Shown in pieces: positions 1 through 64,000 of a stretch of DNA of 64,000 nt. A program made the translations under genes and the position numbers. The notes under the pieces are model-generated. The model did not search any database. It saw only the letters and a list, made by a program, of their open reading frames with translations, and was not told where the DNA came from. Each line of letters starts with the position of its first letter. Within the stretch, counting starts at the first letter, position 1. The stretch is from Pontibacter litorisediminis (GTDB lineage Bacteria; Bacteroidota; Bacteroidia; Cytophagales; Hymenobacteraceae), in contig NZ_JARDUA010000003.1 of NCBI RefSeq assembly GCF_029360645.1, forward strand, positions 558,001 through 622,000, read 5' to 3'.

Positions 1-2
1 TG

Positions 3-338
3 GAGGAACTGGGGCTGGATGTGCTGGTCGTATGTGCTGGCTGGAAAGGCCAGTTTAACCTGGAGGACACGCTGTTTGCCGGGGCGCTGGTGGAGCGCCT
101 GCAGGATAGCTTCTCCTCGGAGCACGATAGCTCACTGGCCGCTTTACACCTGTACCAGACTGCTAAAACCGATATGGTTGGCTTCCTGCGCCAGTCATCG
201 CATGTGCGCCGGCTGGAGCACCTCGAGATTCACAAGGACATTGAGTTCTGCCTCCGCCACGATGTGTACAACGTGCTGCCCGTGTGGCGCCACGACAGGC
301 TGCTGGACCTGATGAAAGTTAGGGAGCTAGAGAGTTAG
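3..338 (+). CDS. comB: 2-phosphosulfolactate phosphatase family protein (ComB), 3' end only
   Basis: The reading frame is open from the window edge, so the start lies outside. The visible 111 residues match the C-terminal part of the ComB family, with the segment VLVVCAGWKGQFNLEDT followed by FAGALVE, and a tail rich in His and Arg ending ...IEFCLRHDVYNVLPVW. ComB removes phosphate from 2-phosphosulfolactate in archaeal coenzyme M synthesis. Many bacteria, including Bacteroidota, carry homologues whose role is less settled (sulfonate or sulfonolipid metabolism are possibilities, which is inference). The gene is followed within 16 bases by a long hairpin that probably ends its transcript. Confidence 0.85.
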   Translation, partial: EELGLDVLVVCAGWKGQFNLEDTLFAGALVERLQDSFSSEHDSSLAALHLYQTAKTDMVGFLRQSSHVRRLEHLEIHKDIEFCLRHDVYNVLPVWRHDRLLDLMKVRELES

Positions 339-353
339 AAAGTTTACCCTTAT

Positions 354-412
354 TAAGTATAAACGGGAGCGGCTGGCACTATGTAAGTGCCAGCCGCTCC
401 TGTTTATACTTA
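354..412. terminator. Long hairpin, probable bidirectional terminator
   Basis: Arms 354-380 and 386-412 are complementary over 27 bases with a single G-U wobble and a 5-base loop. It sits between comB on the plus strand and the MazG-like gene on the minus strand. The outer stem is built from AAGTATA and its complement TATACTT, the heptamer that recurs across the window. Confidence 0.8.
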
Positions 413-551
413 GTTTACATCGTCCTGCCGCAAGTTTTCAGCTTGCTTTCTGCCGAGCAGAAAAGGAAACATTCAGTGGCCTAGCTCCATTGTTCAGCCG
501 GAACTACAGCTGTCTTTTCGGCACCACTTTCTAACCTTCTAACTTTTAAAT

Positions 552-878
552 TTACTTCAGCTTCTCGTTTTGCTTGTGGCGGTCGCTGTCGCGGCTGGTC
601 TTTTTCTCCAGGTTTTTCTGCAGCGCCTCGGTCAGGTTCACACCGGTTTGGTTGGCCAGGCAGATCAGCACGAACAGCACGTCGGCCAGTTCATCGCCAA
701 GTTGCTTGCCCTCATCGCTTTTCTTAAACGACTGCTCCCCATACTGGCGGGAGATAATGCGGGCCACTTCGCCTACCTCCTCGGTAAGTATGGCCATGTT
801 CGTAAGCTCGTTAAAGTAACGCACCCCGTTTTCCTTGATCCACTTGTCTACAATGGCCTGTGCTTCGGCTATGGTCAT
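552..878 (-). CDS. MazG-like nucleotide pyrophosphohydrolase
   Basis: A 108-residue all-alpha NTP pyrophosphohydrolase of the MazG/RS21-C6 type. The metal-binding pattern is visible as E33-E34-x-x-E37 (LTEEVGEVAR) and E63-x-x-D66 (GDELADVLF). Family members hydrolyse (d)NTPs to monophosphate and pyrophosphate and are thought to clean damaged or non-canonical nucleotides from the pool. The lysine-rich tail after residue 90 looks disordered. It lies 2 bases downstream of dtd on the same strand, so the two are probably co-transcribed as a small quality-control operon. The exact substrate cannot be read from the sequence. Confidence 0.88.
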   Translation of the reverse strand: MTIAEAQAIVDKWIKENGVRYFNELTNMAILTEEVGEVARIISRQYGEQSFKKSDEGKQLGDELADVLFVLICLANQTGVNLTEALQKNLEKKTSRDSDRHKQNEKLK

Positions 879-880
879 GC

Positions 881-1339
881 TTAAAAAAGGTCTTTCTGTT
901 TGGTGTCCATCACAATTGTTACCGGGCCGTCGTTCAGCAGCGACACTTTCATATCGGCCCCAAACTCACCGGTCTGCACCGGCTTGCCCAGCGCCTCCTC
1001 CAGCAGCTGCACAAAGCGCTCATACAGCGGTATGGAAACAGCAGGCGGTGCGGCGTTGGTGTAGGAGGGGCGGTTGCCTTTCTTGGTGCTGGCGTAAAGC
1101 GTAAACTGGCTGATCACAAGCGCATCGCCGTCCACGTTTTTTATACTTAGGTTCATCTTTCCTTCGGCATCCGAGAAAATGCGCAGCGCGGCGACCTTGC
1201 CCGCCATCCACTTCAGGTCCTCTTCGGTGTCGTCGGCCGTGAAGCCGGCCAGCAGCAGCAGCCCTAAGCCGATCTCGCCTTTCGTCGTGCCATCAATTTG
1301 CACAGCAGCCTGAGTCACCCGCTGAATCACGATTCGCAT
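881..1339 (-). CDS. dtd: D-aminoacyl-tRNA deacylase
   Basis: This 152-residue protein hydrolyses D-aminoacyl-tRNAs (and Gly-tRNA-Ala), which protects translation from D-amino acids. The length is normal for the family. The two signature motifs are present: SQFTLYA at residues 77-83 and NDGPVTI at 136-142, where the Gly-cisPro (138-139) forms the chiral selectivity loop. The N-terminus MRIVIQRVTQA is canonical, which fixes the start. The MazG-like gene follows 2 bases downstream. A TACCTTTG element lies 25 bases upstream on the same strand. Confidence 0.95.
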   Translation of the reverse strand: MRIVIQRVTQAAVQIDGTTKGEIGLGLLLLAGFTADDTEEDLKWMAGKVAALRIFSDAEGKMNLSIKNVDGDALVISQFTLYASTKKGNRPSYTNAAPPAVSIPLYERFVQLLEEALGKPVQTGEFGADMKVSLLNDGPVTIVMDTKQKDLF

Positions 1340-1363
1340 AACATGCTATACTTTGGTTCAGGG

Positions 1364-1371
1364 CAAAGGTA
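1364..1371 (-). promoter_or_regulatory. Bacteroidota -7 element for dtd operon
   Basis: On the minus strand this reads TACCTTTG, matching TAnnTTTG, 25 bases before the dtd start codon. No clear -33 TTTG partner was seen. Confidence 0.55.
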
Positions 1372-1485
1372 GTGATTTGGAGGTTCGGAAAATTGGGAAA
1401 TTGGAATTGTGGTAACTGGAAAACTTTGGGAGCTACCGAAGTATAAAACAGGATATCAGGCAGGATAACCAACCAGCAATCAAAC

Positions 1486-2127
1486 CTAATCTACATATCC
1501 CTCATACAGGATGCGGCTCACTTTGCCGTTCTGTAGGTAAAAGTGCAGGGTGGCCGGCGCGCCCTCCGGGGCAGAGGCCACCACTTCGTTTGGTGTCTGA
1601 ATGATTTTCAGGTCCTCGCCCTGGTTTTTGAGGCGGTTCAGCAACTCGCCGTGCGACATACCCACGCGCAGGTTGTGGCGCAGCTTAATGTGGGCACTGC
1701 GGATGTCGGCCATTTGCAGCAGCAGCTCACCGGAGTGGGTCGGGGCGTAAAACTCCAGAGCCGAATTGCCGAAGCGGATGGTGTAGATCGTATCGGTCAC
1801 GCTGGCCTTGTGGCGGTTCTCGATGGCATCGGCCTCCACCGTAAAGTCCGTGTCGATGCGGTCGAAGTAGGTGGTGAGGTTGTTGCTTTGCTTTCGATTG
1901 GCCACAAAGGGGTTGCCTAGCAGGTCGATGGTGGCGGGGGCACTGTTACTGTTCACGGCCGTGGTGTCAGGCGCGGCGGCGGCAGGGCGCTCCAAAGGCA
2001 TGTCGCCCTCCTCCTCTGAGGTATTATCGGTGCAGGCGGTGGCGATGGTATGGATAAACAGCAACAGCAGGAGCAGCCGGGCTTTTAGGCTGCACTGGTG
2101 ACAGATGCTGTGAGGGCGGAGAAGCAT
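1486..2127 (-). CDS. Putative lipoprotein of unknown function
   Basis: A 213-residue protein with a basic N-terminus, a leucine-rich hydrophobic stretch (about residues 17-30) and a Cys in ATAC at about residue 32 that could be the lipidated residue. A low-complexity Ser/Glu/Ala/Pro spacer follows (to about residue 65), then a folded domain rich in beta-strand patterns ending ...ILYEGYVD. I do not recognise the family. The N-terminal region before the hydrophobic stretch contains Cys and His residues and is longer than usual, so the true start could lie further inside. It stands alone between dtd and a divergent ATP-grasp gene. Confidence 0.7.
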   Translation of the reverse strand: MLLRPHSICHQCSLKARLLLLLLFIHTIATACTDNTSEEEGDMPLERPAAAAPDTTAVNSNSAPATIDLLGNPFVANRKQSNNLTTYFDRIDTDFTVEADAIENRHKASVTDTIYTIRFGNSALEFYAPTHSGELLLQMADIRSAHIKLRHNLRVGMSHGELLNRLKNQGEDLKIIQTPNEVVASAPEGAPATLHFYLQNGKVSRILYEGYVD

Positions 2128-2224
2128 AGTGAACGATGTATAGTAAGTAAAGAGTGCGGGTAAACTATATTTACATACGAGTATTTACCGCCCAAAAGTT
2201 ATAGTTTAAAACCGCTTTGATGGG

Positions 2225-2253
2225 TTGTTTTACCCCGCTATAAAGTATATTTG
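2225..2253 (+). promoter_or_regulatory. Bacteroidota promoter for the ATP-grasp gene
   Basis: TTG at 2225-2227 and TATATTTG at 2246-2253 are separated by 18 bases and match the -33/-7 architecture. The start codon follows 19 bases after the -7 element. Confidence 0.65.
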
Positions 2254-2272
2254 GCGGCAAAGATGATAAAAA

Positions 2273-3169
2273 ATGAACACACAGCAAATAGCGCTCATCA
2301 CTTATAAAGACGCCGGAAAATACACGGGAGTTTCGGAGGAGGAGAATGCCCGCCTGCATGAATTCTTAACGCAGAAAGGGCTGCAGGTTACTTTTGAGAT
2401 ATGGGACGACCCGGCCGTGGATTGGGGCAAGTATGACCTGGTTCTGTTGAAGTCTCCATGGGATTACTTTGATAAAATCGAAGCCTTTTATATTTGGTTA
2501 AACAGGCTGGAGCAGCTGCAGGTGCGGGTGCTGAACCCGATCGATATCGTGCGCTGGAACACCAACAAGCATTATTTGGTAGAGCTGCAGCAGAAAGGGG
2601 AGAAAGTGGTGCCGACAGTGTGGCTGGAGCAAGGCGGGCAACTGAACGTAGCCGGGGTTTTTGCGCAGTTGCAGTCAGAGAAGATCATTATAAAACCAGC
2701 CGTCAGCGGCGGCGCCAAAAATACCTTTGCCCTTACCCAAGCAGAGGCAGCGGCACAGGCCGAGCGCATACGTGAGCTGCTGCTGCAGGAAAGTTTCCTG
2801 GCGCAGCCCTTCATCCCCGAGATCCAGACAAAAGGGGAGTGGTCGTTCCTGTTCTTTAACGGCATGTACAGCCACACCGTGCTGAAGACAGCCAAGGCCG
2901 GCGACTTCAGGGTGCAGCATTTCTTCGGCGGAACCATACACACCCCGGAGCCGCCGGCAGCTTTGTTGGAGGCTGCCCACAACCTGGTAGACAAGTATGC
3001 GCCGGGCTGCCTCTACGCCCGTGTGGACGGGGTGGAGCTGAACGGAGAACTGGTGCTGATGGAGCTGGAGCTGATCGAGCCGTTCCTGTTCATGGGTACC
3101 AGCGAGGGCGCCATAGATCGGTACTACGACGCCCTGGTAGAGCAGCTGCAGCAGCCTGCGAAAGTATAA
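2273..3169 (+). CDS. ATP-grasp domain protein (RimK/glutathione synthetase-like)
   Basis: A 298-residue cytoplasmic ATP-grasp enzyme. The N-terminal pre-ATP-grasp part (about 1-100) contains LLKSPWDYFD. The ATP-binding part begins with WNTNKHYLVELQQKGEKVVPT and continues with KIIIKPAVSGGAKNTF, where the Lys and Gly-rich turn bind ATP phosphates. The C-terminal part carries the acidic metal ligands in LYARVDGVELNGELVLMELELIEP. Such enzymes ligate a carboxylate to an amine or thiol. The closest families I recall are stand-alone glutathione-synthase-like or DcsG-like ligases, but the substrates cannot be inferred. It is monocistronic and convergent with the USP gene 4 bases away. Confidence 0.8.
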   Translation: MNTQQIALITYKDAGKYTGVSEEENARLHEFLTQKGLQVTFEIWDDPAVDWGKYDLVLLKSPWDYFDKIEAFYIWLNRLEQLQVRVLNPIDIVRWNTNKHYLVELQQKGEKVVPTVWLEQGGQLNVAGVFAQLQSEKIIIKPAVSGGAKNTFALTQAEAAAQAERIRELLLQESFLAQPFIPEIQTKGEWSFLFFNGMYSHTVLKTAKAGDFRVQHFFGGTIHTPEPPAALLEAAHNLVDKYAPGCLYARVDGVELNGELVLMELELIEPFLFMGTSEGAIDRYYDALVEQLQQPAKV

Positions 3170-3173
3170 GGGG

Positions 3174-4079
3174 CTATGCCTTTTCGGAGCTGTGGAAGAC
3201 TAAGATCGGTACCTGTGCCTCCAGCACCAGCTTTTTGCTGAGGCTCGGCTTAAAGATACTGCTGAACAGGGAGCGCTGGTGGTTGTTTACGGCCACCAGG
3301 TCCACCTGCTCGCGCTTCACGAACTCCTGCAGGGCATCGGCTACATCCTCGTCGCTCGGCAGTATGGCGAACAGCATGTTATGGTCAGGCAGGGCAGCGT
3401 ATAGCCTTGCCTGCAGCTGTTCCATTTTGTGGCTGTCGTCGCGCTCCGAATCCTCGGTGCCGATGTGGGCGCAGAGGATCACTGAGTTAAAGGGCTTTAG
3501 CAGTTGCAGCAGCGCCGTAATGGCTTCCGCATCCGTCTTGTCAAAGTCTGTGGCATAGAGCACGCGGCTCAGGCTGTGTTCTTTGTATGGCTCCGGTACG
3601 GTGAGCAGCGGCACTTTTGCATCTTCTACCATTTTAGTGGTGACGGTGCCGAAGAGGGAGCGGGAGACGTTATCCTCGCCTTTGGTGCCCATCAGCAGCA
3701 GGTCAGGCTTGAAGCGGCCTATCTCATCCGATATGACATCCTCCGGCAACCCATTTATGAAGGCGTGCTTCAGGTGGATGTGCTGCCCGTGCGTGCGCGC
3801 CTCCGCCTGCATCTCCTTGTAAAGGCCTTCTAGCTTTTCCTGTTCCTCTGTCTGGTTGCGTTGCAGTACGCGGTCAGTTATCATCTCAGACCCAGGGCTA
3901 AGGGAGCTGCGGCCGGTGTCGTCAAGCGGGTCGTCGAGCTGGGGTTGCAACAGGTAATCGCTGAAGCAGTGCAGCAGCAGCAGTTCGGCCTGCGGCAGGC
4001 CGGCGCACATGTGCAGGGCGTAGCGGCAGGCATTTTTAGCGCTCTCTGTGAAGTCAACAGGTATAAGTATTCTGTACAT
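3174..4079 (-). CDS. Universal stress protein with two Usp domains
   Basis: A 301-residue tandem UspA protein. Domain 1 (about 1-155) starts MYRILIPVDFTESAKNA and contains an ATP-binding-type motif near GTKGEDNVSRSLFG, close to the G-x2-G-x9-G(S/T) signature. Domain 2 (about 165-300) starts RVLYATDFDKTDAEA and ends with a degenerate binding motif (SSIFKPSLSKKLV). Tandem Usp proteins are soluble stress-response proteins that bind ATP or other small ligands. The gene is convergent with the ATP-grasp gene and divergent from the large exported protein gene. Confidence 0.88.
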   Translation of the reverse strand: MYRILIPVDFTESAKNACRYALHMCAGLPQAELLLLHCFSDYLLQPQLDDPLDDTGRSSLSPGSEMITDRVLQRNQTEEQEKLEGLYKEMQAEARTHGQHIHLKHAFINGLPEDVISDEIGRFKPDLLLMGTKGEDNVSRSLFGTVTTKMVEDAKVPLLTVPEPYKEHSLSRVLYATDFDKTDAEAITALLQLLKPFNSVILCAHIGTEDSERDDSHKMEQLQARLYAALPDHNMLFAILPSDEDVADALQEFVKREQVDLVAVNNHQRSLFSSIFKPSLSKKLVLEAQVPILVFHSSEKA

Positions 4080-4210
4080 AGGTTCTATTCATAAAAGTTA
4101 TAGCTTGGGCTTGGATGGTGTATACGTGGCTGGCATGAAAATGAGTTGTAGCTGCTGCCCGCTTCCCCCACCTGGAGGCACTGCCTCCGGGGCAGTTCCA
4201 AAATTTCTCC

Positions 4211-4218
4211 TATTTTTG
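4211..4218 (+). promoter_or_regulatory. -7 element upstream of the large exported protein gene
   Basis: TATTTTTG, matching TAnnTTTG, 19 bases before the ATG at 4238. No convincing -33 partner was seen. Confidence 0.55.
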
Positions 4219-4237
4219 TAGCCACACAGCGCTTGCT

Positions 4238-6934
4238 ATGCTAAAACGCATTGTCTTTTTCTTTATCGGGTTTGTTATACTAGCCTCCCTGGCTTTCTAC
4301 GGTTTCAGCCGTTGGAAGGCCTCGCGGGAGAAAGTAGACCTATGGGCGCTGGTACCCGACGATGCGGCGCTGGTGGTGGAAACCAACCATCATCAGCGGT
4401 TGATGGAGCACCTGCGCGAAACGGAGCTGTGGCAGAGTTTCTCGGTGCTGCCCGCGGCCAGCAGCCTGGCCGACAATCTGGCTTACCTGGATAGCATTGC
4501 ACCTGGGAACCAGCGCCTCGACCGCTTCCTGAACGAGAAAAACATGCTTACCTCGCTGCACGTGGATGGCAAGTCCGATGTGAGGTATGTGTTTTACTTG
4601 CCCGTCAACTCTGTGGGCGAGCACCGCTTTCTGCGCAACCTTACCGAGAACATTAACAAGAGCACGGTGTTCGAGCAAAGCTCCCGCGATTACCAGGGCC
4701 ATTTGCTCACCGATATTACCAACACCCGCAACGGCAGCAGCTTCACCTACTTCACCTACCACAACAACATCATCCTAAGTGCCTCCCCTGCGTTGGTGGA
4801 GCAGATTGTACGGCGCGTAAGCCGCGGCACGCCCGTTTCGGTGGCGGCAGAGTTCAGCAACGTGGATTACCTGAGCCAACCCGATGTATATGCCAATGTG
4901 TTTGTGAACTACCGTGTGCTGCCGGAGCTTCTGGGGCTGTTTTTGCAGGAGGATGTGATGCCACAGGTGCGCTACCTCGCCTCACTGTGCCAGAACGGCA
5001 TGCTGGAGCTGAAGCTGGAGCGTAACAAGATTTTCCTGAACGGCTTCTCCCTTCCTGAAAAATTGAAGAATTCATTGCATGCTACCATGCAGCCGCAAAG
5101 GCCGCAGCCGCTGGCGATGAGAGCCTATCTGCCCAACAACACGGCCATGGTGCTGCACTTTGGCCTGCAAGAGGTAGCGCATTTGCGCCAGCCGCCGGGA
5201 ACTGCAGCAGCGGTAGTGGACAGCCTTGCCCGGAGTTTCAGCAATGAGGCGGCCCTGGTATACCTGGAGACAAACAGTATAAGCCAGAGCCCCGATAAGG
5301 TGGTGTATGCCCGTACGGAAAACCCTGCCCACACACAGCGCCTGCTCAGCAAGCTGGCCAGTGCGGAGGATGGAAAGCCGTATACGGAGAAGTATGGCAC
5401 CTACACCATACAGCTACTGAGGGTGCCGAAGCTGCCGGAGCAACTGCTGGGCCGCGTGTTTCAGGGGTTTGAGCAGAGCTATGTGGTGCAGGTGGATGAC
5501 TACCTGCTGCTGGCGGAGGAGATGGCGGCGCTGCGCCAGGTCCTGGATGACATAGCCGAGGGTAATGTGTGGAGTAAGTCGGCGGCGCAGAAAGCCTTTC
5601 AGGAGGAGACGCTGCAGGAGGCAAACTTTAGCCTGTACCTCAATAACGCAAACGCCTGGTACATCCTGAACCGCTACACCACCGAGGAGGAGCGGGAGGA
5701 GCTGCTGCAGAACGCTACCCTGATCAGGCGCTTTGCGCAGGTGGCGCTGCAGTTCGCGGCCGTGGAGGGCCGCTATTACACCAGCCTCGTTATCCGCAGG
5801 CCAGACCAGACCAAGGGTAACCGGCAGGATGGCTTTGAGGAAGAAGAAAGTATAACGTTAGATTCCCGGCTTGTGTCGCGCCCGTTCCCGATACAGAACG
5901 CGGTGGACAGGAGCCGCGAGCTGGCCGTGCAGGACTCTGCCCATGTGCTCATCAACATCAATGCCGGCGGCAGGCGCGGCTGGACGGACAGCCTGGGCAC
6001 CGCCCTCCGTAGCGATGTGAAGCAGATAGAGTACGGCCCTGACAAAAAGCTCCGTTACCTGTACATCACCGAAAGCCGCATCCACGCCGTGAACAACCAG
6101 GGGCAGCCACTGGAGAATTTCCCATTTAACCTGCCGGACACTGTAAAGCTGCAGCACCTGGCCGTTTTTGACTATGAGAAAGACGGCAACTACCGCCTGT
6201 TGGTGGATGATGACCTGGGCAACCTGTATGTATACAACATGCGTGGGGCGGCCATACAAGGCTGGAACCCGCGCCGCATGGATTACCGCCTCTCGGCAGA
6301 GCCGCAGCACCTGCGGGTAGGCGGCCGCGACGTAATTCTGGTGTCGCTGGAGAATGGCTACATCTATGCCCTTAACCGCAATGGCGACACTTATCCCGGT
6401 TTCCCGATCAACCTGAAGGTTCCCCTTACCTCTGGCCTAACGGCGAAAGTAGGGGCCGACCTGCGGCGCACGGAGGTGACGGCGGTAACCCGGTACGGGA
6501 ATGTGGTAACCTTTAACCTGCAGGGCAGGGTAGTAAATCAGCAGCAGCTAAAACGGCCTAGCAAGCAAGCCATGTTTGAGATGGTGCCGGAGAGCAGCAA
6601 CGGCCGCTCTTATGTTATTGTGCGGCAGGAGCGGGGGAATGTGGCTATCATAGATCAGGACCTGAAAGAGCTGTTTGAGAAGAGCTACGTTACCTCGGCC
6701 CCTAAAGTCGTGCAGTACTTCCGCTTTGGCGGAGCCAACAAAATTTATGCGATCACCGAGACAGGCCCTGGCAAAACCTACCTCTACGACGCCAACGGGA
6801 GGCTCATCGGCGGCCGCTCTTTGGAGAACAGCAATCCCGTGACCATCTACTACAACGAGACCGCCAACGACTACACGCTATACTTCACCTCGGGCAGCCA
6901 GCTGAAGAAGATGCGGTTTAGCGTGGGGGAGTAG
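4238..6934 (+). CDS. Large membrane-anchored protein with DUF3352-like region and propeller-like C-terminus
   Basis: An 898-residue protein with one N-terminal transmembrane segment (about residues 4-24: IVFFFIGFVILASLAFYGF), so the rest is probably periplasmic. Residues about 35-540 resemble DUF3352-type proteins (VPDDAALVVETNHH, then repeats of substrate-binding-like folds). Residues about 590-898 contain repeated strand patterns such as YNMRGAAIQGWNPRRM, LNRNGDTYPGFPIN and DANGRLIGGRSL, typical of PQQ/WD-like beta-propellers. The architecture is common in Bacteroidota but no function is established. It is transcribed alone and followed by 211 bases without a gene. Confidence 0.7.
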   Translation: MLKRIVFFFIGFVILASLAFYGFSRWKASREKVDLWALVPDDAALVVETNHHQRLMEHLRETELWQSFSVLPAASSLADNLAYLDSIAPGNQRLDRFLNEKNMLTSLHVDGKSDVRYVFYLPVNSVGEHRFLRNLTENINKSTVFEQSSRDYQGHLLTDITNTRNGSSFTYFTYHNNIILSASPALVEQIVRRVSRGTPVSVAAEFSNVDYLSQPDVYANVFVNYRVLPELLGLFLQEDVMPQVRYLASLCQNGMLELKLERNKIFLNGFSLPEKLKNSLHATMQPQRPQPLAMRAYLPNNTAMVLHFGLQEVAHLRQPPGTAAAVVDSLARSFSNEAALVYLETNSISQSPDKVVYARTENPAHTQRLLSKLASAEDGKPYTEKYGTYTIQLLRVPKLPEQLLGRVFQGFEQSYVVQVDDYLLLAEEMAALRQVLDDIAEGNVWSKSAAQKAFQEETLQEANFSLYLNNANAWYILNRYTTEEEREELLQNATLIRRFAQVALQFAAVEGRYYTSLVIRRPDQTKGNRQDGFEEEESITLDSRLVSRPFPIQNAVDRSRELAVQDSAHVLININAGGRRGWTDSLGTALRSDVKQIEYGPDKKLRYLYITESRIHAVNNQGQPLENFPFNLPDTVKLQHLAVFDYEKDGNYRLLVDDDLGNLYVYNMRGAAIQGWNPRRMDYRLSAEPQHLRVGGRDVILVSLENGYIYALNRNGDTYPGFPINLKVPLTSGLTAKVGADLRRTEVTAVTRYGNVVTFNLQGRVVNQQQLKRPSKQAMFEMVPESSNGRSYVIVRQERGNVAIIDQDLKELFEKSYVTSAPKVVQYFRFGGANKIYAITETGPGKTYLYDANGRLIGGRSLENSNPVTIYYNETANDYTLYFTSGSQLKKMRFSVGE

Positions 6935-7145
6935 TGCTTTCTTCTTCGACAAAGGAGTTTTTTGACACAGGACAAAAGACGCTGCCTGTATATCGAATCA
7001 CGACATACGTAGCGCTACCTCTGAATATGAACTTCGTGACAAAGGCCACTGCGACAAAAGCGCACTTAACAGAAGCAGTTTAGAAAGCTTGCTTATTTAC
7101 CTCTTGGCCTTTGCCAGGTAGTCTTTTGTCAAATCGTCAAATAAA

Positions 7146-8276
7146 TCAAAAGCTCCTGAACCAGCCTTTCCTGTAAAAGAAGTATAGTTGCAGCAGGATG
7201 AGTATCGCCATCAGGGCGATCAGGATCGGATAGGAGTTTGGCTGGTAAAGTTCGGGCATACTGTGCGGAAAAACCTTGCCTGTCTCGGGGTCCTCGTGCG
7301 CAAAGTTCATCCCATACAGGCCTACGATAAAGCTCAGCGGAATAAAGATGCTGGAGATGATGGTGAGCACTTTCATAATCTCATTCATGCGGTTGCTCAC
7401 CGTGGACATGTACAGCTCCACCAGGCTCGAGGCCATTTCGCGATGGTTCTCTACCAGGTCGATCAGCTGCACGGCATGGTCGTAGGCATCACGGAAGTAT
7501 ACCTTCAGGTTTTCGGGAATGGTGTCCTCGTCCATGCGCAGGAGCTCGTTCATCAGGTCGCGGGCGGGCCACGTGATGCGGCGCAGCTTTATGAGCTCAC
7601 TCTTCAGGTCCAGGATCTGGCTTAGCGTGGCCTTGTTTGGCTGGCGCAGTACCTCCTGCTCCAGGTCTTCGATGTAGATACCAATGTCAGCTATTACCGG
7701 GAAGTAGTAATCCAGCACCACATCCAGTATAGCATAGGCAATATAGGTGGCTGGCCGCTGCCGGATAACACCTTTGCCGCCTCTTATGCGCTCCCTTAGC
7801 GGGTCCAGGCAGTCGCCGTAGTCGCTTTGCAGGCTGAGCACGTAGTTAGGGCCCGTAAACAGTGAGAGCTGGATGTCGTCCAGCGTCCTGAACTCAGGGG
7901 ACCAACGCAGCATGCGCGTAATCATGAACAGGCGGTTCCCATCAAACTCCTCCACCTTTGGCCGTTGGTAGTCGTTGACGACGTCTTCCATCTGCAGGGG
8001 GTGCAGTTTGAAATCAACGATCAGCTGCTCCAGCATGGTCTGGTCGGCGTACCCTCTGATGTCGATCCAATGCCGTGCATCCGGCCTGGCGTTTACCCTC
8101 TGCAATAACTCCTGGTACGTCTTCAGTTCCCGCTCCTCGAACATCCCCTCGTTAAACGACATCAGGAAAAAACGCGGGGCATAGGCCTCGGCAGGTATAA
8201 GCAGCGAGCCAGGCTTTATGCCTGCCTTGCGTTCCAGGATTTTATTGCGGGCACGGTTGTGTTTGCGTTTCGACAT
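7146..8276 (-). CDS. corA: Magnesium/cobalt transporter CorA
   Basis: A 376-residue CorA channel that admits Mg2+ (and Co2+/Ni2+) across the inner membrane as a pentamer. The defining GMN signature is seen as YGMNF at the end of the first transmembrane helix (IISSIFIPLSFIVGLYGMNF). The second helix YPILIALMAILILLQLYFFY lies near the C-terminus, ending in the usual basic tail (YRKGWFRSF). The N-terminal half is the cytoplasmic funnel domain. A very basic N-terminal 15 residues (KRKHNRARNKILERK) precedes it. The yigZ gene lies 25 bases upstream on the same strand, so the two could be co-transcribed. Confidence 0.95.
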   Translation of the reverse strand: MSKRKHNRARNKILERKAGIKPGSLLIPAEAYAPRFFLMSFNEGMFEERELKTYQELLQRVNARPDARHWIDIRGYADQTMLEQLIVDFKLHPLQMEDVVNDYQRPKVEEFDGNRLFMITRMLRWSPEFRTLDDIQLSLFTGPNYVLSLQSDYGDCLDPLRERIRGGKGVIRQRPATYIAYAILDVVLDYYFPVIADIGIYIEDLEQEVLRQPNKATLSQILDLKSELIKLRRITWPARDLMNELLRMDEDTIPENLKVYFRDAYDHAVQLIDLVENHREMASSLVELYMSTVSNRMNEIMKVLTIISSIFIPLSFIVGLYGMNFAHEDPETGKVFPHSMPELYQPNSYPILIALMAILILLQLYFFYRKGWFRSF

Positions 8277-8301
8277 AGGGAGATTTTGGGAGTTAGAGGG
8301 T

Positions 8302-8922
8302 TTAAGAGTGAGTGAGGGGATCGTTTTTTACAGAAACTTCAACGCCCTCCATGTCCTGCAGTTTCGTGGTAACCTCCTCCTGCAGCTTGAGGCGCACTTC
8401 CAGCGTCAGGCGGCAGTCTAGCTCAAACTGCTGGTCGCGCACAGCCAGGTCGTACTCTTTCACCAGGCTCATCACATCGTTCATCTGCGGGTAGGCATAA
8501 TGCGCCTGCAGCAGCACCGTTTCGTGTTTCTCCACCACAGTGGCACTGGCCAGCGCCTCGGCCGTGGATACCTTGTACGCATTTATCAGGCCGCTTACGC
8601 CCAGTTTGGTGCCCCCAAAATAACGCACCACCACCACCAGCACATTGCTCAGCTCAGCCGAGCGGATCTGGCCAAGGATAGGGTCGCCGGCGGAGTGGTT
8701 GGGCTCGCCGTCGTCGTTGGCGCGGTAGCGGGCTTGGTCGGCCCCCAGAATGTAGGCGTAGCAGTGGTGGCGGGCGTCGTAGTACTTCTTGCGAAGCTCG
8801 GTTAGCACCTCCTTCACCTCCTCCTCGGAGTAAACCGGGTAGGCCAGCGCAATAAACTTGCTGCCTTTCTCTTTGTACAGGCCCTCGGCGGGTTCGGCTA
8901 TGGTGCGGTAGGTATCCTCCAT
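8302..8922 (-). CDS. yigZ: YigZ/IMPACT family protein
   Basis: About 206 residues with the UPF0029 (IMPACT) N-terminal domain: YDARHHCYAYILG, NDDGEPNHSAGDPIL and VVVVRYFGGTKLGVSGL are all hallmark motifs. A C-terminal DUF1949 domain (about 140-206) follows. YigZ proteins are thought to interact with ribosomes or translation factors, by analogy to IMPACT/YIH1, but the bacterial role is not firmly known. I chose the ATG at 8922 (MEDTYRTIAEPAEG) because family members start there. An in-frame ATG at 8943 would add seven residues. It precedes corA on the same strand. Confidence 0.9.
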   Translation of the reverse strand: MEDTYRTIAEPAEGLYKEKGSKFIALAYPVYSEEEVKEVLTELRKKYYDARHHCYAYILGADQARYRANDDGEPNHSAGDPILGQIRSAELSNVLVVVVRYFGGTKLGVSGLINAYKVSTAEALASATVVEKHETVLLQAHYAYPQMNDVMSLVKEYDLAVRDQQFELDCRLTLEVRLKLQEEVTTKLQDMEGVEVSVKNDPLTHS

Positions 8923-9005
8923 GGTGGCGTGTGCTGGTTGCATTCCTGCAAGTTAACCAAAGGCGGGCAAGGGTAAAAATTATACCGATCCTCTCTTAAA
9001 TGACG

Positions 9006-9013
9006 TACATTTG
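9006..9013 (+). promoter_or_regulatory. -7 element inside the 5' end of the ketoisomerase reading frame
   Basis: TACATTTG matches TAnnTTTG. It lies just after the upstream ATG at 9000, which suggests that transcription begins near 9020 and that this ATG is not used. Confidence 0.5.
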
Positions 9014-9035
9014 CAGCAGCACCAAAGTATACGTT

Positions 9036-9449
9036 TTGCCAGCCACACCCTACCTGATTCCTTTGCACCGTGTGGGTAGCCCCGAGATAGGCTACATCAC
9101 CAGCACGCAGTTTGCCGAGAACGTGCCCTTTGAGATAAAGCGGGTGTTCTGGACCCAGGACACACCGCCGGGGGTGGAGCGCGGGCACCATGCCAACATG
9201 GCCACCGAGGAGGTGCTGATTGCCCTGAGCGGAAGTATAAAAGTGCTGACCGACACCGGCCGCCAAAAGCAGGAGTTCGTGCTTACGCACCCGCAGCAGG
9301 GCCTCTACATACCGGCCATGTGCTGGACCGAGTTGCGCTTTTCCGAAGGCGCCACCGCCCTCTGCCTCACCTCCACCGACTTCAGCGAAGCCGACTATAT
9401 CCGCGACTACGGCCGTTTTCTGCAGTTGGCCTCGCACATAGAGCTATAA
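9036..9449 (+). CDS. FdtA/QdtA-like sugar 3,4-ketoisomerase (cupin)
   Basis: A WxcM/FdtA-type cupin that would interconvert dTDP-4-keto-6-deoxy-hexose 3,4-keto sugars on the way to 3-amino-3,6-dideoxy sugars of the cell surface. Family motifs seen are LIPLHRVGSPEIGYITSTQF, then FEIKRVFWTQDTPPGVERG, then HHANMATEEVLIALSGSIKV, with the catalytic His pair region GHHA. I place the start at TTG 9036 because a promoter -7 element (9006-9013) overlaps the longer version that starts at ATG 9000. The longer version would add 12 residues. The DegT aminotransferase 122 bases downstream is the expected next enzyme, so the two form a pathway pair. Confidence 0.82.
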   Translation: MPATPYLIPLHRVGSPEIGYITSTQFAENVPFEIKRVFWTQDTPPGVERGHHANMATEEVLIALSGSIKVLTDTGRQKQEFVLTHPQQGLYIPAMCWTELRFSEGATALCLTSTDFSEADYIRDYGRFLQLASHIEL

Positions 9450-9571
9450 AAGTATAACTGTTAATCGGACCAGGGTCTTCAGGATCGTAAGGATTTGCAG
9501 CAATAAAATTCATACATTCATAACTCTATAACTCTCAAACGCTCTAACTCCTAAACTCCCTTCACTCTCCC

Positions 9572-10684
9572 ATGCAGCCATTGCCATACTTCCAGTTCAG
9601 AGATTTTCCGGTGGGCCTGGAGCCGCAGGTGCAGCGGGCCTTGCTGGAGGCGGTGGCTAGTAAGCAGTATGTGCTGGGGCCGCAGGTGCGGGCTTTTGAG
9701 CAGGAGTTTGCCGCTTACCTGGGAGCAGGTGCCGCGGTAGGCGTGGGCAATGGCTACGATGCCCTGGTAATAGCGCTGAAAGCTTTGGGCGTGGGAGCGG
9801 GGGATGAGGTGGTGCTGCCGGTGCATACGTTTATCGCCACCGTTAATGCGGTGCTGCAGGTAGGGGCAAAGCCTGTGCTGGCCGAGCCGGACAAGTATAC
9901 TTATAACCTCACAGCTGCCACGGCCGCGCGGCATATTACCTCCAAGACCAAAGCCATACTTGCCGTGCACCTTTACGGGCAGGTTTGCCAGATGGGCGGG
10001 CTGCAGCAGCTGGCGCAAGCGCAAGGTATAAAGCTGCTGGAGGACGCTGCCCAGGCACATGGCGCCAAGTATAAAAGTAGCTACGCAGGAAGTATGGGTG
10101 ATGCCGCTGCCTTCAGTTTTTACCCCACCAAAAATCTGGGAGCCTTAGGCGATGCCGGGGCTGTGGTAACCGCTGATGCGGCTGTGGAGGCCTTTGCCAG
10201 GAAGTATCGGAATTATGGCGAGAGCCAGAAGTATAAATCAGAACAGATAGGTATAAACTCGCGGCTGGATGAGCTGCAGGCGGCGGCGCTGCGGGTAAAG
10301 CTGCAGCACCTGGAGGCACTGAACGCCGAGCGGCGGCGCCTGGCGCAAGTATACCTGCAGGAGCTGCAAAGCACCGGCGACCTTGTCCTTCCGGTCACGG
10401 CTCCCGGCTGCGGGCATGTCTACCACATTTTTAACATCCGCACCAGGTATAGAAACGAACTGCAGGCCTTCCTGCAAGAGCAGGGGGTTGGCACGGCTGT
10501 GCACTACCCGGTGCCGGTGCACCTGCAGCCCGCTTATACTTTCCTGGGCCACAAGGCCGGCGATTTCCCGGTAGCCGAAGAGCTGGCCGGCACGAGCCTT
10601 AGCCTTCCCCTCTTCCCCGGCCTCACCGAAGCAGAGCAGCAACGGGTGGTAGAGCAGGTAAGGTTATTTTTTAGGAAGGGGTAG
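9572..10684 (+). CDS. DegT/DnrJ/EryC1 family PLP-dependent sugar aminotransferase
   Basis: A 370-residue aminotransferase that would convert a dTDP-3-keto-6-deoxyhexose to the 3-amino sugar (FdtB-like role, inferred from the neighbour). The PLP Lys is K187 in FSFYPTKNLGALGDAGA. The acidic residue in LLEDAAQAHGA (D158) contacts the pyridine ring, and the substrate loop NSRLDELQAAAL is typical. Length and domain order are complete. It follows the FdtA-like ketoisomerase, and a family 2 glycosyltransferase gene lies 714 bases further on, separated by a repeat-bearing gap. Together they suggest synthesis of a 3-acylamino-dideoxy sugar for surface polysaccharide. Confidence 0.92.
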   Translation: MQPLPYFQFRDFPVGLEPQVQRALLEAVASKQYVLGPQVRAFEQEFAAYLGAGAAVGVGNGYDALVIALKALGVGAGDEVVLPVHTFIATVNAVLQVGAKPVLAEPDKYTYNLTAATAARHITSKTKAILAVHLYGQVCQMGGLQQLAQAQGIKLLEDAAQAHGAKYKSSYAGSMGDAAAFSFYPTKNLGALGDAGAVVTADAAVEAFARKYRNYGESQKYKSEQIGINSRLDELQAAALRVKLQHLEALNAERRRLAQVYLQELQSTGDLVLPVTAPGCGHVYHIFNIRTRYRNELQAFLQEQGVGTAVHYPVPVHLQPAYTFLGHKAGDFPVAEELAGTSLSLPLFPGLTEAEQQRVVEQVRLFFRKG

Positions 10685-11398
10685 TTCTTTATTGTTGATT
10701 GCTGATAGTTGGCTTGCAGCATTGCAGCACCGGACTAACCACTCCTGCCGCTCCTTATTTAAGGAGGTGAGCCTGCAACTGCTTTGGCTAAAGTATAAGC
10801 GCTGTAACTCTGGCTATTCAGATTAACCCACCCCAACCCCTCCTTAGCAAAGGGAGCCTGTTATTACTGGTGCTGAAGTATATATTTCATAGGTTCTGCT
10901 TTAACACCCCTATAGTCCCCTCAAGGGGACAGTCGTAATAGCAGTGGCTATCGAACAAGAACCCAATCTTTGGGTTGAGCGCCTTCTAGATTTCCGGTGC
11001 CCGCAAGGGCATTGCGACAGCAAAGGAAATGTAGACAGCGCGATGCCCGAGGACGAGGCCTCCCGGCCTGGAGGAAGCCAAAGCAGGAGGTGAAACGAGG
11101 CGATAGTAAGTCTGGAGGAAGAACAGCAGCTAGAAAAGATAGCTTGGTTCCAACTGCACAAAGCAGCGGCTAAGAGAGACACAAGCGGACGCTTGCGCTA
11201 GAGAAGTCTGAAAACTTGCACCAGGAAAGGTATAGCTTACACAGATTGGTATGTCCGGAACAGCGACAGCTATGGAAATATAAAAGAGAGACGGGCTGCA
11301 AATCCCGCCAGCGGTGCGGCAGGAAAGTATAAGCGGTGCAAAACCTGCAGCCGCTGCCACGCCAGCACAGCGCAACACAAAATTCCTTATCTTCGCTC
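10685..11398. other. Gene-free stretch holding a dispersed repeat
   Basis: Both strands were scanned and no convincing coding frame was seen. The stretch carries low-complexity fragments (a CCCCAACCCCTCC run near 10830), the structured dispersed repeat described separately, and copies of AAGTATA. The last 12 bases contain TATCTTCG (11388-11395), a possible variant -7 element, directly before the glycosyltransferase ATG. Confidence 0.7.
10905..11200. repeat. Dispersed non-coding repeat, copy A
   Basis: Matches a second copy near 24492-24882 in the same block order: a palindrome TCCCCTCAAGGGGA, then GGCTATCGAAC followed by CTTTGGGTTGAGCGCC, TTTCCGGTGC, CAGCGCGATGCCC, a CAGCTAG..AGCTTG segment, and finally ACAAGCGGACGCTTGCGCTA. 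Several blocks can fold: AACCCAATCTTTGGGTT makes a 7-base-pair stem and CAAGCGGACGCTTG a 5-base-pair stem. No reading frame is conserved between the copies, which points to RNA or DNA structure and away from protein. The element family is not known to me. Confidence 0.75.
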
Positions 11399-12340
11399 AT
11401 GCCCCAGCCACTCGTTTCTGTCATCTGCCTGTGCTACAACCACGAGCGCTTCCTGCGCGAGGCCTTGGACTCTGTCTTAGCGCAGACTTACCCCAACCTG
11501 GAGGTAATCATCGTGGACGACTGCAGCACCGATAACAGTGTGGGCATCATTCAGGAGTATGTGCAGCGACATCCGCAGCTTAAGTTCATCAGCACGGGCC
11601 AAAACCTGGGCAATACCAAAGCCTTTAACATGGGGTGGCGCGCCAGTAAGGGGGAGTTTATACTTGACTTTGCCACCGACGACGTGTTGCTGCCTGAACG
11701 GGTGGCGCAGCAGGTGGCTCAGTTTCAGCGCCTGGGCCCGGAGTTTGGCGTGGTCTATTCGGATGCCGAGTACATCTCTGATGATTCAGAACACCTGTAC
11801 TACCATAGCCAGAAGTATAAAGCAGCCCCGGACGGTGACGTGTTTGCAGAGGTATTGGGGCGCTACTTCATCTGCCCACCTACCATGCTCATCCGGCGCA
11901 AGGTGTTTGAGGCGTTGAGCGGATATGATGAGCGCCTGGCCTATGAGGACTTCGATTTTTGGGTGCGCTCCGCCCGCCAGTATAAGTATGGGTATCTGCC
12001 TGCAGTAACCACTAAACGCCGCCTGCACAACCGCTCCCTTTCCAGCGGATGGTACCGGAAAGGCAACCAATTGCTGGCTTCTACGGTTGTAGTGTGTAAG
12101 AGAGCCGCAGAACTGGTGCAAACTCCGCAAGAGCGAGAGGCACTGGCCAGGCGGCTGAAGTATGAGGCGCGGCATGCCTTCCTCACTGGTAATTTTACAG
12201 AGGCAGAGCAGTTGCTGCAGCTACTAAAGCAAACTACAGGCACCCCTCTTTTGTACCGGTTTCTCCGGCAGCTAAACAGGCATAAAATTGAGCTCGGTTT
12301 CCTGCGCAATCTGTACCGCAGGCTTCGGGGCCAACATTAA
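11399..12340 (+). CDS. Family 2 glycosyltransferase
   Basis: A 313-residue GT-A fold glycosyltransferase, probably at the inner membrane face, building a surface glycan. The N-terminus VSVICLCYNHERFLREALDS is the classic GT2 nucleotide-binding strand. VDDCSTDNS and the metal-binding FATDDVLLPE motif (DxD equivalent) follow, and the acceptor part contains YEDFDFWVRSARQ. I chose ATG 11399 (MPQPLVSVIC) over an upstream in-frame ATG at 11336, whose extra 21 residues have no family match. A TATCTTCG element ends 3 bases before the chosen start, so the mRNA may be nearly leaderless. It may act with the amino-sugar genes upstream. Confidence 0.92.
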   Translation: MPQPLVSVICLCYNHERFLREALDSVLAQTYPNLEVIIVDDCSTDNSVGIIQEYVQRHPQLKFISTGQNLGNTKAFNMGWRASKGEFILDFATDDVLLPERVAQQVAQFQRLGPEFGVVYSDAEYISDDSEHLYYHSQKYKAAPDGDVFAEVLGRYFICPPTMLIRRKVFEALSGYDERLAYEDFDFWVRSARQYKYGYLPAVTTKRRLHNRSLSSGWYRKGNQLLASTVVVCKRAAELVQTPQEREALARRLKYEARHAFLTGNFTEAEQLLQLLKQTTGTPLLYRFLRQLNRHKIELGFLRNLYRRLRGQH

Positions 12341-12500
12341 ATAGCACTGTTTTGTTTACTTACTCTCTTTTTATCCGTAAGCTAAAGTTAAACCAGCTTT
12401 TAGTGGAGTATCTGATAGCCTAACCCTTTAAATCACTCAGAATGGGTGTTTTTATGGGTAATTTGTTGCCTGTTACGGGTTACTATCAAGATTTAATAAC

Positions 12501-12508
12501 TATATTTG
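12501..12508 (+). promoter_or_regulatory. -7 element of the acyl-ACP desaturase gene
   Basis: TATATTTG, 24 bases before the ATG at 12532. It lies inside a longer in-frame extension that begins at 12442, and so argues for the shorter protein. Confidence 0.6.
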
Positions 12509-12531
12509 GAATTCAATTAAACAACAGCACC

Positions 12532-13512
12532 ATGATTACACCAGCGCTCGCCTCACGTGGGGAAGTTATAAAATGGATGGAAGATTTTGTGGGAGAAAAA
12601 CTCTCCGAGTTTCTTAAGTCAGTGGAGGATAGCTGGCAACCTGCAGACCTTTTACCGGACGCTACCATGGAAAGCTTCTTTGACGAAGTGAAAGAATTGC
12701 GTGAGCGTGCCCGCGACCTGAGCTACGACCTGCTGGCTGTGCTGGTAGGCGATACGATCACGGAAGAGGCGCTGCCTACGTATGAGAGCTGGCTTATGAC
12801 AATAGAAGGTTTGCCCAAAGACCCGCAAGGCCCTTGGATGAAGTGGAACCGCAGCTGGACGGCCGAGGAGAACCGCCACGGCGATGCACTGAACCGCTAT
12901 CTGTACCTGACTGGCCGTATTAACATGCGCGAAATGGAGGCCTCCACGCAGTACTTGATCGCGGATGGCTTTGACCTGCAGACCGATGACGACCCGTACC
13001 GCTCGTTTGTGTATACTTCGTTTCAGGAGACAGCCACGAACATCTCGCACCGCCGCGTAGCGCAGATCGCCAAGAAACAGGGCGACACGCAGCTGGCCAA
13101 GCTGTGCGGCCACGTAGCTGCCGATGAGGCCCGCCATGCCAAGGCGTATAAATCTTTTGTAAGCAAGATTTTTGAGGCGGACCCGAACGAGATGATGCTG
13201 GCGTTTGAGGACATGATGCGCAAGAAGATCGTGATGCCGGCCCACTACATGCGCGAGTTGGGCGTGGACCTGGGTAAGACCTTCGGCCACTTTACCGATG
13301 CCGCCCAGCGTATCGGCGTATACACCTCAGCCGACTATACCGACATCCTGGAAGGCCTGATAAAAGAATGGAAGATCGAGGCCCTGACCGGCCTGGACGA
13401 AGCCGGTGAGCGTGCCCGCGATTACGTGATGGCCCTGCCAGCCCGCCTGAAGCGCGTGGCAGAGCGCATGAAAGTGCCGGAACTAGAGTATAAGTTCCGC
13501 TGGATAGCTTAA
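12532..13512 (+). CDS. Acyl-[acyl-carrier-protein] desaturase (soluble di-iron)
   Basis: A 326-residue ferritin-like fatty acid desaturase type 2 that inserts a double bond into acyl-ACP using O2 and ferredoxin. The di-iron ligand motifs are E112-E113-N-R-H116 and D198-E199-A-R-H202, with a further Glu at E166 in SFQETATNISHRR. All ligands are present. I chose ATG 12532 because a promoter -7 element lies at 12501-12508 and the 30 extra upstream residues do not look like the family. A UGAGUCCC-type hairpin terminator follows at 13536. Confidence 0.93.
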   Translation: MITPALASRGEVIKWMEDFVGEKLSEFLKSVEDSWQPADLLPDATMESFFDEVKELRERARDLSYDLLAVLVGDTITEEALPTYESWLMTIEGLPKDPQGPWMKWNRSWTAEENRHGDALNRYLYLTGRINMREMEASTQYLIADGFDLQTDDDPYRSFVYTSFQETATNISHRRVAQIAKKQGDTQLAKLCGHVAADEARHAKAYKSFVSKIFEADPNEMMLAFEDMMRKKIVMPAHYMRELGVDLGKTFGHFTDAAQRIGVYTSADYTDILEGLIKEWKIEALTGLDEAGERARDYVMALPARLKRVAERMKVPELEYKFRWIA

Positions 13513-13535
13513 GCAGCAGATACAAGAAGATAAAG

Positions 13536-13570
13536 AAAGAGGTGAGTCCCTGATAGGGCTCACCTCTTTT
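13536..13570 (+). terminator. Rho-independent terminator after the desaturase
   Basis: Arms AAAGAGGTGAGTCCC (13536-13550) and GGGCTCACCTCTTTT (13556-13570) pair with one bulged base, and a T run ends the hairpin. It may also serve the convergent DUF427 gene that ends at 13582. Confidence 0.8.
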
Positions 13571-13581
13571 GCTTTCAAGGC

Positions 13582-13863
13582 TTACTTCTGAACTTTTACG
13601 TCTTTCCAGAAGGCGATGTAACCTCTTATCTTTTCGGCTGCGTCTTTTGGGTTAGGGTAGTACCAGGCAGCGTCCTGCTGTACCTCCCCATTCACTTTTA
13701 CATGGTAATAGGCGGCTTCGCCTTTCCAGGAGCAGGTGGTGTGGGTACGGCTTTCCTCCAGGTAGCTTTTGTCAACAGTGTTTGGCGGAAAATATTGGTT
13801 GCCTTCTACTACAATGGTAGTGTCGCATTCTGCAATTACAACATCATTAAATATCGCTTTCAT
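13582..13863 (-). CDS. DUF427 domain protein
   Basis: A 93-residue protein covering the whole DUF427 domain: IAECDTTIVVEGNQYFPP, then TTCSWKGEAAYYHV and WYYPNPKDAAEKIRGYIAFW, which are the usual family signatures. The domain is widespread in soil bacteria and has no established biochemical role. The gene stands alone, convergent with the desaturase gene. Confidence 0.9.
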   Translation of the reverse strand: MKAIFNDVVIAECDTTIVVEGNQYFPPNTVDKSYLEESRTHTTCSWKGEAAYYHVKVNGEVQQDAAWYYPNPKDAAEKIRGYIAFWKDVKVQK

Positions 13864-13992
13864 GGTTTTACTCGTTTTATAAATGCCTGTATGTTATTCT
13901 ACTAAAGTATGCTGCTAAGGTTAAGCGGCATGCACAGGGCGTAACAGAACAATGTGCCGGCTATGCTTGTTACACAAGGTAAACCCTGATTT

Positions 13993-15090
13993 ATGATTGG
14001 ATACAGATTCACTGACTATGTACCTCCCCAGGATGACAAGCCGGGTTTTGAGTCGCTGCTGAAGATCTTCATGCAGCTGGTCACCATTACCTCCGGCGAC
14101 GTGGGGGAGGCCCTCAATTGGCTCAGCTCGCTGGACAAGCAGTATAATTTGACCGGCGACGAGTATGGCATCGGCGATTTTATTGAGGACCTGAAAAAGA
14201 AAGGCTACCTGGACGAGAACCCGCAGGAGCGGGGCGCCTTCCAGCTCACGGCCAAGAGCGAGCAAAGCATACGGAGGAGTGCGCTGGAGGAGATTTTCGG
14301 GAAGCTGAAGAAAGGTGGCAAGGGCAGTCATGCCACACCCCACACCGGCATTGGCGATGAAGCCAGCACCGACCGCCGCGAGTACCGTTTCGGAGACACG
14401 CTGGAGCAAATCTCCATGACCGAGTCGCTGCGCAATGCCCAGATCAACCACGGCATCGGTGACCTGCGCTTGACCGAGCAGGATTTGGAGGTAACCGAAA
14501 CCGAGCACAAGACGCAGGCCTCCACGGTGCTGATGATCGACATCTCTCATTCCATGATCCTGTATGGTGAGGACCGCATCACACCCGCCAAGAAGGTTGC
14601 CATGGCCCTGGCCGAACTCATCAAGCAGAAGTACCCGAAAGACACGCTGGACGTAATTGTGTTTGGCAACGATGCCTGGCAGATCGAGATAAAGGACTTG
14701 CCATACCTGGAGGTAGGGCCCTATCACACCAACACCGTAGCGGGCCTGGAGTTGGCCATGGATATTCTGCGCAAGCGCAAAACGCCGAACAAGCAAATCT
14801 TCATGATCACCGACGGCAAGCCAACCTGCCTGAAGGAGGGGCTGCGTTACTACAAAAACAGCTTCGGACTTGATAGAAAGGTGGTGAATAAAACACTGAA
14901 CCTGGCAGCCCAGTGCCGCCGGATCAAGATTCCGATTACCACCTTTATGATCGCGTCAGACCCTTACCTACAGCAATTCGTAGACGAGTTCACAAAAGTA
15001 AACAACGGACAGGCCTACTACAGCTCCTTGAAAGGACTGGGCCACCTGGTGTTCCGCGACTACGGAAGAAACCGCAAGAAAAGCTTTTAA
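13993..15090 (+). CDS. VWA-domain protein, partner of the MoxR-like ATPase
   Basis: A 365-residue cytoplasmic protein. Residues about 1-170 are a charged helical region. Residues about 175-345 form a von Willebrand A domain with a complete metal site: D183-I-S185-H-S187 (DxSxS), Thr in HTNT (T246/T248) and D274 in MITDGKP. VWA proteins paired with MoxR or Mg-chelatase-like AAA ATPases act as substrate or metal-loading adaptors. Here the ATPase gene follows 254 bases downstream on the same strand, and the pair resembles the ChlD/ChlI division of labour. The client is unknown. No signal peptide is seen. Confidence 0.85.
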   Translation: MIGYRFTDYVPPQDDKPGFESLLKIFMQLVTITSGDVGEALNWLSSLDKQYNLTGDEYGIGDFIEDLKKKGYLDENPQERGAFQLTAKSEQSIRRSALEEIFGKLKKGGKGSHATPHTGIGDEASTDRREYRFGDTLEQISMTESLRNAQINHGIGDLRLTEQDLEVTETEHKTQASTVLMIDISHSMILYGEDRITPAKKVAMALAELIKQKYPKDTLDVIVFGNDAWQIEIKDLPYLEVGPYHTNTVAGLELAMDILRKRKTPNKQIFMITDGKPTCLKEGLRYYKNSFGLDRKVVNKTLNLAAQCRRIKIPITTFMIASDPYLQQFVDEFTKVNNGQAYYSSLKGLGHLVFRDYGRNRKKSF

Positions 15091-15097
15091 ACAGCGC

Positions 15098-15270
15098 TGT
15101 CCCCTTAAGTGGACTATAAGGACGCTTCATACTAATAAGATGGGGAAAAGGCCCCTGTCATGCTGCTAAGAAACTTGTTTGAAGGAAGCTCAAACTATCA
15201 GCTACCAGGACCCTTCCAGGATGACAAAAAAAGTATGACTACACCCTTGTAGTTCCCTCAAGAGGAAAGT
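15098..15270. repeat. Two short palindromic elements related to the start of the dispersed repeat
   Basis: GTCCCCTTAAGTGGACTATA near 15100-15118 and TAGTTCCCTCAAGAGGAAA near 15250-15268 are diverged forms of the palindrome that opens repeat copies A and B (TAGTCCCCTCAAGGGGACA). They lie in opposite orientation in the gap between the VWA and ATPase genes. Confidence 0.5.
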
Positions 15271-15344
15271 TGTTAGCAAAAATGAAACTCAACTATCATC
15301 AATTCAACTGGTTGCTGATAATTGTTAACTGATAACTGTAACAA

Positions 15345-16865
15345 ATGAATTATAGAGACATACCAGCCGAAAAGCTGCAGCAGATAAAAACACTGGGCCA
15401 ACTGAAGGCCGCCGGATACGAGCCGGAGAGCGTAAAGCAGGAGCTGCGCCGTAACCTGATCAAAAAGCTGCAGCACAAGGAGGAGGTGTTCCCCGGTATC
15501 TGGGGCTATGAGGAGACTGTGATCCCGGATATGCAGCGGGCCATCCTTTCGATGCACCATATTAACCTGCTGGGCCTGCGCGGGCAGGCCAAAACCCGCA
15601 TCGCGCGGCAAATGATCGACCTGTTGGATGAATTTATACCAGTACTGCAGGGCTCTGAGCTGAACGACGACCCGTTGCACCCGCTCTCGCGCTATGCCAA
15701 GGACATGGTGCACGAACACGGCGACGACACGCCGATCACCTGGCTGCACCGCTCCGACAGGTATACCGAGAAATTAGCCACACCCGATGTGTCAGTAGCT
15801 GACCTAATCGGGGATGCTGACCCTATTAAAGCAGCTACGCTCCGGTTGCCTTACTCTGATGAGCGCGTGATTCACTTCGGCCTGATTCCTCGCTCGCACC
15901 GCGGCATTTTTGTGATTAACGAGCTGCCCGATTTGCAGGCGCGCATCCAGGTGGCGCTGTTTAACATCCTGCAGGAAGGCGACATACAGATTCGTGGTTT
16001 TAAGGTACGCATGCCACTGGATATTCAGTTTGTGTTCACCGCCAACCCAGAGGATTATACCAACCGCGGCTCTATTGTAACGCCGCTGAAAGACCGCATC
16101 GACTCCCAGATCATCACGCATTACCCGAAGACCATTGAAACCGGTAAGAAGATCACACAGCAGGAAGCGCGCTTGAAAGATGGGCAGGGTAATCTGGTGC
16201 AGACGAACGACATTATTGGTGATCTGATCGAGCAGGTGGCCTTTGAGGCTCGTGAGAGCGAGTACGTGGACCCTAAAAGCGGTGTATCGGCCCGACTGAC
16301 GATTTCTGCCTATGAGAACCTGATGAGCGCTGCCGAGCGGCGCGCCCTGCTCAACGGCGAAAGCAAAACGTATGTGCGCGTGTCGGATTTCCTGAACACG
16401 ATCCCTTCCGTAACCGGTAAAGTGGAACTGGTGTATGAAGGCGAGCAGGAGGGAGCGGGCCATGTGGCGCAGGTGCTGATGGGTAAGGCTATCCGGACGC
16501 AGTTCCTGAACTACTTCCCTGACCCTGATAAGGCCAAGAAAGCCAAAACAGGTAACCCCTACAAAAAAATAACCGATTGGTTTGGCGATGGCAACACGAT
16601 AGACATCCTAAACGACGCGCCTGCAGGTGACTACAAAGCAGCCTTGCAGCGCATACCCGGGCTTGCAGAACTGGTAGAGAAGCAGCTGCCAAACACCAAA
16701 GGCGACGAGAAACTGTTCATGATGGAGTTTGCCCTGCACGGCCTGGCCGAGCACAGCCAACTTAGCAAGAGCCGCCTCAGCACTGGGCTGCAGTTCAAAG
16801 ACCTGCTCAGCGGCATGTTCTCCATGCCGAGCTTCGGAGATGAGGACGAGGACGAAGACTTTTAG
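15345..16865 (+). CDS. MoxR/Mg-chelatase-like AAA+ ATPase
   Basis: A 506-residue AAA+ ATPase. Walker A is G77-L-R-G-Q-A-K83-T84. The Walker B strand is GIFVINELPDL, with Asn192-Glu193 where most AAA+ proteins have Asp-Glu. Sensor 1 is in QFVFTANPEDYTNRG and an Arg-finger region in TPLKDRIDSQI. The C-terminal third (about 370-506) is helical with an acidic tail. The family is often annotated as magnesium chelatase or sigma-54-interacting, but there is no porphyrin pathway here. It most likely works with the VWA protein encoded just upstream. A strong UUCG terminator follows. Confidence 0.85.
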   Translation: MNYRDIPAEKLQQIKTLGQLKAAGYEPESVKQELRRNLIKKLQHKEEVFPGIWGYEETVIPDMQRAILSMHHINLLGLRGQAKTRIARQMIDLLDEFIPVLQGSELNDDPLHPLSRYAKDMVHEHGDDTPITWLHRSDRYTEKLATPDVSVADLIGDADPIKAATLRLPYSDERVIHFGLIPRSHRGIFVINELPDLQARIQVALFNILQEGDIQIRGFKVRMPLDIQFVFTANPEDYTNRGSIVTPLKDRIDSQIITHYPKTIETGKKITQQEARLKDGQGNLVQTNDIIGDLIEQVAFEARESEYVDPKSGVSARLTISAYENLMSAAERRALLNGESKTYVRVSDFLNTIPSVTGKVELVYEGEQEGAGHVAQVLMGKAIRTQFLNYFPDPDKAKKAKTGNPYKKITDWFGDGNTIDILNDAPAGDYKAALQRIPGLAELVEKQLPNTKGDEKLFMMEFALHGLAEHSQLSKSRLSTGLQFKDLLSGMFSMPSFGDEDEDEDF

Positions 16866-16914
16866 GAGGTAAAGAGTGGAGGAGTAAGCGAGTTTAGGAG
16901 TTATTTCATCCAGG

Positions 16915-16942
16915 AGAGACGCAATTCGTTGCGTCTCTTTTC
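16915..16942 (+). terminator. UUCG-loop terminator
   Basis: A perfect 10-base-pair stem AGAGACGCAA/TTGCGTCTCT with a TTCG loop is followed by TTTCTTTT. It ends the ATPase transcript. The convergent small gene at 16995 may use it in reverse. Confidence 0.88.
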
Positions 16943-16994
16943 TTTTGGTATACCTGGGTTATACTTCCTCCAAAAAGGCCTTGGCTATACTTTG

Positions 16995-17258
16995 CTATTC
17001 TTCCTCCAGCGTTTGCTGTGGCCGTTTCTTGCCTGCGCGGCGGTACCAGTAGTCTGCGTTCCACGTGTCTCCTTCCTGGCGGTGCAGGTAGGCGTGTATC
17101 CAGGCGGCGTTCTGGTCGGGCAGGTCTTGTATAAGCACATGCGCTTTGTCCCAGTTGCCCTTCGCCTCGTGCCACAGCGCCTGCAGGTAAACATTGGCTT
17201 CCGGTGGAGGAGTGGGAGCAGAGAGGCTGGCTTTGAAAGTGGTGAGGTTGAGGTTCAT
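16995..17258 (-). CDS. Conserved small protein of unknown function
   Basis: An 87-residue protein with the conserved pattern LQALWHEAKGNWDKAHVLIQ followed by WIHAYLHRQEGDTWNADYWYRRAGK. I recognise this as a small helical family found in several phyla, with no assigned role. The start at 17258 (MNLNLTTFKASL) is preferred, because the extra residues from the in-frame start at 17309 (Cys/Ser/Thr-rich) do not fit. It is transcribed alone, convergent with the AAA ATPase. Confidence 0.75.
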   Translation of the reverse strand: MNLNLTTFKASLSAPTPPPEANVYLQALWHEAKGNWDKAHVLIQDLPDQNAAWIHAYLHRQEGDTWNADYWYRRAGKKRPQQTLEEE

Positions 17259-17333
17259 GGTTGTTAAACGGGCTTGTGTAGACGATGTGCAAGGCATAAG
17301 CCGAAGCATAAAGTATACATGTGTTGGCAGAAG

Positions 17334-17958
17334 TTATTCTCTTTTTAGTTGATTTTCAAATAAACTGACGATTGTGACGTAATCCTTCAACTCTTGCACA
17401 TCGTCGTAGAAGTCAGAATAGGTTTTAGGGTTGTGGAATCTGTAAATTCGAAATTTATCTCTAATCTTAAATTCCACAGCATAGCTTTATCTTCTGCTCT
17501 GCTCTTCCCCTTACAGTATCAGTATACTTCTTCATCTTTGGTTCAAGCTCTGCTTGGTTGGGCAAATAGGCCAAGTTGTGATTTAGAAGCAACCGCATTA
17601 ATGACCTTAGCTGACCTTGCTCAGCTTTAAGCTTGTACTTCTTTATTTTCACTGGCTTATTCTGCTCGGCATACTCTACTGCTGTCCATACAGAGTCTTT
17701 AACAGCAATTATTTTCAGATTCCTTGTCCCGCTTAATTCATCCAGCTTATAAAAACGGACTTCAGTAGCATTTGCAGATTTGTTAATTGGTGTTAGCCCT
17801 ACCTTTTTCTCAAAGTCGCTGTTGGGAGATAAGTTGGTGCTGTCAGACGGTATGTTGTCTGTTTTTGAGAGTTGTATATCTAATATTTTCCTTCGCTGTG
17901 CATAACCACACATGCTGTAGAGAAGAGTGAAGATTATCATCAGACTATACCTTTTCAT
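17334..17958 (-). pseudogene. Small exported protein gene with an apparent 1-base frameshift
   Basis: The open frame from 17958 begins with a signal peptide (MKRYSLMIIFTLLYSMCGYAQ) and stops at 17467 after 163 residues. Translation of the following DNA one frame over gives a further 50 plausible residues, SYAVEFKIRDKFRIYRFHNP, then KTYSDFYDDVQELKDYVTIV and so on, ending at a TAA at 17334-17336. Removing one base from the TTT run at 17486-17488 (AAA on the coding strand) joins the two parts without any other change. The intact product would be about 207 residues. The codons are AT-richer than in the flanking genes. The family is not recognised. Confidence 0.75.
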
Positions 17959-18018
17959 TGTTTACACTTACACACAAGGGCGTAGCTACTTTATAGGTGT
18001 TGCTGGCAGCAGTAGTTT

Positions 18019-18600
18019 TTATTTTCTGTATAAGCTGTCGTAAGGTACACTCACTGGAGCAGGAGGTGGAGGGAGCAGTACATCTTCAGTAGTGCTAAAA
18101 TGCCTGTTCTCACTCTTAGTTAGATTCTGCTTGTCGATTAGCATAAGGAGCTTATATACTTTCTTCCAATAGTCATCGGGTAAAGTGCCTTGCATCTTCG
18201 CCTCTCCATCAAGGAAAACAAACTGCAGGGAGAACCAAGCTGCGTCTTCAGTGTCGTAATAAAAATTCTTCAAGCTGTTAAAGTCTGTAGAATCAAGAAA
18301 ACCGTAGACTCTCCCCATACCAACAGAATCAAGCTTTGCTTTATAATTTTCGACTACAGTTCCGCTTTGCCTCTCTCTTAAGCGATAGTAAAGTACACTG
18401 TCTGGAGTAATTTCAACATCTTTTGCATACTTATCTCGGCTCCACTCAGGCTGAACAGAAAAGTTAATTTTTTTAAAACTAATGTCCTCCTTTTCCGCAG
18501 GAGCTTCTTCTGGAGTCATTACTGCTAACTGTTGGCCCTCTTTTCGACTTCCACATGATATAAGTAGCACCAGAAGTATCAGTAAAAAAGAACTTTTCAT
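18019..18600 (-). CDS. Putative lipoprotein, possibly related to the upstream frameshifted gene product
   Basis: A 193-residue protein with lipoprotein signal MKSSFLLILLVLLISCGS (Cys16), so it is probably outer-membrane anchored. The body contains VVENYKAKLDSVGMGRVYGF and ends with a Pro-rich tail (LLPPPPAPVSVPY). The order of features (a Tyr-Lys-rich helix, LxxLxxF, then FxFLDGEA and LPDDYWKKVYKLLMLIDK) resembles the repaired product of the neighbouring gene (17334-17958), so they may be distant paralogues. This is judged by eye only. ATG 18600 was chosen over 18618 because it gives a standard lipoprotein signal. Confidence 0.65.
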   Translation of the reverse strand: MKSSFLLILLVLLISCGSRKEGQQLAVMTPEEAPAEKEDISFKKINFSVQPEWSRDKYAKDVEITPDSVLYYRLRERQSGTVVENYKAKLDSVGMGRVYGFLDSTDFNSLKNFYYDTEDAAWFSLQFVFLDGEAKMQGTLPDDYWKKVYKLLMLIDKQNLTKSENRHFSTTEDVLLPPPPAPVSVPYDSLYRK

Positions 18601-18691
18601 AGTTTCTATTGCTGTCAACGTTACTCGTGCAGCCGAAGCCCTAAGCGTAGCTTGGGTTAAGGCTGAACTTTGTTAGGTGATTTTGTTCTTC

Positions 18692-19309
18692 TTATTCTTC
18701 GCTACCAATACGCTGAAAAGTGTCTCTTGCTTCAATGGCTTTTTGCCTGTTGATGTTTTTCTCCAGGCATTCTTCCCAAAAGTCAGGCGCGTAAAAACTT
18801 AGAACCTTAACACTTCCTTTGGTAATCAAGTAGAATGTGCTTGTGTTACCGTGTTCAATCATACAGCTGCCAATAGACTTCAAGGTATACCTATCGTCTT
18901 TGAGCTCCCATAGCTTTGATGCCTGCAGTTCATCCCAGTGCTTGCTTAAAGTTGTGTGCAAAATTCTTTTAGGGAGGAAATAGCGGTTTGTGTCAGGCAC
19001 CGTTCTGTCAAACTTACTTTCTTCTTCCCTGAATTTCTGCGAAAGATTTCCAGGGAAAGGTCTTCCAAACAAATTCTTGTAAGGACTTGTGTAAGTGAAG
19101 AAATAGAGCTTATCCTTCTCCTTTGCTAGTATCATATAGTTCGGTGCGCTATACGAATTGGACCAGCTGTGGTAAATGATGGTGCTATCATAGTTTACTT
19201 GAAAGAACTCGTGCAAGGGTGTGATTCTTTCATTCTGTTGCGCAATGATTGGATGGCAAAAAAAGAGTATACTCAAGGCTAATAGTAGAACACCTTTCTG
19301 AAGTTTCAT
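18692..19309 (-). CDS. Exported protein of unknown function
   Basis: About 205 residues with a clear Sec signal (MKLQKGVLLLALSILFFCHPIIAQ, cleavage after Ala-Gln). The mature part is rich in aromatic and charged residues (YMILAKEKDKLYFFTYTSPY, then SFYAPDFWEECLEK). I do not recognise a family. An in-frame ATG at 19330 would add seven residues ahead of the signal. It is the first of three consecutive minus-strand genes for small exported proteins in an AT-richer patch, which may be one acquired unit. Confidence 0.65.
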   Translation of the reverse strand: MKLQKGVLLLALSILFFCHPIIAQQNERITPLHEFFQVNYDSTIIYHSWSNSYSAPNYMILAKEKDKLYFFTYTSPYKNLFGRPFPGNLSQKFREEESKFDRTVPDTNRYFLPKRILHTTLSKHWDELQASKLWELKDDRYTLKSIGSCMIEHGNTSTFYLITKGSVKVLSFYAPDFWEECLEKNINRQKAIEARDTFQRIGSEE

Positions 19310-19430
19310 CGGCACTTGAGTGAATCTCATTTATTCTTTTTCTTAATTAGCAATACCACCTAACAGTAGATAAACACAAACATACGCTTATCTGCACTAT
19401 ATGCGAAGCTACAGTTTTCTACTTACACCA

Positions 19431-19720
19431 TCACACCACCAACCTCTCCTTTATACTTCCCTTCCGCTTCCACGCCAGCACAACGGTTAGCACCACCAGT
19501 GCGCGCACAATGGTAAAGATCAGCGCACCGGTGGGGGCCAGGTTGGTTGGGGAGGCCGTGTTGGCGAGTAGGTGCAGGACGATAGCATTGGGAGCGTTAG
19601 GCTGGGAGGCATAGGTCAAAAGAGCATGGCGCCCCACACCACCCATGAGAAAACAAAGCTTAGTGTAAAGACCCCCAAATACTGGTCTGCCAGTTCTGCT
19701 GTATTGCTGCTGGTGTCATG
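19431..19720 (-). pseudogene. Decayed membrane-protein fragment
   Basis: An open frame ending at 19431 (71 residues from 19646) finishes with a good transmembrane helix and basic tail: GALIFTIVRALVVLTVVLAWKRKG. Just upstream, in a different frame, is another membrane-like stretch, DQYLGVFTLSFVFSWVVWGA, that runs into a stop. The two pieces look like the N-terminal and C-terminal parts of one polytopic protein joined by an out-of-frame internal deletion. A CPBP-type intramembrane protease is possible from FSWVVWG plus a late HLLANTA, but this is a weak guess. Confidence 0.45.
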
Positions 19721-19830
19721 GTTATACTTTGATAAACCCTTAGAGCAGTGCTACTAGTTTTAAATATACCTATTTCTATATATAAAATGCAACCACAACT
19801 TGTATGCTCCAAACATAGTAGCTCCTATGT

Positions 19831-20565
19831 ATGGAACATCATGTATCGATCTGGCCGGTGTTAGTGCTGGCTGTCATTCATTTCTTTGGTACGCGCCTGC
19901 GGTTTCTGGGCGGCGTACCGCGCAGTGTGTGGTTGTCGGCGGCGGGGGGAGTGTCGGTGGCTTACGTTTTCTTGCTCCTGTTCCCGGAGCTAAGCGAAGG
20001 GCAGGAGCACGTGGAGCAGCTAAACTGGGCAGAGGCCTTCTTAAGCCACCACGTATACTTGATGGCACTGATCGGGCTGGCCGTTTTCTATGGTCTGGAG
20101 CGCGTTGTGGTAGAGGAAAAGCATAAGCAAAAGAAAGAGGCGCTTAAAGAGGAGCCCCATCAGCAGGGCGTTTTCTGGCTGCACATCGGTTCGTTTGCCA
20201 TCTATAACGCGCTTATCGGTTACATCCTTTTTCAGCGGGAAGAAGGTGCGCTGCAGAACTTGCTGCTGTTTTCCATTGCCATGGCCCTGCACTTTATTGT
20301 GAACGATTTCGGTCTGCAGGAGCACCATCACGACAGCTACCGCCGCATAGGCCGCTGGGTATTGGTGGTTGCCCTGGTGGTGGGCTGGGGCGTAGGATAT
20401 GTGGTAGAGCTGCCCGAGGCGCTGGTCGTGCTGGTAATGGCCTTTGTGGGCGGGGGCGTTATAATGAACGTGCTGAAGGAAGAACTGCCCGAGGAGCGCG
20501 AAAGCCGCTACTGGGCCTTCACGCTCGGGGCAGGGCTGTATGCTACCTTACTGTTATCTCTGTAG
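19831..20565 (+). CDS. Polytopic membrane protein, ZIP-transporter-like in layout
   Basis: A 244-residue protein with about seven or eight hydrophobic segments (VLVLAVIHFFG, WLSAAGGVSVAYVFLLLFP, HHVYLMALIGLAVFYGLE, FAIYNALIGYILF, LLLFSIAMALHFIVNDFG, VLVVALVVGWGVGYVV, ALVVLVMAFVGGGVIMNVL, YWAFTLGAGLYATLLLSL). His residues in membrane segments (ALHFIVND, QEHHHDSY) recall metal-binding ZIP proteins, but the match is not strong enough to name it. Its 3' end overlaps the convergent symporter gene by 23 bases. Confidence 0.7.
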   Translation: MEHHVSIWPVLVLAVIHFFGTRLRFLGGVPRSVWLSAAGGVSVAYVFLLLFPELSEGQEHVEQLNWAEAFLSHHVYLMALIGLAVFYGLERVVVEEKHKQKKEALKEEPHQQGVFWLHIGSFAIYNALIGYILFQREEGALQNLLLFSIAMALHFIVNDFGLQEHHHDSYRRIGRWVLVVALVVGWGVGYVVELPEALVVLVMAFVGGGVIMNVLKEELPEERESRYWAFTLGAGLYATLLLSL

Positions 20566-21847
20566 GGGGGTGTAGTTGCCCCTCTGTGCGGGCCACCATC
20601 ATCGACACAGTGGCGTCGCCGGTTACGTTTACGGTGGTGCGGAGCATGTCCAGGAGCCTGTCCGGGGCAAGTATAAGCGCAATGCCCTCTATGGGAATGC
20701 CTGCCTGCTGCAGCACTATCACTAGCATCACAATGCCGGCGCCCGGTACGGCCGCCGCACCAATAGAGGCCAGAGTGGCCGTCATCACGATGCCCAGCTG
20801 GGCCGTCAGGCTTAGGTCGATGCCATAGGCCTGGGCAATGAACACAGCGGCTACGGCTTGGTACAGGCTGGTGCCATCCATGTTGATGGTGGCGCCCAGC
20901 GGCAGCACGAAACTGGTAATCTCTTTGTTGATACCCAGGTTTTTCTCGGCGCACTCCATGGTAGCCGGCAAAGTGGCGGCGCTGGAAGAGGTAGAGAAAG
21001 CCAGCATCTGCGCTGGGAAAATTCCCTTCAGGAAGTGCCCATACTTTGTTTTGCCCACCGTCATGACAAGGACAGGGTACACCACAAAAATCATCAGGGC
21101 AAGGCCAAGTGCCACCACAATGCAGTAATAGCCCAGCACCAGCAGCAGTTCTACGGCCGCGCTCGGGTCGTTACCGGCAAAATCGACCACCAAGCCTGCC
21201 AGCAGGGCAAAAACACCATAAGGGGCAGTCATCATGATGATATCCACGATCTTGAGTATGGCCATGTTCACGCCCTCGAAAAAGTCGTTGACGGGTTGGG
21301 CCTTATCGGGAGGGATGAGGATGAGCGCGATGCCGAAGAGCAGGGCGAAGAAGATAACCTGCAGCATGCTGCCATTGTCGGTCATGGACTTGAAGATGTT
21401 GGCAGGCACGATGTCTACGAGTGGCTGTAGCGGGCCCTGCTGCTCCACAGCGGCAGCGGCAGAAGACCTTTCGGTGGTGGTGGAGGCAAACTGTTCTTTA
21501 AACTCCTCCCGCTTTTCAGGTGAGAAGGCTTTGCCAGGCTCAAACACATTGACTAGCACCAGGCCCAGCATTACGGCCAGCACCGTAGTGCCCAGGTAAA
21601 TGCCTATAGTTTTGGAGCCGATGCGCGACAGGCGGCTAATATCACTGAGGCTGGCTACCCCCGTTACCAGCGATACCAGCACCAGCGGCACGGCAATCAG
21701 TTTAAGCAGGTTGATGAAAATGGTACCGAAGGGGCTTATCCAGTCTGTGGTAAAGCTGTTGAGGCCAAGAGAGCTGGCCGTCATCCCCCAGGCTACGCCA
21801 AGGGCCATACCAATTAGGATTTGCCAATGTAGAGCGAGTTTCTTCAT
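20543..21847 (-). CDS. Dicarboxylate/amino acid:cation symporter (DAACS family)
   Basis: About 434 residues of the GltP/DctA type, which import glutamate, aspartate or C4-dicarboxylates with Na+ or H+. Family signatures are the serine-rich hairpin FSTSSSAATLPATMECAEK, LPLGATINMDGTSLYQA (NMDGT motif) and the final substrate-binding helix DRLLDMLRTTVNVTGDA. The Arg in that last motif region binds the side-chain carboxylate in transporters of acidic substrates. ATG 21847 (MKKLALHWQILIGMALG) was chosen over 21877. The C-terminal codons overlap the convergent gene. Confidence 0.93.
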   Translation of the reverse strand: MKKLALHWQILIGMALGVAWGMTASSLGLNSFTTDWISPFGTIFINLLKLIAVPLVLVSLVTGVASLSDISRLSRIGSKTIGIYLGTTVLAVMLGLVLVNVFEPGKAFSPEKREEFKEQFASTTTERSSAAAAVEQQGPLQPLVDIVPANIFKSMTDNGSMLQVIFFALLFGIALILIPPDKAQPVNDFFEGVNMAILKIVDIIMMTAPYGVFALLAGLVVDFAGNDPSAAVELLLVLGYYCIVVALGLALMIFVVYPVLVMTVGKTKYGHFLKGIFPAQMLAFSTSSSAATLPATMECAEKNLGINKEITSFVLPLGATINMDGTSLYQAVAAVFIAQAYGIDLSLTAQLGIVMTATLASIGAAAVPGAGIVMLVIVLQQAGIPIEGIALILAPDRLLDMLRTTVNVTGDATVSMMVARTEGQLHPPTEITVR

Positions 21848-22163
21848 ACGTAATCGTGCGGGCGGGTGTGGGTGCAAAGCTCCGCCTGAGTTATTGCTGT
21901 AAAGTGTTTATGGCGTTGCTGAAGCGGCATAGGCTGGGCAGCGAAACTTCAGCTGGCGCAGTTGCCGAACAGGTGTTAGGTAAAAATAAGCATAATTTAT
22001 GCAGGATAGGTGGTTCAGCCGCGAAAAATAGGCGCAAAGCCTTTAATTTTTAGAGGTTAACCTTGGTCTTGCCTGCAAAATTAAGTGCAATTTAACGAAA
22101 AAAGCCGGCCCCACGCATAGGTGGGGCCGGCTTTATACTGAGGCAGCAAGGCTGTAAAAGGGC
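21848..22163. other. Intergenic stretch between symporter and cyclophilin genes
   Basis: No gene seen. It holds the promoter region of the symporter (no clear -7 match found) and the terminator of the cyclophilin gene. Confidence 0.6.
22096..22134 (-). terminator. Terminator of the cyclophilin gene
   Basis: A perfect 14-base-pair stem AAAGCCGGCCCCAC/GTGGGGCCGGCTTT with a 6-base loop. On the minus strand it is followed by a T run. Confidence 0.88.
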
Positions 22164-22622
22164 CTATTCTTCGTTCACCACGATTTTTTCGATACGGTCG
22201 TTAGCGCGGATCTGGTCGATCACGTCCACGCCCTCCACCACTTTGCCGAACACAGTGTGGTTACGGTCCAGGTGAGCAGTGTTTTTGCGGCTGTGGCAGA
22301 TAAAGAACTGCGAGCCGCCGGTGTTGCGGCCGGCATGCGCCATGCTCAGCACGCCACGATCGTGGTACTGGTTCTCGCCTGTCAGCTCACAGTCGATCTT
22401 ATAGCCCGGGCCGCCTGTGCCAGGCACGCCTTTAGCGCCCTCACGGGTATTAGGGCAGCCGCCCTGAATCACAAAGTCAGGAATGACACGGTGGAACGTA
22501 AGGCCGTCGTAAAAGCCATCCTTGGCCAGCTTTATAAAATTGTCTACGGTTTTAGGAGCGTCTTTCTCATAAAACTCAACTTTCATTACACCTTTGGGAG
22601 TATGGATTTCTGCGGTTCTCAT
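22164..22622 (-). CDS. Cyclophilin-type peptidyl-prolyl cis-trans isomerase
   Basis: A 152-residue single-domain cyclophilin without signal peptide, so it acts in the cytoplasm on folding proteins. Active-site motifs are [13 protein letters not shown] (catalytic Arg in FHRV), [15 protein letters not shown] (Gln-Phe-Phe substrate groove) and [14 protein letters not shown]. The length is typical of PpiB-like enzymes. Its own promoter (22661-22668) and terminator suggest a monocistronic unit. Confidence 0.94.
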
Positions 22623-22660
22623 GTACGGTTATGGTTTAGCTTAAACATTGGTACAGATAA

Positions 22661-22693
22661 CAAAAGTACGCAAAATATAGTTTAAGAGAGCAA
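22661..22693 (-). promoter_or_regulatory. Promoter of the cyclophilin gene
   Basis: On the minus strand TACTTTTG (22668-22661) is the -7 element and TTG (22693-22691) a possible -33 element, 22 bases apart. The start codon is 38 bases further down. Confidence 0.5.
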
Positions 22694-22760
22694 TACGGCT
22701 GGCTTTGAGGCCGGCCGTTGTTGATAACCATAAATCAAGCACAAGTTTAAAACTAAGACT

Positions 22761-23432
22761 ATGATAGCAATAAAGAGAATAGGATATGCGCTGGCCCTGT
22801 GCTGTAGCGTGATAATACTGGCAAGCTGTGGTACAAACGACGAGAACGCGAGCAACGAGATGCAAGATGAGGCCGGAACCAACCTGCGCGAGGAGCCCGG
22901 TGCTAGGGGCACCGACCAGAATACGCCTGGAAGACAGGCCGGGGAAGGGCAGTTAGGGAATGATGATGTGGATGCCGGGATGACCGGCTCCAGGATCGGC
23001 GGCGAAGAGATGACGCCTTCTCAGAGTGTGGTGGAAAACATCAGCGCCAACAATAACTTAACGGTGCTGATGGGAGCGCTGCGCCAGGCAGAGCTTATAG
23101 AGGCGCTGAACGGCACCGGCCCTTACACCGTGTTTGCCCCTACCAATGAGGCTTTTGAGGCCCTGCCGGAAGGCACCCTGGATAATCTGATGCAAACCGA
23201 GAACAGAAAGCGCCTTGTGGAGCTGCTGAATAACCACGTTGTGGCGGGCAAGTTAACCGCCGCCAATCTTACTGACGGGGCCACCTTAAAAACAGCTTCT
23301 GGTAAGCAGTTGAATGTTACCAAGAGAGGGAACGATGTGATGGTGAACGGCGCTAAAGTACTGCAGGCAGATATAGAGAGTAAGAACGGGGTGATCCATA
23401 TAGTTGAGAAAGTGATGGTCGGTGAAGGGTAA
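22761..23432 (+). CDS. Fasciclin (FAS1) domain lipoprotein
   Basis: A 223-residue lipoprotein with signal MIAIKRIGYALALCCSVIILASC. A Glu/Gly/Asn-rich linker runs to about residue 85, then one FAS1 domain (about 90-223) with the H1 motif TGPYTVFAPTNEAFEALP and the H2 motif NGVIHIVEKVM, and YH-type centre LNNHVVAGKL. FAS1 domains mediate adhesion or surface protein contacts. It is followed by a bidirectional terminator shared with the convergent SDR gene. Confidence 0.92.
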   Translation: MIAIKRIGYALALCCSVIILASCGTNDENASNEMQDEAGTNLREEPGARGTDQNTPGRQAGEGQLGNDDVDAGMTGSRIGGEEMTPSQSVVENISANNNLTVLMGALRQAELIEALNGTGPYTVFAPTNEAFEALPEGTLDNLMQTENRKRLVELLNNHVVAGKLTAANLTDGATLKTASGKQLNVTKRGNDVMVNGAKVLQADIESKNGVIHIVEKVMVGEG

Positions 23433-23450
23433 CTCCCAGCTAGCATCCCC

Positions 23451-23493
23451 AAAAAGGCAGGTACTATTTACAGTTTACAGTGCCTGCCTTTTT
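23451..23493. terminator. Bidirectional terminator
   Basis: AAAAAGGCAGG (23451-23461) pairs with CCTGCCTTTTT (23483-23493) between the convergent fasciclin and SDR genes. Confidence 0.8.
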
Positions 23494-23510
23494 GCGTTTT
23501 ACCGGATGCT

Positions 23511-24212
23511 TTAGAAAGGATTTGTGGCCCAGACGCTCAACTCCGGAACAAAGCCGCGGTCATCCATCTGCAGGGCGCTTTTAATGGCCCAGGCAATTTC
23601 CTCGCTGCGCAGTTTGTTGGGCCGGTTCTCTCGCTCCTGCCGGTCTGCCTGGCCGAAGGCGGTGGTCACCTCGCTAGGGTTTATCAGCATCACACGCACG
23701 TTATACTTGCGCAGTTCGGCCTGCCAACTCTGTGTCATACTTCGTAGTGCCGCCTTCGACGAGGCGTAGACTGAACCACCCTCATAGCCCTTAAGCGCTG
23801 CCGTAGAGCCAATGTTAACAATGTTGCCGTAGTTTTGCTTTTTAAAAATCTCAGCTGCGCGTGCGCCCATCATGGCAGCGCCAAACACGTTCACGCTGTA
23901 AATGCGCTGAAAGTCCTCTACCGTCAGTTCCTCTACCCGCTTCGAAATGCCAATGCCGGCGTTGTTGATCAGCACATCTAACCGACCATACTCGTTCATG
24001 AAAGTTTTGAACGTATGCCTCACATCATCCGGGTTAGCCACATCGGCCGTGATGGGCATGGCGCCCAACTCGCGGGCGGCTCTGTGTGTGCGTTTCTCAT
24101 CGCGGCCTGTGATGGCTACGTTTGCGCCGGCATTTACAAGGATTTCGGCGGTAGCCCGCCCGATGCCCAGCGTACCGCCGGTAATCAGGATGTTCGCGTT
24201 TTCAAGTTTCAT
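23511..24212 (-). CDS. Short-chain dehydrogenase/reductase
   Basis: A 233-residue classical SDR. The NAD(P)-binding motif is TGGTLGIG (about residues 11-18), followed by NNAG in LDVLINNAGIGIS, the catalytic Ser in GNIVNIGSTAA, and YASSK with catalytic Tyr and Lys. An Arg after the second strand (TGRDEKR) suggests NADP preference. The tail ending ...VWATNPF is as seen in 3-ketoacyl-ACP-reductase-like SDRs of Bacteroidota. The substrate is unknown. Confidence 0.9.
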   Translation of the reverse strand: MKLENANILITGGTLGIGRATAEILVNAGANVAITGRDEKRTHRAARELGAMPITADVANPDDVRHTFKTFMNEYGRLDVLINNAGIGISKRVEELTVEDFQRIYSVNVFGAAMMGARAAEIFKKQNYGNIVNIGSTAALKGYEGGSVYASSKAALRSMTQSWQAELRKYNVRVMLINPSEVTTAFGQADRQERENRPNKLRSEEIAWAIKSALQMDDRGFVPELSVWATNPF

Positions 24213-24958
24213 AGTTATGCGGCGTTTGATAAGGAGAAGTATAGCCTGTGTAACGGAGCGGGTACGGATTGGTTGGAAGCTGGATAGGGCAGGAGGTTAT
24301 TCAACCACCCCTGCCCCTCGGAGCTGCGCTCGCTACCTTCAAACCCGCATTCTCGGTAGTCCAGGGAGGGGAGCCTGTAAATGCTGTAGCCCAAGTACAA
24401 GTATAAGATCTATTGCTGTTGGGGCAGCATCAGCAGAAGTGCAAACCCATCCCAACCCCTCCCAGGAGGGGAATCTCCGCAGGCGATTGCATCCCTATGG
24501 TCCCTTCAAAAGGGGACTATAGGGAAAGGCGAGGCTATCGAACCAGATCCCAGTCTTTGGGTTGAGCGCCTATGCGAGTTTTTCCGGTGCCGAGCGCCAG
24601 TGAGGTAGCCCGAGGTACGAGGGCAGGAAAAGCTCCCAGCGCGATGCCCTGATCGAGGGCCCCTACCCCCACGACGAGCCCTCTCGGGCTGGAGAGTACC
24701 AAAGCCAGAAATGAAAAGAGCCGCTCGTAAAGCCGTGGATGAACGGCAGCTAGCAAAGACAGCTTGTGTCGAGTTGCGGGAAGCAGTAGCGATAGGGAAA
24801 GTACGAGCTATAAGCTCGCACTAGCGGGGGGCATTTGTAAGAAGCTAAAGCTAAACGAAAGCACAAGCGGACGCTTGCGCTAAAGATTCGCCAATCCGGT
24901 GGCAAAAGAAAAAGGCGCAACGAATTGCGCCTCCACAAGCATGAGTTTCTGACTTTCC
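24213..24958. other. Gene-free stretch holding the second dispersed repeat
   Basis: No credible gene on either strand. Apart from the repeat it contains two C-rich pieces around CCCCTGCCCCTC (24306) and CCCAACCCCTCCC (24453) with matching G-rich halves (GAGGGGAGCCTG), which recur near 10830 and 31585 and look like further debris of the same repeat family. Confidence 0.7.
24492..24882. repeat. Dispersed non-coding repeat, copy B
   Basis: Shares the block order of copy A (10905-11200): the palindromic TCCCTTCAAAAGGGGA start, GGCTATCGAACC, CTTTGGGTTGAGCGCC, TTTCCGGTGC, CAGCGCGATGCCC, CAGCTAG..AGCTTG and the end block ACAAGCGGACGCTTGCGCTA (24863-24882). It is about 95 bases longer, through insertions between blocks, including a local hairpin ACGAGCTATAAGCTCG. 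The conserved blocks are separated by variable spacers, as in a structured RNA. Confidence 0.75.
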
Positions 24959-25882
24959 CTACTTCCTGTTATCGCCGCCGTGCAGCATGCTTAGGTAGCT
25001 TTCGTAGCGGGAGAGGGAGATCTCGTTGTGGCGCACGGCCTCAATCACAGCGCAGCCAGGCTCGTTAAAATGGGTGCAGTTGTTGAAGCGGCACTGGTTC
25101 AGGCGCTCGCGCATCTCCGGAAAAAAGTGGCTCAGCTCCGCCGGCGGAATATCCACAATGCCCAGCTCTTTTATACCCGGCGTATCGATGACATAAGTAT
25201 CCGGATCTATTTCAAACATCTCGGCAAACGTGGTGGTGTGTACGCCTTTGTCGGAGAAGTCGGAGATCTCAGAGGTCTTCAGCTCCAGGTCGGGCACGAT
25301 GAGGTTGATGAGCGTGGACTTGCCCACGCCGGAGTGGCCGGAGAGGAGGGTGGTTTTGCCGTGCAGCAGCGCTTTCACCTCGTCTATGCCCTCGTTGTTA
25401 TGGGCGGACACCGCCAGGCTCGGGTAGCCGATCTTTTCATACATGTGGCTGATCTGGCGCTGGTACTCCTTCACGTCCTCATCATATAAATCTGTTTTGT
25501 TAAAGATAAGCGTGGCCGGAATGTCATAGGCCTCGGCGGTAACCAGGAAGCGGTCTATAAAGCCAAAAGAGGTTCTTGGCGACACCAGCGTCACGATAAG
25601 CAGGGCCAGGTCTACGTTGGCGGCAATGATATGGGAGTAAGCCGTTTTGTGCGTGCTCTGGCGGATGATGTAGTTCTCGCGCTCCGTAATCTTATGGATC
25701 ACAGCCGTATCCTCGCCTGTAGTCTCTACGTCAAACTCCACGCGGTCGCCCACGGCCAGGGGGTTGCTTACCTTCAGGCCCTTTATCTTGAACTTGCCGC
25801 GCAGGCGAGCCCGGTGCAGTTTCCCTTCCTCGTCGCGCACCAGGTACCACGATCCTGTTGATTTTACTACTACTCCTTTCAT
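24959..25882 (-). CDS. rsgA: Ribosome small subunit-dependent GTPase A
   Basis: A 307-residue circularly permuted GTPase that checks late 30S subunit maturation. The N-terminal OB fold covers about 1-75. The G4 motif NKTD comes first, then G1 GHSGVGKST and G3 DTPG, which is the permuted order typical of RsgA. The C-terminal zinc motif is seen in CRFNNCTHFNEPGC. The gene overlaps the end of waaA by 4 bases (ATGA), so the two are translationally coupled. Confidence 0.96.
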   Translation of the reverse strand: MKGVVVKSTGSWYLVRDEEGKLHRARLRGKFKIKGLKVSNPLAVGDRVEFDVETTGEDTAVIHKITERENYIIRQSTHKTAYSHIIAANVDLALLIVTLVSPRTSFGFIDRFLVTAEAYDIPATLIFNKTDLYDEDVKEYQRQISHMYEKIGYPSLAVSAHNNEGIDEVKALLHGKTTLLSGHSGVGKSTLINLIVPDLELKTSEISDFSDKGVHTTTFAEMFEIDPDTYVIDTPGIKELGIVDIPPAELSHFFPEMRERLNQCRFNNCTHFNEPGCAVIEAVRHNEISLSRYESYLSMLHGGDNRK

Positions 25883-27147
25883 GTATTCTTTTTAAGCAGG
25901 GAGCTGATGTCGGCCATGATCTTAGCCGTAGCGCCCGCCTGCTCTTCTACGTATTCTTTTTCTTTGCTGGTTATACTTTGGCGCAGCCCCGGTATGGTGT
26001 GCACCCGCTCAAATACCTGTAGCAACTCCCCGGCGTTCTGCACCGGAAAAGCACAGCCCCGCGCCACCAGATCCTTCGCCTCCTGAAACTTGTCATACTT
26101 CGGGCCGAAGAACAGCGGCAGGCCAAACACGGCCGCCTCCAGGGTGTTGTGCAGCCCCTTGCCGAAAGCCCCGCCAATGTAGGCGTAGGTGCCGTAGCTG
26201 TAGAGCGAAGAGAGCATGCCGATGTTGTCGATCACCAGCACCTTATACTTGGCCGCATCTGCCTCAGAAGTCTGAGAGAAGCGCACGGCTCCCTCGCCCA
26301 GAGTCTGCATCACGGCGTTTATACTTGCCTCGTTCACCTCGTGCGGCGCGATGATGAACTTTATACTTGGTGTATACTTTCGGATCAGCGGCAGCAGTAC
26401 CTCAATATCCGCAGGCCAGCTGCTGCCTACCATAAACACCTCTTGCCCGGCAGCGAAGGTCTCTACCAAAGGTATGGTTTTAACCGAGGCAGCTGTCTGC
26501 AGCACCCTATCAAAGCGCGTGTCGCCGGCTATACTTGCGTTAGGTATATTTATACTTTGCAGCAGCTCCAGCGAGCTTTGGTTCTGGGTATAGATATGCG
26601 TGAAGCGGCGCAGGATGTGGCGGTAAAAATCGCCATAGCCTTTAAAGAATACCTGCTCCTGCCGGAAAATAGCGGAAATGGAAAGTGCAGGTATACTACT
26701 GTGCTGCAGCTCCTGCAGGTAATAGTGCCAGAACTCATACTTCACGAACACGGCTAGCTTGGGCTGGGTGATGCCGAGAAACTTGCGGGCGTTGGAGGCG
26801 CTGTCCAGTGGTAGGTAGAAGATGTAGTCGGCCCCCGCGTAGTTTTTGCGCACCTCGTAGCCGGAAGGGGAGAAGAAGGTGAGCAGCACTTTATACTTCG
26901 GAAAGGCCTCCCGGAATGCTTCTATCACCGGCCGCCCCTGCTCAAACTCGCCCAGCGAGGCGCAGTGGAACCACACCAGCGGCGCCTGGTTCTGCTGCAG
27001 CGCTTGCTGCAGCTTCCCGAACTGCCCCTCGCGCCCCTGCCGCATCAGCTTCGCCTTCTCGTTAAAAGGGGCAGCTAGGGCAATGGCTGTACTGTAAGCC
27101 TTCAGGCCGATGTCGTAGAGTAGCTTCAAACTTATACTTATTTCCAA
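25879..27147 (-). CDS. waaA: 3-deoxy-D-manno-octulosonic acid (Kdo) transferase
   Basis: A 422-residue GT-B fold enzyme that adds Kdo to lipid A at the inner membrane. An N-terminal hydrophobic anchor is followed by LVWFHCASLGEFEQGRPVIE with the catalytic Glu of the ASLGE motif. The C-terminal donor-binding half has YIGGAFGKGLHNTLEAAVFG, the family signature. The coding strand holds nine copies of AAGTATA, mostly encoding Ser-Ile or Lys-Tyr, which is exceptional for 1.27 kb. rsgA follows with a 4-base overlap. Confidence 0.95.
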   Translation of the reverse strand: MEISISLKLLYDIGLKAYSTAIALAAPFNEKAKLMRQGREGQFGKLQQALQQNQAPLVWFHCASLGEFEQGRPVIEAFREAFPKYKVLLTFFSPSGYEVRKNYAGADYIFYLPLDSASNARKFLGITQPKLAVFVKYEFWHYYLQELQHSSIPALSISAIFRQEQVFFKGYGDFYRHILRRFTHIYTQNQSSLELLQSINIPNASIAGDTRFDRVLQTAASVKTIPLVETFAAGQEVFMVGSSWPADIEVLLPLIRKYTPSIKFIIAPHEVNEASINAVMQTLGEGAVRFSQTSEADAAKYKVLVIDNIGMLSSLYSYGTYAYIGGAFGKGLHNTLEAAVFGLPLFFGPKYDKFQEAKDLVARGCAFPVQNAGELLQVFERVHTIPGLRQSITSKEKEYVEEQAGATAKIMADISSLLKKNT

Positions 27148-27191
27148 GAGCTCGCAGCGTGCGCAGCTCTTGAGAGTGTCTGGTTCTGCTG

Positions 27192-27199
27192 CAAATATA
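27192..27199 (-). promoter_or_regulatory. -7 element of the waaA-rsgA operon
   Basis: Reads TATATTTG on the minus strand, 45 bases before the waaA start codon. Confidence 0.55.
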
Positions 27200-27262
27200 G
27201 CGCTTTGCGGAGGGATAGTTGGTAAAGGAGCTATACTTTGTGGGTAGGGAGGCTTTGTTTAC

Positions 27263-27292
27263 TTGGTGAGTTACTGTTATCTGCTATATTTG
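27263..27292 (+). promoter_or_regulatory. Promoter of the two-TM hypothetical gene
   Basis: TTG (27263-27265) and TATATTTG (27285-27292) are separated by 19 bases, and the ATG at 27349 lies 57 bases downstream. Confidence 0.6.
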
Positions 27293-27348
27293 GTGGGGTA
27301 AGCGTAGGTTATTACGTTTAACCTAAGTTTGTGGTATTCGCAAGAAAC

Positions 27349-27963
27349 ATGGAGAAACTAGAAATATATCATCCATACAAGTTTTACCCAAGTCGTACAT
27401 TAATCATATATTCGGCAGTAGCATTGTTGCTGTTTCTAAGCTTTATTCTTCAAGAATTAGGATTTGACCATAACACTGCCATTTATGACAGCGTGGTTTA
27501 TCTAGCTTTGTTTTGTTTTATATGCGGAATGGTCATTAAGTTATTTTCTCTTGGTAAGTACAAGCCTCTTTATGGTAAACTAGTTGGGGGAATAACTTTT
27601 GAAAAAGAGAGTGTTGGGATTCATGGAGCAACAATCTCGATTGATAAAATCACAAAGCTGGAATTCGAAGGATCAGACTGGATAGGCCTGTATGAACATA
27701 ATCGATTTTCTTTTGAAAATGGCCTGTCAAATGGGACAAAGAACTGGCTTATCATTCACTTAGTTGATTCTTCACAAAGAAGAATTAGATTTCAAAAATA
27801 TGAAGCTTGTCAGCTGGTACGGTTTAAAGAGGTCTTGTTAGATTACTACGTCAAAGGGAAAATTAGTTATTTACAGATCGTAGACAACTTATGCCTTGAA
27901 ACTCCTGAAGAATGGAATACTTTGAAAAGTATGAAGAATAGAACCACCGTTAACAACATCTAA
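27349..27963 (+). CDS. Membrane protein of unknown function with two N-terminal TM segments
   Basis: About 204 residues. Two adjacent hydrophobic helices (LIIYSAVALLLFLSFILQ and VVYLALFCFICGMVIKLF) are followed by a soluble domain of about 130 residues (ITFEKESVGIHGATISIDKI, WLIIHLVDSSQRRIRFQ) that has the strand spacing of PH-like membrane-associated domains, though this is only a resemblance. Codon use is clearly AT-richer than in flanking genes and lacks the usual GC bias, suggesting recent acquisition. ATG 27349 is preferred to 27331. Confidence 0.65.
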   Translation: MEKLEIYHPYKFYPSRTLIIYSAVALLLFLSFILQELGFDHNTAIYDSVVYLALFCFICGMVIKLFSLGKYKPLYGKLVGGITFEKESVGIHGATISIDKITKLEFEGSDWIGLYEHNRFSFENGLSNGTKNWLIIHLVDSSQRRIRFQKYEACQLVRFKEVLLDYYVKGKISYLQIVDNLCLETPEEWNTLKSMKNRTTVNNI

Positions 27964-28041
27964 ACTTTAGCCTTCGGCCGACGACCTCGCCCGTCATTGA
28001 GCAAAAAAACGTTAACCACACCTCCATCACAAACCAACCAA

Positions 28042-28497
28042 ATGGAATCAGCCTTCAAGATCTGGGAAACCAGCAGAAACTTATACCTGGGCTTTCTGGA
28101 GAAGTATACTTTAGAGCAGCTCAACAAGGTGCCGGAAGGGTTCAGTAACAACCTGATCTGGAACATCGGGCACATTATTGTAGCACAGCAAGGTCTGGTT
28201 TATAAGTCGTCCGGCCTGCCCGGATATGTGCCCGACGAGCTGTTCGCGTTATACAAGCCAGGCACAAGGCCTACCGGAACTACCTCGGAAGAAGAGGTGG
28301 CGGAGTTAAAGGAGCTTTTGATCTCGTTGATAGCGCAGACAAAAACGGACTATTATGCCGGTAAGTTTGTGACGTATAATGCGCGTATGACAGGCACGGG
28401 CTTTCAGGTAGCCTCTTTAACAGACGCCATTCAATTTAACAATTACCACGAAGCGCTCCACTTGGGGGTTATGATGGGCATCAGGAAGTTTGTTTAA
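28042..28497 (+). CDS. DinB-like superfamily protein
   Basis: A 151-residue four-helix-bundle protein of the DinB/YfiT type (KIWETSRNLYLGFLEKYTLEQLN, then NLIWNIGHIIVAQQ and FNNYHEALHLGVMMGIRK). The His residues in NIGHII and NYHEALHLG form the usual metal triad. Some members are metal-dependent thiol or bacillithiol-type transferases, others have no known activity. ATG 28042 was chosen. An in-frame TTG at 27997 would add 15 polar residues. Confidence 0.88.
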   Translation: MESAFKIWETSRNLYLGFLEKYTLEQLNKVPEGFSNNLIWNIGHIIVAQQGLVYKSSGLPGYVPDELFALYKPGTRPTGTTSEEEVAELKELLISLIAQTKTDYYAGKFVTYNARMTGTGFQVASLTDAIQFNNYHEALHLGVMMGIRKFV

Positions 28498-28611
28498 GGC
28501 CCTGAAGGAAAACCAGCCCCTTCACCTCCGTTCCGTGCAGCTGCCTCCTGCCGACGCTGATCTGCCAAGCCTTCCGCAAGTATAAAGTATAACAAATCCA
28601 ATTTAAGGCCT

Positions 28612-28619
28612 TATTTTTG
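28612..28619 (+). promoter_or_regulatory. -7 element of the ADI-like gene
   Basis: TATTTTTG, 32 bases before the TTG start at 28652. Confidence 0.55.
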
Positions 28620-28651
28620 CACCGCAGAAAGCACCCTTAGCTAGTATAGAA

Positions 28652-29530
28652 TTGAGTAAGAGCATAAAGCAGTACAGCGAGACCGATACGCTGCAGAAGG
28701 TTATTATCGGCAGGTACGAGAACTACAGCGAGGCGCCGGCCTATGTGGAGCTGGTGAACGAGGATCAGAAAAACGGGCTGCCGCAGAAGGAACAGCTGAA
28801 GGAAGAGTTCGACACCTTCCGGCAGGTGCTGACGGAGGCGGGCGTGGAGGTGCTGGTGCCGGATTATGTGGGCAAGTTTGTCTACGATCAGCTCACGCCG
28901 CGCGACCTGGGCATGGTAATCGGGGAGAAGTTCCTGCTCTGCAACATGGTGAAAAGGAGCCGCCGCTACGAGAGCGCCGGTATTTTCCGCTACCTGCACG
29001 ACATCCCTGGCCACGAGGCCAACATCGTCATTCCCGACTCACCCACCTGTTTTATAGAGGGCGGCGACATACTGGTAGACAAAGGAAACATCTTTGTAGC
29101 CGTGTCGCAGCGCACGAACCAGGAGGGCGTGGCTTTTCTGGAGGAGCAGTTTGGCGATGCGTTTAATGTGGTGCCGATAGAGGCGCGAACCTTGGCAGAA
29201 GGCGAGAACGTGCTGCACCTGGACTGCATGTTCAACCCGGTAGGAGGCAAGGCAGCGCTTATCTATGAGGAAGGCTTTAAACAGGTTCCACGTGAGATTC
29301 TGAATAACTACGACCTGATCCGGGTGAATAAGGAGCAGCAGCGGGAGCTGGCCACCAACATCCTTTCCCTGTCGCAGGACCGGATCATCAGCCGCGACCA
29401 TCCGCTGTGCAGGCCAATCAACGAGGAGATCCGGAAGGCGGGTATAGACGTGACGGAGATAACGTTTGATGCGGCCCCGGCCACAGGCGGCTCGTTCAGG
29501 TGCTGTAGCCTGCCACTGCGGAGAGGGTAG
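28652..29530 (+). CDS. Arginine deiminase/amidinotransferase superfamily protein
   Basis: A 292-residue guanidino-group-modifying enzyme. Motifs of the superfamily are all present: FIEGGDILV (Glu and Asp), the catalytic His in ENVLHLDCMF, and the nucleophilic Cys near the C-terminus in GGSFRCCSLPLRRG (C284 or C285). The enzyme probably hydrolyses or transfers the guanidino group of arginine or a derivative. It is shorter than classic ArcA, and the substrate is not readable. The start is TTG (MSKSIKQYSETDTL), as no ATG lies nearby and the -7 element at 28612 fits. Confidence 0.87.
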   Translation: MSKSIKQYSETDTLQKVIIGRYENYSEAPAYVELVNEDQKNGLPQKEQLKEEFDTFRQVLTEAGVEVLVPDYVGKFVYDQLTPRDLGMVIGEKFLLCNMVKRSRRYESAGIFRYLHDIPGHEANIVIPDSPTCFIEGGDILVDKGNIFVAVSQRTNQEGVAFLEEQFGDAFNVVPIEARTLAEGENVLHLDCMFNPVGGKAALIYEEGFKQVPREILNNYDLIRVNKEQQRELATNILSLSQDRIISRDHPLCRPINEEIRKAGIDVTEITFDAAPATGGSFRCCSLPLRRG

Positions 29531-29627
29531 CTGGAGTATAAAGTAGCTGGAGTATAAAATTGAGCGCTGGCTAATATCAAACAGAAGCAATTTTGATTAG
29601 CTTAAGGCTTCCAAGTATAAGAACCTC

Positions 29628-30110
29628 ATGTCACTCCACATCCGGCCTATTCAAGCATCCGACAACGAGCCGCTGGCAACGCTGATCCGCACTGTTTTCC
29701 GGGAGTTTAAAATCGATAAACCCGGCACCGTGTATACCGATCCCACCACCGATGCGCTGTATCAACTTTTCCAAAACCCGGGCAGCGCCTACTTTGTTGC
29801 TGAAGAAAATGGAGTGATGATAGGCGGTTGCGGCGTGTTCCCTACTGACGGACTGCCGGAGGACTGTGCCGAGCTGGTGAAATTTTACCTCACTGCCGAG
29901 GCCCGGGGCAAGGGTGTTGGCAACAAACTGATGCAGGAAAGTATAGCAGCCGCCAAGGCGCTCGGTTATAAACAGTTATACTTAGAGTCGTTTCCGGAGC
30001 TGGCTAAAGCCGTATCTATGTATGAGAAAGCAGGCTTCAGGCCTTTGCCGCAAGCACTCGGTAACTCCGGCCACTATGCCTGCACCATATGGATGCTGAA
30101 AGAACTATGA
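29628..30110 (+). CDS. GNAT family N-acetyltransferase
   Basis: A 160-residue acetyl-CoA-dependent acyltransferase. The fold is complete: LHIRPIQASDNEPLATLIR, motif A LVKFYLTAEARGKGVGNKLM with the pyrophosphate-binding RGKGVG, and motif B AVSMYEKAGFRPLP. The acceptor is unknown. The last bases overlap the methyltransferase start (ATGA), so the two proteins are translationally coupled. Confidence 0.92.
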   Translation: MSLHIRPIQASDNEPLATLIRTVFREFKIDKPGTVYTDPTTDALYQLFQNPGSAYFVAEENGVMIGGCGVFPTDGLPEDCAELVKFYLTAEARGKGVGNKLMQESIAAAKALGYKQLYLESFPELAKAVSMYEKAGFRPLPQALGNSGHYACTIWMLKEL

Positions 30111-30733
30111 GCATACAACAAGCCTATAACCATTGGGCCCCGCAGTACGACACCAACAAGAACCGCACCCGCGACCTGGAGGCTGTGGCTCTGCGCGCCA
30201 CGCTGAAAAGTATAAGTTTTGAGCGATGCCTGGAGATTGGCTGCGGCACGGGCAAAAACACCGAGTGGCTGGTACGGAAGGCCATGCACGTAACGGCCTT
30301 AGACCTGTCGGAGGAGATGCTGGAACGGGCCAAAAAGAAGGTGAGCTCCAACAAGGCGGAATTTATACTTGCCGACATCACCCAGAACTGGAGTTTTGTT
30401 ACGCAGCCGTACGACCTCGTGGGCTTTAGCCTGGTGCTGGAGCACATCGCGGACCTGGAGTATATTTTTAAGCAGGCGGCCCTTGCGCTGAACCACGGCG
30501 GGCACGTGTACATCGGCGAACTGCACCCTTTTAAGCAGTACAGCGGTACCAAGGCCCGCTTCGACACGGAGGAGGGAAGGCAGGAAGTGGAGTGCTACAC
30601 CCATCATGTGTCGGATTTTGTGCAAGCCGCCCGGCAGAATGGCCTCCGGCTGGTGGATGTAAACGAGTACTTCGACGGCAACGACCGCACCACCATACCC
30701 CGCATCCTGACTATACTCTTACAGAAAGTATAG
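30107..30733 (+). CDS. Class I SAM-dependent methyltransferase
   Basis: A 208-residue methyltransferase. Motif I CLEIGCGTGKNTEWLV binds SAM, then MHVTALDLSEEMLERA, and motif IV region QPYDLVGFSLVLEHI. The 'YNHWAPQYD' N-terminus is typical of small-molecule methyltransferases. The start at 30107 overlaps the stop of the GNAT gene by 4 bases, which supports this start over the in-frame ATG at 30089. The substrate is unknown. A two-gene operon with the acetyltransferase suggests joint modification of one metabolite, which is inference. Confidence 0.9.
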   Translation: MSIQQAYNHWAPQYDTNKNRTRDLEAVALRATLKSISFERCLEIGCGTGKNTEWLVRKAMHVTALDLSEEMLERAKKKVSSNKAEFILADITQNWSFVTQPYDLVGFSLVLEHIADLEYIFKQAALALNHGGHVYIGELHPFKQYSGTKARFDTEEGRQEVECYTHHVSDFVQAARQNGLRLVDVNEYFDGNDRTTIPRILTILLQKV

Positions 30734-31132
30734 GCCCGAATTTTAACTGCCTTTTTAACACGAGGTGCGACTGAGACATCAACTGAAAGCCTTCCCCCTC
30801 TAACGCCTGCTTAGTGGGGATTTTTGAATAAAGCACTAAAAGCTTTAGCCACTGTGGTCCTCTCATGGAGTAGTTTGCGCAGGAACCTAACGGCCCTACC
30901 TGCTGGGAGGAGCCGGGATAAGCACAACTTCAGCTTTTTAGGTAAGGGTATTTCCCCAATGTATACTTCGGATCCAGGGAAAATAGTAAAGCGCCATGTG
31001 TAGCGGCAAATGCTTTATTATCTTATATTTGGCGAGGACTATATACGCAGCAGATACTGGCAAGGCTTCGGAAGCGCGAAGGTATACTGCGGCACTTTAC
31101 TTGTCTGAACTCTAACCTAATAAACCAATAAC
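30734..31132. other. Gene-free stretch upstream of the VOC gene
   Basis: No coding frame or strong hairpin seen. It holds TATATTTG at 31024-31031, a possible -7 element about 100 bases before the next gene, and a TATACTT copy near 30962. Confidence 0.55.
31024..31031 (+). promoter_or_regulatory. Possible -7 element of the VOC protein gene
   Basis: TATATTTG. The start codon lies 101 bases further on, implying a leader of about 95 bases if used. Confidence 0.4.
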
Positions 31133-31564
31133 ATGGCATCTATCAGCCCTTACCTAACCTTTGCAGGCAACTGTGAGGAAGCTTTCAGCTTTTACCAATC
31201 CGTATTCGGGGGCGACTTCCCCTACGTAGGCCGTTTTAAAGACATGCCTTCCGAGACCCCGATCCCGGAGGAAGAAGGAAACAAGATCATGCACATTTCC
31301 TTGCCGATCAGCAAGGAAACCACGTTGATGGGCAGCGATTCTTCAGAGGCATTCGGGCATGCTACTGTGATGGGCAACAACTTCTCCATCTCCATCAATG
31401 CAGACAACGAAGACGAAGCCAAGCGTTTGTTTAATGGCTTGTCAGAAGGAGGCAAGGTAACGATGCCGCTGAACAAAACTTTCTGGGGCGCGCTGTTCGG
31501 TATGTTTACCGATAAGTTCGGCATCCAGTGGATGGTTAATTATGATTATGAGCAGAAGCACTAA
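31133..31564 (+). CDS. VOC superfamily (PhnB/DUF1338-like glyoxalase fold) protein
   Basis: A 143-residue protein of the PhnB/YjdN type. SPYLTFAGNCEEAFSFYQSVF is the N-terminal signature, IMHISLPISKETTLMGSD follows, and the C-terminal repeat ends WGALFGMFTDKFGIQWMVNY. These metal-binding folds occur in dioxygenases, isomerases and resistance proteins. The specific activity of PhnB-type proteins is not known. It is probably monocistronic. Confidence 0.92.
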   Translation: MASISPYLTFAGNCEEAFSFYQSVFGGDFPYVGRFKDMPSETPIPEEEGNKIMHISLPISKETTLMGSDSSEAFGHATVMGNNFSISINADNEDEAKRLFNGLSEGGKVTMPLNKTFWGALFGMFTDKFGIQWMVNYDYEQKH

Positions 31565-31816
31565 ATAGCACAAATTGCAATCAAACCACTCCTAACCCCT
31601 CTTAGGAGGGGAACTTTATACCTTTGGCGCGGGCATTCTCGTTCGCGACCAGCTACAGGGTGAGCCATCGACCCAGCCTAGTCACAGATGCGATAGGTTA
31701 CAAGATGCGGCACTAACGCCCGCGCCGGAATCTAGCAAGTGAAATTGCCTTTCTCAGCGGAATGGGTTTCATTTTAGAAGTATTATTATCGCAACTTAAG
31801 TTACGTACCCATTTTG

Positions 31817-32188
31817 ATGAAAATACTTTTAGTTGTAGGGGCCGGCAGCTTTATAGGCGGCGTACTGCGTTACCTGCTCACCCTGTTTATCCAAACCCGT
31901 GCTGCCATTGCTTTTCCGTTTGGCACCTTAGGGGTCAACCTTATCGGCTGCTTTCTGATGGGGTTGGTTTTTGCGCTGATTACAAGGGGAGATATATCCG
32001 GGGAGTGGCGCCCGTTCTTGGCTACCGGCATACTTGGGGGCTTCACTACCTTTTCCGCTTTCTCGCTGGAGTCGGTTAGCCTGTTGCAGGCAGGGCAGTA
32101 CGGGCAGGCTGTACTTTATATTCTGGCCAGTGTAATGCTGGGCCTGCTGGCTACTTCTGCCGGTATATGGCTGGTAAAGCTGGCGTAA
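31817..32188 (+). CDS. crcB: Fluoride exporter CrcB/Fluc
   Basis: A 123-residue Fluc channel with four transmembrane helices that exports fluoride as a dimer of antiparallel subunits. The signatures GTLGVNLIGCFLMG (conserved Asn) and TTFSAFSLESVSLL (the Phe box TTFSxF) are complete. ATG 31817 is used, one codon after an in-frame TTG. I looked for a fluoride riboswitch in the 250 bases upstream and did not see its consensus. Confidence 0.95.
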   Translation: MKILLVVGAGSFIGGVLRYLLTLFIQTRAAIAFPFGTLGVNLIGCFLMGLVFALITRGDISGEWRPFLATGILGGFTTFSAFSLESVSLLQAGQYGQAVLYILASVMLGLLATSAGIWLVKLA

Positions 32189-32191
32189 GCG

Positions 32192-32506
32192 CTAGCTCAG
32201 GAATCCTTCCATACTTCGGAACACCGTCACCATCGCCCGCCCTCGCTCCGACAAAGTGTACTCTATGTGCAGGGGCTTTTCTTGCACCACCGTCTTCACC
32301 AGAATATCTGCTTCCTCCATCTCTTTCAGCGCCGTCGCCACCGATTGCTTGTTGGAGCCCGGCAGCTGGCGCAGCAGAGCGTTAAACCGCACCGGCCCGT
32401 CCAGCGCCAGCCGGAAAATCTGCGGCTTCCATTTCCCCGATAGTTGCTTCAGGATGCTTTCGGCGGGGCAGTTCGCCTCCTCCTGCTGTAAATTGTTGGT
32501 GGTCAT
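32192..32506 (-). CDS. HxlR-family transcriptional regulator
   Basis: A 104-residue winged-helix repressor/activator. Motifs are CPAESILKQLSGKWKPQIF (conserved Cys13 and GKW) and RFNALLRQLPGSNKQSVATALKEME, the recognition helix, ending EYTLSERGRAM. Many HxlR proteins sense thiol-reactive or aldehyde stress through the N-terminal Cys. The gene is divergent from the DsbA-like gene 121 bases away, which is the probable target (inference). Start ATG 32506 fits the family, while an upstream in-frame start at 32650 overlaps the divergent gene. Confidence 0.92.
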   Translation of the reverse strand: MTTNNLQQEEANCPAESILKQLSGKWKPQIFRLALDGPVRFNALLRQLPGSNKQSVATALKEMEEADILVKTVVQEKPLHIEYTLSERGRAMVTVFRSMEGFLS

Positions 32507-32626
32507 GTTTTTTTGACTAATTGACTCTCCTAAAGTATAGCCTGACCTTTGTGAAAGAATTTCAAGAGGACCAGTTGCTTTGCTAACAGGCCGGCTTTTA
32601 CAAAGTTTAACTAAGATAAGAAGACC

Positions 32627-33538
32627 ATGGAGACGAAACCAACGATGCATTGTGATATGGAGACCGGTGTTTGCGAAATACCGGCAACACAGGCAACCAC
32701 TGAAGACAATACCATTGCCGCAGACCGAAAGCCGATCAAGCTGCTATACTTTACCGACCCGATCTGCTCTTCGTGCTGGGGCATCGACCCGCAACTAAAG
32801 AAACTGGCGCTGGAGTATGGGCCATACTTTGAGGTGGAGTACCGTATGGGTGGGCTATTGCCTAGCTGGGAGACCTACGGCGGTCGCGATGTGAACGGCC
32901 CTGCCAGCGTAGCCCAGCACTGGGAAGAGGCCGGTGCCCACTACGAAATGCCCATAGACGGCGACCTGTGGCTGGAAGACCCGCTGCCGTCTTCTTACCC
33001 GCCTTCCATCGCCTTTAAGGCAGCCCAACTGCAGGGCGAGGCCAAAGCTGTGAAGTTCCTGCGAAGAATCAAGGAGATGGTCTTCCTGGAGAAGAAAAAC
33101 ATTGCCCGCTGGGAAAATCTGGCGCTGGCTGCCGAACAAACCGGTTTGGATGTAGCAAAGTTTAAGGCTGATTTTGAGGGCAAAGCTGTGGAGCTCTTCC
33201 AGCAGGATCTGGCGCTGGCGCGTCAGCTGGGCGTGCGCGGTTTCCCGACCATCTTTGTGACTGACGAGAACGATAACCGCGTGCTGGTATACGGCTCCCG
33301 CCCTTACGAGCAGTATGAGCAGGCGCTGCTGCAGCTGCACCCGGAGGCAAAGAAGCAGGTGTACGAAACGGCCTATACAACCCTTTTCGCCAAGTATAGC
33401 ACGCTTACCACCAAAGAGTTTGCCGTAATTTCCGGAATGAAAACCGGTGAGGCGGAAGCTTACCTGCAGGAGCTGCACGCACAGGGCAAGATCGGGAAGT
33501 ATGCTTCCAAGAACGGTGCGCTGTGGTTGAAGCAGTAA
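32627..33538 (+). CDS. DsbA/FrnE-like thioredoxin-fold protein (YjbH/SpxH type)
   Basis: A 303-residue cytoplasmic DsbA-family protein. The active site is C47-S-S-C50-W in YFTDPICSSCWGIDP, and the cis-Pro region is GVRGFPTIFVTD. The N-terminal 20 residues hold two more Cys (MHCDMETGVC). There is no signal peptide, so it is an intracellular dithiol oxidoreductase or a ClpXP adaptor of the SpxH type. The divergent HxlR regulator fits a thiol-stress response. A strong terminator follows. Confidence 0.88.
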   Translation: METKPTMHCDMETGVCEIPATQATTEDNTIAADRKPIKLLYFTDPICSSCWGIDPQLKKLALEYGPYFEVEYRMGGLLPSWETYGGRDVNGPASVAQHWEEAGAHYEMPIDGDLWLEDPLPSSYPPSIAFKAAQLQGEAKAVKFLRRIKEMVFLEKKNIARWENLALAAEQTGLDVAKFKADFEGKAVELFQQDLALARQLGVRGFPTIFVTDENDNRVLVYGSRPYEQYEQALLQLHPEAKKQVYETAYTTLFAKYSTLTTKEFAVISGMKTGEAEAYLQELHAQGKIGKYASKNGALWLKQ

Positions 33539-33563
33539 GCCGGACAGAGCAAAGTATAAAAAC

Positions 33564-33596
33564 AAAAAAGCCCCGGCACATGCCGGGGCTTTTTTG
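33564..33596 (+). terminator. Terminator after the DsbA-like gene
   Basis: AAAAAAGCCCCGGCA and TGCCGGGGCTTTTTT form a 15-base-pair perfect stem with a minimal loop, ending in a T run. Confidence 0.9.
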
Positions 33597-33667
33597 TTTA
33601 TGGAAGACTCTTCCTATACTTATACCTTACTTGCGCAATGGATATTAATGAGTATGTTCCCTTTGCT

Positions 33668-33812
33668 CTTCGGGATTTGCAATCCCGAAGTTCCTGTTAC
33701 AAGGATTTGCAATCCGCCTCTTTACGTTTGCCGCAGCTCGGCAACTGGCAAAGAATAAAAACCGGATTATAAATCCTGATAGTAACTTACTTTCGGATTG
33801 CAAATCCGAAAG
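33668..33812. repeat. Cluster of four GGATT..AATCC palindromes (REP-like)
   Basis: CTTCGGGATT-TGC-AATCCCGAAG (33668-33690), GGATT-TGC-AATCC (33703-33715), GGATT-ATA..AATCC (33764-33776) and CTTTCGGATT-GCA-AATCCGAAAG (33790-33812) all fold as short stems with the same core. The outer two are 10-base-pair arms. Such palindromes resemble the REP/BIME elements mobilised by RAYT transposases in Bacteroidota. No RAYT gene is in this window. The right-hand palindrome abuts the remnant DKNYY gene. Confidence 0.75.
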
Positions 33813-33822
33813 AGCGGTGGTA

Positions 33823-33996
33823 AGAACCTATAAGCCGTTGGAGCTAGGTTTTGGTAAAGACGCCAAGCATGTATTCCACGAGTCCAAACTATTGAAAGGA
33901 GTAGATCCAAATAGCTTTAGAAAAGTCAGCAAGTTTGGAATAGAGTATCAAGATGATCTTGGAAATAAATTTGACTGGGAGGGTAACAGATTGTAA
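33823..33996 (+). pseudogene. C-terminal remnant of a DKNYY-family protein
   Basis: Translation from 33823 gives RTYKPLELGFGKDAKHVFHE, then SKLLKGVDPNSFRKVSKFGI and a tail DLGNKFDWEGNRL before the TAA at 33994-33996. FGKDxxxVFxxxKLLKGVDPNSF is the repeat signature of the DKNYY family, proteins with many such repeats and a signal peptide. Only about 58 residues remain, with no start codon, immediately downstream of the palindrome cluster. The gene was presumably cut when the repeats arrived or by deletion between them. Confidence 0.7.
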
Positions 33997-34013
33997 AGTA
34001 TGAATCCATAAAC

Positions 34014-34046
34014 AAAAAGCCCCAGCAATTTGCCGGGGCTTTTCTA
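34014..34046 (-). terminator. Terminator of the peroxiredoxin gene
   Basis: AAAAAGCCCC..GCA and TGC..GGGGCTTTT pair with one internal mismatch. It lies 20 bases beyond the peroxiredoxin stop on the minus strand and also faces the DKNYY remnant. Confidence 0.75.
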
Positions 34047-34065
34047 TCAATAAGTCGCTTAAAGC

Positions 34066-34695
34066 TTAGTGCTTTGCCAGGTAGTTAGAAACACCTTCTT
34101 TAGTAGCCTGCATGGCTTCTTTGCCTTCAGACCAGTTGGCTGGGCAAACTTCGCCTTTCTCCTCAAAGTACTGCAGGGCGTCTACCATACGCAGGGCCTC
34201 ATCAATAGAGCGGCCAAGCGGCAGGTCGTTCACAACCTGGTGACGAACTACGCCTTCTTTGTCGATCAGGAACAGACCGCGGTAAGCAACGGGCTCACCT
34301 ACGAAAGTAACCTCACCTTCCTCGTTGTACTCGTAGTGACCAGCCAGCACGTCGTAGTTCTGGGCGATAGTCTTAGAAGCATCTGCTACAAGCGGGTAGT
34401 TTACACCCTCGATGCCACCCTGCTCGCGCGGAGTGTTCAGCCATGCGAAGTGAGAGAAGTGCGTGTCGGTAGAGCAACCTACTACAGCTACACCTTTGCG
34501 CTCAAACTCTTCCATTTTGTCCTGGAAGGCGATGATCTCTGTTGGGCACACAAACGTGAAGTCCATTGGGTAGAAATAGAAAAGTACGTGCTTCTTGCCA
34601 ATGTACTGCTCCAGTGAGAAGTTCTCTACAAATTCTCCGTTCTCTACGGCTGTTGCTTTGAAAGAAGGTGCTTTTTTACCTACTAATACTGCCAT
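34066..34695 (-). CDS. 2-Cys peroxiredoxin (AhpC/Prx1 type)
   Basis: A 209-residue thiol peroxidase that reduces H2O2, organic peroxides and peroxynitrite. Peroxidatic C50 is in MDFTFVCPTE, the resolving C184 in GEVCPANW, and the conserved GxxxYF-type tail is replaced by ...SNYLAKH. Trp/Arg active-site residues are in VAYRGLFLID. The perR-like regulator lies 32 bases upstream on the same strand, so peroxide sensing and defence form one operon. Confidence 0.95.
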   Translation of the reverse strand: MAVLVGKKAPSFKATAVENGEFVENFSLEQYIGKKHVLFYFYPMDFTFVCPTEIIAFQDKMEEFERKGVAVVGCSTDTHFSHFAWLNTPREQGGIEGVNYPLVADASKTIAQNYDVLAGHYEYNEEGEVTFVGEPVAYRGLFLIDKEGVVRHQVVNDLPLGRSIDEALRMVDALQYFEEKGEVCPANWSEGKEAMQATKEGVSNYLAKH

Positions 34696-34727
34696 GTGTT
34701 ATTTGGTTTTTAGGGTTTTTGAAAAAT

Positions 34728-35195
34728 CTATTTTGAAACTCGTGTAATGCTGATTTGTTTGTCGGGCTCCACTTTATTGCCGGTTAGCTGCACCGAGACT
34801 CCTTTTATCTCAAAGTTTTCCAGCTTTCGCTTGCTGAAGAACTCCGTTAGCAGCTGCTCCAGCTCCTCATCCTCGAAGTCCACAATCTCTTTGGTTTTGC
34901 TGCAGAAGATGTGGTTATGCACGTGCGTATTGGCATCGTAGCGCTTGCCACCTTTCTCCGAGAGCGCCCGCTTGATCAGGCCGGTTTCTACAAACGTGTC
35001 GAGCGTTTTGTAAACCGTGCCCAACGAGATAGTGGGATTAGCGGGCTTCAGATGCTGGTGCACATCCTCGGCGGTAGGGTGGTGCCCATGCAGCGCCGTC
35101 ACCGACTCGAGCACCACAATGCGCTGGTGCGTAGCCTTCAGGCCACCCTCCGTCAGGCGCTGTCGTAGTTCGTCTCGTGTCATGTTTTGCTGCAT
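34728..35195 (-). CDS. perR: Fur-family peroxide regulator (PerR-like)
   Basis: A 155-residue Fur-fold repressor. The winged-helix part runs LKATHQRIVVLESV to TISLGTVYKTLDTFVETGLI. The metal-binding part has THVHNHIFCSKTKEIVDFED (His and Asp ligands). Only one Cys is present, so the structural Cys4 zinc site of Bacillus PerR is missing, as in several Bacteroidota homologues. The peroxiredoxin gene directly downstream supports a PerR role over iron or zinc control. A TACCTTTG -7 element lies 39 bases upstream. Confidence 0.87.
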   Translation of the reverse strand: MQQNMTRDELRQRLTEGGLKATHQRIVVLESVTALHGHHPTAEDVHQHLKPANPTISLGTVYKTLDTFVETGLIKRALSEKGGKRYDANTHVHNHIFCSKTKEIVDFEDEELEQLLTEFFSKRKLENFEIKGVSVQLTGNKVEPDKQISITRVSK

Positions 35196-35233
35196 ACTAG
35201 ATAAGAATGTTTCTTAACTAGGAAAAGTTCCTG

Positions 35234-35241
35234 CAAAGGTA
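35234..35241 (-). promoter_or_regulatory. -7 element of the perR-peroxiredoxin operon
   Basis: Reads TACCTTTG on the minus strand, 38 bases before the start codon of the regulator gene. Confidence 0.55.
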
Positions 35242-35344
35242 GGGATGATAGTTAAGAGTTAAAAGTGAAAAGTTATGAGTTTTGATGACGAATGCTATAC
35301 AAGTATAACTCTTCACTCATAACTTTTAGCTCTCAACTAATGGC

Positions 35345-36118
35345 CTACCGGCCTTTAAAATCCGGCCTGCGCTTCTCCACAAAGGCATTCATGCCCTCGG
35401 TCTGGTCTTCAGAGGCGAAACAGAGGTAGAAGTTCTTGCGCTCAAAGTATAAGCCTTCATCTAGGTTGGTCTCGAACGAGCGGTTCACGGCTTCCTTGGC
35501 CAGCTTGGCCGCCACCGGCGACATCTGCGCTACCTCAGCGGCCAGCTTAAAGGCCTCGTCTAAGTATAGCTCCACCGGCACCACGCGGTTTATCAGGCCG
35601 TGCTTCTCGGCTTCTACAGCACTCATAAACTTGCCAGTCAGCACCATTTCCATGGCTTTGGCCTTGCCTATGGCCTTGGTCAGGCGTTGGGTGCCGCCGG
35701 CGCCTGGCATCACGCCGATCTTGATCTCCGGCTGTCCAAACTGCGCCGTTTCAGAGGCCACGATCATGTCGCAGGTCATGGCCAACTCACAGCCGCCGCC
35801 CAGGGCAAAGCCCGACACAGCCGCAATGATCGGTTTCTTGGTTTTGCGGATCTGGTCCCAGGTAGAGAACTGGTCGATGTTGAGCATGTCGATGGCGGTT
35901 TTGCCGGCCATTTGCTTGATGTCGGCGCCGGCGGCAAAGGCCCGCTCGTTACCCGTGATGATGATGGAGCGTACCTGGTCGTTTTCGTCCAGCTCTTTCA
36001 GCGCGTCGCGCAGCTCGCCCATGAGCTGCAGGTTCAGGGCGTTCAGCTCCTTGGGGCGGTTCAGTTGGATAAGCGCCACGTGCGGCTGCGCCTGCGGGGT
36101 TACAAGTATAAATTCCAT
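35345..36118 (-). CDS. Enoyl-CoA hydratase (crotonase)
   Basis: A 257-residue crotonase that hydrates trans-2-enoyl-CoA in beta-oxidation. The oxyanion-hole segments AAGADIKQM and VSGFALGGGCELAM and both catalytic glutamates are present: E111 in GGGCELAM and E131 in GQPEIKIGVMPGAGG. The trimer-forming C-terminal helix ends FVEKRRPDFKGR. It is transcribed alone. Confidence 0.94.
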   Translation of the reverse strand: MEFILVTPQAQPHVALIQLNRPKELNALNLQLMGELRDALKELDENDQVRSIIITGNERAFAAGADIKQMAGKTAIDMLNIDQFSTWDQIRKTKKPIIAAVSGFALGGGCELAMTCDMIVASETAQFGQPEIKIGVMPGAGGTQRLTKAIGKAKAMEMVLTGKFMSAVEAEKHGLINRVVPVELYLDEAFKLAAEVAQMSPVAAKLAKEAVNRSFETNLDEGLYFERKNFYLCFASEDQTEGMNAFVEKRRPDFKGR

Positions 36119-36183
36119 AGTATGAGATTAGTTTCTGTTGATAGTTAAAGGTAGCTTTTTATAGACGGCCGCCAAAGTATAAA

Positions 36184-37458
36184 CTACCGGCTCACGATCT
36201 GGAAAGTGGTGCGCGTGCGCTGCTCCAGCAGCACCTCCTTGCCTTCCAGGATGCGGTTTATACTGGCCGTATCGTAGTTCTTGATGGTATAAAGCTGCAG
36301 GTTGGTGTTGTAATGGATCACGAACTGGTCTTGCAGGGTTTGCATGAGCCGCTCCAGGCGCTCCTGGTTGTAATCCGTGCAGATGGAGAAGGAGATAGCC
36401 GAGTTCTGCATCAGGTTGATCTTGATCCGCAGCTCCGACAGTGCGTTAAAGATCGTGCCGAGGTTCTTCTCCGAGATGAAAGTAAAGTCCTTCACCCCAA
36501 ACGACACCAGGCACTGCCTCTCTTTAATGATATAGGCCGGAGCCTGCACCTCAAAGCGGCAGTCGCATATTTTGGTGCCTTCGCCCTCTGGGTCCAGGAA
36601 AGACTTCACGTAGAGCGGTATCTTTCTGTTGGCAAGCGGCTTTATGGTTTTGGGGTGAATGACAGAGGCGCCGTAGTAAGCCATCTCCACCGTTTCCTGG
36701 TAGGATATCTCCGGGTAGCGCACCGTGTCGGGGAAGTACTTGGGGTCGGCGTTGAGCAGGCCGGCCACGTCTTTCCAGATCACCATTTCCGAGGCCTGGA
36801 GGCAGTAGGCAAAAATCGCGGCGCTGTAGTCGGAGCCCTCCCGGCCCAGGGTGGTGGTGAGGCCGTTGTTGGTGCCGCCCAAGAAGCCCTGTGTTACCAC
36901 CAGCCCCTCCTGCAGCAGTTGGGGCACATCGCGGCGTATCAGCCGCTCGGTCCAGGCCCAATCAACCTTGCCTTCGCGCCAGTTGGTGTCGGTTTGGATG
37001 TACTTCCGGCTGTCTATTAGGGTGTTGTGTAAATCCTGTTCCGCCAGAAAATAATGCAGTATGGCAGAGGAAAAAAGTTCGCCAAAACTGACGGTTTGAT
37101 CGTATACCCTATCAAAATTGTCGTTCGGGGTAATTGCCTGCAGCTGATGGTGCAGTAACTCAAACAGGTGCTCCAGCCGCTGATACACCTGGTGCTCCTG
37201 ATCTGCGAACAGCTCGTGCAGCACCTGCAGGTGGTAGGCCTTCAGTTGCGCGACATCTGCGCTAAAGTCCTGTTGCTGGTAAGCCAGTCCGAGTGCTGCC
37301 TCCAGGGCATTGGTGGTTTTGCCCATGGCCGATACCACTACCAGCAGTTGGCGCTTGCCGCCCTGCGTTTTGATGATGCGGGCCAGGTTGCGAAACGATG
37401 CGGCGCTTTTAACGGATGCGCCCCCAAACTTGTATATTTTTATCCTTTCTATACTCAT
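36184..37458 (-). CDS. lysC: Aspartate kinase
   Basis: A 424-residue monofunctional aspartokinase catalysing the first step from aspartate to Lys, Thr, Met and diaminopimelate. The N-terminal signature KFGGASVKSAASFRN and GREGSDYSAAIFAY (substrate and ATP binding) are present. Two C-terminal ACT domains (about 300-424) would bind a feedback amino acid. It is divergent from fbp across 85 bases. Confidence 0.93.
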   Translation of the reverse strand: MSIERIKIYKFGGASVKSAASFRNLARIIKTQGGKRQLLVVVSAMGKTTNALEAALGLAYQQQDFSADVAQLKAYHLQVLHELFADQEHQVYQRLEHLFELLHHQLQAITPNDNFDRVYDQTVSFGELFSSAILHYFLAEQDLHNTLIDSRKYIQTDTNWREGKVDWAWTERLIRRDVPQLLQEGLVVTQGFLGGTNNGLTTTLGREGSDYSAAIFAYCLQASEMVIWKDVAGLLNADPKYFPDTVRYPEISYQETVEMAYYGASVIHPKTIKPLANRKIPLYVKSFLDPEGEGTKICDCRFEVQAPAYIIKERQCLVSFGVKDFTFISEKNLGTIFNALSELRIKINLMQNSAISFSICTDYNQERLERLMQTLQDQFVIHYNTNLQLYTIKNYDTASINRILEGKEVLLEQRTRTTFQIVSR

Positions 37459-37502
37459 ATAGTGTAAAATTAGGCATCATTCGGAATATAGCCTAAAAAT
37501 GA

Positions 37503-37510
37503 TATTTTTG
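37503..37510 (+). promoter_or_regulatory. -7 element of fbp
   Basis: TATTTTTG, 33 bases before the ATG. Confidence 0.58.
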
Positions 37511-37543
37511 TAAATTATAAGCTATAGTAAAATCTCACCACTT

Positions 37544-38551
37544 ATGAATGAAAAACTCGGACTGCCTGTAGGCACCACGCTCGACAGGTTTATCATGAGA
37601 AAGCAAGAGGACTTCCCGTTCGCAACGGGGGAGTTGTCTCAGTTGCTTCGCGACATCGCGCTGGCGGCCAAGATCGTGAACCGCGAAATTAACCGTGCAG
37701 GCCTGCTGGATGTAACCGGCGCCTACGGCCAGCAGAACGTGCAGGGCGAGGACCAGCAGAAGCTGGACGTGATCGCAAACATCCGCTTTATACGTGCCCT
37801 GCGCAACGGCGGTGAGGTTTGCTCTATCATTTCGGAGGAAGAGGACGACGTGATCCAGACAGGCAACGTTCGCGGCAAGTATGTCGTGGCCATCGACCCG
37901 TTAGACGGCTCCTCCAACATCGATGTGAACGTGTCTATCGGTACCATCTTCTCGATCTACCGCCGCCTTTCCGACCAGGGCAGCGATGGCACCATGGAGG
38001 ACTGCCTGCAGCCAGGCATGCGCCAAGTAGCGGCCGGCTACGTTATCTACGGCTCTTCTACGATGATGGTGTACACCACCGGCAACGGCGTAAACGGCTT
38101 CACCTACGATCCTACCCTGGGTGAGTTCTTCCTGTCGCACCCGAACATCTGCACACCAAAAACAGGTAAGATCTACTCCATCAACGAGGGAACCTACAAC
38201 CTGTTTCCGGAAGGGGTGAAGCAGTATGTGCAGTATTGCAAGGACAACGAGTACTCGGCGCGGTATATCGGCTCGCTGGTAGGTGATTTCCACCGGAACC
38301 TGCTGAAGGGCGGTATTTACATCTATCCGTCTACGGCCAAGGCGCCCAAAGGAAAGCTGCGCCTGATGTACGAGTGCAACGCCCTGGCATTTATTGTAGA
38401 GCAGGCCGGCGGAAAGGCTACCAACGGGGCGGAACGCATCATGGAGCTTACGCCAACCGAACTGCACCAACGCTGCCCGCTGTTCATTGGATCTCCGGAG
38501 ATGGTGGACAAGGCAGAGGAATTCCTGAAGGCCGAAGTGGCCGTGAACTAA
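37544..38551 (+). CDS. fbp: Class I fructose-1,6-bisphosphatase
   Basis: A 335-residue gluconeogenic phosphatase (fructose 1,6-bisphosphate to fructose 6-phosphate). Metal site motifs are ISEEEDDV and [20 protein letters not shown]. The substrate-binding [20 protein letters not shown] and [15 protein letters not shown] follow. The length is normal. A hairpin terminator follows at 38597. Confidence 0.97.
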
Positions 38552-38596
38552 CCCAACACTAGCACATCTGGAATTAGTAATCAACAACAGTATCAC

Positions 38597-38628
38597 AAAG
38601 GCAGAGGGCGTAAAGCTCTCTGCCTTTC
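38597..38628 (+). terminator. Terminator after fbp
   Basis: AAAGGCAGAG (38597-38606) pairs with CTCTGCCTTT (38618-38627) and a T-rich stretch follows. The convergent small gene ends 8 bases away. Confidence 0.8.
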
Positions 38629-38634
38629 TTGCTT

Positions 38635-38943
38635 TTAGCGGCCGCTGTACCGCAGCCTGAGCTCGGCCTTTTGTATCTCGCGCTTGAGTACAAGGCGGGC
38701 AATGCGCGTGGCGATAATCTCCTCGTCGGCATCCACCATGGCTTGTTTTACCTTGTGCTCATCCACATCAATGCGGTAAAGGATGTGCAGCAGCCGGTTG
38801 AAATCGTTGCGGAGCAGCTGCTGTATGATGTGCGCCAGCTTAAACTCCAGCGCCTCCAGGTTGGTGGACGGCAGGTTCTCCACCTCAAAAATGCGCTGCA
38901 GGTGGTTGGTGGTACCGGTAAGAATGGCAGGGGAGTGTGGCAT
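38635..38943 (-). CDS. Conserved helical protein of unknown function
   Basis: A 102-residue, highly charged alpha-helical protein (FKLAHIIQQLLRNDFNRLLHI, then YRIDVDEHKVKQAMVDADEE). I recognise it as a recurrent small Bacteroidota protein without assigned function. A TACCTTTG -7 element ends only 5 bases before the start codon, so the mRNA would be leaderless, or a later start is used. Confidence 0.7.
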   Translation of the reverse strand: MPHSPAILTGTTNHLQRIFEVENLPSTNLEALEFKLAHIIQQLLRNDFNRLLHILYRIDVDEHKVKQAMVDADEEIIATRIARLVLKREIQKAELRLRYSGR

Positions 38944-38947
38944 AGGG

Positions 38948-38955
38948 CAAAGGTA
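38948..38955 (-). promoter_or_regulatory. -7 element abutting the start codon
   Basis: TACCTTTG on the minus strand, 4 bases from the ATG at 38943. The expected transcription start falls at or inside the start codon. Confidence 0.5.
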
Positions 38956-39050
38956 CTATACTTTAAAGGAAGTTGCTGAAAGTATAAATGACTACCTGCG
39001 GGAAAGGTTTACATGTGTATACTTAGGCAGCAAGAAAATTGGCTGCAAAC

Positions 39051-39080
39051 AAAAAGCCCTCCGGTGTGGGAGGGCTTTTT
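39051..39080 (-). terminator. Terminator of the DUF5606 gene
   Basis: AAAAAGCCCTCC and GGAGGGCTTTTT form a perfect 12-base-pair stem with a 6-base loop directly beyond the stop codon. Confidence 0.88.
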
Positions 39081-39082
39081 GC

Positions 39083-39583
39083 TTATGCTTCTTTCTCTGA
39101 TTTTTTCTTGGAAGCTTTCTTCTCGGCAGGGGCTTTCTCTTCGGCCGCCTCCTTGCCTTCCGTAGCCTTTGATTCAGACTTAGGCGCCTCGGTAAAGCCA
39201 ACGTGCTTTCTCACGATGGCGTACCAGCTCACCAGCTTTTTCATATCGGATACATAAACGCGCTCCTCGTCGAAGTTTGGCAGCACATTGCCCATAAACT
39301 CCTTATAGTCTTCGTTTGTCGGCTTGTCGCCCAGCGGCAGGTTCTCGCCATACTTCTCGTTCACGCGGTCAAACACCTCGGCCAGCGGCACCGTGCCTTC
39401 TCCGTCTGTGGTGTAGATAGAGATCTCGTCGAGCAGCGACATGCGGTGGCGCGCCTGCGCTACCATTGTCTTAGGGGTGTCCTCCAGGCTCTCCAAGATC
39501 ACGCCGGTGCGCGTAGGCTTCACTACACGGTAAAGGCCGCTCTGGCCCGAAACTGCTGCAACTTGTCTTAAATCAATAGGCAT
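39083..39583 (-). CDS. DUF5606 domain protein
   Basis: A 166-residue protein. Residues about 1-130 are the DUF5606 region (DLRQVAAVSGQSGLYRVVKP, then ARHRMSLLDEISIYT). Residues about 135-166 are a low-complexity Lys/Glu/Ala tail (AEEKAPAEKKASKKKSEKEA). The domain is confined to Bacteroidota and has no known function. It may be co-transcribed with the TonB-like gene, which lies 20 bases upstream on the same strand. Confidence 0.85.
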   Translation of the reverse strand: MPIDLRQVAAVSGQSGLYRVVKPTRTGVILESLEDTPKTMVAQARHRMSLLDEISIYTTDGEGTVPLAEVFDRVNEKYGENLPLGDKPTNEDYKEFMGNVLPNFDEERVYVSDMKKLVSWYAIVRKHVGFTEAPKSESKATEGKEAAEEKAPAEKKASKKKSEKEA

Positions 39584-39603
39584 AGGTAATATGTCTGTTA
39601 CGT

Positions 39604-40008
39604 TTATAATTTAAATACGATTGGGATGCTGGCGTCCACGCCAAAACCCGGCGCCTTGAACTTCAGCAGCTTGGCCACACGCAGGGCCTCCTCGCCGGTG
39701 CCGGCGCCAGCGTTGCGCAGCACCTTAAAATTAGAGGTAGAGCCGTCCGGGTTTAGGGTGAAGCTGACGATGCAATCGCCCTGCACACGGTTACGCTTGG
39801 CCAGCATAGGGTACTGCAGCTCTTTATAGATGGCCTGGTACATGGCTTCCTGGCCGCCTTCATAATACTCTGCCACCGGTATAGGCTTGTCCGGCGTCCA
39901 GATTTTGTCTTCTGCTGTAGCCTGAGCCTTGCCGCTGCTCTGTGCGTTTGCCGCCGTTACGGCAAGCATGGCAAATAAAATAAACAAAAATGAAATTCTG
40001 GTTCTCAT
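39604..40008 (-). CDS. TonB C-terminal-like exported protein
   Basis: About 134 residues with a Sec signal (MRTRISFLFILFAMLAVTAANAQ). A short linker is followed by a TonB-type C-terminal domain: EAMYQAIYKELQYPMLAKRN, RVQGDCIVSFTLNPDGSTSN and a tail reading VDASIPIVFKL. In Bacteroidota, such stand-alone periplasmic TonB-domain proteins are common and need not drive receptors. ATG 40008 gives a normal signal peptide, while 40020 would add four residues. Confidence 0.86.
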   Translation of the reverse strand: MRTRISFLFILFAMLAVTAANAQSSGKAQATAEDKIWTPDKPIPVAEYYEGGQEAMYQAIYKELQYPMLAKRNRVQGDCIVSFTLNPDGSTSNFKVLRNAGAGTGEEALRVAKLLKFKAPGFGVDASIPIVFKL

Positions 40009-40083
40009 AAGGGTAAACATTTAAAATTTTCTACATCACGGGGTCTGCTGCCACACTAGTAAATGCTAACCTTCCAGGGTTCC

Positions 40084-40692
40084 TCAGGGCTGGTTCTGCA
40101 CCTGCGCGTTCACCTCATCTATAAAGGAAAGGATCTCGTCGCGGCCGATCTGCTTTTCTGAGGAAGTGCGGAACATCTGGGGCAGTTCTTCCCATGTTTC
40201 CCGCAGTTTACGCTTCCAGGCGGCTATGGTTGAGTCTGTCTTGATGGACGACTGCTTGTCGAGCTTGGTGAACACGATCACAAACGGCACACCCATGTTG
40301 CCGAGCTGGTGGATGAACTCCAGGTCCTGTGCCATAGGGTCGTGGCGGCTGTCTATCAGCACAAACACGCAGGTCAGGTTCTCCCGCTTCTGCAGGTAAT
40401 AGTTGATCATGCGGCGCCACTCATCGCGCGAGCTCTTGCTCACTTTGGCGTAGCCGTAGCCCGGCAGGTCCACCAGGTACCACTCCTCATTGATAAGGAA
40501 GTGGTTGATGAGTTGGGTTTTGCCCGGCTGCCCCGAAGTTTTGGCAAGTTTCTTCTGCTCGGTAAGCATGTTGATGAGCGACGACTTGCCCACGTTCGAG
40601 CGCCCGATGAAGGCGTACTCCGGCTTGTCGGGGGTAGGGCAGGCCTCCACCTTGGTATTACTCATCAAGAACTTCGCTTCCTTAATAACCAT
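40084..40692 (-). CDS. engB: Ribosome biogenesis GTP-binding protein EngB/YsxC
   Basis: A 202-residue GTPase needed for 50S subunit assembly. G1 is GRSNVGKSS, G2 GKTQLINHF, G3 DLPGYGYAKV and G4 TKLDKQ. The start at 40692 (MVIKEAKFLMSNTKVE) fits the family. An in-frame ATG at 40809 adds 39 residues encoded by repeat-like intergenic DNA and is rejected. Confidence 0.95.
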   Translation of the reverse strand: MVIKEAKFLMSNTKVEACPTPDKPEYAFIGRSNVGKSSLINMLTEQKKLAKTSGQPGKTQLINHFLINEEWYLVDLPGYGYAKVSKSSRDEWRRMINYYLQKRENLTCVFVLIDSRHDPMAQDLEFIHQLGNMGVPFVIVFTKLDKQSSIKTDSTIAAWKRKLRETWEELPQMFRTSSEKQIGRDEILSFIDEVNAQVQNQP

Positions 40693-40797
40693 GCTATAGC
40701 GTTTTGTGGTTGTGGTAAGGTTTACCCCGTTGTTGCCTTCAGCAAGCGAGGCGCCCCTCAGGCCTCCCTTTCTAAGGGAGGCGCAGTATATAAACCC

Positions 40798-40805
40798 CAA
40801 AGGTA
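40798..40805 (-). promoter_or_regulatory. -7 element for engB
   Basis: TACCTTTG on the minus strand, 105 bases before the chosen engB start. Confidence 0.4.
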
Positions 40806-40959
40806 GCAAATAAATTCGCCATGGCCGGCCACTCCTCTAACGCCGGCTGCTGGTCTAACGCATAAACAGGTAGAACATTTTACAGGCACACTTCCCTGTC
40901 CAGCACTTATATAGCCTGTGGCTTAGTTAAAGTTGTCTGATTTTTGGAAAAAAATATCG

Positions 40960-40989
40960 TTTGTTAATATAATATATTGTATATATTTG
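40960..40989 (+). promoter_or_regulatory. Strong Bacteroidota promoter, -33 TTTG and -7 TATATTTG
   Basis: TTTG (40960-40963) and TATATTTG (40982-40989) are 18 bases apart within a very AT-rich stretch. It points to the PorE-like gene 269 bases away and would give an unusually long leader. Confidence 0.68.
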
Positions 40990-40996
40990 CTCTTGA

Positions 40997-41150
40997 TTCA
41001 ATTTCGTGTGAGTAACTTTATACCTACGCCTGCTTAGTTGGCAGGTCGCCGAAGAGCCCGCTTACTCTTTCTCGGCGGACAGAACGTGCACAGGCCAAAA
41101 GTTTTATGGGGGAGATATAAATTTGACATATACTAAAATTTATATATCTC
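40997..41150 (+). ncRNA. Structured leader or small RNA candidate
   Basis: Downstream of the promoter are two neighbouring stems, CCTGC/GCAGG (41029-41045) and TCGCCGA/TCGGCGG (41046-41078, with inner GAG/CTC pairing). A third inverted repeat GAGATATAAATTT/AAATTTATATATCTC spans 41113-41150. No U-tract terminator follows, so a long 5' leader of the PorE-like gene is more likely than a free RNA. A second -7-like TAAATTTG (41118-41125) lies inside the third repeat. Confidence 0.4.
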
Positions 41151-41258
41151 GTATAGATGCTGGATAATCTTTGTCAGCCTGCTAGAGGCTACACCGTATC
41201 CGGGAGATTTTTACAATCACCACTAACATTAAGGAAAGTATAACAAACCCTTTTTCAC

Positions 41259-43250
41259 ATGAATTATTTAGCCAAATCGCTCTCGCGGGGTTCTCTGATG
41301 CTTGCCATGGCCTGCCTTATGGCAGGGTCTGTATCTGGCCAAAGCACCAGAAAACAATTGCGAACTGCCAACAAGTTTTTCAAACAGGAAAACTACCGTG
41401 CTGCGCTCCCTTATTACGATCAGGTGCTGACGGCCGACCCTAACAACGCCAAGGCTCTTTACTTTGCCGGTATCAGCTACCTGACCTTCGACAAGGAAAA
41501 GTCGGCGGACTACCTGTACCGTGCTGCAGAGCTGAACCCGAAGGTAGACAAGGAGCTGGAGTACTGGCTGGGCCGTACCGACCACATCAACTACCGTTTT
41601 GATAACGCTATTGAGCATTTCCAGAACTATCAGAAAACCATCAAGCCTCGCAACGTAGAGCGCAAGGAGGAAGTGGCGCAACTGATCCAGTACGCGAAAA
41701 ACGCGAAGCGTGAAGTGGCTAACCCGAAGGATGTGTTTGTTAAAAACCTGGGCGGTGATGTAAACACCGCTTTCTCGGAGCACAGCCCGGTAATCTCCTC
41801 TGACTATAACTACCTGCTGTTTACCTCCCGCTCAGAGGAGGCTACAGGCGGCAAGGCCGCTGCAGACGGTGAGTACTACGAGGATATTTTCGAGACCACC
41901 CGCACCGGGGAAGACTCCTGGGAGAAGCCGCGTATTGTGCCTGGAGCCCTGAACAGCGCCGGCCACGATGCCTCTATCCAGCTGTTCGACAACGATACAA
42001 AGCTGCTGCTGTACCAATCAGTTAACAACGGCGACATTATGGTGTCGGAGCGCCAGCCGGACGGAAGCTGGGGTACACCTAAGAGCATCAGCGATAAAGT
42101 GAATACCCGCGACTTCGAGTCTGACGCCTACATTACGCCAGACGGCACTACGCTGTTCTTCTCTACCAGCCACTACTCCGAAAACGGTGACCTGGACATT
42201 TACATGGTGCAGCGCGACAAGAACGGTAACTGGGGTAACCCGAAGAGCCTTGGCAAAACCATCAACAGCCGCTACGATGAGGACAGCCCATACCTGTCTG
42301 CTGACGGCACGCTGTTCTTTGCCTCACGCGGACACAACAGCATGGGAGGCTACGATATCTTCGCCTCTAAGTATGACTCGGTGGCACGCCGCTGGGCCAG
42401 ACCTGAAAACCTAGGCTCTCCGATCAACACGCCGGATGACGATACCTACTACCGCCTGGCTCCAGACGGAAGCTACGCCTACCTGTCGTCTTACCGCATC
42501 GGTGGCTACGGCGAGAAGGATATCTACACCATCAACTACATAAAGAACGCACAGGTGAAAGGCCGTGTGCTGGTGCAAGGCGACAGCACCCTGGCGTTGC
42601 CGGGCGTAGAGCTGACGTTTAACGGGCAGCAGGCGGATAACCGCCCAATCTCTTACCGTGACGTGAGCAAGCCGGATTCTGCCACATACAGTGTAAACAT
42701 GCTGTCTGGCCGTAACTACCAGGTGCAGCTGTCTTTGGACGGCCAGGTGCTGGAGACGCAGGAGTTTGAGGTGCCTGTGGTGCTGGACGACACGACCACG
42801 ATCAGGAAAGACTTCTTCGTGACGCTGGAGGACTCTACTGCCGCCCGTATCGCGAAACTTACACCGAGTGCCACTGTGGGCGACATCAAGATGGAGAACA
42901 TCTACTTCGCTACAGACAAGTATGACCTGCGCCCAGAGGCTGTTCAGGAACTGGACAGAATCGCCGAGATCATGAAGGCTAACCCGACGCTGAACATCAG
43001 CATCGAAGGCCACACCGACTCTCGCGCCAGCGACTCTTACAACATGACCCTTGGCCAGAACCGTGCCGACGCCGCCTTCGACTACCTGGTGGGCAAAGGC
43101 ATCTCTGCTAAGCGCATGGTAACCGTGAGCTACGGCGAGAGCAGACCAGCTGTGCCGAACACATCGGCTGATAACATGCAGCTGAACCGCAGAACGATCT
43201 TCCGTGTGCTGAAGCGCGACGAGATCCAGCAAGGACAGGAAGTGCAATAA
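41259..43250 (+). CDS. porE: PorE-like OmpA family protein of the type IX secretion system
   Basis: A 663-residue outer-membrane-associated protein with the PorE domain order: signal peptide (to SVSGQ), TPR region about 30-165 (KQENYRAALPYYDQVLTADP), PD40/WD-like propeller about 170-430 with repeats such as DGTTLFFSTSHYSENGDLDI, a carboxypeptidase-regulatory-like domain about 435-530, and an OmpA C-terminal peptidoglycan-binding domain about 545-660 (NISIEGHTDSRASDSYN). PorE anchors the T9SS machinery to peptidoglycan. Nearby porT strengthens the assignment, although other OmpA/PD40 proteins look similar. A perfect terminator follows. Confidence 0.8.
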   Translation: MNYLAKSLSRGSLMLAMACLMAGSVSGQSTRKQLRTANKFFKQENYRAALPYYDQVLTADPNNAKALYFAGISYLTFDKEKSADYLYRAAELNPKVDKELEYWLGRTDHINYRFDNAIEHFQNYQKTIKPRNVERKEEVAQLIQYAKNAKREVANPKDVFVKNLGGDVNTAFSEHSPVISSDYNYLLFTSRSEEATGGKAAADGEYYEDIFETTRTGEDSWEKPRIVPGALNSAGHDASIQLFDNDTKLLLYQSVNNGDIMVSERQPDGSWGTPKSISDKVNTRDFESDAYITPDGTTLFFSTSHYSENGDLDIYMVQRDKNGNWGNPKSLGKTINSRYDEDSPYLSADGTLFFASRGHNSMGGYDIFASKYDSVARRWARPENLGSPINTPDDDTYYRLAPDGSYAYLSSYRIGGYGEKDIYTINYIKNAQVKGRVLVQGDSTLALPGVELTFNGQQADNRPISYRDVSKPDSATYSVNMLSGRNYQVQLSLDGQVLETQEFEVPVVLDDTTTIRKDFFVTLEDSTAARIAKLTPSATVGDIKMENIYFATDKYDLRPEAVQELDRIAEIMKANPTLNISIEGHTDSRASDSYNMTLGQNRADAAFDYLVGKGISAKRMVTVSYGESRPAVPNTSADNMQLNRRTIFRVLKRDEIQQGQEVQ

Positions 43251-43295
43251 GCAGAATCAGTTTGGCCTGAGTGCCGAAAGAACTATACTCCAGAA

Positions 43296-43328
43296 GCAGG
43301 CCGGGCAATTGCCCGGCCTGCTTTTTTT
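43296..43328 (+). terminator. Perfect 26-base palindrome terminator
   Basis: GCAGGCCGGGCAA/TTGCCCGGCCTGC (43296-43321) is fully self-complementary and followed by seven Ts. Confidence 0.92.
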
Positions 43329-43370
43329 ACATTTTGGAACATATTCTGCGGATTATAGTTTTAGGTACAG

Positions 43371-43378
43371 TATTTTTG
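43371..43378 (+). promoter_or_regulatory. -7 element of the menG-porT operon
   Basis: TATTTTTG, 28 bases before the menG ATG. Confidence 0.58.
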
Positions 43379-43406
43379 CCTTATTACACTCATTTTATCC
43401 CAACCC

Positions 43407-44129
43407 ATGGCGGTAGTTCCTTATAAAGACCAGAACGAGAACAAGAAGTCGCAGGTGGCCACGATGTTTAACAACATCGCCGGCAAGTATGATTTCCTGA
43501 ACCACTTCCTGAGCGCTGGCATAGATATTATCTGGAGAAAGAAGGCCGTAAGCCTGCTGGCTCCCCAAAAGCCAAAGCAGGTGCTGGACATTGCCACCGG
43601 CACCGCCGACTTTGCCATCGAAACGCTGCGCCTGAACCCGGATAAAATCACTGGGGTGGACATCTCGGAGGGCATGTTAGCCGTAGGACGGGAGAAGCTG
43701 GCCAAGCGTGGCCTCACCAACAAAATCGAGCTGCAGTACGGCGACTCAGAGAACCTGCCGTTTGAGGACAATACCTTTGATGCCATCACGGTGGCCTTTG
43801 GCGTGCGCAACTTTGAGAACCTGGAGAAGGGCCTGGCAGAAATGCACCGCGTGCTGAAGCCGGGTGGAATGGCCGTGGTGCTGGAGTTCTCCAAGCCACG
43901 CAGCTTCCCGATGAAGCAGCTGTATCAATTTTATTTCAAGAATATACTACCAGTGGTAGGTAAACTCGTTTCTAAGGACAATGCTGCCTATACGTACCTG
44001 CCGGAGTCGGTGCAGGCATTCCCGGATGGGCAGAATTTCTTAAACATATACCAGAAAGTCGGATTCAGAAGCACGAAATGGCATTCACTCACATTTGGCA
44101 TAAGCTCTATCTACACAGGCAAAAAATAG
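43407..44129 (+). CDS. menG: Demethylmenaquinone methyltransferase
   Basis: A 240-residue UbiE/MenG methyltransferase for the last step of menaquinone synthesis. Signatures are [20 protein letters not shown], the SAM loop [35 protein letters not shown] and the family-specific end [14 protein letters not shown]. Menaquinone is the expected respiratory quinone in Bacteroidota, so MenG is preferred over UbiE. The 3' end overlaps porT by 52 bases. Confidence 0.95.
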
Positions 44130-44842
44130 CTTTTGGCGGCCTGTTCCTACTTGCGTTGCTGCTTGGCGGCACTGCCCAGGCCCAGCAAAAGGTAAATGCC
44201 ATCAACAAGCCCGGCTACGACGAGCGGCCCGTGCATTACGGGTTTTACCTGGCCCTGCCCCTCACTAAGTATAACCTGCAGCATTCGCAGGAGTATGTAG
44301 ACCGTTTGCGGAACGGCAGTGAGGAGGCGATCAATCCTAAAAATGATATCGGGTTCTATACAGGCCTGGTGCTGAACGTCCGTTTGGCAGACTATCTGGA
44401 TGCGCGCTTCGTGCCCGGTGTCGGCTTCTATAGCCGCACGATCGAGTTCAAGAACGTTGATATTGCGGAGGAGACGGCGGATGTGATGTTTGAAACGATC
44501 AGCAATACCATGATTGAGCTGCCGGTGCTGCTGAAGTACAAGGCCAAGCGCCGCTCTAACTACAGGCCCTACATGGTGGCGGGAGTAAAGCCAGGCATTG
44601 ATTTGGGTAAGGGCAACAACGGGGCTAAAACGGATAACTTCCTGGAAGTAGAGAAATTCGACCTGGCGCTGGAGTACGGCATCGGCATCGATATCTTCTA
44701 TCCTTACTTTAAGTTTGCCCCGGAGCTGCGCTTTTCGCACGGCCTCATGAACCAGCATAAGGTTCTGCCAAACAGTACCTACAGCAGGTCCATCGATAGA
44801 CTAACCCACCACAACGTTTCACTCATACTTTTCTTTGAATAA
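44078..44842 (+). CDS. porT: PorT family outer-membrane protein (type IX secretion)
   Basis: A 254-residue protein with a signal peptide ([21 protein letters not shown]) and a beta-barrel-like body ([40 protein letters not shown], ending in aromatic LILFFE). It matches PorT, which is needed for T9SS secretion, and the ubiE/menG-porT gene order is well known in Bacteroidota. The only start that includes the signal peptide lies 52 bases inside menG, so the two genes truly overlap in different frames. An SDR gene follows 3 bases later, in the same operon. Confidence 0.88.
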
Positions 44843-44845
44843 GAG

Positions 44846-45598
44846 ATGACCAGGATTGCATTTGTTACCGGGGCTACCTCGGGCATTGGGCTTGCCACTG
44901 CCATAGAGTTGGCGCAAAAAGGATACCGCATCATCGCCACGGGCCGCCGTCAGGAGCGCCTGCAGGAACTGCAGCAGAAACTGGGCGCCGACAGAGTATA
45001 CCCGCTTGTATTTGACGTGCGCGACAAGGAAGCCATTGTGGAGGCCGTTGCTTCGCTGCCGGAGGCGTGGAGGCAGGTGGAGGTGCTGGTGAACAATGCC
45101 GGTAACGCTCACGGCCTGGCGCCGGTACAGGATGGCTCCCTGGACGATTGGGATGCCATGATCGACATCAACGTAAAGGGGCTGTTGTACGTGACGAAAG
45201 CCGTGCTGCCGTTGATGCAGGAGCAGGGCAAGGGCCACATCGTAAATATCGGATCTATTGCCGGTAAAGAAGTATATGCAAATGGCAACGTGTATTGTGC
45301 CTCTAAACATGCCGTGGATGCGCTTTCCAAAGCCATGCGCATCGACCTGGTGCAGCAAGGCATCAAAGTATCAGAGGTGAACCCGGGCCTGGTGGAGACT
45401 GAGTTTTCCGAGGTGCGCTTTAAAGGGGATACAGAGCGAGCGGCCTCCGTGTATAAAGGCTTCGAGCCGCTGCAGGCCCAGGATATTGCCGAGCTAATCA
45501 GCTTTATTGTGACGCGCCCTGCCCATGTGAACCTGGCGGAGGTACTGGTGCTGCCAGCCGCGCAGGCCTCATCTACCATTGTAGTGAAAGAGCAGTAA
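44846..45598 (+). CDS. SDR family oxidoreductase (YdfG-like)
   Basis: A 250-residue classical SDR. The nucleotide-binding motif VTGATSGIG, NADP-type ATGRRQERLQ, NNAGNAHG, catalytic Ser in GHIVNIGSIAG and YCASKHAVDALSK are all present. The closest family I recall is YdfG-type 3-hydroxy acid or serine dehydrogenase. It lies 3 bases behind porT and probably shares its transcript, without obvious functional link. A 17-base-pair terminator follows. Confidence 0.9.
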   Translation: MTRIAFVTGATSGIGLATAIELAQKGYRIIATGRRQERLQELQQKLGADRVYPLVFDVRDKEAIVEAVASLPEAWRQVEVLVNNAGNAHGLAPVQDGSLDDWDAMIDINVKGLLYVTKAVLPLMQEQGKGHIVNIGSIAGKEVYANGNVYCASKHAVDALSKAMRIDLVQQGIKVSEVNPGLVETEFSEVRFKGDTERAASVYKGFEPLQAQDIAELISFIVTRPAHVNLAEVLVLPAAQASSTIVVKEQ

Positions 45599-45620
45599 GC
45601 TGACAAAATATAAAGTATAG

Positions 45621-45672
45621 ATCCCCGCCTCCCTGAAGTATAAAGTTCAGGGAGGCGGGGATTTGTATTTTT
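45621..45672 (+). terminator. 17-base-pair terminator with AAGTATA loop
   Basis: ATCCCCGCCTCCCTGAA (45621-45637) pairs perfectly with 45646-45662. The loop is GTATAAAG and a T-rich tail follows. Confidence 0.88.
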
Positions 45673-45718
45673 TGCAAAGCTCCGAGCCTTTCAGCCTCTC
45701 CCTAGCTTGTGTACTTGT

Positions 45719-47347
45719 TTAATCTAGGTAGTACCGCAGCAGCCAGCCTTCGGCATCAAAGTCCTTGGCTTTTTGGTCGTTGTCCAGCTTCACCTTTGCT
45801 TTTGGCGGCACATCCAATGTGTTGCGGTATTTTGTGTCCAGGATGTGCAGGCGTGGAGCAAGTTTGGTGCTGTTGGCCTCATACTTGTCTTCCCCAGCTC
45901 CACCCCATGCCTTTATCCTCAGCTTTGGTTTGGTGTCGCCGGTAAAGATTAACATGTCGTCCCCATTCAGCCCGTACAACTCCAGGAGCTGCGTTTCGGA
46001 GGGGTGGAAGAGGCGCCTGTAAATGAGTTGCTGCTCCTCGCCGTTCTTCAGTATCTTATACACCTGCACCAGCACAAGGCCATTGGGTTGCACCTCTACT
46101 ACAAATCGCTCGTGCTTGTCGGTGCCCACTACCTGCACATGCCTGGCCAGGGTGGTGTAATAGTCGCGGGCCATTCGCGGCAGCTGATCGCGCCGGGCCT
46201 TTAGCTTGCTAATGAGAGGGGCAGCCGTGAGGTCCGCAATGGTGTCGGGCAGGGCCGTGAAGGCTTGCTCGATCACCTCATCCGTCAGGGCCTGCTGCAG
46301 GCTGTCTGCTATTTCCTGCCAGTCCTGCCACTCCAGCTGTGCCAGTATGAGTTCGTCCAGGTTGCGGCCGCTGCGGTTAAGCTTTTCCAGCTGTTTGGCG
46401 CTAACCGTCTTCTTAAACGATTGGAAGTGGGGTTTTACTCCAAAACGCTGCAATAGCCAAAGCACAGGGCCATCATCGATCTTGTAAAAGATGTTATCGC
46501 GGTCGCGCGGAATGGCTTTGTAAGTATAAGCGTTCTCATAGTGTTCCATCTCGGCCCAGCGCCAGTTGTCTTCGTGGCGGCTCCAGTCGCCAAGCAGCAT
46601 GTCGAAGAGGCGCGAACGGAGAAACAGCCGGGCATCGAAGTGCGAGTCGTTGTCGGTGAGGCGTTCCTTTAGGGCGGAGCGGGAGCTCTTGACCTTGGGT
46701 GCGTTGCCCATGGGGCCATAATCAGACTGGTCGCTGGTGGGGCGGCGCTCCATCAGGGCCATGGTGCCACCCATCTGGTCCATGAACTCGCCCAGGCGCG
46801 GGTCGTGCGGCACATACACCAGCTCCGGCTCCAGGTAATGTATGCCTATCGCCTTGGCCATTGTGGGTAGTGCCAGCGGGGCGTAAGGGTTCGTCGCCGA
46901 GGTGGCGTCACGGACAAAGTCTGCCAGGTAGCTCTTCTGTAGCTTGGCGGGCAGTGCGCTGGCAGGTTCCTTATCCAGGGAGCGCACCACGTACTCGGTG
47001 CCCGTGCTGTCTTGCAGGCGCATGTTGATGGTCTGGCGGCTACCGCCCATCTGCAGTGGCTCGAGCCCTCCATAGGCCGTACCGATGTCCAGCACCGGCA
47101 CCTCTACTGGGGTGGTCCAGGCGGAGCGGTAGTGTTTGCCGAAAAAGAAGGTGTGCAGGCGGCTGCGGCCATAGTGCTCGCCGGCGGCCAGGGTAAGGGT
47201 GCTGTCCGCATAGTTGGGCACAGTGGCGGGCATATGAGGTGGGGCAGGAACCTGTTGCACACTGTGGGTAAAGCGCTCACTACAGGCAAGCAGGCTCGTG
47301 AAAGCCAGCATCCAGAGTAGAAAATGTTTAATCCTTGTGAAAGCCAT
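45719..47347 (-). CDS. Putative lipoprotein with kinase-like motifs, paralogue B
   Basis: A 542-residue protein with lipoprotein signal (MLAFTSLLACSERF). It is a clear paralogue of the next gene upstream (47399-48991): GEHYGRSRLHTFFFGKHYR, EYVVRSLDKEPASALP, LLGDWSRHEDNWRWAE and KAIPRDRDNIFYKIDDG align with GAHYKRGFLHRIFWGKHYR, YALRSLDKEPSEVLP, LIHDWDRHEGQWEWAE and RPIPKDRDNAFYRFQDG. The Lys, DWxRHxxxW and DRDN pattern resembles the catalytic spacing of HipA/CotH/Fam20-like atypical kinases (inference). The C-terminal quarter has acidic Gly-rich pieces (WGGAGEDKYEAN). It follows the paralogue by 51 bases in one operon. Confidence 0.65.
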   Translation of the reverse strand: MAFTRIKHFLLWMLAFTSLLACSERFTHSVQQVPAPPHMPATVPNYADSTLTLAAGEHYGRSRLHTFFFGKHYRSAWTTPVEVPVLDIGTAYGGLEPLQMGGSRQTINMRLQDSTGTEYVVRSLDKEPASALPAKLQKSYLADFVRDATSATNPYAPLALPTMAKAIGIHYLEPELVYVPHDPRLGEFMDQMGGTMALMERRPTSDQSDYGPMGNAPKVKSSRSALKERLTDNDSHFDARLFLRSRLFDMLLGDWSRHEDNWRWAEMEHYENAYTYKAIPRDRDNIFYKIDDGPVLWLLQRFGVKPHFQSFKKTVSAKQLEKLNRSGRNLDELILAQLEWQDWQEIADSLQQALTDEVIEQAFTALPDTIADLTAAPLISKLKARRDQLPRMARDYYTTLARHVQVVGTDKHERFVVEVQPNGLVLVQVYKILKNGEEQQLIYRRLFHPSETQLLELYGLNGDDMLIFTGDTKPKLRIKAWGGAGEDKYEANSTKLAPRLHILDTKYRNTLDVPPKAKVKLDNDQKAKDFDAEGWLLRYYLD

Positions 47348-47398
47348 GCGTGTGCTTTAGGGTGCTGTAGCCTCTATCAGGCTTTGTTAAATGACATG

Positions 47399-48991
47399 TT
47401 AAAAACCTTCACGGTCGAAGGCGTGTACCCGTACGTCGTTGGTGCGCTTGTCTTTGGTGTCGGGCCCGGCCTCCAGTTCTGTGCCGCGCTTTGTGTCATA
47501 TACCCAGGTCTTTTTGCCCCAGCCGCCCACTTCTGACTCATCTTTGATCTCATCTTCGCCACGGCCCCCTACGATTTTCACTTTGATGCCTTTCTTGACC
47601 TTTCCGCTGATCTTAAACTCGTCGTCCTCAGCCAACCCGTGCAGGGTAATCAATTCTGTTTCGGAGCGCTTAAAGATACGGTGGTACAGCAGGTGGCCGT
47701 CTGCTTTGCGCCGCACGGTTACCTCCGTTTCCTCATCGTTGAGGCGCTTTACCTCAAACTGATCCTCCTCGTCGGTGCCCACCACCAGCACCTCTTTGGC
47801 CAGAATCTCATAAAACTCAGCGGCGGCGGTACGCAACTGGTCCCGCCGGCTCATGAGCTTTTGCTTTGTCCGTTCCCCCTCAAGCTCATACACAGCTGCC
47901 GGGTACTGCCGCGCCGCCTGCGCTATTACCTCGTCAGTGATGCTTTGCTGCAGCACCACAGCGAGCGAGTCAAACTGCTCCCGCGTCACCTGGGAGAGCG
48001 CCCGTTGGTCTATGAACTGGGAGTTGATGGTGAGGGCATACACATCGTTGAAATCCTCATCAAAAGACTCAAACTTGCGGATGGCCCAGTTGCGGCTGAA
48101 TATCCAGGGGATGACGCCATCCTGAAAGCGGTAAAAGGCATTGTCGCGGTCTTTGGGGATGGGGCGGTAGTAGTGGTTGCCTCCTGTTTCGTGCTCAGCC
48201 CATTCCCACTGGCCTTCATGGCGGTCCCAGTCATGGATCAGTAAGTCGAGAAGGCGCGCGCGGGCAAAGGCCAGCTGGTCTATAAAATGGTCGTCCTCCT
48301 CGTAGCGCCTGTTCAGCATCTTGCCGCTGCCCACGATGTCCGATGGGCCTCCTGCCACTTCAGAGACCATGCGCTCGTCGTTGTACTTCTCTTCCAGCAT
48401 GTATACCTTGTTGCTGGCCACTTCCTCGTGCTCCCCGAAGTCGGCGTCGTTTGGGCGCACATACACCAGCTGCGGCGTGGCGTGCGGCACCTTGGCGGCC
48501 TCTGCTAGAGGGGGAATAATGAGCGCCCCGTAAGGGTTGACTGCCGAGATCTGATCACGGAGGATGTTTACGACAAACGTCTTGCGCCACACTTTTGGCA
48601 GCACCTCCGATGGCTCCTTGTCCAGGGAGCGGAGGGCGTAGGTTTTGTTGTTAGGCCCAACCATGGTAAAGCTGGTGGTCTGGAATCCGCCGCCTATCTT
48701 CTCTATCTCCAGCCCGCCCCAGGTGGTATCCATCTCAAACACCGGAACGGTGACGGGTGCCGTCCATACATGGCGGTAATGCTTTCCCCAGAAGATGCGG
48801 TGCAGGAAACCGCGCTTGTAATGCGCCCCGGCTTTTACGGTCACGCTGTCCGCCGTCTCCGCACCGTTTTGCAGGCGTTGGTATACTTCAGCGTCTACCA
48901 CCGGCGTTGGGGCGTAGAAGTTCTTCCTGGCACAGCCAGCTGAAGTAATCATGAAAAGGGCAAGTATAACTTGCCACCAATATAGCTTCAT
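47399..48991 (-). CDS. Putative lipoprotein with kinase-like motifs, paralogue A
   Basis: A 530-residue protein with lipoprotein signal (WQVILALFMITSAGCARK). The central domain shows YALRSLDKEPSEVLP (about 115-130), then LLDLLIHDWDRHEGQWEWAE (about 255-275) and YRPIPKDRDNAFYRFQDG about 10 residues later. In other Bacteroidota I recall this domain inside large proteins fused to a metallophosphoesterase and an Omp85-type barrel. Here it is free-standing. The possible relation to atypical protein kinases is inferred from the HxWDRHxxxW and DRDN motifs only. The C-terminus has GGRGEDEIKDES, an acidic metal-binding-like turn. Confidence 0.68.
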   Translation of the reverse strand: MKLYWWQVILALFMITSAGCARKNFYAPTPVVDAEVYQRLQNGAETADSVTVKAGAHYKRGFLHRIFWGKHYRHVWTAPVTVPVFEMDTTWGGLEIEKIGGGFQTTSFTMVGPNNKTYALRSLDKEPSEVLPKVWRKTFVVNILRDQISAVNPYGALIIPPLAEAAKVPHATPQLVYVRPNDADFGEHEEVASNKVYMLEEKYNDERMVSEVAGGPSDIVGSGKMLNRRYEEDDHFIDQLAFARARLLDLLIHDWDRHEGQWEWAEHETGGNHYYRPIPKDRDNAFYRFQDGVIPWIFSRNWAIRKFESFDEDFNDVYALTINSQFIDQRALSQVTREQFDSLAVVLQQSITDEVIAQAARQYPAAVYELEGERTKQKLMSRRDQLRTAAAEFYEILAKEVLVVGTDEEDQFEVKRLNDEETEVTVRRKADGHLLYHRIFKRSETELITLHGLAEDDEFKISGKVKKGIKVKIVGGRGEDEIKDESEVGGWGKKTWVYDTKRGTELEAGPDTKDKRTNDVRVHAFDREGF

Positions 48992-49106
48992 AGGTATATA
49001 AAACCGTGTTTACTGTCTATTTAACGTAAATCAGGTGTAATGTTTTCAGGTGAACGGCAGGTATAGCTTAGGCAAGGGGTAGTAGTGGCCTGTAAAGAGA
49101 AGCTAC

Positions 49107-49122
49107 AAGTATAGCTATACTT
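49107..49122. promoter_or_regulatory. Perfect 16-base palindrome in a divergent promoter region
   Basis: AAGTATAGCTATACTT lies midway between the divergent kinase-like lipoprotein operon (start 48991) and the DUF5686 gene. It could be an operator or a double copy of the recurring heptamer. Confidence 0.45.
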
Positions 49123-49234
49123 ATAAAGCCCGGTCTGTTTTCTGTAGGTTCACACCGCCTAGAGCCAGACGCAGCCGTTGCAGGAAACCGAGTACAAAAC
49201 CAGTGCTTTACTTTGATTGTTGTCTAAACAAGTG

Positions 49235-49267
49235 TTGTGGTAAATCAAGGAAAACATACTACCTTTG
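49235..49267 (+). promoter_or_regulatory. Promoter of the DUF5686 gene
   Basis: TTG (49235-49237) and TACCTTTG (49260-49267) are 22 bases apart. The -7 element covers the TTG codon at 49265, so that codon cannot be the translation start if this promoter is used. Confidence 0.55.
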
Positions 49268-49288
49268 CTCGCTTTTAAAAATATTGCT

Positions 49289-51775
49289 TTGCAAAGATAT
49301 ATTTTCTTATCCCTGCTGCTGGTTGCCTCGTTGGTAAGCCATGCGCAGACCCGCGTCTCGGGGCAGGTAACAGACGCCGCCACGGGCGAGGCCCTCCCTT
49401 TTGTGGGGATCTTCGTGAAAAACTCCTCCATCGGCACCTCCACCGATGTGGAAGGGAAGTATAAAATCCGCCTGGCCACCACCCCCGACTCGCTTACGGC
49501 TGCCTTCGTCGGCTACCTGCCGCTCACGCTGCCCGTGCAGAAGGGCGTGGCCGTGCAGACACTGGACTTTAAGCTGACCACCAACGCGCAGCAGCTGCAG
49601 GAGGTGGTGATACGCCCCGGTGAGAACCCGGCCTGGCCCATCATGCGCCGCGTAATGGAAAACAAAAACGCCAACGACAAGCGCAAGCTTACCGCTTACC
49701 AGTACGAAGCCTACACCAAAATGCAGTTTGACGTGGACAACGTGGGGCAGCAGAAAGGCAAGGGCGTAGTGGGCAAGGCCATTACCTCCCTGGTAGACTC
49801 GCAGATGTACCTGGCCGGCGAGGACGGCAAAAAGCTGCTGCCGTTCTTTCTCTCCGAATCCCTCTCGGATGTATTCTACACCCGTGACCCGAAGCGCAGC
49901 AAGGAGATCATCAAAGCCTCCAAGGTCACGGGCATCGGCCTGCAGGACGGTACGCTGGTGTCGCAGGTGATCGGCAGCAGCTACCAGGACTATAACTTTT
50001 ACCAGAACTGGGTGAGCGTGCTGCAGAAGAACTTTGTCAGCCCCATTGCCGACGGCTGGAAAGGCTACTATAACTACGAGCTGGAGGATAGCACCTACAT
50101 CGGCGATGACTGGTGCTATGAGCTGTCGTTTAAGCAGAAGCGCCCGCAGGACCTGGCCTTTAATGGCCGTATGTGGGTCACGGCGGATGGTTACGCGCTG
50201 CGCAAGCTGGACGCCACAGTGAGCAAATCGGCCAACATCAACTTTGTGGAGAGCATCGCCCTGAAGCAGGAGCTGCAGCAGGTGGGGGAGAAGGCCTGGA
50301 TGCCGGCCGGCACCGAGGTAAAGATAAAGATCGTGGGCCTGACGCCGAAGCGGCCAGGGATTTTGGCCAAAGTGTATACCTCCTACCGGGAGGTGGTGGT
50401 GAACCAGCCGGAGAAGCCGGACTTCTTCGATAAGCCGGTGGAGCTGCTATCGGGAGCCAGTAAACAGGCCGAGAGCTTCTGGGAAGAGCGTCGCCACGAC
50501 ACCCTCAGCCTCGCCGACCAGCAGGTGTATGCCACCATCAACGCCATCCGCGAGACGCCAAAAGTAAAGCGCTTTACCGAGATAGCCACGGTACTGGGCA
50601 CCGGCTACAAAAGCTTTGGCAAGGTGAGTTGGGGGCCGTGGCCATATACCTATGCGTATAACGACGTGGAGGGGCACCGCTTTCAATTGGGCGGCAAAAC
50701 CAACATCAACTTCAGTAACAAGCTGGAGCTGCGCGGCTATGCGGCCTATGGTGCAGAGGATCAGGAGTATAAGTACAGCCTGGGCGGGCGCTACATCCTG
50801 AGCCGCAAGCGCTGGAGCGAGGTGGGCTTTACGCACCAGGAGGACCTGCAGCAGGTGGGGCTGATGTCGGACAAGCTGGCGTCGAGCCCGTTCTTCCTGG
50901 GCTTCTCCAGGTTCGGGGAGCTGCGCCGCCCGATCATGGTGCGCGAGACAAGCTTATACTTGCAGCGCGATGTGCTGCGCGGCGTAACCGAGCGCATCAG
51001 CCTGCGCAAACGCCACTTCGACCCGCAGTACGACTTTGCCTACTACACACATGGGCCGGAGCAGCCGGATAAAATTGCCAGCAGCTTTACCGCCACGGAG
51101 GTGAGTTTCCTGACGCGCTACGCCAAGGACGAGGTGTACGTGGAGAATGACAACGAGCGCATCAGCCTGGGAAGCGGCAGCTATCCGGTGCTGAGCCTGA
51201 AGTATACGTTGGGCCTGAACAACGCCTTGGGCGCTACGGTGGATTACCAGCGCGTGGACCTGGGGGTGGAGCAGGAGTTCGTGATGGGCCGCTTGGGCAA
51301 TGCGCTCTACAGGCTAGAGGCGGGCAGGATCTTCTCGCCGGTGCCTTACCCGCTGCTGGAGGTGCACACCGGCAACGAAACCCCCTTCTACTACGACGCC
51401 ACCTACAACCTGATGGGCTACTTTGAGTTCGCCAGCGACACCTATGCCTCGCTGCACTACGAGCAGTACTTCGAAGGGCTGCTGTTTAACCGTTTGCCGC
51501 TCATCAAAAAGCTCAAGTGGCGTGTGCTTGGCTCAGCCAACGTGCTCTACGGCAGCCTCAGCCAAAGCAACCTGAACCTGATGCCGGAGGTAACGCCCGC
51601 CGGTTATGTGCAGGAGTCGTTTAAAGGATTGGGGAACACGCCGTACGTAGAGCTGGGCTATGGTATTGAGAACATCTTCAAAATACTGCGCGTGGACGCC
51701 TTCCACCGCCTGACGCACCTAGACGAAGGCACCCGGAAGTTCGGGCTCAAGTTCTCGGTGCAGTTTAAGCTGTAA
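49289..51775 (+). CDS. DUF5686 / carboxypeptidase-like regulatory domain outer-membrane protein
   Basis: About 828 residues. A signal peptide (RYIFLSLLLVASLVSHAQ) is followed by a carboxypeptidase-regulatory-like domain (about 25-105: VSGQVTDAATGEALPFVGIF) and the DUF5686 region (WPIMRRVMENKNANDKRKL, YQYEAYTKMQFDV). The last 350 residues alternate in the manner of an outer-membrane beta-barrel and end KFGLKFSVQFKL with the aromatic/hydrophobic barrel terminus. TTG 49289 is proposed as start since a promoter -7 element overlaps the alternative TTG at 49265. It is divergent from the kinase-like lipoproteins, and a strong terminator follows. Confidence 0.85.
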   Translation: MQRYIFLSLLLVASLVSHAQTRVSGQVTDAATGEALPFVGIFVKNSSIGTSTDVEGKYKIRLATTPDSLTAAFVGYLPLTLPVQKGVAVQTLDFKLTTNAQQLQEVVIRPGENPAWPIMRRVMENKNANDKRKLTAYQYEAYTKMQFDVDNVGQQKGKGVVGKAITSLVDSQMYLAGEDGKKLLPFFLSESLSDVFYTRDPKRSKEIIKASKVTGIGLQDGTLVSQVIGSSYQDYNFYQNWVSVLQKNFVSPIADGWKGYYNYELEDSTYIGDDWCYELSFKQKRPQDLAFNGRMWVTADGYALRKLDATVSKSANINFVESIALKQELQQVGEKAWMPAGTEVKIKIVGLTPKRPGILAKVYTSYREVVVNQPEKPDFFDKPVELLSGASKQAESFWEERRHDTLSLADQQVYATINAIRETPKVKRFTEIATVLGTGYKSFGKVSWGPWPYTYAYNDVEGHRFQLGGKTNINFSNKLELRGYAAYGAEDQEYKYSLGGRYILSRKRWSEVGFTHQEDLQQVGLMSDKLASSPFFLGFSRFGELRRPIMVRETSLYLQRDVLRGVTERISLRKRHFDPQYDFAYYTHGPEQPDKIASSFTATEVSFLTRYAKDEVYVENDNERISLGSGSYPVLSLKYTLGLNNALGATVDYQRVDLGVEQEFVMGRLGNALYRLEAGRIFSPVPYPLLEVHTGNETPFYYDATYNLMGYFEFASDTYASLHYEQYFEGLLFNRLPLIKKLKWRVLGSANVLYGSLSQSNLNLMPEVTPAGYVQESFKGLGNTPYVELGYGIENIFKILRVDAFHRLTHLDEGTRKFGLKFSVQFKL

Positions 51776-51795
51776 GCAAGTATAAAAGTATACTT

Positions 51796-51840
51796 AAAAA
51801 AGCCGGCGCCGCAGGTTTATGCTTGCGGCGCCGGCTTTTT
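51796..51840. terminator. Bidirectional terminator
   Basis: AAAAAGCCGGCGCCGCA pairs with TGCGGCGCCGGCTTTTT (51824-51840) over 17 base pairs. It is preceded by the perfect palindrome AAGTATACTT (51786-51795). Confidence 0.9.
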
Positions 51841-51902
51841 ATATGCTGTTGGTTTATCTGAACTCCCCTGCTCAGAGGGGGCAATCAACATGGGGCAATT
51901 AT

Positions 51903-53030
51903 CTACCGCATCACCTTCATCGCCTTCTTTCTTACCTGCTTGGATTCCTGCTGCGGCTGCTGGCGGTAGTACCAGATCACGAATCCCGAGATGGACAGGA
52001 CACCCGGCATCAACCCGAAGAAAGCATAAAGCAGCTGCACAAAGAGGCCGGCAAAGTCGCCAAAGTGTATGGGGTGCAGCGAGGTGAGGAAGCGGTCGAG
52101 CCAGGGCTGGTCGCGGACAAAGTAGGGCGCACCCAGCTCGCCGGTGGTGTAGTCTGCCTGCAGTTTGCTGTAGAACTTGCCGTAATAAGCAGGGTCGGAG
52201 TGCAGGCGGCCGAGCAGCTGAATCTTTCCCTCCTCGCTAACCGGGAAGCGGAGGTAGGTGATGTCGAACTCAGGGTAAGTGGCGCGTGCCTCCGCCATGG
52301 CGGCATCTACAGAGGTGGTGATCTCTGGCACAGAAACCTCTTTTGTCCCCCCTTTAAGGGCAGTGTTTACCACGGTAATCGCCAAAGATAGCCCTGTGAC
52401 GCACATGAGCAGGTTAAAGGCCAGCGCCCACACGCCTATAACGCGGTGCAGGCCGGAGAACATGCTGCGGCGGCTGTTAAGACTGATCTTCTGCCGGAAG
52501 GTGAGCACCTTAACTATAGACCGACGGTAAAGTATAAAGCCCGTGATGGTGAGCAGTAGCAGCGCCACCCCTACCAGCAGCACCACTATCTTACCAGGCG
52601 TGCCCGACAGCAGGTTATAGTGGATGTTGAGCACCACGTAGGAAAAGCGGTTGTGCGCCTGCCCCACGGTAGAAAGCTTTTCGCCCGTCTCAGGGTGCAC
52701 GAACAGCCACCTGCGCAGCTGCCCCTGCCGCAGCTCGTACAGGAGCGCCTCATCTGCCGTGGCCGGTAGAGCAGGCACCCTGATGTCCCAGCCCGGGTTC
52801 TCTGCCCTTACCCAGCCAATCGATTTATCGATGTGCAATGCGTTGGCAGGTGTTTCCAGTTGTGAGTGGCTGGCGTACGCGGCCGCGTCGATGTCATCAT
52901 CAAAGACAAGTATAACGCCAGAAAGGCTGATAACCAGGATGAACATCCCGGCTATCAGCCCGCACCAATGGTGAATGGAAAAGGTTTGTTTTACGCGTTT
53001 CTTCAAGGTCTTACCACTTATAGGCTGCAC
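51903..53030 (-). CDS. PepSY-associated transmembrane protein
   Basis: About 375 residues with the PepSY_TM layout: an N-terminal helix with His-His (FSIHHWCGLIAGMFILVISLSG), a periplasmic PepSY part, then GKIVVLLVGVALLLLTITGFIL, VIGVWALAFNLLMCVTGLSLA and a last helix LLYAFFGLMPGVLSISGFVIW. These inner-membrane proteins accompany TonB-dependent siderophore receptors and may reduce ferric siderophores with membrane haem held by His residues. The start is uncertain: GTG 53030 or TTG 53033 overlap the receptor gene, while TTG 53006 would leave a 4-base gap. It is in one operon with the receptor. Confidence 0.87.
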   Translation of the reverse strand: MQPISGKTLKKRVKQTFSIHHWCGLIAGMFILVISLSGVILVFDDDIDAAAYASHSQLETPANALHIDKSIGWVRAENPGWDIRVPALPATADEALLYELRQGQLRRWLFVHPETGEKLSTVGQAHNRFSYVVLNIHYNLLSGTPGKIVVLLVGVALLLLTITGFILYRRSIVKVLTFRQKISLNSRRSMFSGLHRVIGVWALAFNLLMCVTGLSLAITVVNTALKGGTKEVSVPEITTSVDAAMAEARATYPEFDITYLRFPVSEEGKIQLLGRLHSDPAYYGKFYSKLQADYTTGELGAPYFVRDQPWLDRFLTSLHPIHFGDFAGLFVQLLYAFFGLMPGVLSISGFVIWYYRQQPQQESKQVRKKAMKVMR

Positions 53031-55353
53031 CAAGCTGGAATCTGGCCCCGTTGGCTCTTGTAAAATTGTCGTTGCGGCCGTACCAGTAAGCCTGTGGCAG
53101 GTAGTAAGCCTTATCCAGCAGGTTCTCCACGCCCAGGTTCAGGCTAAGCTTCTCGGTGGCCTGGTAAGAGGCTGCCAGGTTAAACACATCGAATGCCTTC
53201 ACCGGGCCCTGGCCAGAAGTATAGCCTCCTTTGGCGTTTGGCTCGAAGCGGTCGCGCTCGCCGGAGTAGATCCACTGCAGGTTCACGCTAAGGTTGCTCA
53301 CTGGCTTCAGGTTAAGGTAAGAGGTAAACTTAAAGGGAGGGATGCGCAGGCTGGTCAGGTACTTGTCTTCGCTGTCGTAGTAATCATCGTTGTTGTTGAT
53401 GTCAGCCTTGCCCTCGCTGTAAGAGGCATTGGCCCCCAGCGTGATTTTCTCGGAGATAAACAGGTCTACCAGCGCTTCGAATCCTTCCACGCGCTCCGGG
53501 GCACGCTCAATCTCGTATACGCCGGCTTCGTTGGCAATAAGGTTGGCGCCCAGCTTGGAGGTGCTCACAAAGTAGGCACCGCTGAAAGAGGCAATACCAA
53601 CCTGGCTGTGGAAACCTACCTCATAGTTGTTCACGATCACCGGCTCCAGGTCCATCTGCGTCAGGAAATCCTCTTTGGCGCTGCGCACATAGCGGCCCAC
53701 ATCAATCATAGAGAAGCCCTGGGAGTAACTCACGAAAGGCTTGAAGTACTCCAGCGCGGAGTAGCGCAGCCCGGCGTTAAAGGTGCTGGCGTTAAACTTC
53801 AGCTTGCCACCCTGCACGTAGTCGCCGCCGGCGCCACTGGCCAGTACCAGCTGCTGGAAATCATCCACGTTGATAGACACATTATCGAAGCGGTAGCCGG
53901 CCTTGAAGTTCAGGTCCTGCAGAATGTTGAGCTGCAGCTGTACGTAAGGAGCCATGTTCTTCAGGTCCATCTCCGGCACCCAGGTGCGGCCGTCCACCAG
54001 TGGCTGCGAGGTCTCATCGTTCAGGAAATCGGCACCGTACACCATGTTACCTTCCACCTTGTCGCTGATTCTGAAAGGCGTGTTCAGGTTCAGGCGCACC
54101 CCTGTCTTAGCAGATTTGATTGTAGACTGCCCGCCGCCCTCGAAGTAGGGGGTGTAGCCGTAAACGGTGTAGAAGCTCTGCAGGTAAGCACTCAGCTCCA
54201 TGCTGGTGTTCAGGAACAGGTTCTTGCCGATGTAGCGCAACTGGGCGTTGTGGTTATACTTGGTGCCCTCCGGCTCGCCCTGTACCTCGCCCCTCACGCC
54301 GATAGAAGGGGTTACGCCGTAGACGCCTTCCTGTATCACGTAGTCTGAGTTCTGGCGGCTACCAAAGTAGTTGTACATACCTTCCACGCGGTGATCGGAG
54401 CTGAAGTTATAGCCTGCCTTGGCAAAACCGTTGTACATCTTCGTCTCGCCCAGGCCATACACCGGCGAAATGACCTCGCCGTCGCCATCGCGGAGCACAC
54501 CTGTTTTCTCGTAAGTGCCGCTGGCTACGTAATCAAAGTTCTCTATTTTGCCGGTAAACTGCTGTGAAATGCGGCCACCGAAGGTTTCATCGGAATGGAA
54601 AAGGTTGCCTGTACCCATCAAGGAAGTGGAGGCGCTGAAAGATTTGCTGGTATTCGGCTGCTTGGTGATGTAGTTGATCAGACCGCCGTCGGCGCCGTTA
54701 CCGTAAACGGCCGTGGCTCCTTTCACAATCTCTACACGCTCAATGGCACTTGGGTCAATGGTGCGCACATCGCGGCTGCCGTTTCGCAGCGGGGTCGACT
54801 GCGGGATACCGTCTACCATAATAAGGGCATTACGACCGCGCAGGGTCTGGCCCACGTTGCTGGTGGTATTGCTGTTAAATGCCAAGCCAGGTACGGTGTT
54901 AGCCAGTACATTGGAGAGGTCGGTGCTGATCTGCGACTGCAGCTGCAGCGTGCGTGAGTCCAGCACATACACAGAGGCTGGGGTCTCATCTAGGGTCTCT
55001 ACGGAGCGGCTGGCCGAAACTACCACCTCATCCAGGGAGCTGGTGCTGGGCTCTACCGTGAAGCTCAGGTTCAGGTTATCGCCGGCACGTAGAGTTACAG
55101 GCTGACGCACGGCCCTGTAGCCCACCCCGCCCACACGCAAGGTATAGCTGCCCGGGTTAACATTGCTAATCGTAAACTCACCTGCCGCATTGGTGTTCGT
55201 GCCAAGCACTGTCCCCTCCAGGGCTACTGTCAACAGCTCCAGCGCCTTGCCGTTCGGAGAGGTTACCTTGCCGCTGATGCTGGCGTTTTGACTTTGTGCC
55301 TGCCCAGCAGCCAAGGCAAAAAGACACAGGATCAGGAGTAAATACTTTTGCAT
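53011..55353 (-). CDS. TonB-dependent siderophore receptor
   Basis: A 780-residue outer-membrane receptor. Signal peptide MQKYLLLILCLFALAAGQAQ, then a carboxypeptidase-regulatory-like domain (about 25-105), a TonB box-like stretch SLDEVVVSASR, the plug domain (PGLAFNSNTTSNVGQTLRGR, IERVEIVKGATAVYGNGADG) and a 22-strand barrel ending GARFQLGAAYKW with the terminal aromatic residue. It imports a ferric siderophore or similar chelate, with the PepSY protein downstream. ATG 55353 was chosen, because the in-frame start at 55422 lies upstream of the -7 element at 55392-55399. Confidence 0.93.
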   Translation of the reverse strand: MQKYLLLILCLFALAAGQAQSQNASISGKVTSPNGKALELLTVALEGTVLGTNTNAAGEFTISNVNPGSYTLRVGGVGYRAVRQPVTLRAGDNLNLSFTVEPSTSSLDEVVVSASRSVETLDETPASVYVLDSRTLQLQSQISTDLSNVLANTVPGLAFNSNTTSNVGQTLRGRNALIMVDGIPQSTPLRNGSRDVRTIDPSAIERVEIVKGATAVYGNGADGGLINYITKQPNTSKSFSASTSLMGTGNLFHSDETFGGRISQQFTGKIENFDYVASGTYEKTGVLRDGDGEVISPVYGLGETKMYNGFAKAGYNFSSDHRVEGMYNYFGSRQNSDYVIQEGVYGVTPSIGVRGEVQGEPEGTKYNHNAQLRYIGKNLFLNTSMELSAYLQSFYTVYGYTPYFEGGGQSTIKSAKTGVRLNLNTPFRISDKVEGNMVYGADFLNDETSQPLVDGRTWVPEMDLKNMAPYVQLQLNILQDLNFKAGYRFDNVSINVDDFQQLVLASGAGGDYVQGGKLKFNASTFNAGLRYSALEYFKPFVSYSQGFSMIDVGRYVRSAKEDFLTQMDLEPVIVNNYEVGFHSQVGIASFSGAYFVSTSKLGANLIANEAGVYEIERAPERVEGFEALVDLFISEKITLGANASYSEGKADINNNDDYYDSEDKYLTSLRIPPFKFTSYLNLKPVSNLSVNLQWIYSGERDRFEPNAKGGYTSGQGPVKAFDVFNLAASYQATEKLSLNLGVENLLDKAYYLPQAYWYGRNDNFTRANGARFQLGAAYKW

Positions 55354-55366
55354 GTATGTATATTTT

Positions 55367-55448
55367 TTATTTAGACTGATTATAGATAAGGCAAAAGTAT
55401 AAGGTAATTCTATAGCAGGCAAGAGCTATTTAAATTTAATCTAAATAA
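55367..55448 (-). promoter_or_regulatory. Promoter and possible operators of the receptor operon
   Basis: On the minus strand a -33 TTG (55422-55420) and -7 TACTTTTG (55399-55392) are 20 bases apart. The 9-mer TTATTTAGA occurs at 55367-55375 and, inverted, at 55440-55448, so it brackets the promoter on both sides. An iron-responsive repressor could bind there (inference). Confidence 0.55.
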
Positions 55449-55481
55449 GGTGACAACGTTAATGGCAACGGGTAAAAGCGG

Positions 55482-55512
55482 CACTGCCTGCCACGGGATG
55501 TAGCAGGCAGTG
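55482..55512 (-). terminator. Probable terminator of the OmpA-family gene
   Basis: CACTGCCTGC (55482-55491) pairs with GCAGGCAGTG (55503-55512). No strong T run follows on the minus strand, so it may be a weak or Rho-assisted site. Confidence 0.5.
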
Positions 55513-55568
55513 TTACAGATGTATAGATTAAGAGGATGGCAGATCCTGGCCAGGAACTGCCGGCGTGA

Positions 55569-56777
55569 TTATAGTTTCACAAATTCAACGCGGCGGTTAT
55601 TCGATTTGGCCTCCGGGGTGCTGTTCTTGTCAATAGGCTTGGATTCGCCCATGCCCTTGGCGGCCAACCTTTCTTCGGCTATACCTTGCTCTACCAGGTA
55701 TGTCCTCACTGCTTCGGCACGCTGCTGGCTCAGCTTCACGTTGGCGCTCTCATCACCGTCGCTGTCGGTATGGCCCTCCACGGTAAACTTAAGCGAGGGC
55801 TCCTCCTGCATCAGCTTAACTATACTTGCCAGCGTGCCCACTGACTCGGGTCGAATGGTTGCCTGGTTCACGTCGAACTTGATGCCGTAGGTCACGATCT
55901 TGCCGTCTGCCATTACCTGGTCGTAGAGCTTTTTGCCCCCCTGGGCAATCATCACGTTTTTCACCATGGTGTTGGCGTCCACCCGCTTGTCCACCTCAAT
56001 GCGCAGGCCGGTGGGTTTGCCGTTTACGTTGGGTATGTTGATCAGGCGGTGCTCGTCCAGGTATACTTTCATGCTGCGCTTGTTAAACGAGATAGCCACG
56101 TGCCGCCACTGGTTCTTCACTTCCTTAGCCGCCAGCTCCTCCGACTCTGAGCCAAAGGTTTTATGCTTTACTTGGGTTGCCCTTACATCAATAGGGTCCC
56201 AGAAATCGCCGTTTATCTCTGTCTTATAGCTTTTCATGTCATCCACCAGAAATATGTAATAGGCCACGTTCGGGTTATCGCTGTCGAAGAACACATCCAT
56301 TTCTATGGTAAAGGTTTCCGGCAGCCACTGTTCTCCCTTCATCAGCGGGTGAATGCTGGTGCCCGACTGCACCAGGTTGATGACCTTTTCATCGCCCAGT
56401 ACGGCTACCTCAGCATTGCCCTTGTTCAGGTCCCAGCGCGACGGGAACTCGCCCACTTCCTCGCCAGCCAGGTTATCGGAGAACATCATTTTATCGCCCG
56501 GCACAAAATCATACTTCGTCCAGGCCTTTACCCGGCCCTCTTTGGGAGAGCCCACAGCGGCACCGCTTTCTCCTTCACCAGCCTCTTCTGCAGCAGTAGC
56601 AGTCGCTTTTTTATTCTTTCCGTCCAGCGATTCATCAATCGTTTTGTCGATCTTCTGATCTACCTTCTGGTTCAGCTTATTTTTGATCTTGTTGCCGATA
56701 TCGAATTGGGCATGGGCAGGCAGAACAAACAGAGCCAGCAGAAGAGCGCAGGCAGGAACAAATACTGTTTTTTTCAT
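55569..56777 (-). CDS. OmpA family protein with laminin-G-like central domain
   Basis: A 402-residue exported protein. Signal peptide MKKTVFVPACALLLALFVLPAHA, then a charged repeat (NKIKNKLNQKVDQKIDKTID) that may form a coiled coil, a central lectin/laminin-G-like jelly-roll (about 85-280: WDLNKGNAEVAVLGDEKVIN, NQWRHVAISFNKRSMKVYLD) and an OmpA peptidoglycan-binding domain (about 295-402: SLKFTVEGHTDSDGDESANV, MGESKPIDKNSTPEAKSNNR). It probably links outer membrane and cell wall, with a sugar-binding module of unknown target. Confidence 0.88.
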   Translation of the reverse strand: MKKTVFVPACALLLALFVLPAHAQFDIGNKIKNKLNQKVDQKIDKTIDESLDGKNKKATATAAEEAGEGESGAAVGSPKEGRVKAWTKYDFVPGDKMMFSDNLAGEEVGEFPSRWDLNKGNAEVAVLGDEKVINLVQSGTSIHPLMKGEQWLPETFTIEMDVFFDSDNPNVAYYIFLVDDMKSYKTEINGDFWDPIDVRATQVKHKTFGSESEELAAKEVKNQWRHVAISFNKRSMKVYLDEHRLINIPNVNGKPTGLRIEVDKRVDANTMVKNVMIAQGGKKLYDQVMADGKIVTYGIKFDVNQATIRPESVGTLASIVKLMQEEPSLKFTVEGHTDSDGDESANVKLSQQRAEAVRTYLVEQGIAEERLAAKGMGESKPIDKNSTPEAKSNNRRVEFVKL

Positions 56778-56962
56778 AGTAGTATGATTTTAAAAACATA
56801 AAATTACATTATGTTATTATTCTTGTAAAATTTTGGATTGGTTTAAGCTGCTCTACTTAAGAGAGCTTAGCAAATGGCTGGAAGGAAAGGGTGGAAGCAC
56901 ACCTGGTGCCGGCGTAGAGAAGCAGGATTGTACTGCTACGAAGGCAGCTGCAGGGAAGTATA

Positions 56963-57026
56963 AAAACCGGCACCAGTCCAAGGCCGCCAAACTCGTTAGC
57001 TCCTGGCTGGTGCCGGTTTTATTTTT
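56963..57026 (+). terminator. Hairpin terminator
   Basis: AAAACCGGCACCAG (56963-56976) pairs with CTGGTGCCGGTTTT (57007-57020), followed by a T-rich run. Its 30-base loop is large. On the minus strand it follows the gene remnant and could end the aldo/keto reductase transcript. Confidence 0.7.
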
Positions 57027-57044
57027 GGCCGAAAGGGCCGGGCT

Positions 57045-57212
57045 TTACGTGCCAATCGATTTTTCTATCAGGATGCGCCACACATTCATGTGCAGCCACT
57101 CGTCATACTTCTTCAAGTGCCCGTATTGCGGCAGTCTCACCTGCTGCGGTATACCGAAGAAGGGTGGTTGTTTTGAAGTTCCTTGTCCACAGCGGCATAA
57201 AGGTCGTCGAAG
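57045..57212 (-). pseudogene. Frameshifted remnant directly behind the aldo/keto reductase gene
   Basis: On the minus strand, right after the reductase stop, the DNA reads HFDDLYAAVDKELQNNHP in the same frame. It then continues one frame over as FFGIPQQVRLPQYGHLKKYD, EWLHMNVWRILIEKSIGT and a TAA at 57045-57047. One added C in the CCC run near 57162 would join the halves into about 56 residues. There is no start codon. I do not recognise the family. It is either the end of a lost gene or a degraded C-terminal domain. Confidence 0.5.
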
Positions 57213-57214
57213 TG

Positions 57215-58177
57215 CTATACTTTCTGCGTGTAGTCCGAGGCCTTCTCCAGCTGCTGCATGTCCTCCTGGCCCAGGGTTATCTGCACGGCCTCTTTAAACG
57301 CCTGCACGTGCTTCCGTTTGGTGGCGCTGGCGATAGGGGCCGTTACCAACGGGTTGTTCACCAGCCAGGCCAGGGCAATGCCGGCCTGCGACACGCCGTG
57401 TTTTTCTGCCAGCTCATCCAGTGCGGCAAGTATGCGCTTGCCCCGTTCGTCGAGGTACTTCTTCACGCCGCCGCCCCGAACGCTCTTGCTCAGGTCGTCC
57501 TCGCTGCGGTACTTTCCGCTCAGGAAGCCGCTGGCCAGGGAGTAGTAGGTTATCACTCCCAAGCCTTCCTTTTGGCAAATAGGGGCGATTCCCGCCTCAT
57601 ACTCCTCACGGTCGTAGAGGTTATACCCTGGCTGAAACACCTCATAGCGTGGCAGCCCCTGCTGCTTGCTGGCCTCCAGTGAGGCACGCAAGCGCTCCGG
57701 CGAAAGGTTAGAGGCGCCTATAAAGCGCACCTTGCCAGCCTCTATCAGCTTCTGGTAGGCACCCAATGTTTCTTCAACGGGTGTCTTGTCATCATCCCAG
57801 TGCGTTAGGTATAAATCGATCTGGTCCACCTGTAACCTCCTTAGGGAGTCCTCTGCCGCCTTAAGGATGTGTTTTTCAGAGATGTCTTTATGGCCTTGGC
57901 CCATATCGGAGCCAACTTTGGTGATGACTGTAACCCTGTCGCGGTTGCCGCGCTCTTTCATCCACTTGCCGATGATCGTTTCTGACTCACCACCCTGGTT
58001 GCCTTCGCCCCAGCGGGAGTATACATCGGCTGTGTCCAGGGTATCGAAACCGGCCTCGTATACTTCATCCAGTATCCCAAAAGACTCTTTCTCATCCAGT
58101 GTCCAGCCAAAGACATTGCCGCCTACCACGATAGGGGCTGTATATAATGCTGTGTTTCCTAGCTTGCGTTTGTTCAT
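57215..58177 (-). CDS. Aldo/keto reductase
   Basis: About 320 residues of the NADP-dependent aldo/keto reductase superfamily (a (beta/alpha)8 barrel). The catalytic Asp and Tyr are in FDTLDTADVYSRWG, the Lys in VTVITKVGSDM, and the His in IDLYLTHWDDD. Cofactor-binding ends follow in VTAPIASATKRKHVQAF. It resembles the YghZ/potassium-channel-beta or general-stress type. ATG 58177 (MNKRKLGNTALYT) is preferred, with 58186 adding three residues. A broken remnant follows the stop codon immediately. Confidence 0.9.
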   Translation of the reverse strand: MNKRKLGNTALYTAPIVVGGNVFGWTLDEKESFGILDEVYEAGFDTLDTADVYSRWGEGNQGGESETIIGKWMKERGNRDRVTVITKVGSDMGQGHKDISEKHILKAAEDSLRRLQVDQIDLYLTHWDDDKTPVEETLGAYQKLIEAGKVRFIGASNLSPERLRASLEASKQQGLPRYEVFQPGYNLYDREEYEAGIAPICQKEGLGVITYYSLASGFLSGKYRSEDDLSKSVRGGGVKKYLDERGKRILAALDELAEKHGVSQAGIALAWLVNNPLVTAPIASATKRKHVQAFKEAVQITLGQEDMQQLEKASDYTQKV

Positions 58178-58186
58178 ATTGTACAT

Positions 58187-58513
58187 GGTTCGTTTTAATT
58201 AGCTTACCCTTTACGATTCCTCAATGTTGCCGTGGGGCAGCCAATAAGCTCGGCAATGGGCAGCACCAGGGAGAATATGGCCTCAACCATACTTGCTGCG
58301 CGCCGCGCGAGGTTGGGGGTATACCCTGGCCTATGGGCAAAGAGAACATGTACTTCTTTGTGGGCAGCCTTGCTGTACTGCCCGGGTAACAGCGGCTTTA
58401 TACCAGCAACTGATGCCGTGGTAAGTATTTCTTAGCCTTCCGGCACGGCCCCAAAGCAAAAAGGCCTGCCACTTTTCAGCGGCAGGCCTTTTATAGTCTA
58501 TAGCGCGTTATAC
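58187..58513. other. Intergenic stretch between aldo/keto reductase and typA
   Basis: A minus-strand frame from 58434 to 58204 stays open for about 76 codons without a normal start codon (KEVHVLFAHRPGYTP, then ASMVEAIFSLVLPIAELIG). It may be another gene remnant or chance. A hairpin terminator of typA lies at 58459-58492. Confidence 0.45.
58459..58494 (-). terminator. Terminator of typA
   Basis: AAAAGGCCTGCC (58459-58470) pairs with GGCAGGCCTTTT (58481-58492), a perfect 12-base-pair stem. The minus strand continues with a TTTG run. Confidence 0.85.
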
Positions 58514-60325
58514 TTACGCTACTTCTTCTTTATTACGCATGCGGTTACGCTCGTTCTCGTCTAAGTAGATCTTGCGCATACGCAGGCTCTTTGGCGTTAC
58601 CTCCAGGTACTCATCCTTCTGGATGTATTCCATGGCCTCCTCCAGCGAGAAGTTTTTAGCCGGAGCGATCTTGGTGTTATCATCAGAGCCGGAAGCACGC
58701 ATGTTCGTCAGCTTCTTACCTTTCTGGATGTTCACCGTGATATCGTTCTGGCGGTTGTGCTCACCAATTACCTGACCCATGTACACATCTACACCCGGAT
58801 CAACGAAGAATACACCTCTGTCCTGCAGTTTATCGATAGAGTAAGCAGTTCCAGGGCCTGTCTCCATAGAGATGATAGAACCGTTGTTACGTCCAGGGAT
58901 AGCGCCTTTGTACGGCTCGTAGCTCTGGAAACGGTGGTTCATAATGGCCTCGCCAGCTGTTGCAGTCAAAACGTTGTTACGCAGGCCGATCAGGCCACGC
59001 GCCGGAATGTTGAACTCCAGGTGCTGCAGGTCTCCCTTAGGCTCCATGATCGTCAGTTCACCTTTACGCTGCGTTACCAGCTCGATTACCTTACCGGCTG
59101 TTTCTTCCGGAACGTCCACCACCAGGTGCTCGATTGGCTCGTGGCGCTGGCCGTCAACTTCTTTATAGATTACCTGTGGCTGACCTACCTGAAGCTCGTA
59201 GCCCTCACGGCGCATCGTTTCGATAAGTACAGACAAGTGCAGGATACCACGACCAAATACCAGGAAAGTATCTTCACGGTCGGTCTCCTGTACGCGCAGG
59301 GCCAGGTTTTTCTCAGTCTCTTTGAACAGACGATCGCGCAGGTGACGCGATGTTACGAACTTACCCTCTTTACCGAAGAAAGGAGAGTTGTTGATCGTAA
59401 ACAACATGTTCATCGTTGGCTCATCGATAGAGATACGAGTCAGTGCCTCAGGGTTCTCCGCATCAGCAATGGTATCGCCAATGTCAAAGCCTTCGATACC
59501 TGTTACAGCGCAAATCTCGCCGGCTGATACTTCCTGAACTGTTTTCTTGCCAAGGCCTTCAAATACCTGCAATTCTTTGATACGACCTTTCTTGATAGAA
59601 CCGTCTGCTTTCATCAAGCTGATAGGCATACCTTCTTTCAATGTTCCACGGTGAACGCGACCGATCGCGATACGACCTACGAAAGAAGAGTAGTCAAGCG
59701 ACGTGATCTGCATCTGTGGAGAGCCTTCACGGAACGGAGCGGCAGGGATCACATCAATGATAGCATCCAATAAAGGCGTGATGTTGTCAGTTGGCTGCGT
59801 CCAGTCAGTGCTCATCCAGCCCTGCTTGGAAGAACCGTACAGCGTGGTGAAGTCCAGCTGGTCTTCTGTCGCGTCCAGGTTAAACATCAGGTCAAACACC
59901 TGCTCGTGCACCTCGTCCGGACGGCAGTTTTCCTTGTCTACTTTGTTTACCACCACGATTGGCTTCAGGCCAAGCTGGATGGCTTTACCCAGTACGAAAC
60001 GGGTCTGTGGCATGGCGCCCTCGAAGGCATCCACCAGCAGGAGCACACCGTCGGCCATCTTCAGCACGCGCTCTACCTCACCGCCGAAGTCGGCGTGGCC
60101 AGGGGTGTCGATGATGTTGATCTTTACGTCTTTGTAGCGAACCGACACGTTCTTAGAAACGATCGTGATGCCACGCTCGCGCTCCAGGTCGTTGTTGTCC
60201 AGAATAAGGTCGTCGAACTGCTGGTGCTCAGCAAACAGCTTAGAGGCGTGGATGATCTTGTCCACGAGCGTGGTCTTGCCGTGGTCTACGTGTGCGATGA
60301 TCGCAATATTTCGAATATTTTGCAT
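58514..60325 (-). CDS. typA: Translational GTPase TypA/BipA
   Basis: A 603-residue ribosome-binding GTPase, involved in 50S assembly and stress adaptation. G1 AHVDHGKTTL, G3 DTPGHADFGGEVER and G4 NKVDKENCRPDE are intact, followed by the EF-G-like domains and the BipA-specific C-terminal domain (GPGTAYSIDKLQDRGVFFVD, ...ASGSDDNTKIAPAKNFSLEE). The length is normal. A TACTTTTG -7 element lies 20 bases upstream. Confidence 0.97.
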   Translation of the reverse strand: MQNIRNIAIIAHVDHGKTTLVDKIIHASKLFAEHQQFDDLILDNNDLERERGITIVSKNVSVRYKDVKINIIDTPGHADFGGEVERVLKMADGVLLLVDAFEGAMPQTRFVLGKAIQLGLKPIVVVNKVDKENCRPDEVHEQVFDLMFNLDATEDQLDFTTLYGSSKQGWMSTDWTQPTDNITPLLDAIIDVIPAAPFREGSPQMQITSLDYSSFVGRIAIGRVHRGTLKEGMPISLMKADGSIKKGRIKELQVFEGLGKKTVQEVSAGEICAVTGIEGFDIGDTIADAENPEALTRISIDEPTMNMLFTINNSPFFGKEGKFVTSRHLRDRLFKETEKNLALRVQETDREDTFLVFGRGILHLSVLIETMRREGYELQVGQPQVIYKEVDGQRHEPIEHLVVDVPEETAGKVIELVTQRKGELTIMEPKGDLQHLEFNIPARGLIGLRNNVLTATAGEAIMNHRFQSYEPYKGAIPGRNNGSIISMETGPGTAYSIDKLQDRGVFFVDPGVDVYMGQVIGEHNRQNDITVNIQKGKKLTNMRASGSDDNTKIAPAKNFSLEEAMEYIQKDEYLEVTPKSLRMRKIYLDENERNRMRNKEEVA

Positions 60326-60345
60326 TGAATAGATTTTTCGAGCCG

Positions 60346-60353
60346 CAAAAGTA
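60346..60353 (-). promoter_or_regulatory. -7 element of typA
   Basis: Reads TACTTTTG on the minus strand, 20 bases before the start codon. Confidence 0.58.
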
Positions 60354-60541
60354 CTAAAAAGGCTTCAGACTTTCACTAGTTCGCTCGAAATAAACAGGTT
60401 ATGATAGTATTAATTTACGCTGCGGCAGTTTTTGGCACAGGTTATGAGGCAAACATTAAATTGTTGTGTATTGTTTCCTAGGTAGTTAGTAAATTTTAAA
60501 GTGGTAAGGCCAGGCAGGCATCCACACCGTAAGTATAAGGT

Positions 60542-61096
60542 ATGAAGAAGTTAGAGATTTTTTTGATGATCGTGCTGGTGGGCTTTATGGCCTGCACCCA
60601 GCAGGAGGCGTCGGCGGAGTTTACGGCCACCACGGCAGCTGCCGGCGACGAGCCGCTGGAAGAGGAGGTAGTGCAGGCCTTAAACAGCAAGACGCTGCAG
60701 GACACGGTAGTGAAAACAGAGGCACAGTGGCGAAAGCAGCTAACCCCGGAACAGTATTACGTGCTGCGGCAGGAAGGCACGGAGCCGCCCTTCAAGAACA
60801 AGTATAACAGCAACAAAAAGAAAGGCATCTACGCCTGTGCCGCCTGCGGCAACCCCATGTTCAGCTCTAAAACCAAATTTGAGTCCGGCACAGGCTGGCC
60901 CAGCTTTTACGCCCCCATCGCTAAAAAACAGGTAAAGGAGGTCGAGGACAGGTCGTTTCCGGGGGAGGTGCGGACAGAGGTGGAGTGTGCCCGCTGCGGT
61001 TCCCATATCGGGCACGTGTTCCCGGACGGGCCTAAGCCCACCGGCTTGCGCTACTGTCTTAACTCGGCCGCCCTTAGCTTTAAGGAGCAGCAGTAA
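60542..61096 (+). CDS. msrB: Peptide-methionine (R)-S-oxide reductase, exported lipoprotein form
   Basis: A 184-residue MsrB with an N-terminal lipoprotein signal ([16 protein letters not shown], Cys19). The catalytic Cys is C172 in [13 protein letters not shown]. Two CxxC pairs (YACAACGN and ECARCGSH) bind structural zinc. The substrate-binding [13 protein letters not shown] is complete. Because of the lipid anchor it would repair oxidised methionine in envelope proteins, not in the cytoplasm. Confidence 0.94.
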
Positions 61097-61256
61097 GATC
61101 TAATTGTTGGTTTATACTTTACAGGAGGGCGACTTTGTTGCAGAAAGCCAGCCCCCACAGGTCGTGTTTCTATTATTGAAAGGCTGCAACGGAAAGCGAA
61201 TAACGAACCACCACCCTCCGCCGTACTTTAAGTTCTAAACCAAACCGAGTCATACT

Positions 61257-61526
61257 ATGGCAGAACTACATTCCGAAGCTGAAAATATAGAAAACACCGC
61301 ACAGTGCATTATTGAGGCCTTCAAGCAATTCGACATTCAGGAAGGAAATGTGCTGACTTACCAGCAGCTGTACCCGTTCCTGCAGGAGCGTTACCCTCAC
61401 TACAAGGATGTGCAAAAGGAGGCCGAACATCACCTGACCAAGGAGGGCTATGTAAACCCCGCCCCCGATGGGCTGATGCTGACGCAGGTCGGCCACTCGC
61501 GGGTGTGGGGCGATGAGAGCGAATAA
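61257..61526 (+). CDS. Small protein of unknown function
   Basis: An 89-residue acidic, soluble protein (IIEAFKQFDIQEGNVLTYQQ, then QERYPHYKDVQKEAEHHLTK) ending in LTQVGHSRVWGDESE. Composition and codon use look coding. No family recognised. A hairpin terminator follows at 61588. Confidence 0.65.
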   Translation: MAELHSEAENIENTAQCIIEAFKQFDIQEGNVLTYQQLYPFLQERYPHYKDVQKEAEHHLTKEGYVNPAPDGLMLTQVGHSRVWGDESE

Positions 61527-61587
61527 ACCAAGGCCTGGGTAACAGCCGAGGTAACGAACAGTCCGAAAGGACCGGCATGCCAGGGAA

Positions 61588-61630
61588 CCACAGCCAAAGA
61601 AGATAAGATCCTTCGGCTGTGGCTCCTTTT
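61588..61630 (+). terminator. Hairpin terminator
   Basis: CCACAGCC (61588-61595) pairs with GGCTGTGG (61615-61622), and CTCCTTTT follows. Confidence 0.7.
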
Positions 61631-61737
61631 CGTTTAGGCTATCTTTCGGGGGTGGCCCTGCGGATTCTGTTTCGGTGCGTATACAGAAAGTAGAAGCCTG
61701 TATTAGCGGGCAACGTACAACCATAGCCCCAGAACCA

Positions 61738-62091
61738 ATGCATATACACACATTATACAGATACAGCATGAGCCTGCTGTGGGCGGGTTTGGCCGGTTGC
61801 ACCTCCCTGAGCGAGGGACAGGAGCGCTTGCCGCCCCCCGTGCCGGCCAACGAGCGGGTAACGCTCCGGCAAAACCCCAATGCTACCTTATTAGAGCGTA
61901 TGGATAACCAGGCCAGCGAAATCAACCGGAAGCGCAACATCGAGCAGTTCGACAGCAACAGCCCTGCCATGACGCCAACCACGCTGCGCCCGCTGCTGCT
62001 CCCGCTGGCTCCCATCGACTCGGCCAGGCATTTCCTGTATTGGCCGATGCAGCGGGAAGTGCAGCCGCTTCCACCAGCCAACAAGCCATAA
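61738..62091 (+). CDS. Small putative lipoprotein
   Basis: A 117-residue protein. MHIHTLYRYSMSLLWAGLAGC gives a short signal with lipobox LAGC (Cys21), followed by a Pro-rich, probably unstructured body (RLPPPVPANERVTLRQNP, ...LLPLAPIDSARHFLYWP). An earlier in-frame start at 61675 adds 21 residues and is less likely. Its stop codon (62089-62091) lies inside the terminator stem. Confidence 0.6.
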   Translation: MHIHTLYRYSMSLLWAGLAGCTSLSEGQERLPPPVPANERVTLRQNPNATLLERMDNQASEINRKRNIEQFDSNSPAMTPTTLRPLLLPLAPIDSARHFLYWPMQREVQPLPPANKP

Positions 62092-62132
62092 AAGCGGCCC
62101 AAAGTATGTGGGTATACTTTGGGCCGCTTTTA
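62089..62132. terminator. 19-base-pair perfect terminator stem, bidirectional
   Basis: TAAAAGCGGCCCAAAGTAT (62089-62107) pairs with 62114-62132 without mismatch. It begins at the stop codon of the small lipoprotein gene and is convergently shared with the small gene at 62148. AAAGTAT/ATACTTT forms the loop-proximal part. Confidence 0.85.
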
Positions 62133-62147
62133 TGGAATGCCGGAGCC

Positions 62148-62378
62148 TTATTTTTTCTTCTTCTTTTTATCGCTCACCTCCTCCGGCTGCTCCTCGTCGC
62201 TCAGGTGCAGTTCGTCCGGCTCCAGGTCCATGTATACTTCGTTTTCGGGTGGCGTATTCTGCGACTCACGGTCCGCTTCGCGAGGGGCGGGTTTTTTCGT
62301 TACCTTGTTCTCATGGTCCTTCTTGCCCAAATTCTCCCCATCGTCTCTTCTCGACTTCAGGCTATCATTATGTCTCAT
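62148..62378 (-). CDS. Small, highly charged hypothetical protein
   Basis: A 76-residue protein made almost only of polar residues (SLKSRRDDGENLGKKDHENK, DLEPDELHLSDEEQPEEVSD) ending in six lysines. It is probably intrinsically disordered. The composition and the terminator behind the stop suggest a real gene, but there is no recognisable domain. Confidence 0.55.
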   Translation of the reverse strand: MRHNDSLKSRRDDGENLGKKDHENKVTKKPAPREADRESQNTPPENEVYMDLEPDELHLSDEEQPEEVSDKKKKKK

Positions 62379-62494
62379 ATATAAGTATACTTTAGGTGAT
62401 GCTCTGTCTTACGGAAAAGCAAGTGCAAAGTCATGGGCTGTTCATGATTTTGTGAGATCGGCAGCCGGTGGCGGTTCATTCCGCAACCTATTCG

Positions 62495-62502
62495 TATATT
62501 TG
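62495..62502 (+). promoter_or_regulatory. -7 element of metG
   Basis: TATATTTG, 17 bases before the metG ATG. Confidence 0.6.
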
Positions 62503-62519
62503 TTCTTTAAATAGATAAG

Positions 62520-64000
62520 ATGACAAACAACCCCAAAAGATATACTGTAACGGCTGCGCTGCCGTATGCCAATGGCCCCGTGCACATTGGCCACCTGGCG
62601 GGTGTATACTTGCCTGCTGATATTTATGTGCGTTACCTGCGCCTGCAGAACCGTGATGTGAAGTTTATCTGTGGCTCCGACGAGCACGGGGTGCCGATCA
62701 CGATCCGCGCCAAGAAAGAAGGCATCACGCCGCAGCAGGCCGTGGACAAGTATCATGAGCTGATCAAAAAGTCGTTTGCTGACTTTAACATCTCCTTCGA
62801 CATTTACGACCGCACCTCCTCTGCCATACACGCCGAGACGGCCGGAGGTTTCTTTAAGAAGCTGTACGAGGACGGCAAGTTCATCGAGCAGACCACGCAG
62901 CAGTACTACGACGAGAAGGCACAGCAGTTCCTGGCAGACCGCTACATTGTGGGCACCTGCCCTAAGTGCGGAAACGAGAACGCCTACGGCGACCAGTGCG
63001 AAAGCTGCGGTACCTCCCTGAACGCCACCGACCTCATCAACCCCAAAAGTACGCTGAGCGGTGCTGTGCCGGTGATGCGCGAAACCAAGCACTGGTACCT
63101 GCCCCTGAACGAGTATGAGCCCTGGCTGCGCGAGTGGATCGTGGAGGGCCACAAAGGCGATTGGAAGCCGAATGTGTACGGCCAGTGCAAATCCTGGATA
63201 GACCAGGGGCTGCAGCCCCGCGCCGTAACCCGCGACCTGGATTGGGGCGTGCCGGTGCCGGTAGAGGGAGCCGAAGGCAAGGTGCTGTACGTATGGTTCG
63301 ATGCGCCGATCGGCTATATCTCGGCCACCAAAGCGCTGACAGACGATTGGGAGAAGTACTGGAAAGACGAGGAGACGAAGCTGGTGCACTTCATCGGAAA
63401 GGACAACATCGTGTTCCACTGCATCATTTTCCCGAGCATGCTCAAGGCGCACGGCGATTATATCCTGCCGGATAACGTGCCGGCCAATGAGTTCCTGAAC
63501 CTGGAGGGCGATAAGATCTCTACCTCCCGTAACTGGGCGGTGTGGCTGCACGAGTACCTGGAGGAATTCCCGGGTAAGGGCGACGTGCTGCGCTATGTGT
63601 TGGCTGCCAACGCCCCTGAGACAAAGGACAACGACTTTACCTGGAAAGACTATCAGGCCCGCAATAACAACGAGCTGCTGGCTATCCTGGGCAACTTCAT
63701 TAACCGCGCCGTGGTGCTCACGCAGAAGTATTACGAGGGTGCCGTGCCTGCCCGTGGCGAGCTGACGGAGTATGATAAAGTGGTGCTGGAAGACCTGCAG
63801 GGAATGCCGATGGTGATCGCTGCGCATATCGAGCGGTACAAGTTCCGCGATGCCCTGGCTGAGCTGATGAACCTGGCGCGCCTGGGCAACAAGTACCTGG
63901 CCGACACAGAGCCGTGGAAGCTGATCAAGACAGACGCCGAGCGCGTGAAAACGATCATGAACATTGCGCTGCAGATTTCCGGTAGCCTGGCCATTCTGAT
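62520..64000 (+). CDS. metG: Methionyl-tRNA synthetase, 5' part (runs off the window)
   Basis: Open from ATG 62520 to the window end, 493 residues visible. The class I signature HIGH is at residues 22-25 ([11 protein letters not shown]), the zinc knuckle is [18 protein letters not shown], and the KMSKS-type loop appears as KISTS in [15 protein letters not shown]. The anticodon-binding helical domain begins before the edge ([20 protein letters not shown]). It charges tRNA-Met. Confidence 0.97.

Follow-up and report, generated by a model that had tools for sequence, protein, structure and literature searches.

Words iterated throughout a genome are known in few bacterial lineages, and the best-known examples of word dialects belong to pilus-based uptake systems.

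We regard the DUS of the Neisseriaceae as the best analogue of the word described here. According to the available part of PMC3630211, DUS dialects track phylogeny, have a three-base core in common and lie in permissive regions, and some members are repeat-free. The Pontibacter word is alike in its thousands of copies, phylogeny-tracking dialects, short common core and accumulation at permissive sites (excerpts of PMC3630211) as well as in its atypical distribution in mobile DNA and the existence of relatives without the word (excerpts of PMC3630211 and PMC7371117). However, the DUS comprises 10-12 bases versus 7-8 in Pontibacter, inverted pairs at terminators are not general for the Pontibacter motif, and the type IV pilus ATPase was not found in Pontibacter. 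The USS of the Pasteurellaceae is non-palindromic too, occurs densely and comes in two related versions (PMC3630211, available part), but has another sequence and a pilus-based uptake machine that was not found in Pontibacter. Chi (AddAB, RecBCD) is likewise non-palindromic, 5-8 bases long and chromosome-wide (PMC5959072, available part), whereas the Pontibacter word is far more over-used and AT-rich, and AddB does not track its dialects. HIP1 of cyanobacteria, finally, is very dense and lineage-variable with other words in some species (PMC4390886, available part), but it is a palindrome and linked to known methyltransferases. The initial annotation placed AAGTATA in the class of HIP1, Chi and uptake sequences; the highly iterated motif was confirmed, as was the genus Pontibacter, whereas a HIP-like palindrome does not apply to the non-palindromic AAGTATA.

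Over-representation of AAGTATA in the window and in the genome

In the window, i.e. the whole 64-kb stretch of DNA analysed here, 58 AAGTATA and 49 TATACTT add up to 107 copies, making AAGTATA/TATACTT the top 7-mer when both strands are counted. Markov simulations yield an expectation of 4.2 (order 1), 7.7 (order 2), 18.4 (order 3) or 51.6 (order 4), and the letter rearrangements of AAGTATA (105 distinct, AAGTATA itself among them) occur 8.6 times on average. The 5.0-Mb genome contains 6185 copies (3163 + 3022) versus 328 (165 + 163) of the reversed-motif control, so that the iteration proposed earlier is borne out beyond the first estimate. A codon-aware check, as had been suggested, also gave counts well above the null in the sampled stretches: window coding DNA has 59 copies versus 5.9 under a codon usage null or 9.0 with synonymous codons shuffled within genes, and a coding sample of P. 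kalidii has 733 versus 84 or 113, respectively. These codon-matched nulls rule out codon usage as the origin of the motif.

Sites and features in the window

The following features were located (no strand is assigned unless given):

1..64000, AAGTATA/TATACTT, 107 copies window-wide, largest gap 3948 bp (13012-16960)
352..414, long and perfect intergenic hairpin, -52 kcal/mol, AAGTATA and TATACTT in the stem, one per arm
9893..9902, full palindrome AAGTATACTT
25879..27147, minus strand, waaA-like gene (Kdo transferase, PF04413), nine AAGTATA on the coding strand
28102..28111, full palindrome AAGTATACTT
28578..28591, plus strand, direct tandem of AAGTATA, two copies at a spacing of 7
45612..45671, hairpin, -46 kcal/mol, AAGTATA at the stem base and a second extending into the loop
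49107..49122, 16-mer AAGTATAGCTATACTT
51786..51795, full palindrome AAGTATACTT, 8 bp past another AAGTATA that itself lies right after a stop codon
62086..62135, hairpin, -40 kcal/mol, stem containing AAGTATG/TATACTT
62383..62392, full palindrome AAGTATACTT, fourth copy

The nine TATACTT reported for waaA are present, although two of them sit one base further on than stated, at 26373 and 27133 instead of 26372 and 27132; the ninth, at 27133, lies within the first codons past a TTG, an uncertain choice of start codon. All three positions given for the palindrome were correct, but its total is four, 62383 having been overlooked. The 16-mer at 49107 is present as described and folds no better than shuffles (z -0.35). 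The three hairpins said to carry the motif in terminator stems are real and much more stable than shuffles, with z values of -11.6, -11.8 and -8.2 in the order of their coordinates, but close inverted pairs of the motif are not enriched over direct pairs, and a general hairpin function was rejected in favour of individual cases. Scans of the 64-kb window with Rfam (gathering threshold) and for tRNAs gave no matches.

Dialects in Pontibacter and a sister genus

The comparison set comprised 50 Pontibacter genomes, one per species. By whole-genome counts, 23 are AAGTATA-rich (AAG genomes; 4,114-11,818 copies each), 12 are AGGTATA-rich (AGG genomes; 5,748-9,303) and seven are AACTATA-rich (AAC genomes; 6,094-13,168), three of the latter being also AAGTATA-rich, while 11 are rich in none of the three words. 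In sampled DNA the excess over an order-2 model is 13-fold for AAGTATA, 9-fold for AGGTATA and 21-fold for AACTATA. AACTATA was found in the sampled DNA of seven genomes, and the advance prediction that whole-genome counts would be high in these and in none of the others held for 7/7; among the remaining 43 genomes, one (G488) is intermediate. The initial annotation had overlooked the dialects, the depletion on plasmids and the many Pontibacter species that are not rich in AAGTATA.

In an AddB tree of the 50 genomes, one branch sets off the AGG genomes and another the AAC genomes, and the same is true of a ComEC tree of 28 genomes (5/12 AGG, 7/7 AAC). AGG and AAC genomes are thus clades in both trees, and AAG and motif-poor genomes require several changes. 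No clear replacement word emerged in samples of five motif-poor genomes (G453, G466, G475, G476, G486), and the sample of G456 has a weak excess of AAGTATA and AACTATA. Candidate words in other samples are RGGTATA (G480), TATATA (G474), AGGTAGA (G472) and CCGGA palindromes (G447/G468). In the sister genus g2, GGGTAGG is over-used in 14 of 120 genomes. The Pontibacter words have TATA at positions 4-7 in common, and by our own alignment the g2 word matches TA only; on this sequence comparison we consider GGGTAGG to be related to the three words.

Shape, placement and plasmid depletion of the word

The motif is a sharp 7-mer. Base 8 is T in only 4%, 4% and 1% of the AAGTATA, AGGTATA and AACTATA sites, giving the word AAGTATA(V). 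In sampled DNA of each dialect, the one-mismatch variants with the strongest enrichment include the A-to-G change at position 7, although AACTATG (3.3) is not the top variant in AAC genomes (GACTATA 3.8, TACTATA 3.2). A somewhat tolerant reader would be expected to leave this pattern.

The density is 4.6/kb between genes versus 1.1/kb in coding DNA, the former being inflated because dispersed repeats account for at least 191 of the 614 intergenic sites. Within one 800-kb sample, a similar context recurred at another place for 19/760 coding or edge sites and 191/614 intergenic sites; given the former fraction and little conservation of flanks, copying of a longer repeat was rejected as the origin of most sites. 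Intergenic neighbours at most 60 bp apart comprise 123 direct pairs and 42 and 26 pairs in the two inverted arrangements, and inverted pairs at terminators, a mark of DUS and USS, do not occur in high numbers. Direct tandem copies between genes are spaced by 6-8, 11-12 and 18 bp, some of them within dispersed repeats. Low-GC stretches have fewer copies (r=0.63, 40 stretches). With strands assigned by GC skew, 712 copies are leading and 674 lagging (p=0.32), which does not support the replication role via strand polarity considered earlier; polarity along replichores, as in KOPS/AIMS, was not observed, nor was even spacing of the sites.

Three plasmids, two of them sampled in part, are depleted of the word, as mobile elements are for DUS and USS. 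The P. kalidii plasmid has 20 copies versus 128 expected at genome density (own random level 14), 140 of the 204 kb of the P. actiniarum plasmid have 63 versus 115, still threefold above its own composition (63 vs 21), and 20 of the 116 kb of the P. akesuensis plasmid have 3 versus 25. A chromosomal word that is sparse on plasmids looks like a "self" label.

These features bear on a reading in which a sequence-specific core chromosome protein acts in organisation, segregation, repair or silencing, outside recombination and uptake. The sharp 7-mer and its chromosomal, plasmid-depleted distribution agree with it, and the tandem direct copies could reflect cooperative binding. Some of these tandem copies lie within dispersed repeats, however, spacing is uneven, a replication-strand pattern was not seen and a candidate protein is lacking, and we consider this reading rather doubtful.

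Conservation and possible in-place replacement of sites

Between two close species 140 of 167 AAGTATA sites (84%) are conserved versus 58% predicted from flanks, whereas permuted 7-mers are conserved at 524/791 positions (66%) with 61% expected. Conservation between close relatives, which had been named as a check of the motif, was thus found in this species pair. It also argues against a purely mutational bias, in which replication or repair errors would make the word with no reader. The presence of the word in genes and between them on both strands fits such a bias, but the 20 copies on the P. kalidii plasmid come close to the 14 expected at random from its own composition, though plasmids are possibly too recent to be informative, and we judge this explanation highly improbable.

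Words also appear to replace each other in place. Across three genes, 31 AAGTATA sites were compared; at their positions, with protein constraint left in, AGG genomes have 3.6 site-equivalents of AGGTATA versus 2.0 for all other one-mismatch words. The reverse direction is weaker, with 2.4 versus 3.2 for AGG sites in AAG genomes and 1.7 versus 2.6 for AAC sites.

Methyltransferases

As for HIP1, a methyltransferase or a mismatch-repair bias might make and keep the word. HIP1 is of the same density class and its alternate words are tied to methyltransferases (PMC4390886, available part). The Pontibacter word is non-palindromic, though, and in P. kalidii none of the one-mismatch neighbours that could have served as its source falls below 0.7 of expectation. 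PF01555 was not found in 19 of the 50 genomes, 13 of which are rich in one word. PF07669 was found in 47/50 genomes including motif-poor ones, so its presence, scored with orthologues pooled, does not separate rich from poor, and it was not found in the motif-rich G460. Scored by presence, the two families do not match the motif, and methylation or repair is in our view an unlikely cause.

AddAB

If the word were a Chi, it would regulate the AddAB helicase-nuclease in break repair and also shield self DNA. An AddB-type protein is encoded in 50/50 genomes and an AddA-type gene adjoins AddB in 20/20 long loci. The leading-strand skew of E. coli Chi was not seen for the Pontibacter word. In the available part of PMC5959072, this skew is not universal, being absent for the Chi sites of B. 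subtilis, S. aureus and H. influenzae; Chi sequences of related species can have one end in common and differ at the other with known contact residues unchanged. The same source, however, describes known Chi as mostly GC-rich and E. coli Chi as 4- to 8-fold over-represented.

By analogy, the N-terminal part of AddB would be the scanner in Pontibacter. Across four AddB stretches (168 residues) the AGG genome G470 and the AAG genome G488 differ at six positions, and motif-poor G486 and AAG genome G440 at three. A strict criterion leaves only 3/969 AddB positions, all outside the N-terminal region, at which the 12 AGG genomes are split from the 20 that are AAG-only, and 25 positions that set apart the seven AAC genomes, 20 of these positions lying beyond 550. 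Since the N-terminal region of AddB does not track the dialect, Chi is disfavoured, and we consider it quite improbable. Solved structures yielded no match to an AddB profile, so the contacts made by AddB of B. subtilis (F68, F210, R132, E129; PMC4824097, available part) could not be mapped.

Co-transfer of AddB with the dialect was also rejected. The AddB tree grouped G444 with AGG and G484 with AACTATA genomes and BipA did not, but the signal disappeared with a ComEC control: ComEC reproduces the AddB grouping, leaving BipA as the odd gene, and the argument was dropped.

A possible self-DNA signal

Our tentative reading, by analogy with DUS, is that the word may act as an uptake-sequence-like self-DNA signal in homologous exchange. 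A sequence-specific reader would favour word-bearing DNA, word-bearing alleles would displace word-free ones by molecular drive and selection, and the word would build up where its cost is low, i.e. between genes, in permissive codons and after TAA stops. Altered specificity of the reader would create a new dialect, overwriting some sites in place and leaving relics of the old one, and loss of the reader would let the word decay.

This reader would be other than a type IV pilus system. A full T2SSE/PilB-type ATPase was not found in the 50 genomes, which gave short partial matches only (3/50, barely above the cut-off), while the control matched in 14/14 named genomes. The known DUS/USS machine therefore seems absent from the genus, and we do not class the motif as a DUS. 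It is conceivable, with the same reservation, that Bacteroidota (Hymenobacteraceae) have a pilus-independent self-DNA recognition with species-level dialects of a single short word, a tunable reader, repeated loss and plasmid exclusion, an independently evolved counterpart of DUS and USS. A search of the literature on competence in Bacteroidetes yielded nothing relevant.

A dense, dialect-forming word where the pilus machine was not found points to a new sequence-reading protein. With three dialects and mixed and motif-poor genomes, the 50 Pontibacter species form a natural experiment in which a comparison of gene content could reveal the reader, and the set is suited to testing the spread of words and limits on gene flow. 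A ComEC-type gene is present in 50/50 genomes, in favour of the self-DNA signal, but it is open in motif-poor species too and interrupted in the motif-bearing genomes G460 and G479.

Copy number and taxonomic reach of AAGTATA

The window has a GC content of 53.4% over its 64,000 bases and contains 58 AAGTATA and 49 TATACTT, the commonest 7-mer when both strands are counted. With 107 copies against 7.7 expected from an order-2 Markov model, the initial annotation's claim of over-use far above chance was confirmed; simulated expectations at orders 1 and 3 were 4.2 and 18.4, and the 105 distinct rearrangements of the same letters averaged 8.6. The whole P. litorisediminis genome, 4.99 Mb in 17 contigs, has 3163 + 3022 copies versus 165 + 163 of the reversed-motif control. 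All nine copies reported for waaA are present, two with coordinates off by one base, and the full palindromes are where they had been placed, with a fourth at 62383 that had been overlooked.

In a phylum sample of 296 genomes strong enrichment was confined to the genome of the window (ratio 18.9), all others staying, by eye, at or below about 1.6. Within the family set of 204 genomes, 23 of 50 Pontibacter genomes exceed 800 copies per Mb, the ratio reaching 38.5 in P. flavimaris (G455), and in the other five genera (154 genomes) every genome stays, by eye, within about 2.5-fold of its own control. Open-access literature (subscription papers and preprints lay outside the scope) yielded nothing, judged by title among the matches listed, on AAGTATA as a bacterial genome motif, no paper on an over-represented genome-wide motif in Pontibacter, none on overrepresented DNA uptake sequences in Bacteroidetes and none joining natural transformation, ComEC, type IV pili and an uptake sequence in Bacteroidetes; among the AddAB/Chi matches listed none concerned Chi words of Bacteroidetes by title.

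Anatomy and placement of the sites

Motif anatomy was studied in 800 kb of P. kalidii XAAS-72 (40 stretches, genes called with a simple custom script), which hold 1386 AAGTATA copies versus 106 expected (order 2). The flanks are weakly informative, with A at position -1 in 44%, A at +7 in 61% (T in only 4%) and A at +8 in 45%. Density is 4.58/kb in intergenic and 1.10/kb in genic DNA, being highest among intergenic regions between convergent genes (6.2/kb), and within the first 20 bases past stop codons it reaches 10.1/kb, a peak that would be accounted for by TAA stops providing the first two letters of the motif. A codon-aware null, proposed earlier as a check, left the over-use standing (733 genic copies versus 84 and 113 from the nulls). 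Density climbs with the GC content of the stretch (r=0.63), so that this AT-rich word is scarce in AT-rich stretches.

The test for replication-strand skew proposed earlier showed none (leading 712 versus lagging 674, p=0.32, strands assigned by GC skew); relative to genes, 392 copies have the same and 341 the opposite orientation, and the gaps show slight clumping and no even spacing. That the word is a site for another chromosome protein, a reading on which this placement bears, is conceivable and we regard it as doubtful.

A similar context recurs elsewhere in the 800-kb sample for 191 of 614 intergenic sites (full flanks) versus 19 of 760 other sites. The following were also seen in P. kalidii:
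L057:16477, L060:6043, L066:16687 and others, dispersed intergenic repeats surrounding the palindrome GACAGGTCGCGACCTGTC
L060:6438-6500, overlapping AAGTATA copies repeated in a short tandem array (6-bp period), as though slippage had expanded the motif itself
Viewed on both strands, GACAGGTCGCGACCTGTC is followed within 24 bases by AAGTATA in 11 of 34 views from AAG genomes, by AGGTATA in 0 of 26 from AGG genomes and by AACTATA in 1 of 2 from AAC genomes.

Plasmids carry fewer copies than genome density predicts: 20 on the whole of P. kalidii pls1 (genome density predicts 128, the plasmid's own composition 14), 63 on 140 of 204 kb in P. actiniarum (115 and 21) and 3 on 20 of 116 kb in P. akesuensis (25 and 1.8). 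The first two are typed as mobilizable in PLSDB. Stretches identical to these named plasmids identify G440 as P. actiniarum, G441 as P. akesuensis and G459 as P. kalidii XAAS-72.

Dialects and their history

AAGTATA-poor genomes were sampled at 45-60 kb for nine and 20 kb for a tenth. AGGTATA(G) was over-used in sampled DNA of G458 and G444, and whole-genome counting put 12 genomes at 5,748-9,303 AGGTATA, with controls of 226-357, and the remaining 38 at no more than 3,132. A third word, AACTATA, emerged from sampled DNA of seven genomes (three pooled pairs and G484 alone). We predicted before counting that these seven would have high numbers of it and that none of the other 43 would; the seven gave 6,094-13,168, G488 was intermediate (3,531, control 849), G456 twofold (1,969, control 914) and the remaining Pontibacter genomes gave at most 1,655. 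AACTATA and AAGTATA co-occur in G452, G454 and G484.

All three words are sharp: observed/expected ratios are 13.0 for AAGTATA in P. kalidii, 9.0 for AGGTATA (210 kb, 12 AGG genomes) and 21.2 for AACTATA (81 kb, 4 AAC genomes), with T at base 8 in 4%, 4% and 1%, respectively. A-to-G at position 7 is the leading one-mismatch variant of the AAG (5.0, next 2.8) and AGG words (2.7, next 2.4); for AAC, AACTATG (3.3) stands alongside GACTATA (3.8) and TACTATA (3.2).

In an AddB tree of 50 genomes one branch sets the 12 AGG genomes apart from the rest, and another does so for the 7 AAC genomes. A ComEC tree (28 genomes, from 8 loci returned by the search and 20 chosen genomes) agrees for 5 of 12 AGG and 7 of 7 AAC genomes, whereas the BipA tree disagrees. 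Thus, on these single-gene trees, AGG and AAC are each a clade trait, with BipA the discordant gene; bipA was likely transferred within Pontibacter. Every tree calls for several changes in the AAG-rich and motif-poor states (the latter rich in no dialect word); for AAG there are 7 on AddB and 9 on BipA. In the BipA tree (window 58514-60325; loci L004-L053), G444, G482 and G484 group with support 100/100.

Conservation between close relatives, also raised earlier, was borne out for P. chinhatensis and P. mucosus, where 140 of 167 site views (conserved sites being viewed from both sides) were kept versus 58% expected from flank identity; 80 permuted 7-mers gave 524 of 791 (66%) with 61% expected. 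In genus-scale alignments of AddB, BipA and ComEC the majority of motif sites turn over. At 31 AAG sites of these alignments (AAGTATA shared by 3 or more AAG genomes, protein constraint being uncontrolled), AGG genomes have 3.6 site-equivalents of AGGTATA, 1.8 of AAGTATA and 2.0 of other one-mismatch words together, and AAC genomes 3.9 of AACTATA, 4.4 of AAGTATA and 3.6 of other one-mismatch words. The reverse direction is weaker, AAGTATA in AAG genomes reaching 2.4 versus 3.2 at 16 AGG sites and 1.7 versus 2.6 at 19 AAC sites. Production of the word by mutation alone appears very improbable.

Candidate readers

An AddB-type protein is present in 50 of 50 Pontibacter genomes, and its gene adjoins an AddA-type gene in all 20 long loci. 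Judged strictly, AGG and AAG genomes are separated at just three of the 969 AddB positions: 508, 821 and 840. Over four stretches (168 residues, three of the four N-terminal), G470 (AGG) and G488 (AAG) differ at 6 residues, motif-poor P. ummariensis (G486) and P. actiniarum (G440, AAG) at 3, and the two AAG genomes P. actiniarum and P. akesuensis (G441) at 9. These residues argue strongly against a Chi site read by AddAB, which we consider quite unlikely; the argument is not final because, according to PMC5959072, two species that differ in Chi share the known contact residues of RecC. Between addA and addB lies a 144-aa glyoxalase-fold (PF00903) gene (L202:6779-7210), matched in 19 of 20 long loci.

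A tie of the word to methylation or repair seems unlikely. Two methyltransferase families were followed by presence: no PF01555 was found in 19 of 50 genomes, among which 13 are motif-rich, and no PF07669 in 3 of 50, among which one is motif-rich.

ComEC was found in 50 of 50 Pontibacter genomes. In motif-bearing G460 (C1:2771217-2771876) and G479 (C76:160505-161305) comEC is broken by a stop codon, which could be real or an assembly error. A full type IV pilus or type II secretion ATPase was not found in the 50 genomes, the control being positive in 14 of 14 control genomes.

The Pontibacter word resembles the Neisseriaceae DNA uptake sequence (DUS), as portrayed in PMC3630211 and PMC7371117, in its thousands of copies, clade dialects, common core, lack of polarity, partial in-place dialect change, relics, motif-poor relatives and depletion in mobile DNA. 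DUS dialects are the best match to this trait set, which suggests, tentatively, that the word may work like an uptake or self-recognition word. We do not file it as a DUS because the DUS-defining machine was not found.

Other over-used words in the family

Of 120 genomes in the sister genus g2, 14 carry 2,000 or more copies of GGGTAGG (up to 6,650), most relatives having some hundreds, and we regard GGGTAGG as a word related to those of Pontibacter. The Pontibacter words concentrate between genes, whereas the GGGTAG core in G307 (L157-L159) does not (21 of 152 sites in the intergenic 16% of the DNA). Possible further dialects of motif-poor species are TATATA-rich words in G474 (L094-L096), RGGTATA in G480 (L105-L106) and AGGTAGA in G472 (L099-L100). 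The palindrome TCCGGA is over-used in Hymenobacteraceae that are not AAGTATA-rich, namely G468 (L049), Adhaeribacter (L132, L134) and G304 (L145-L147).
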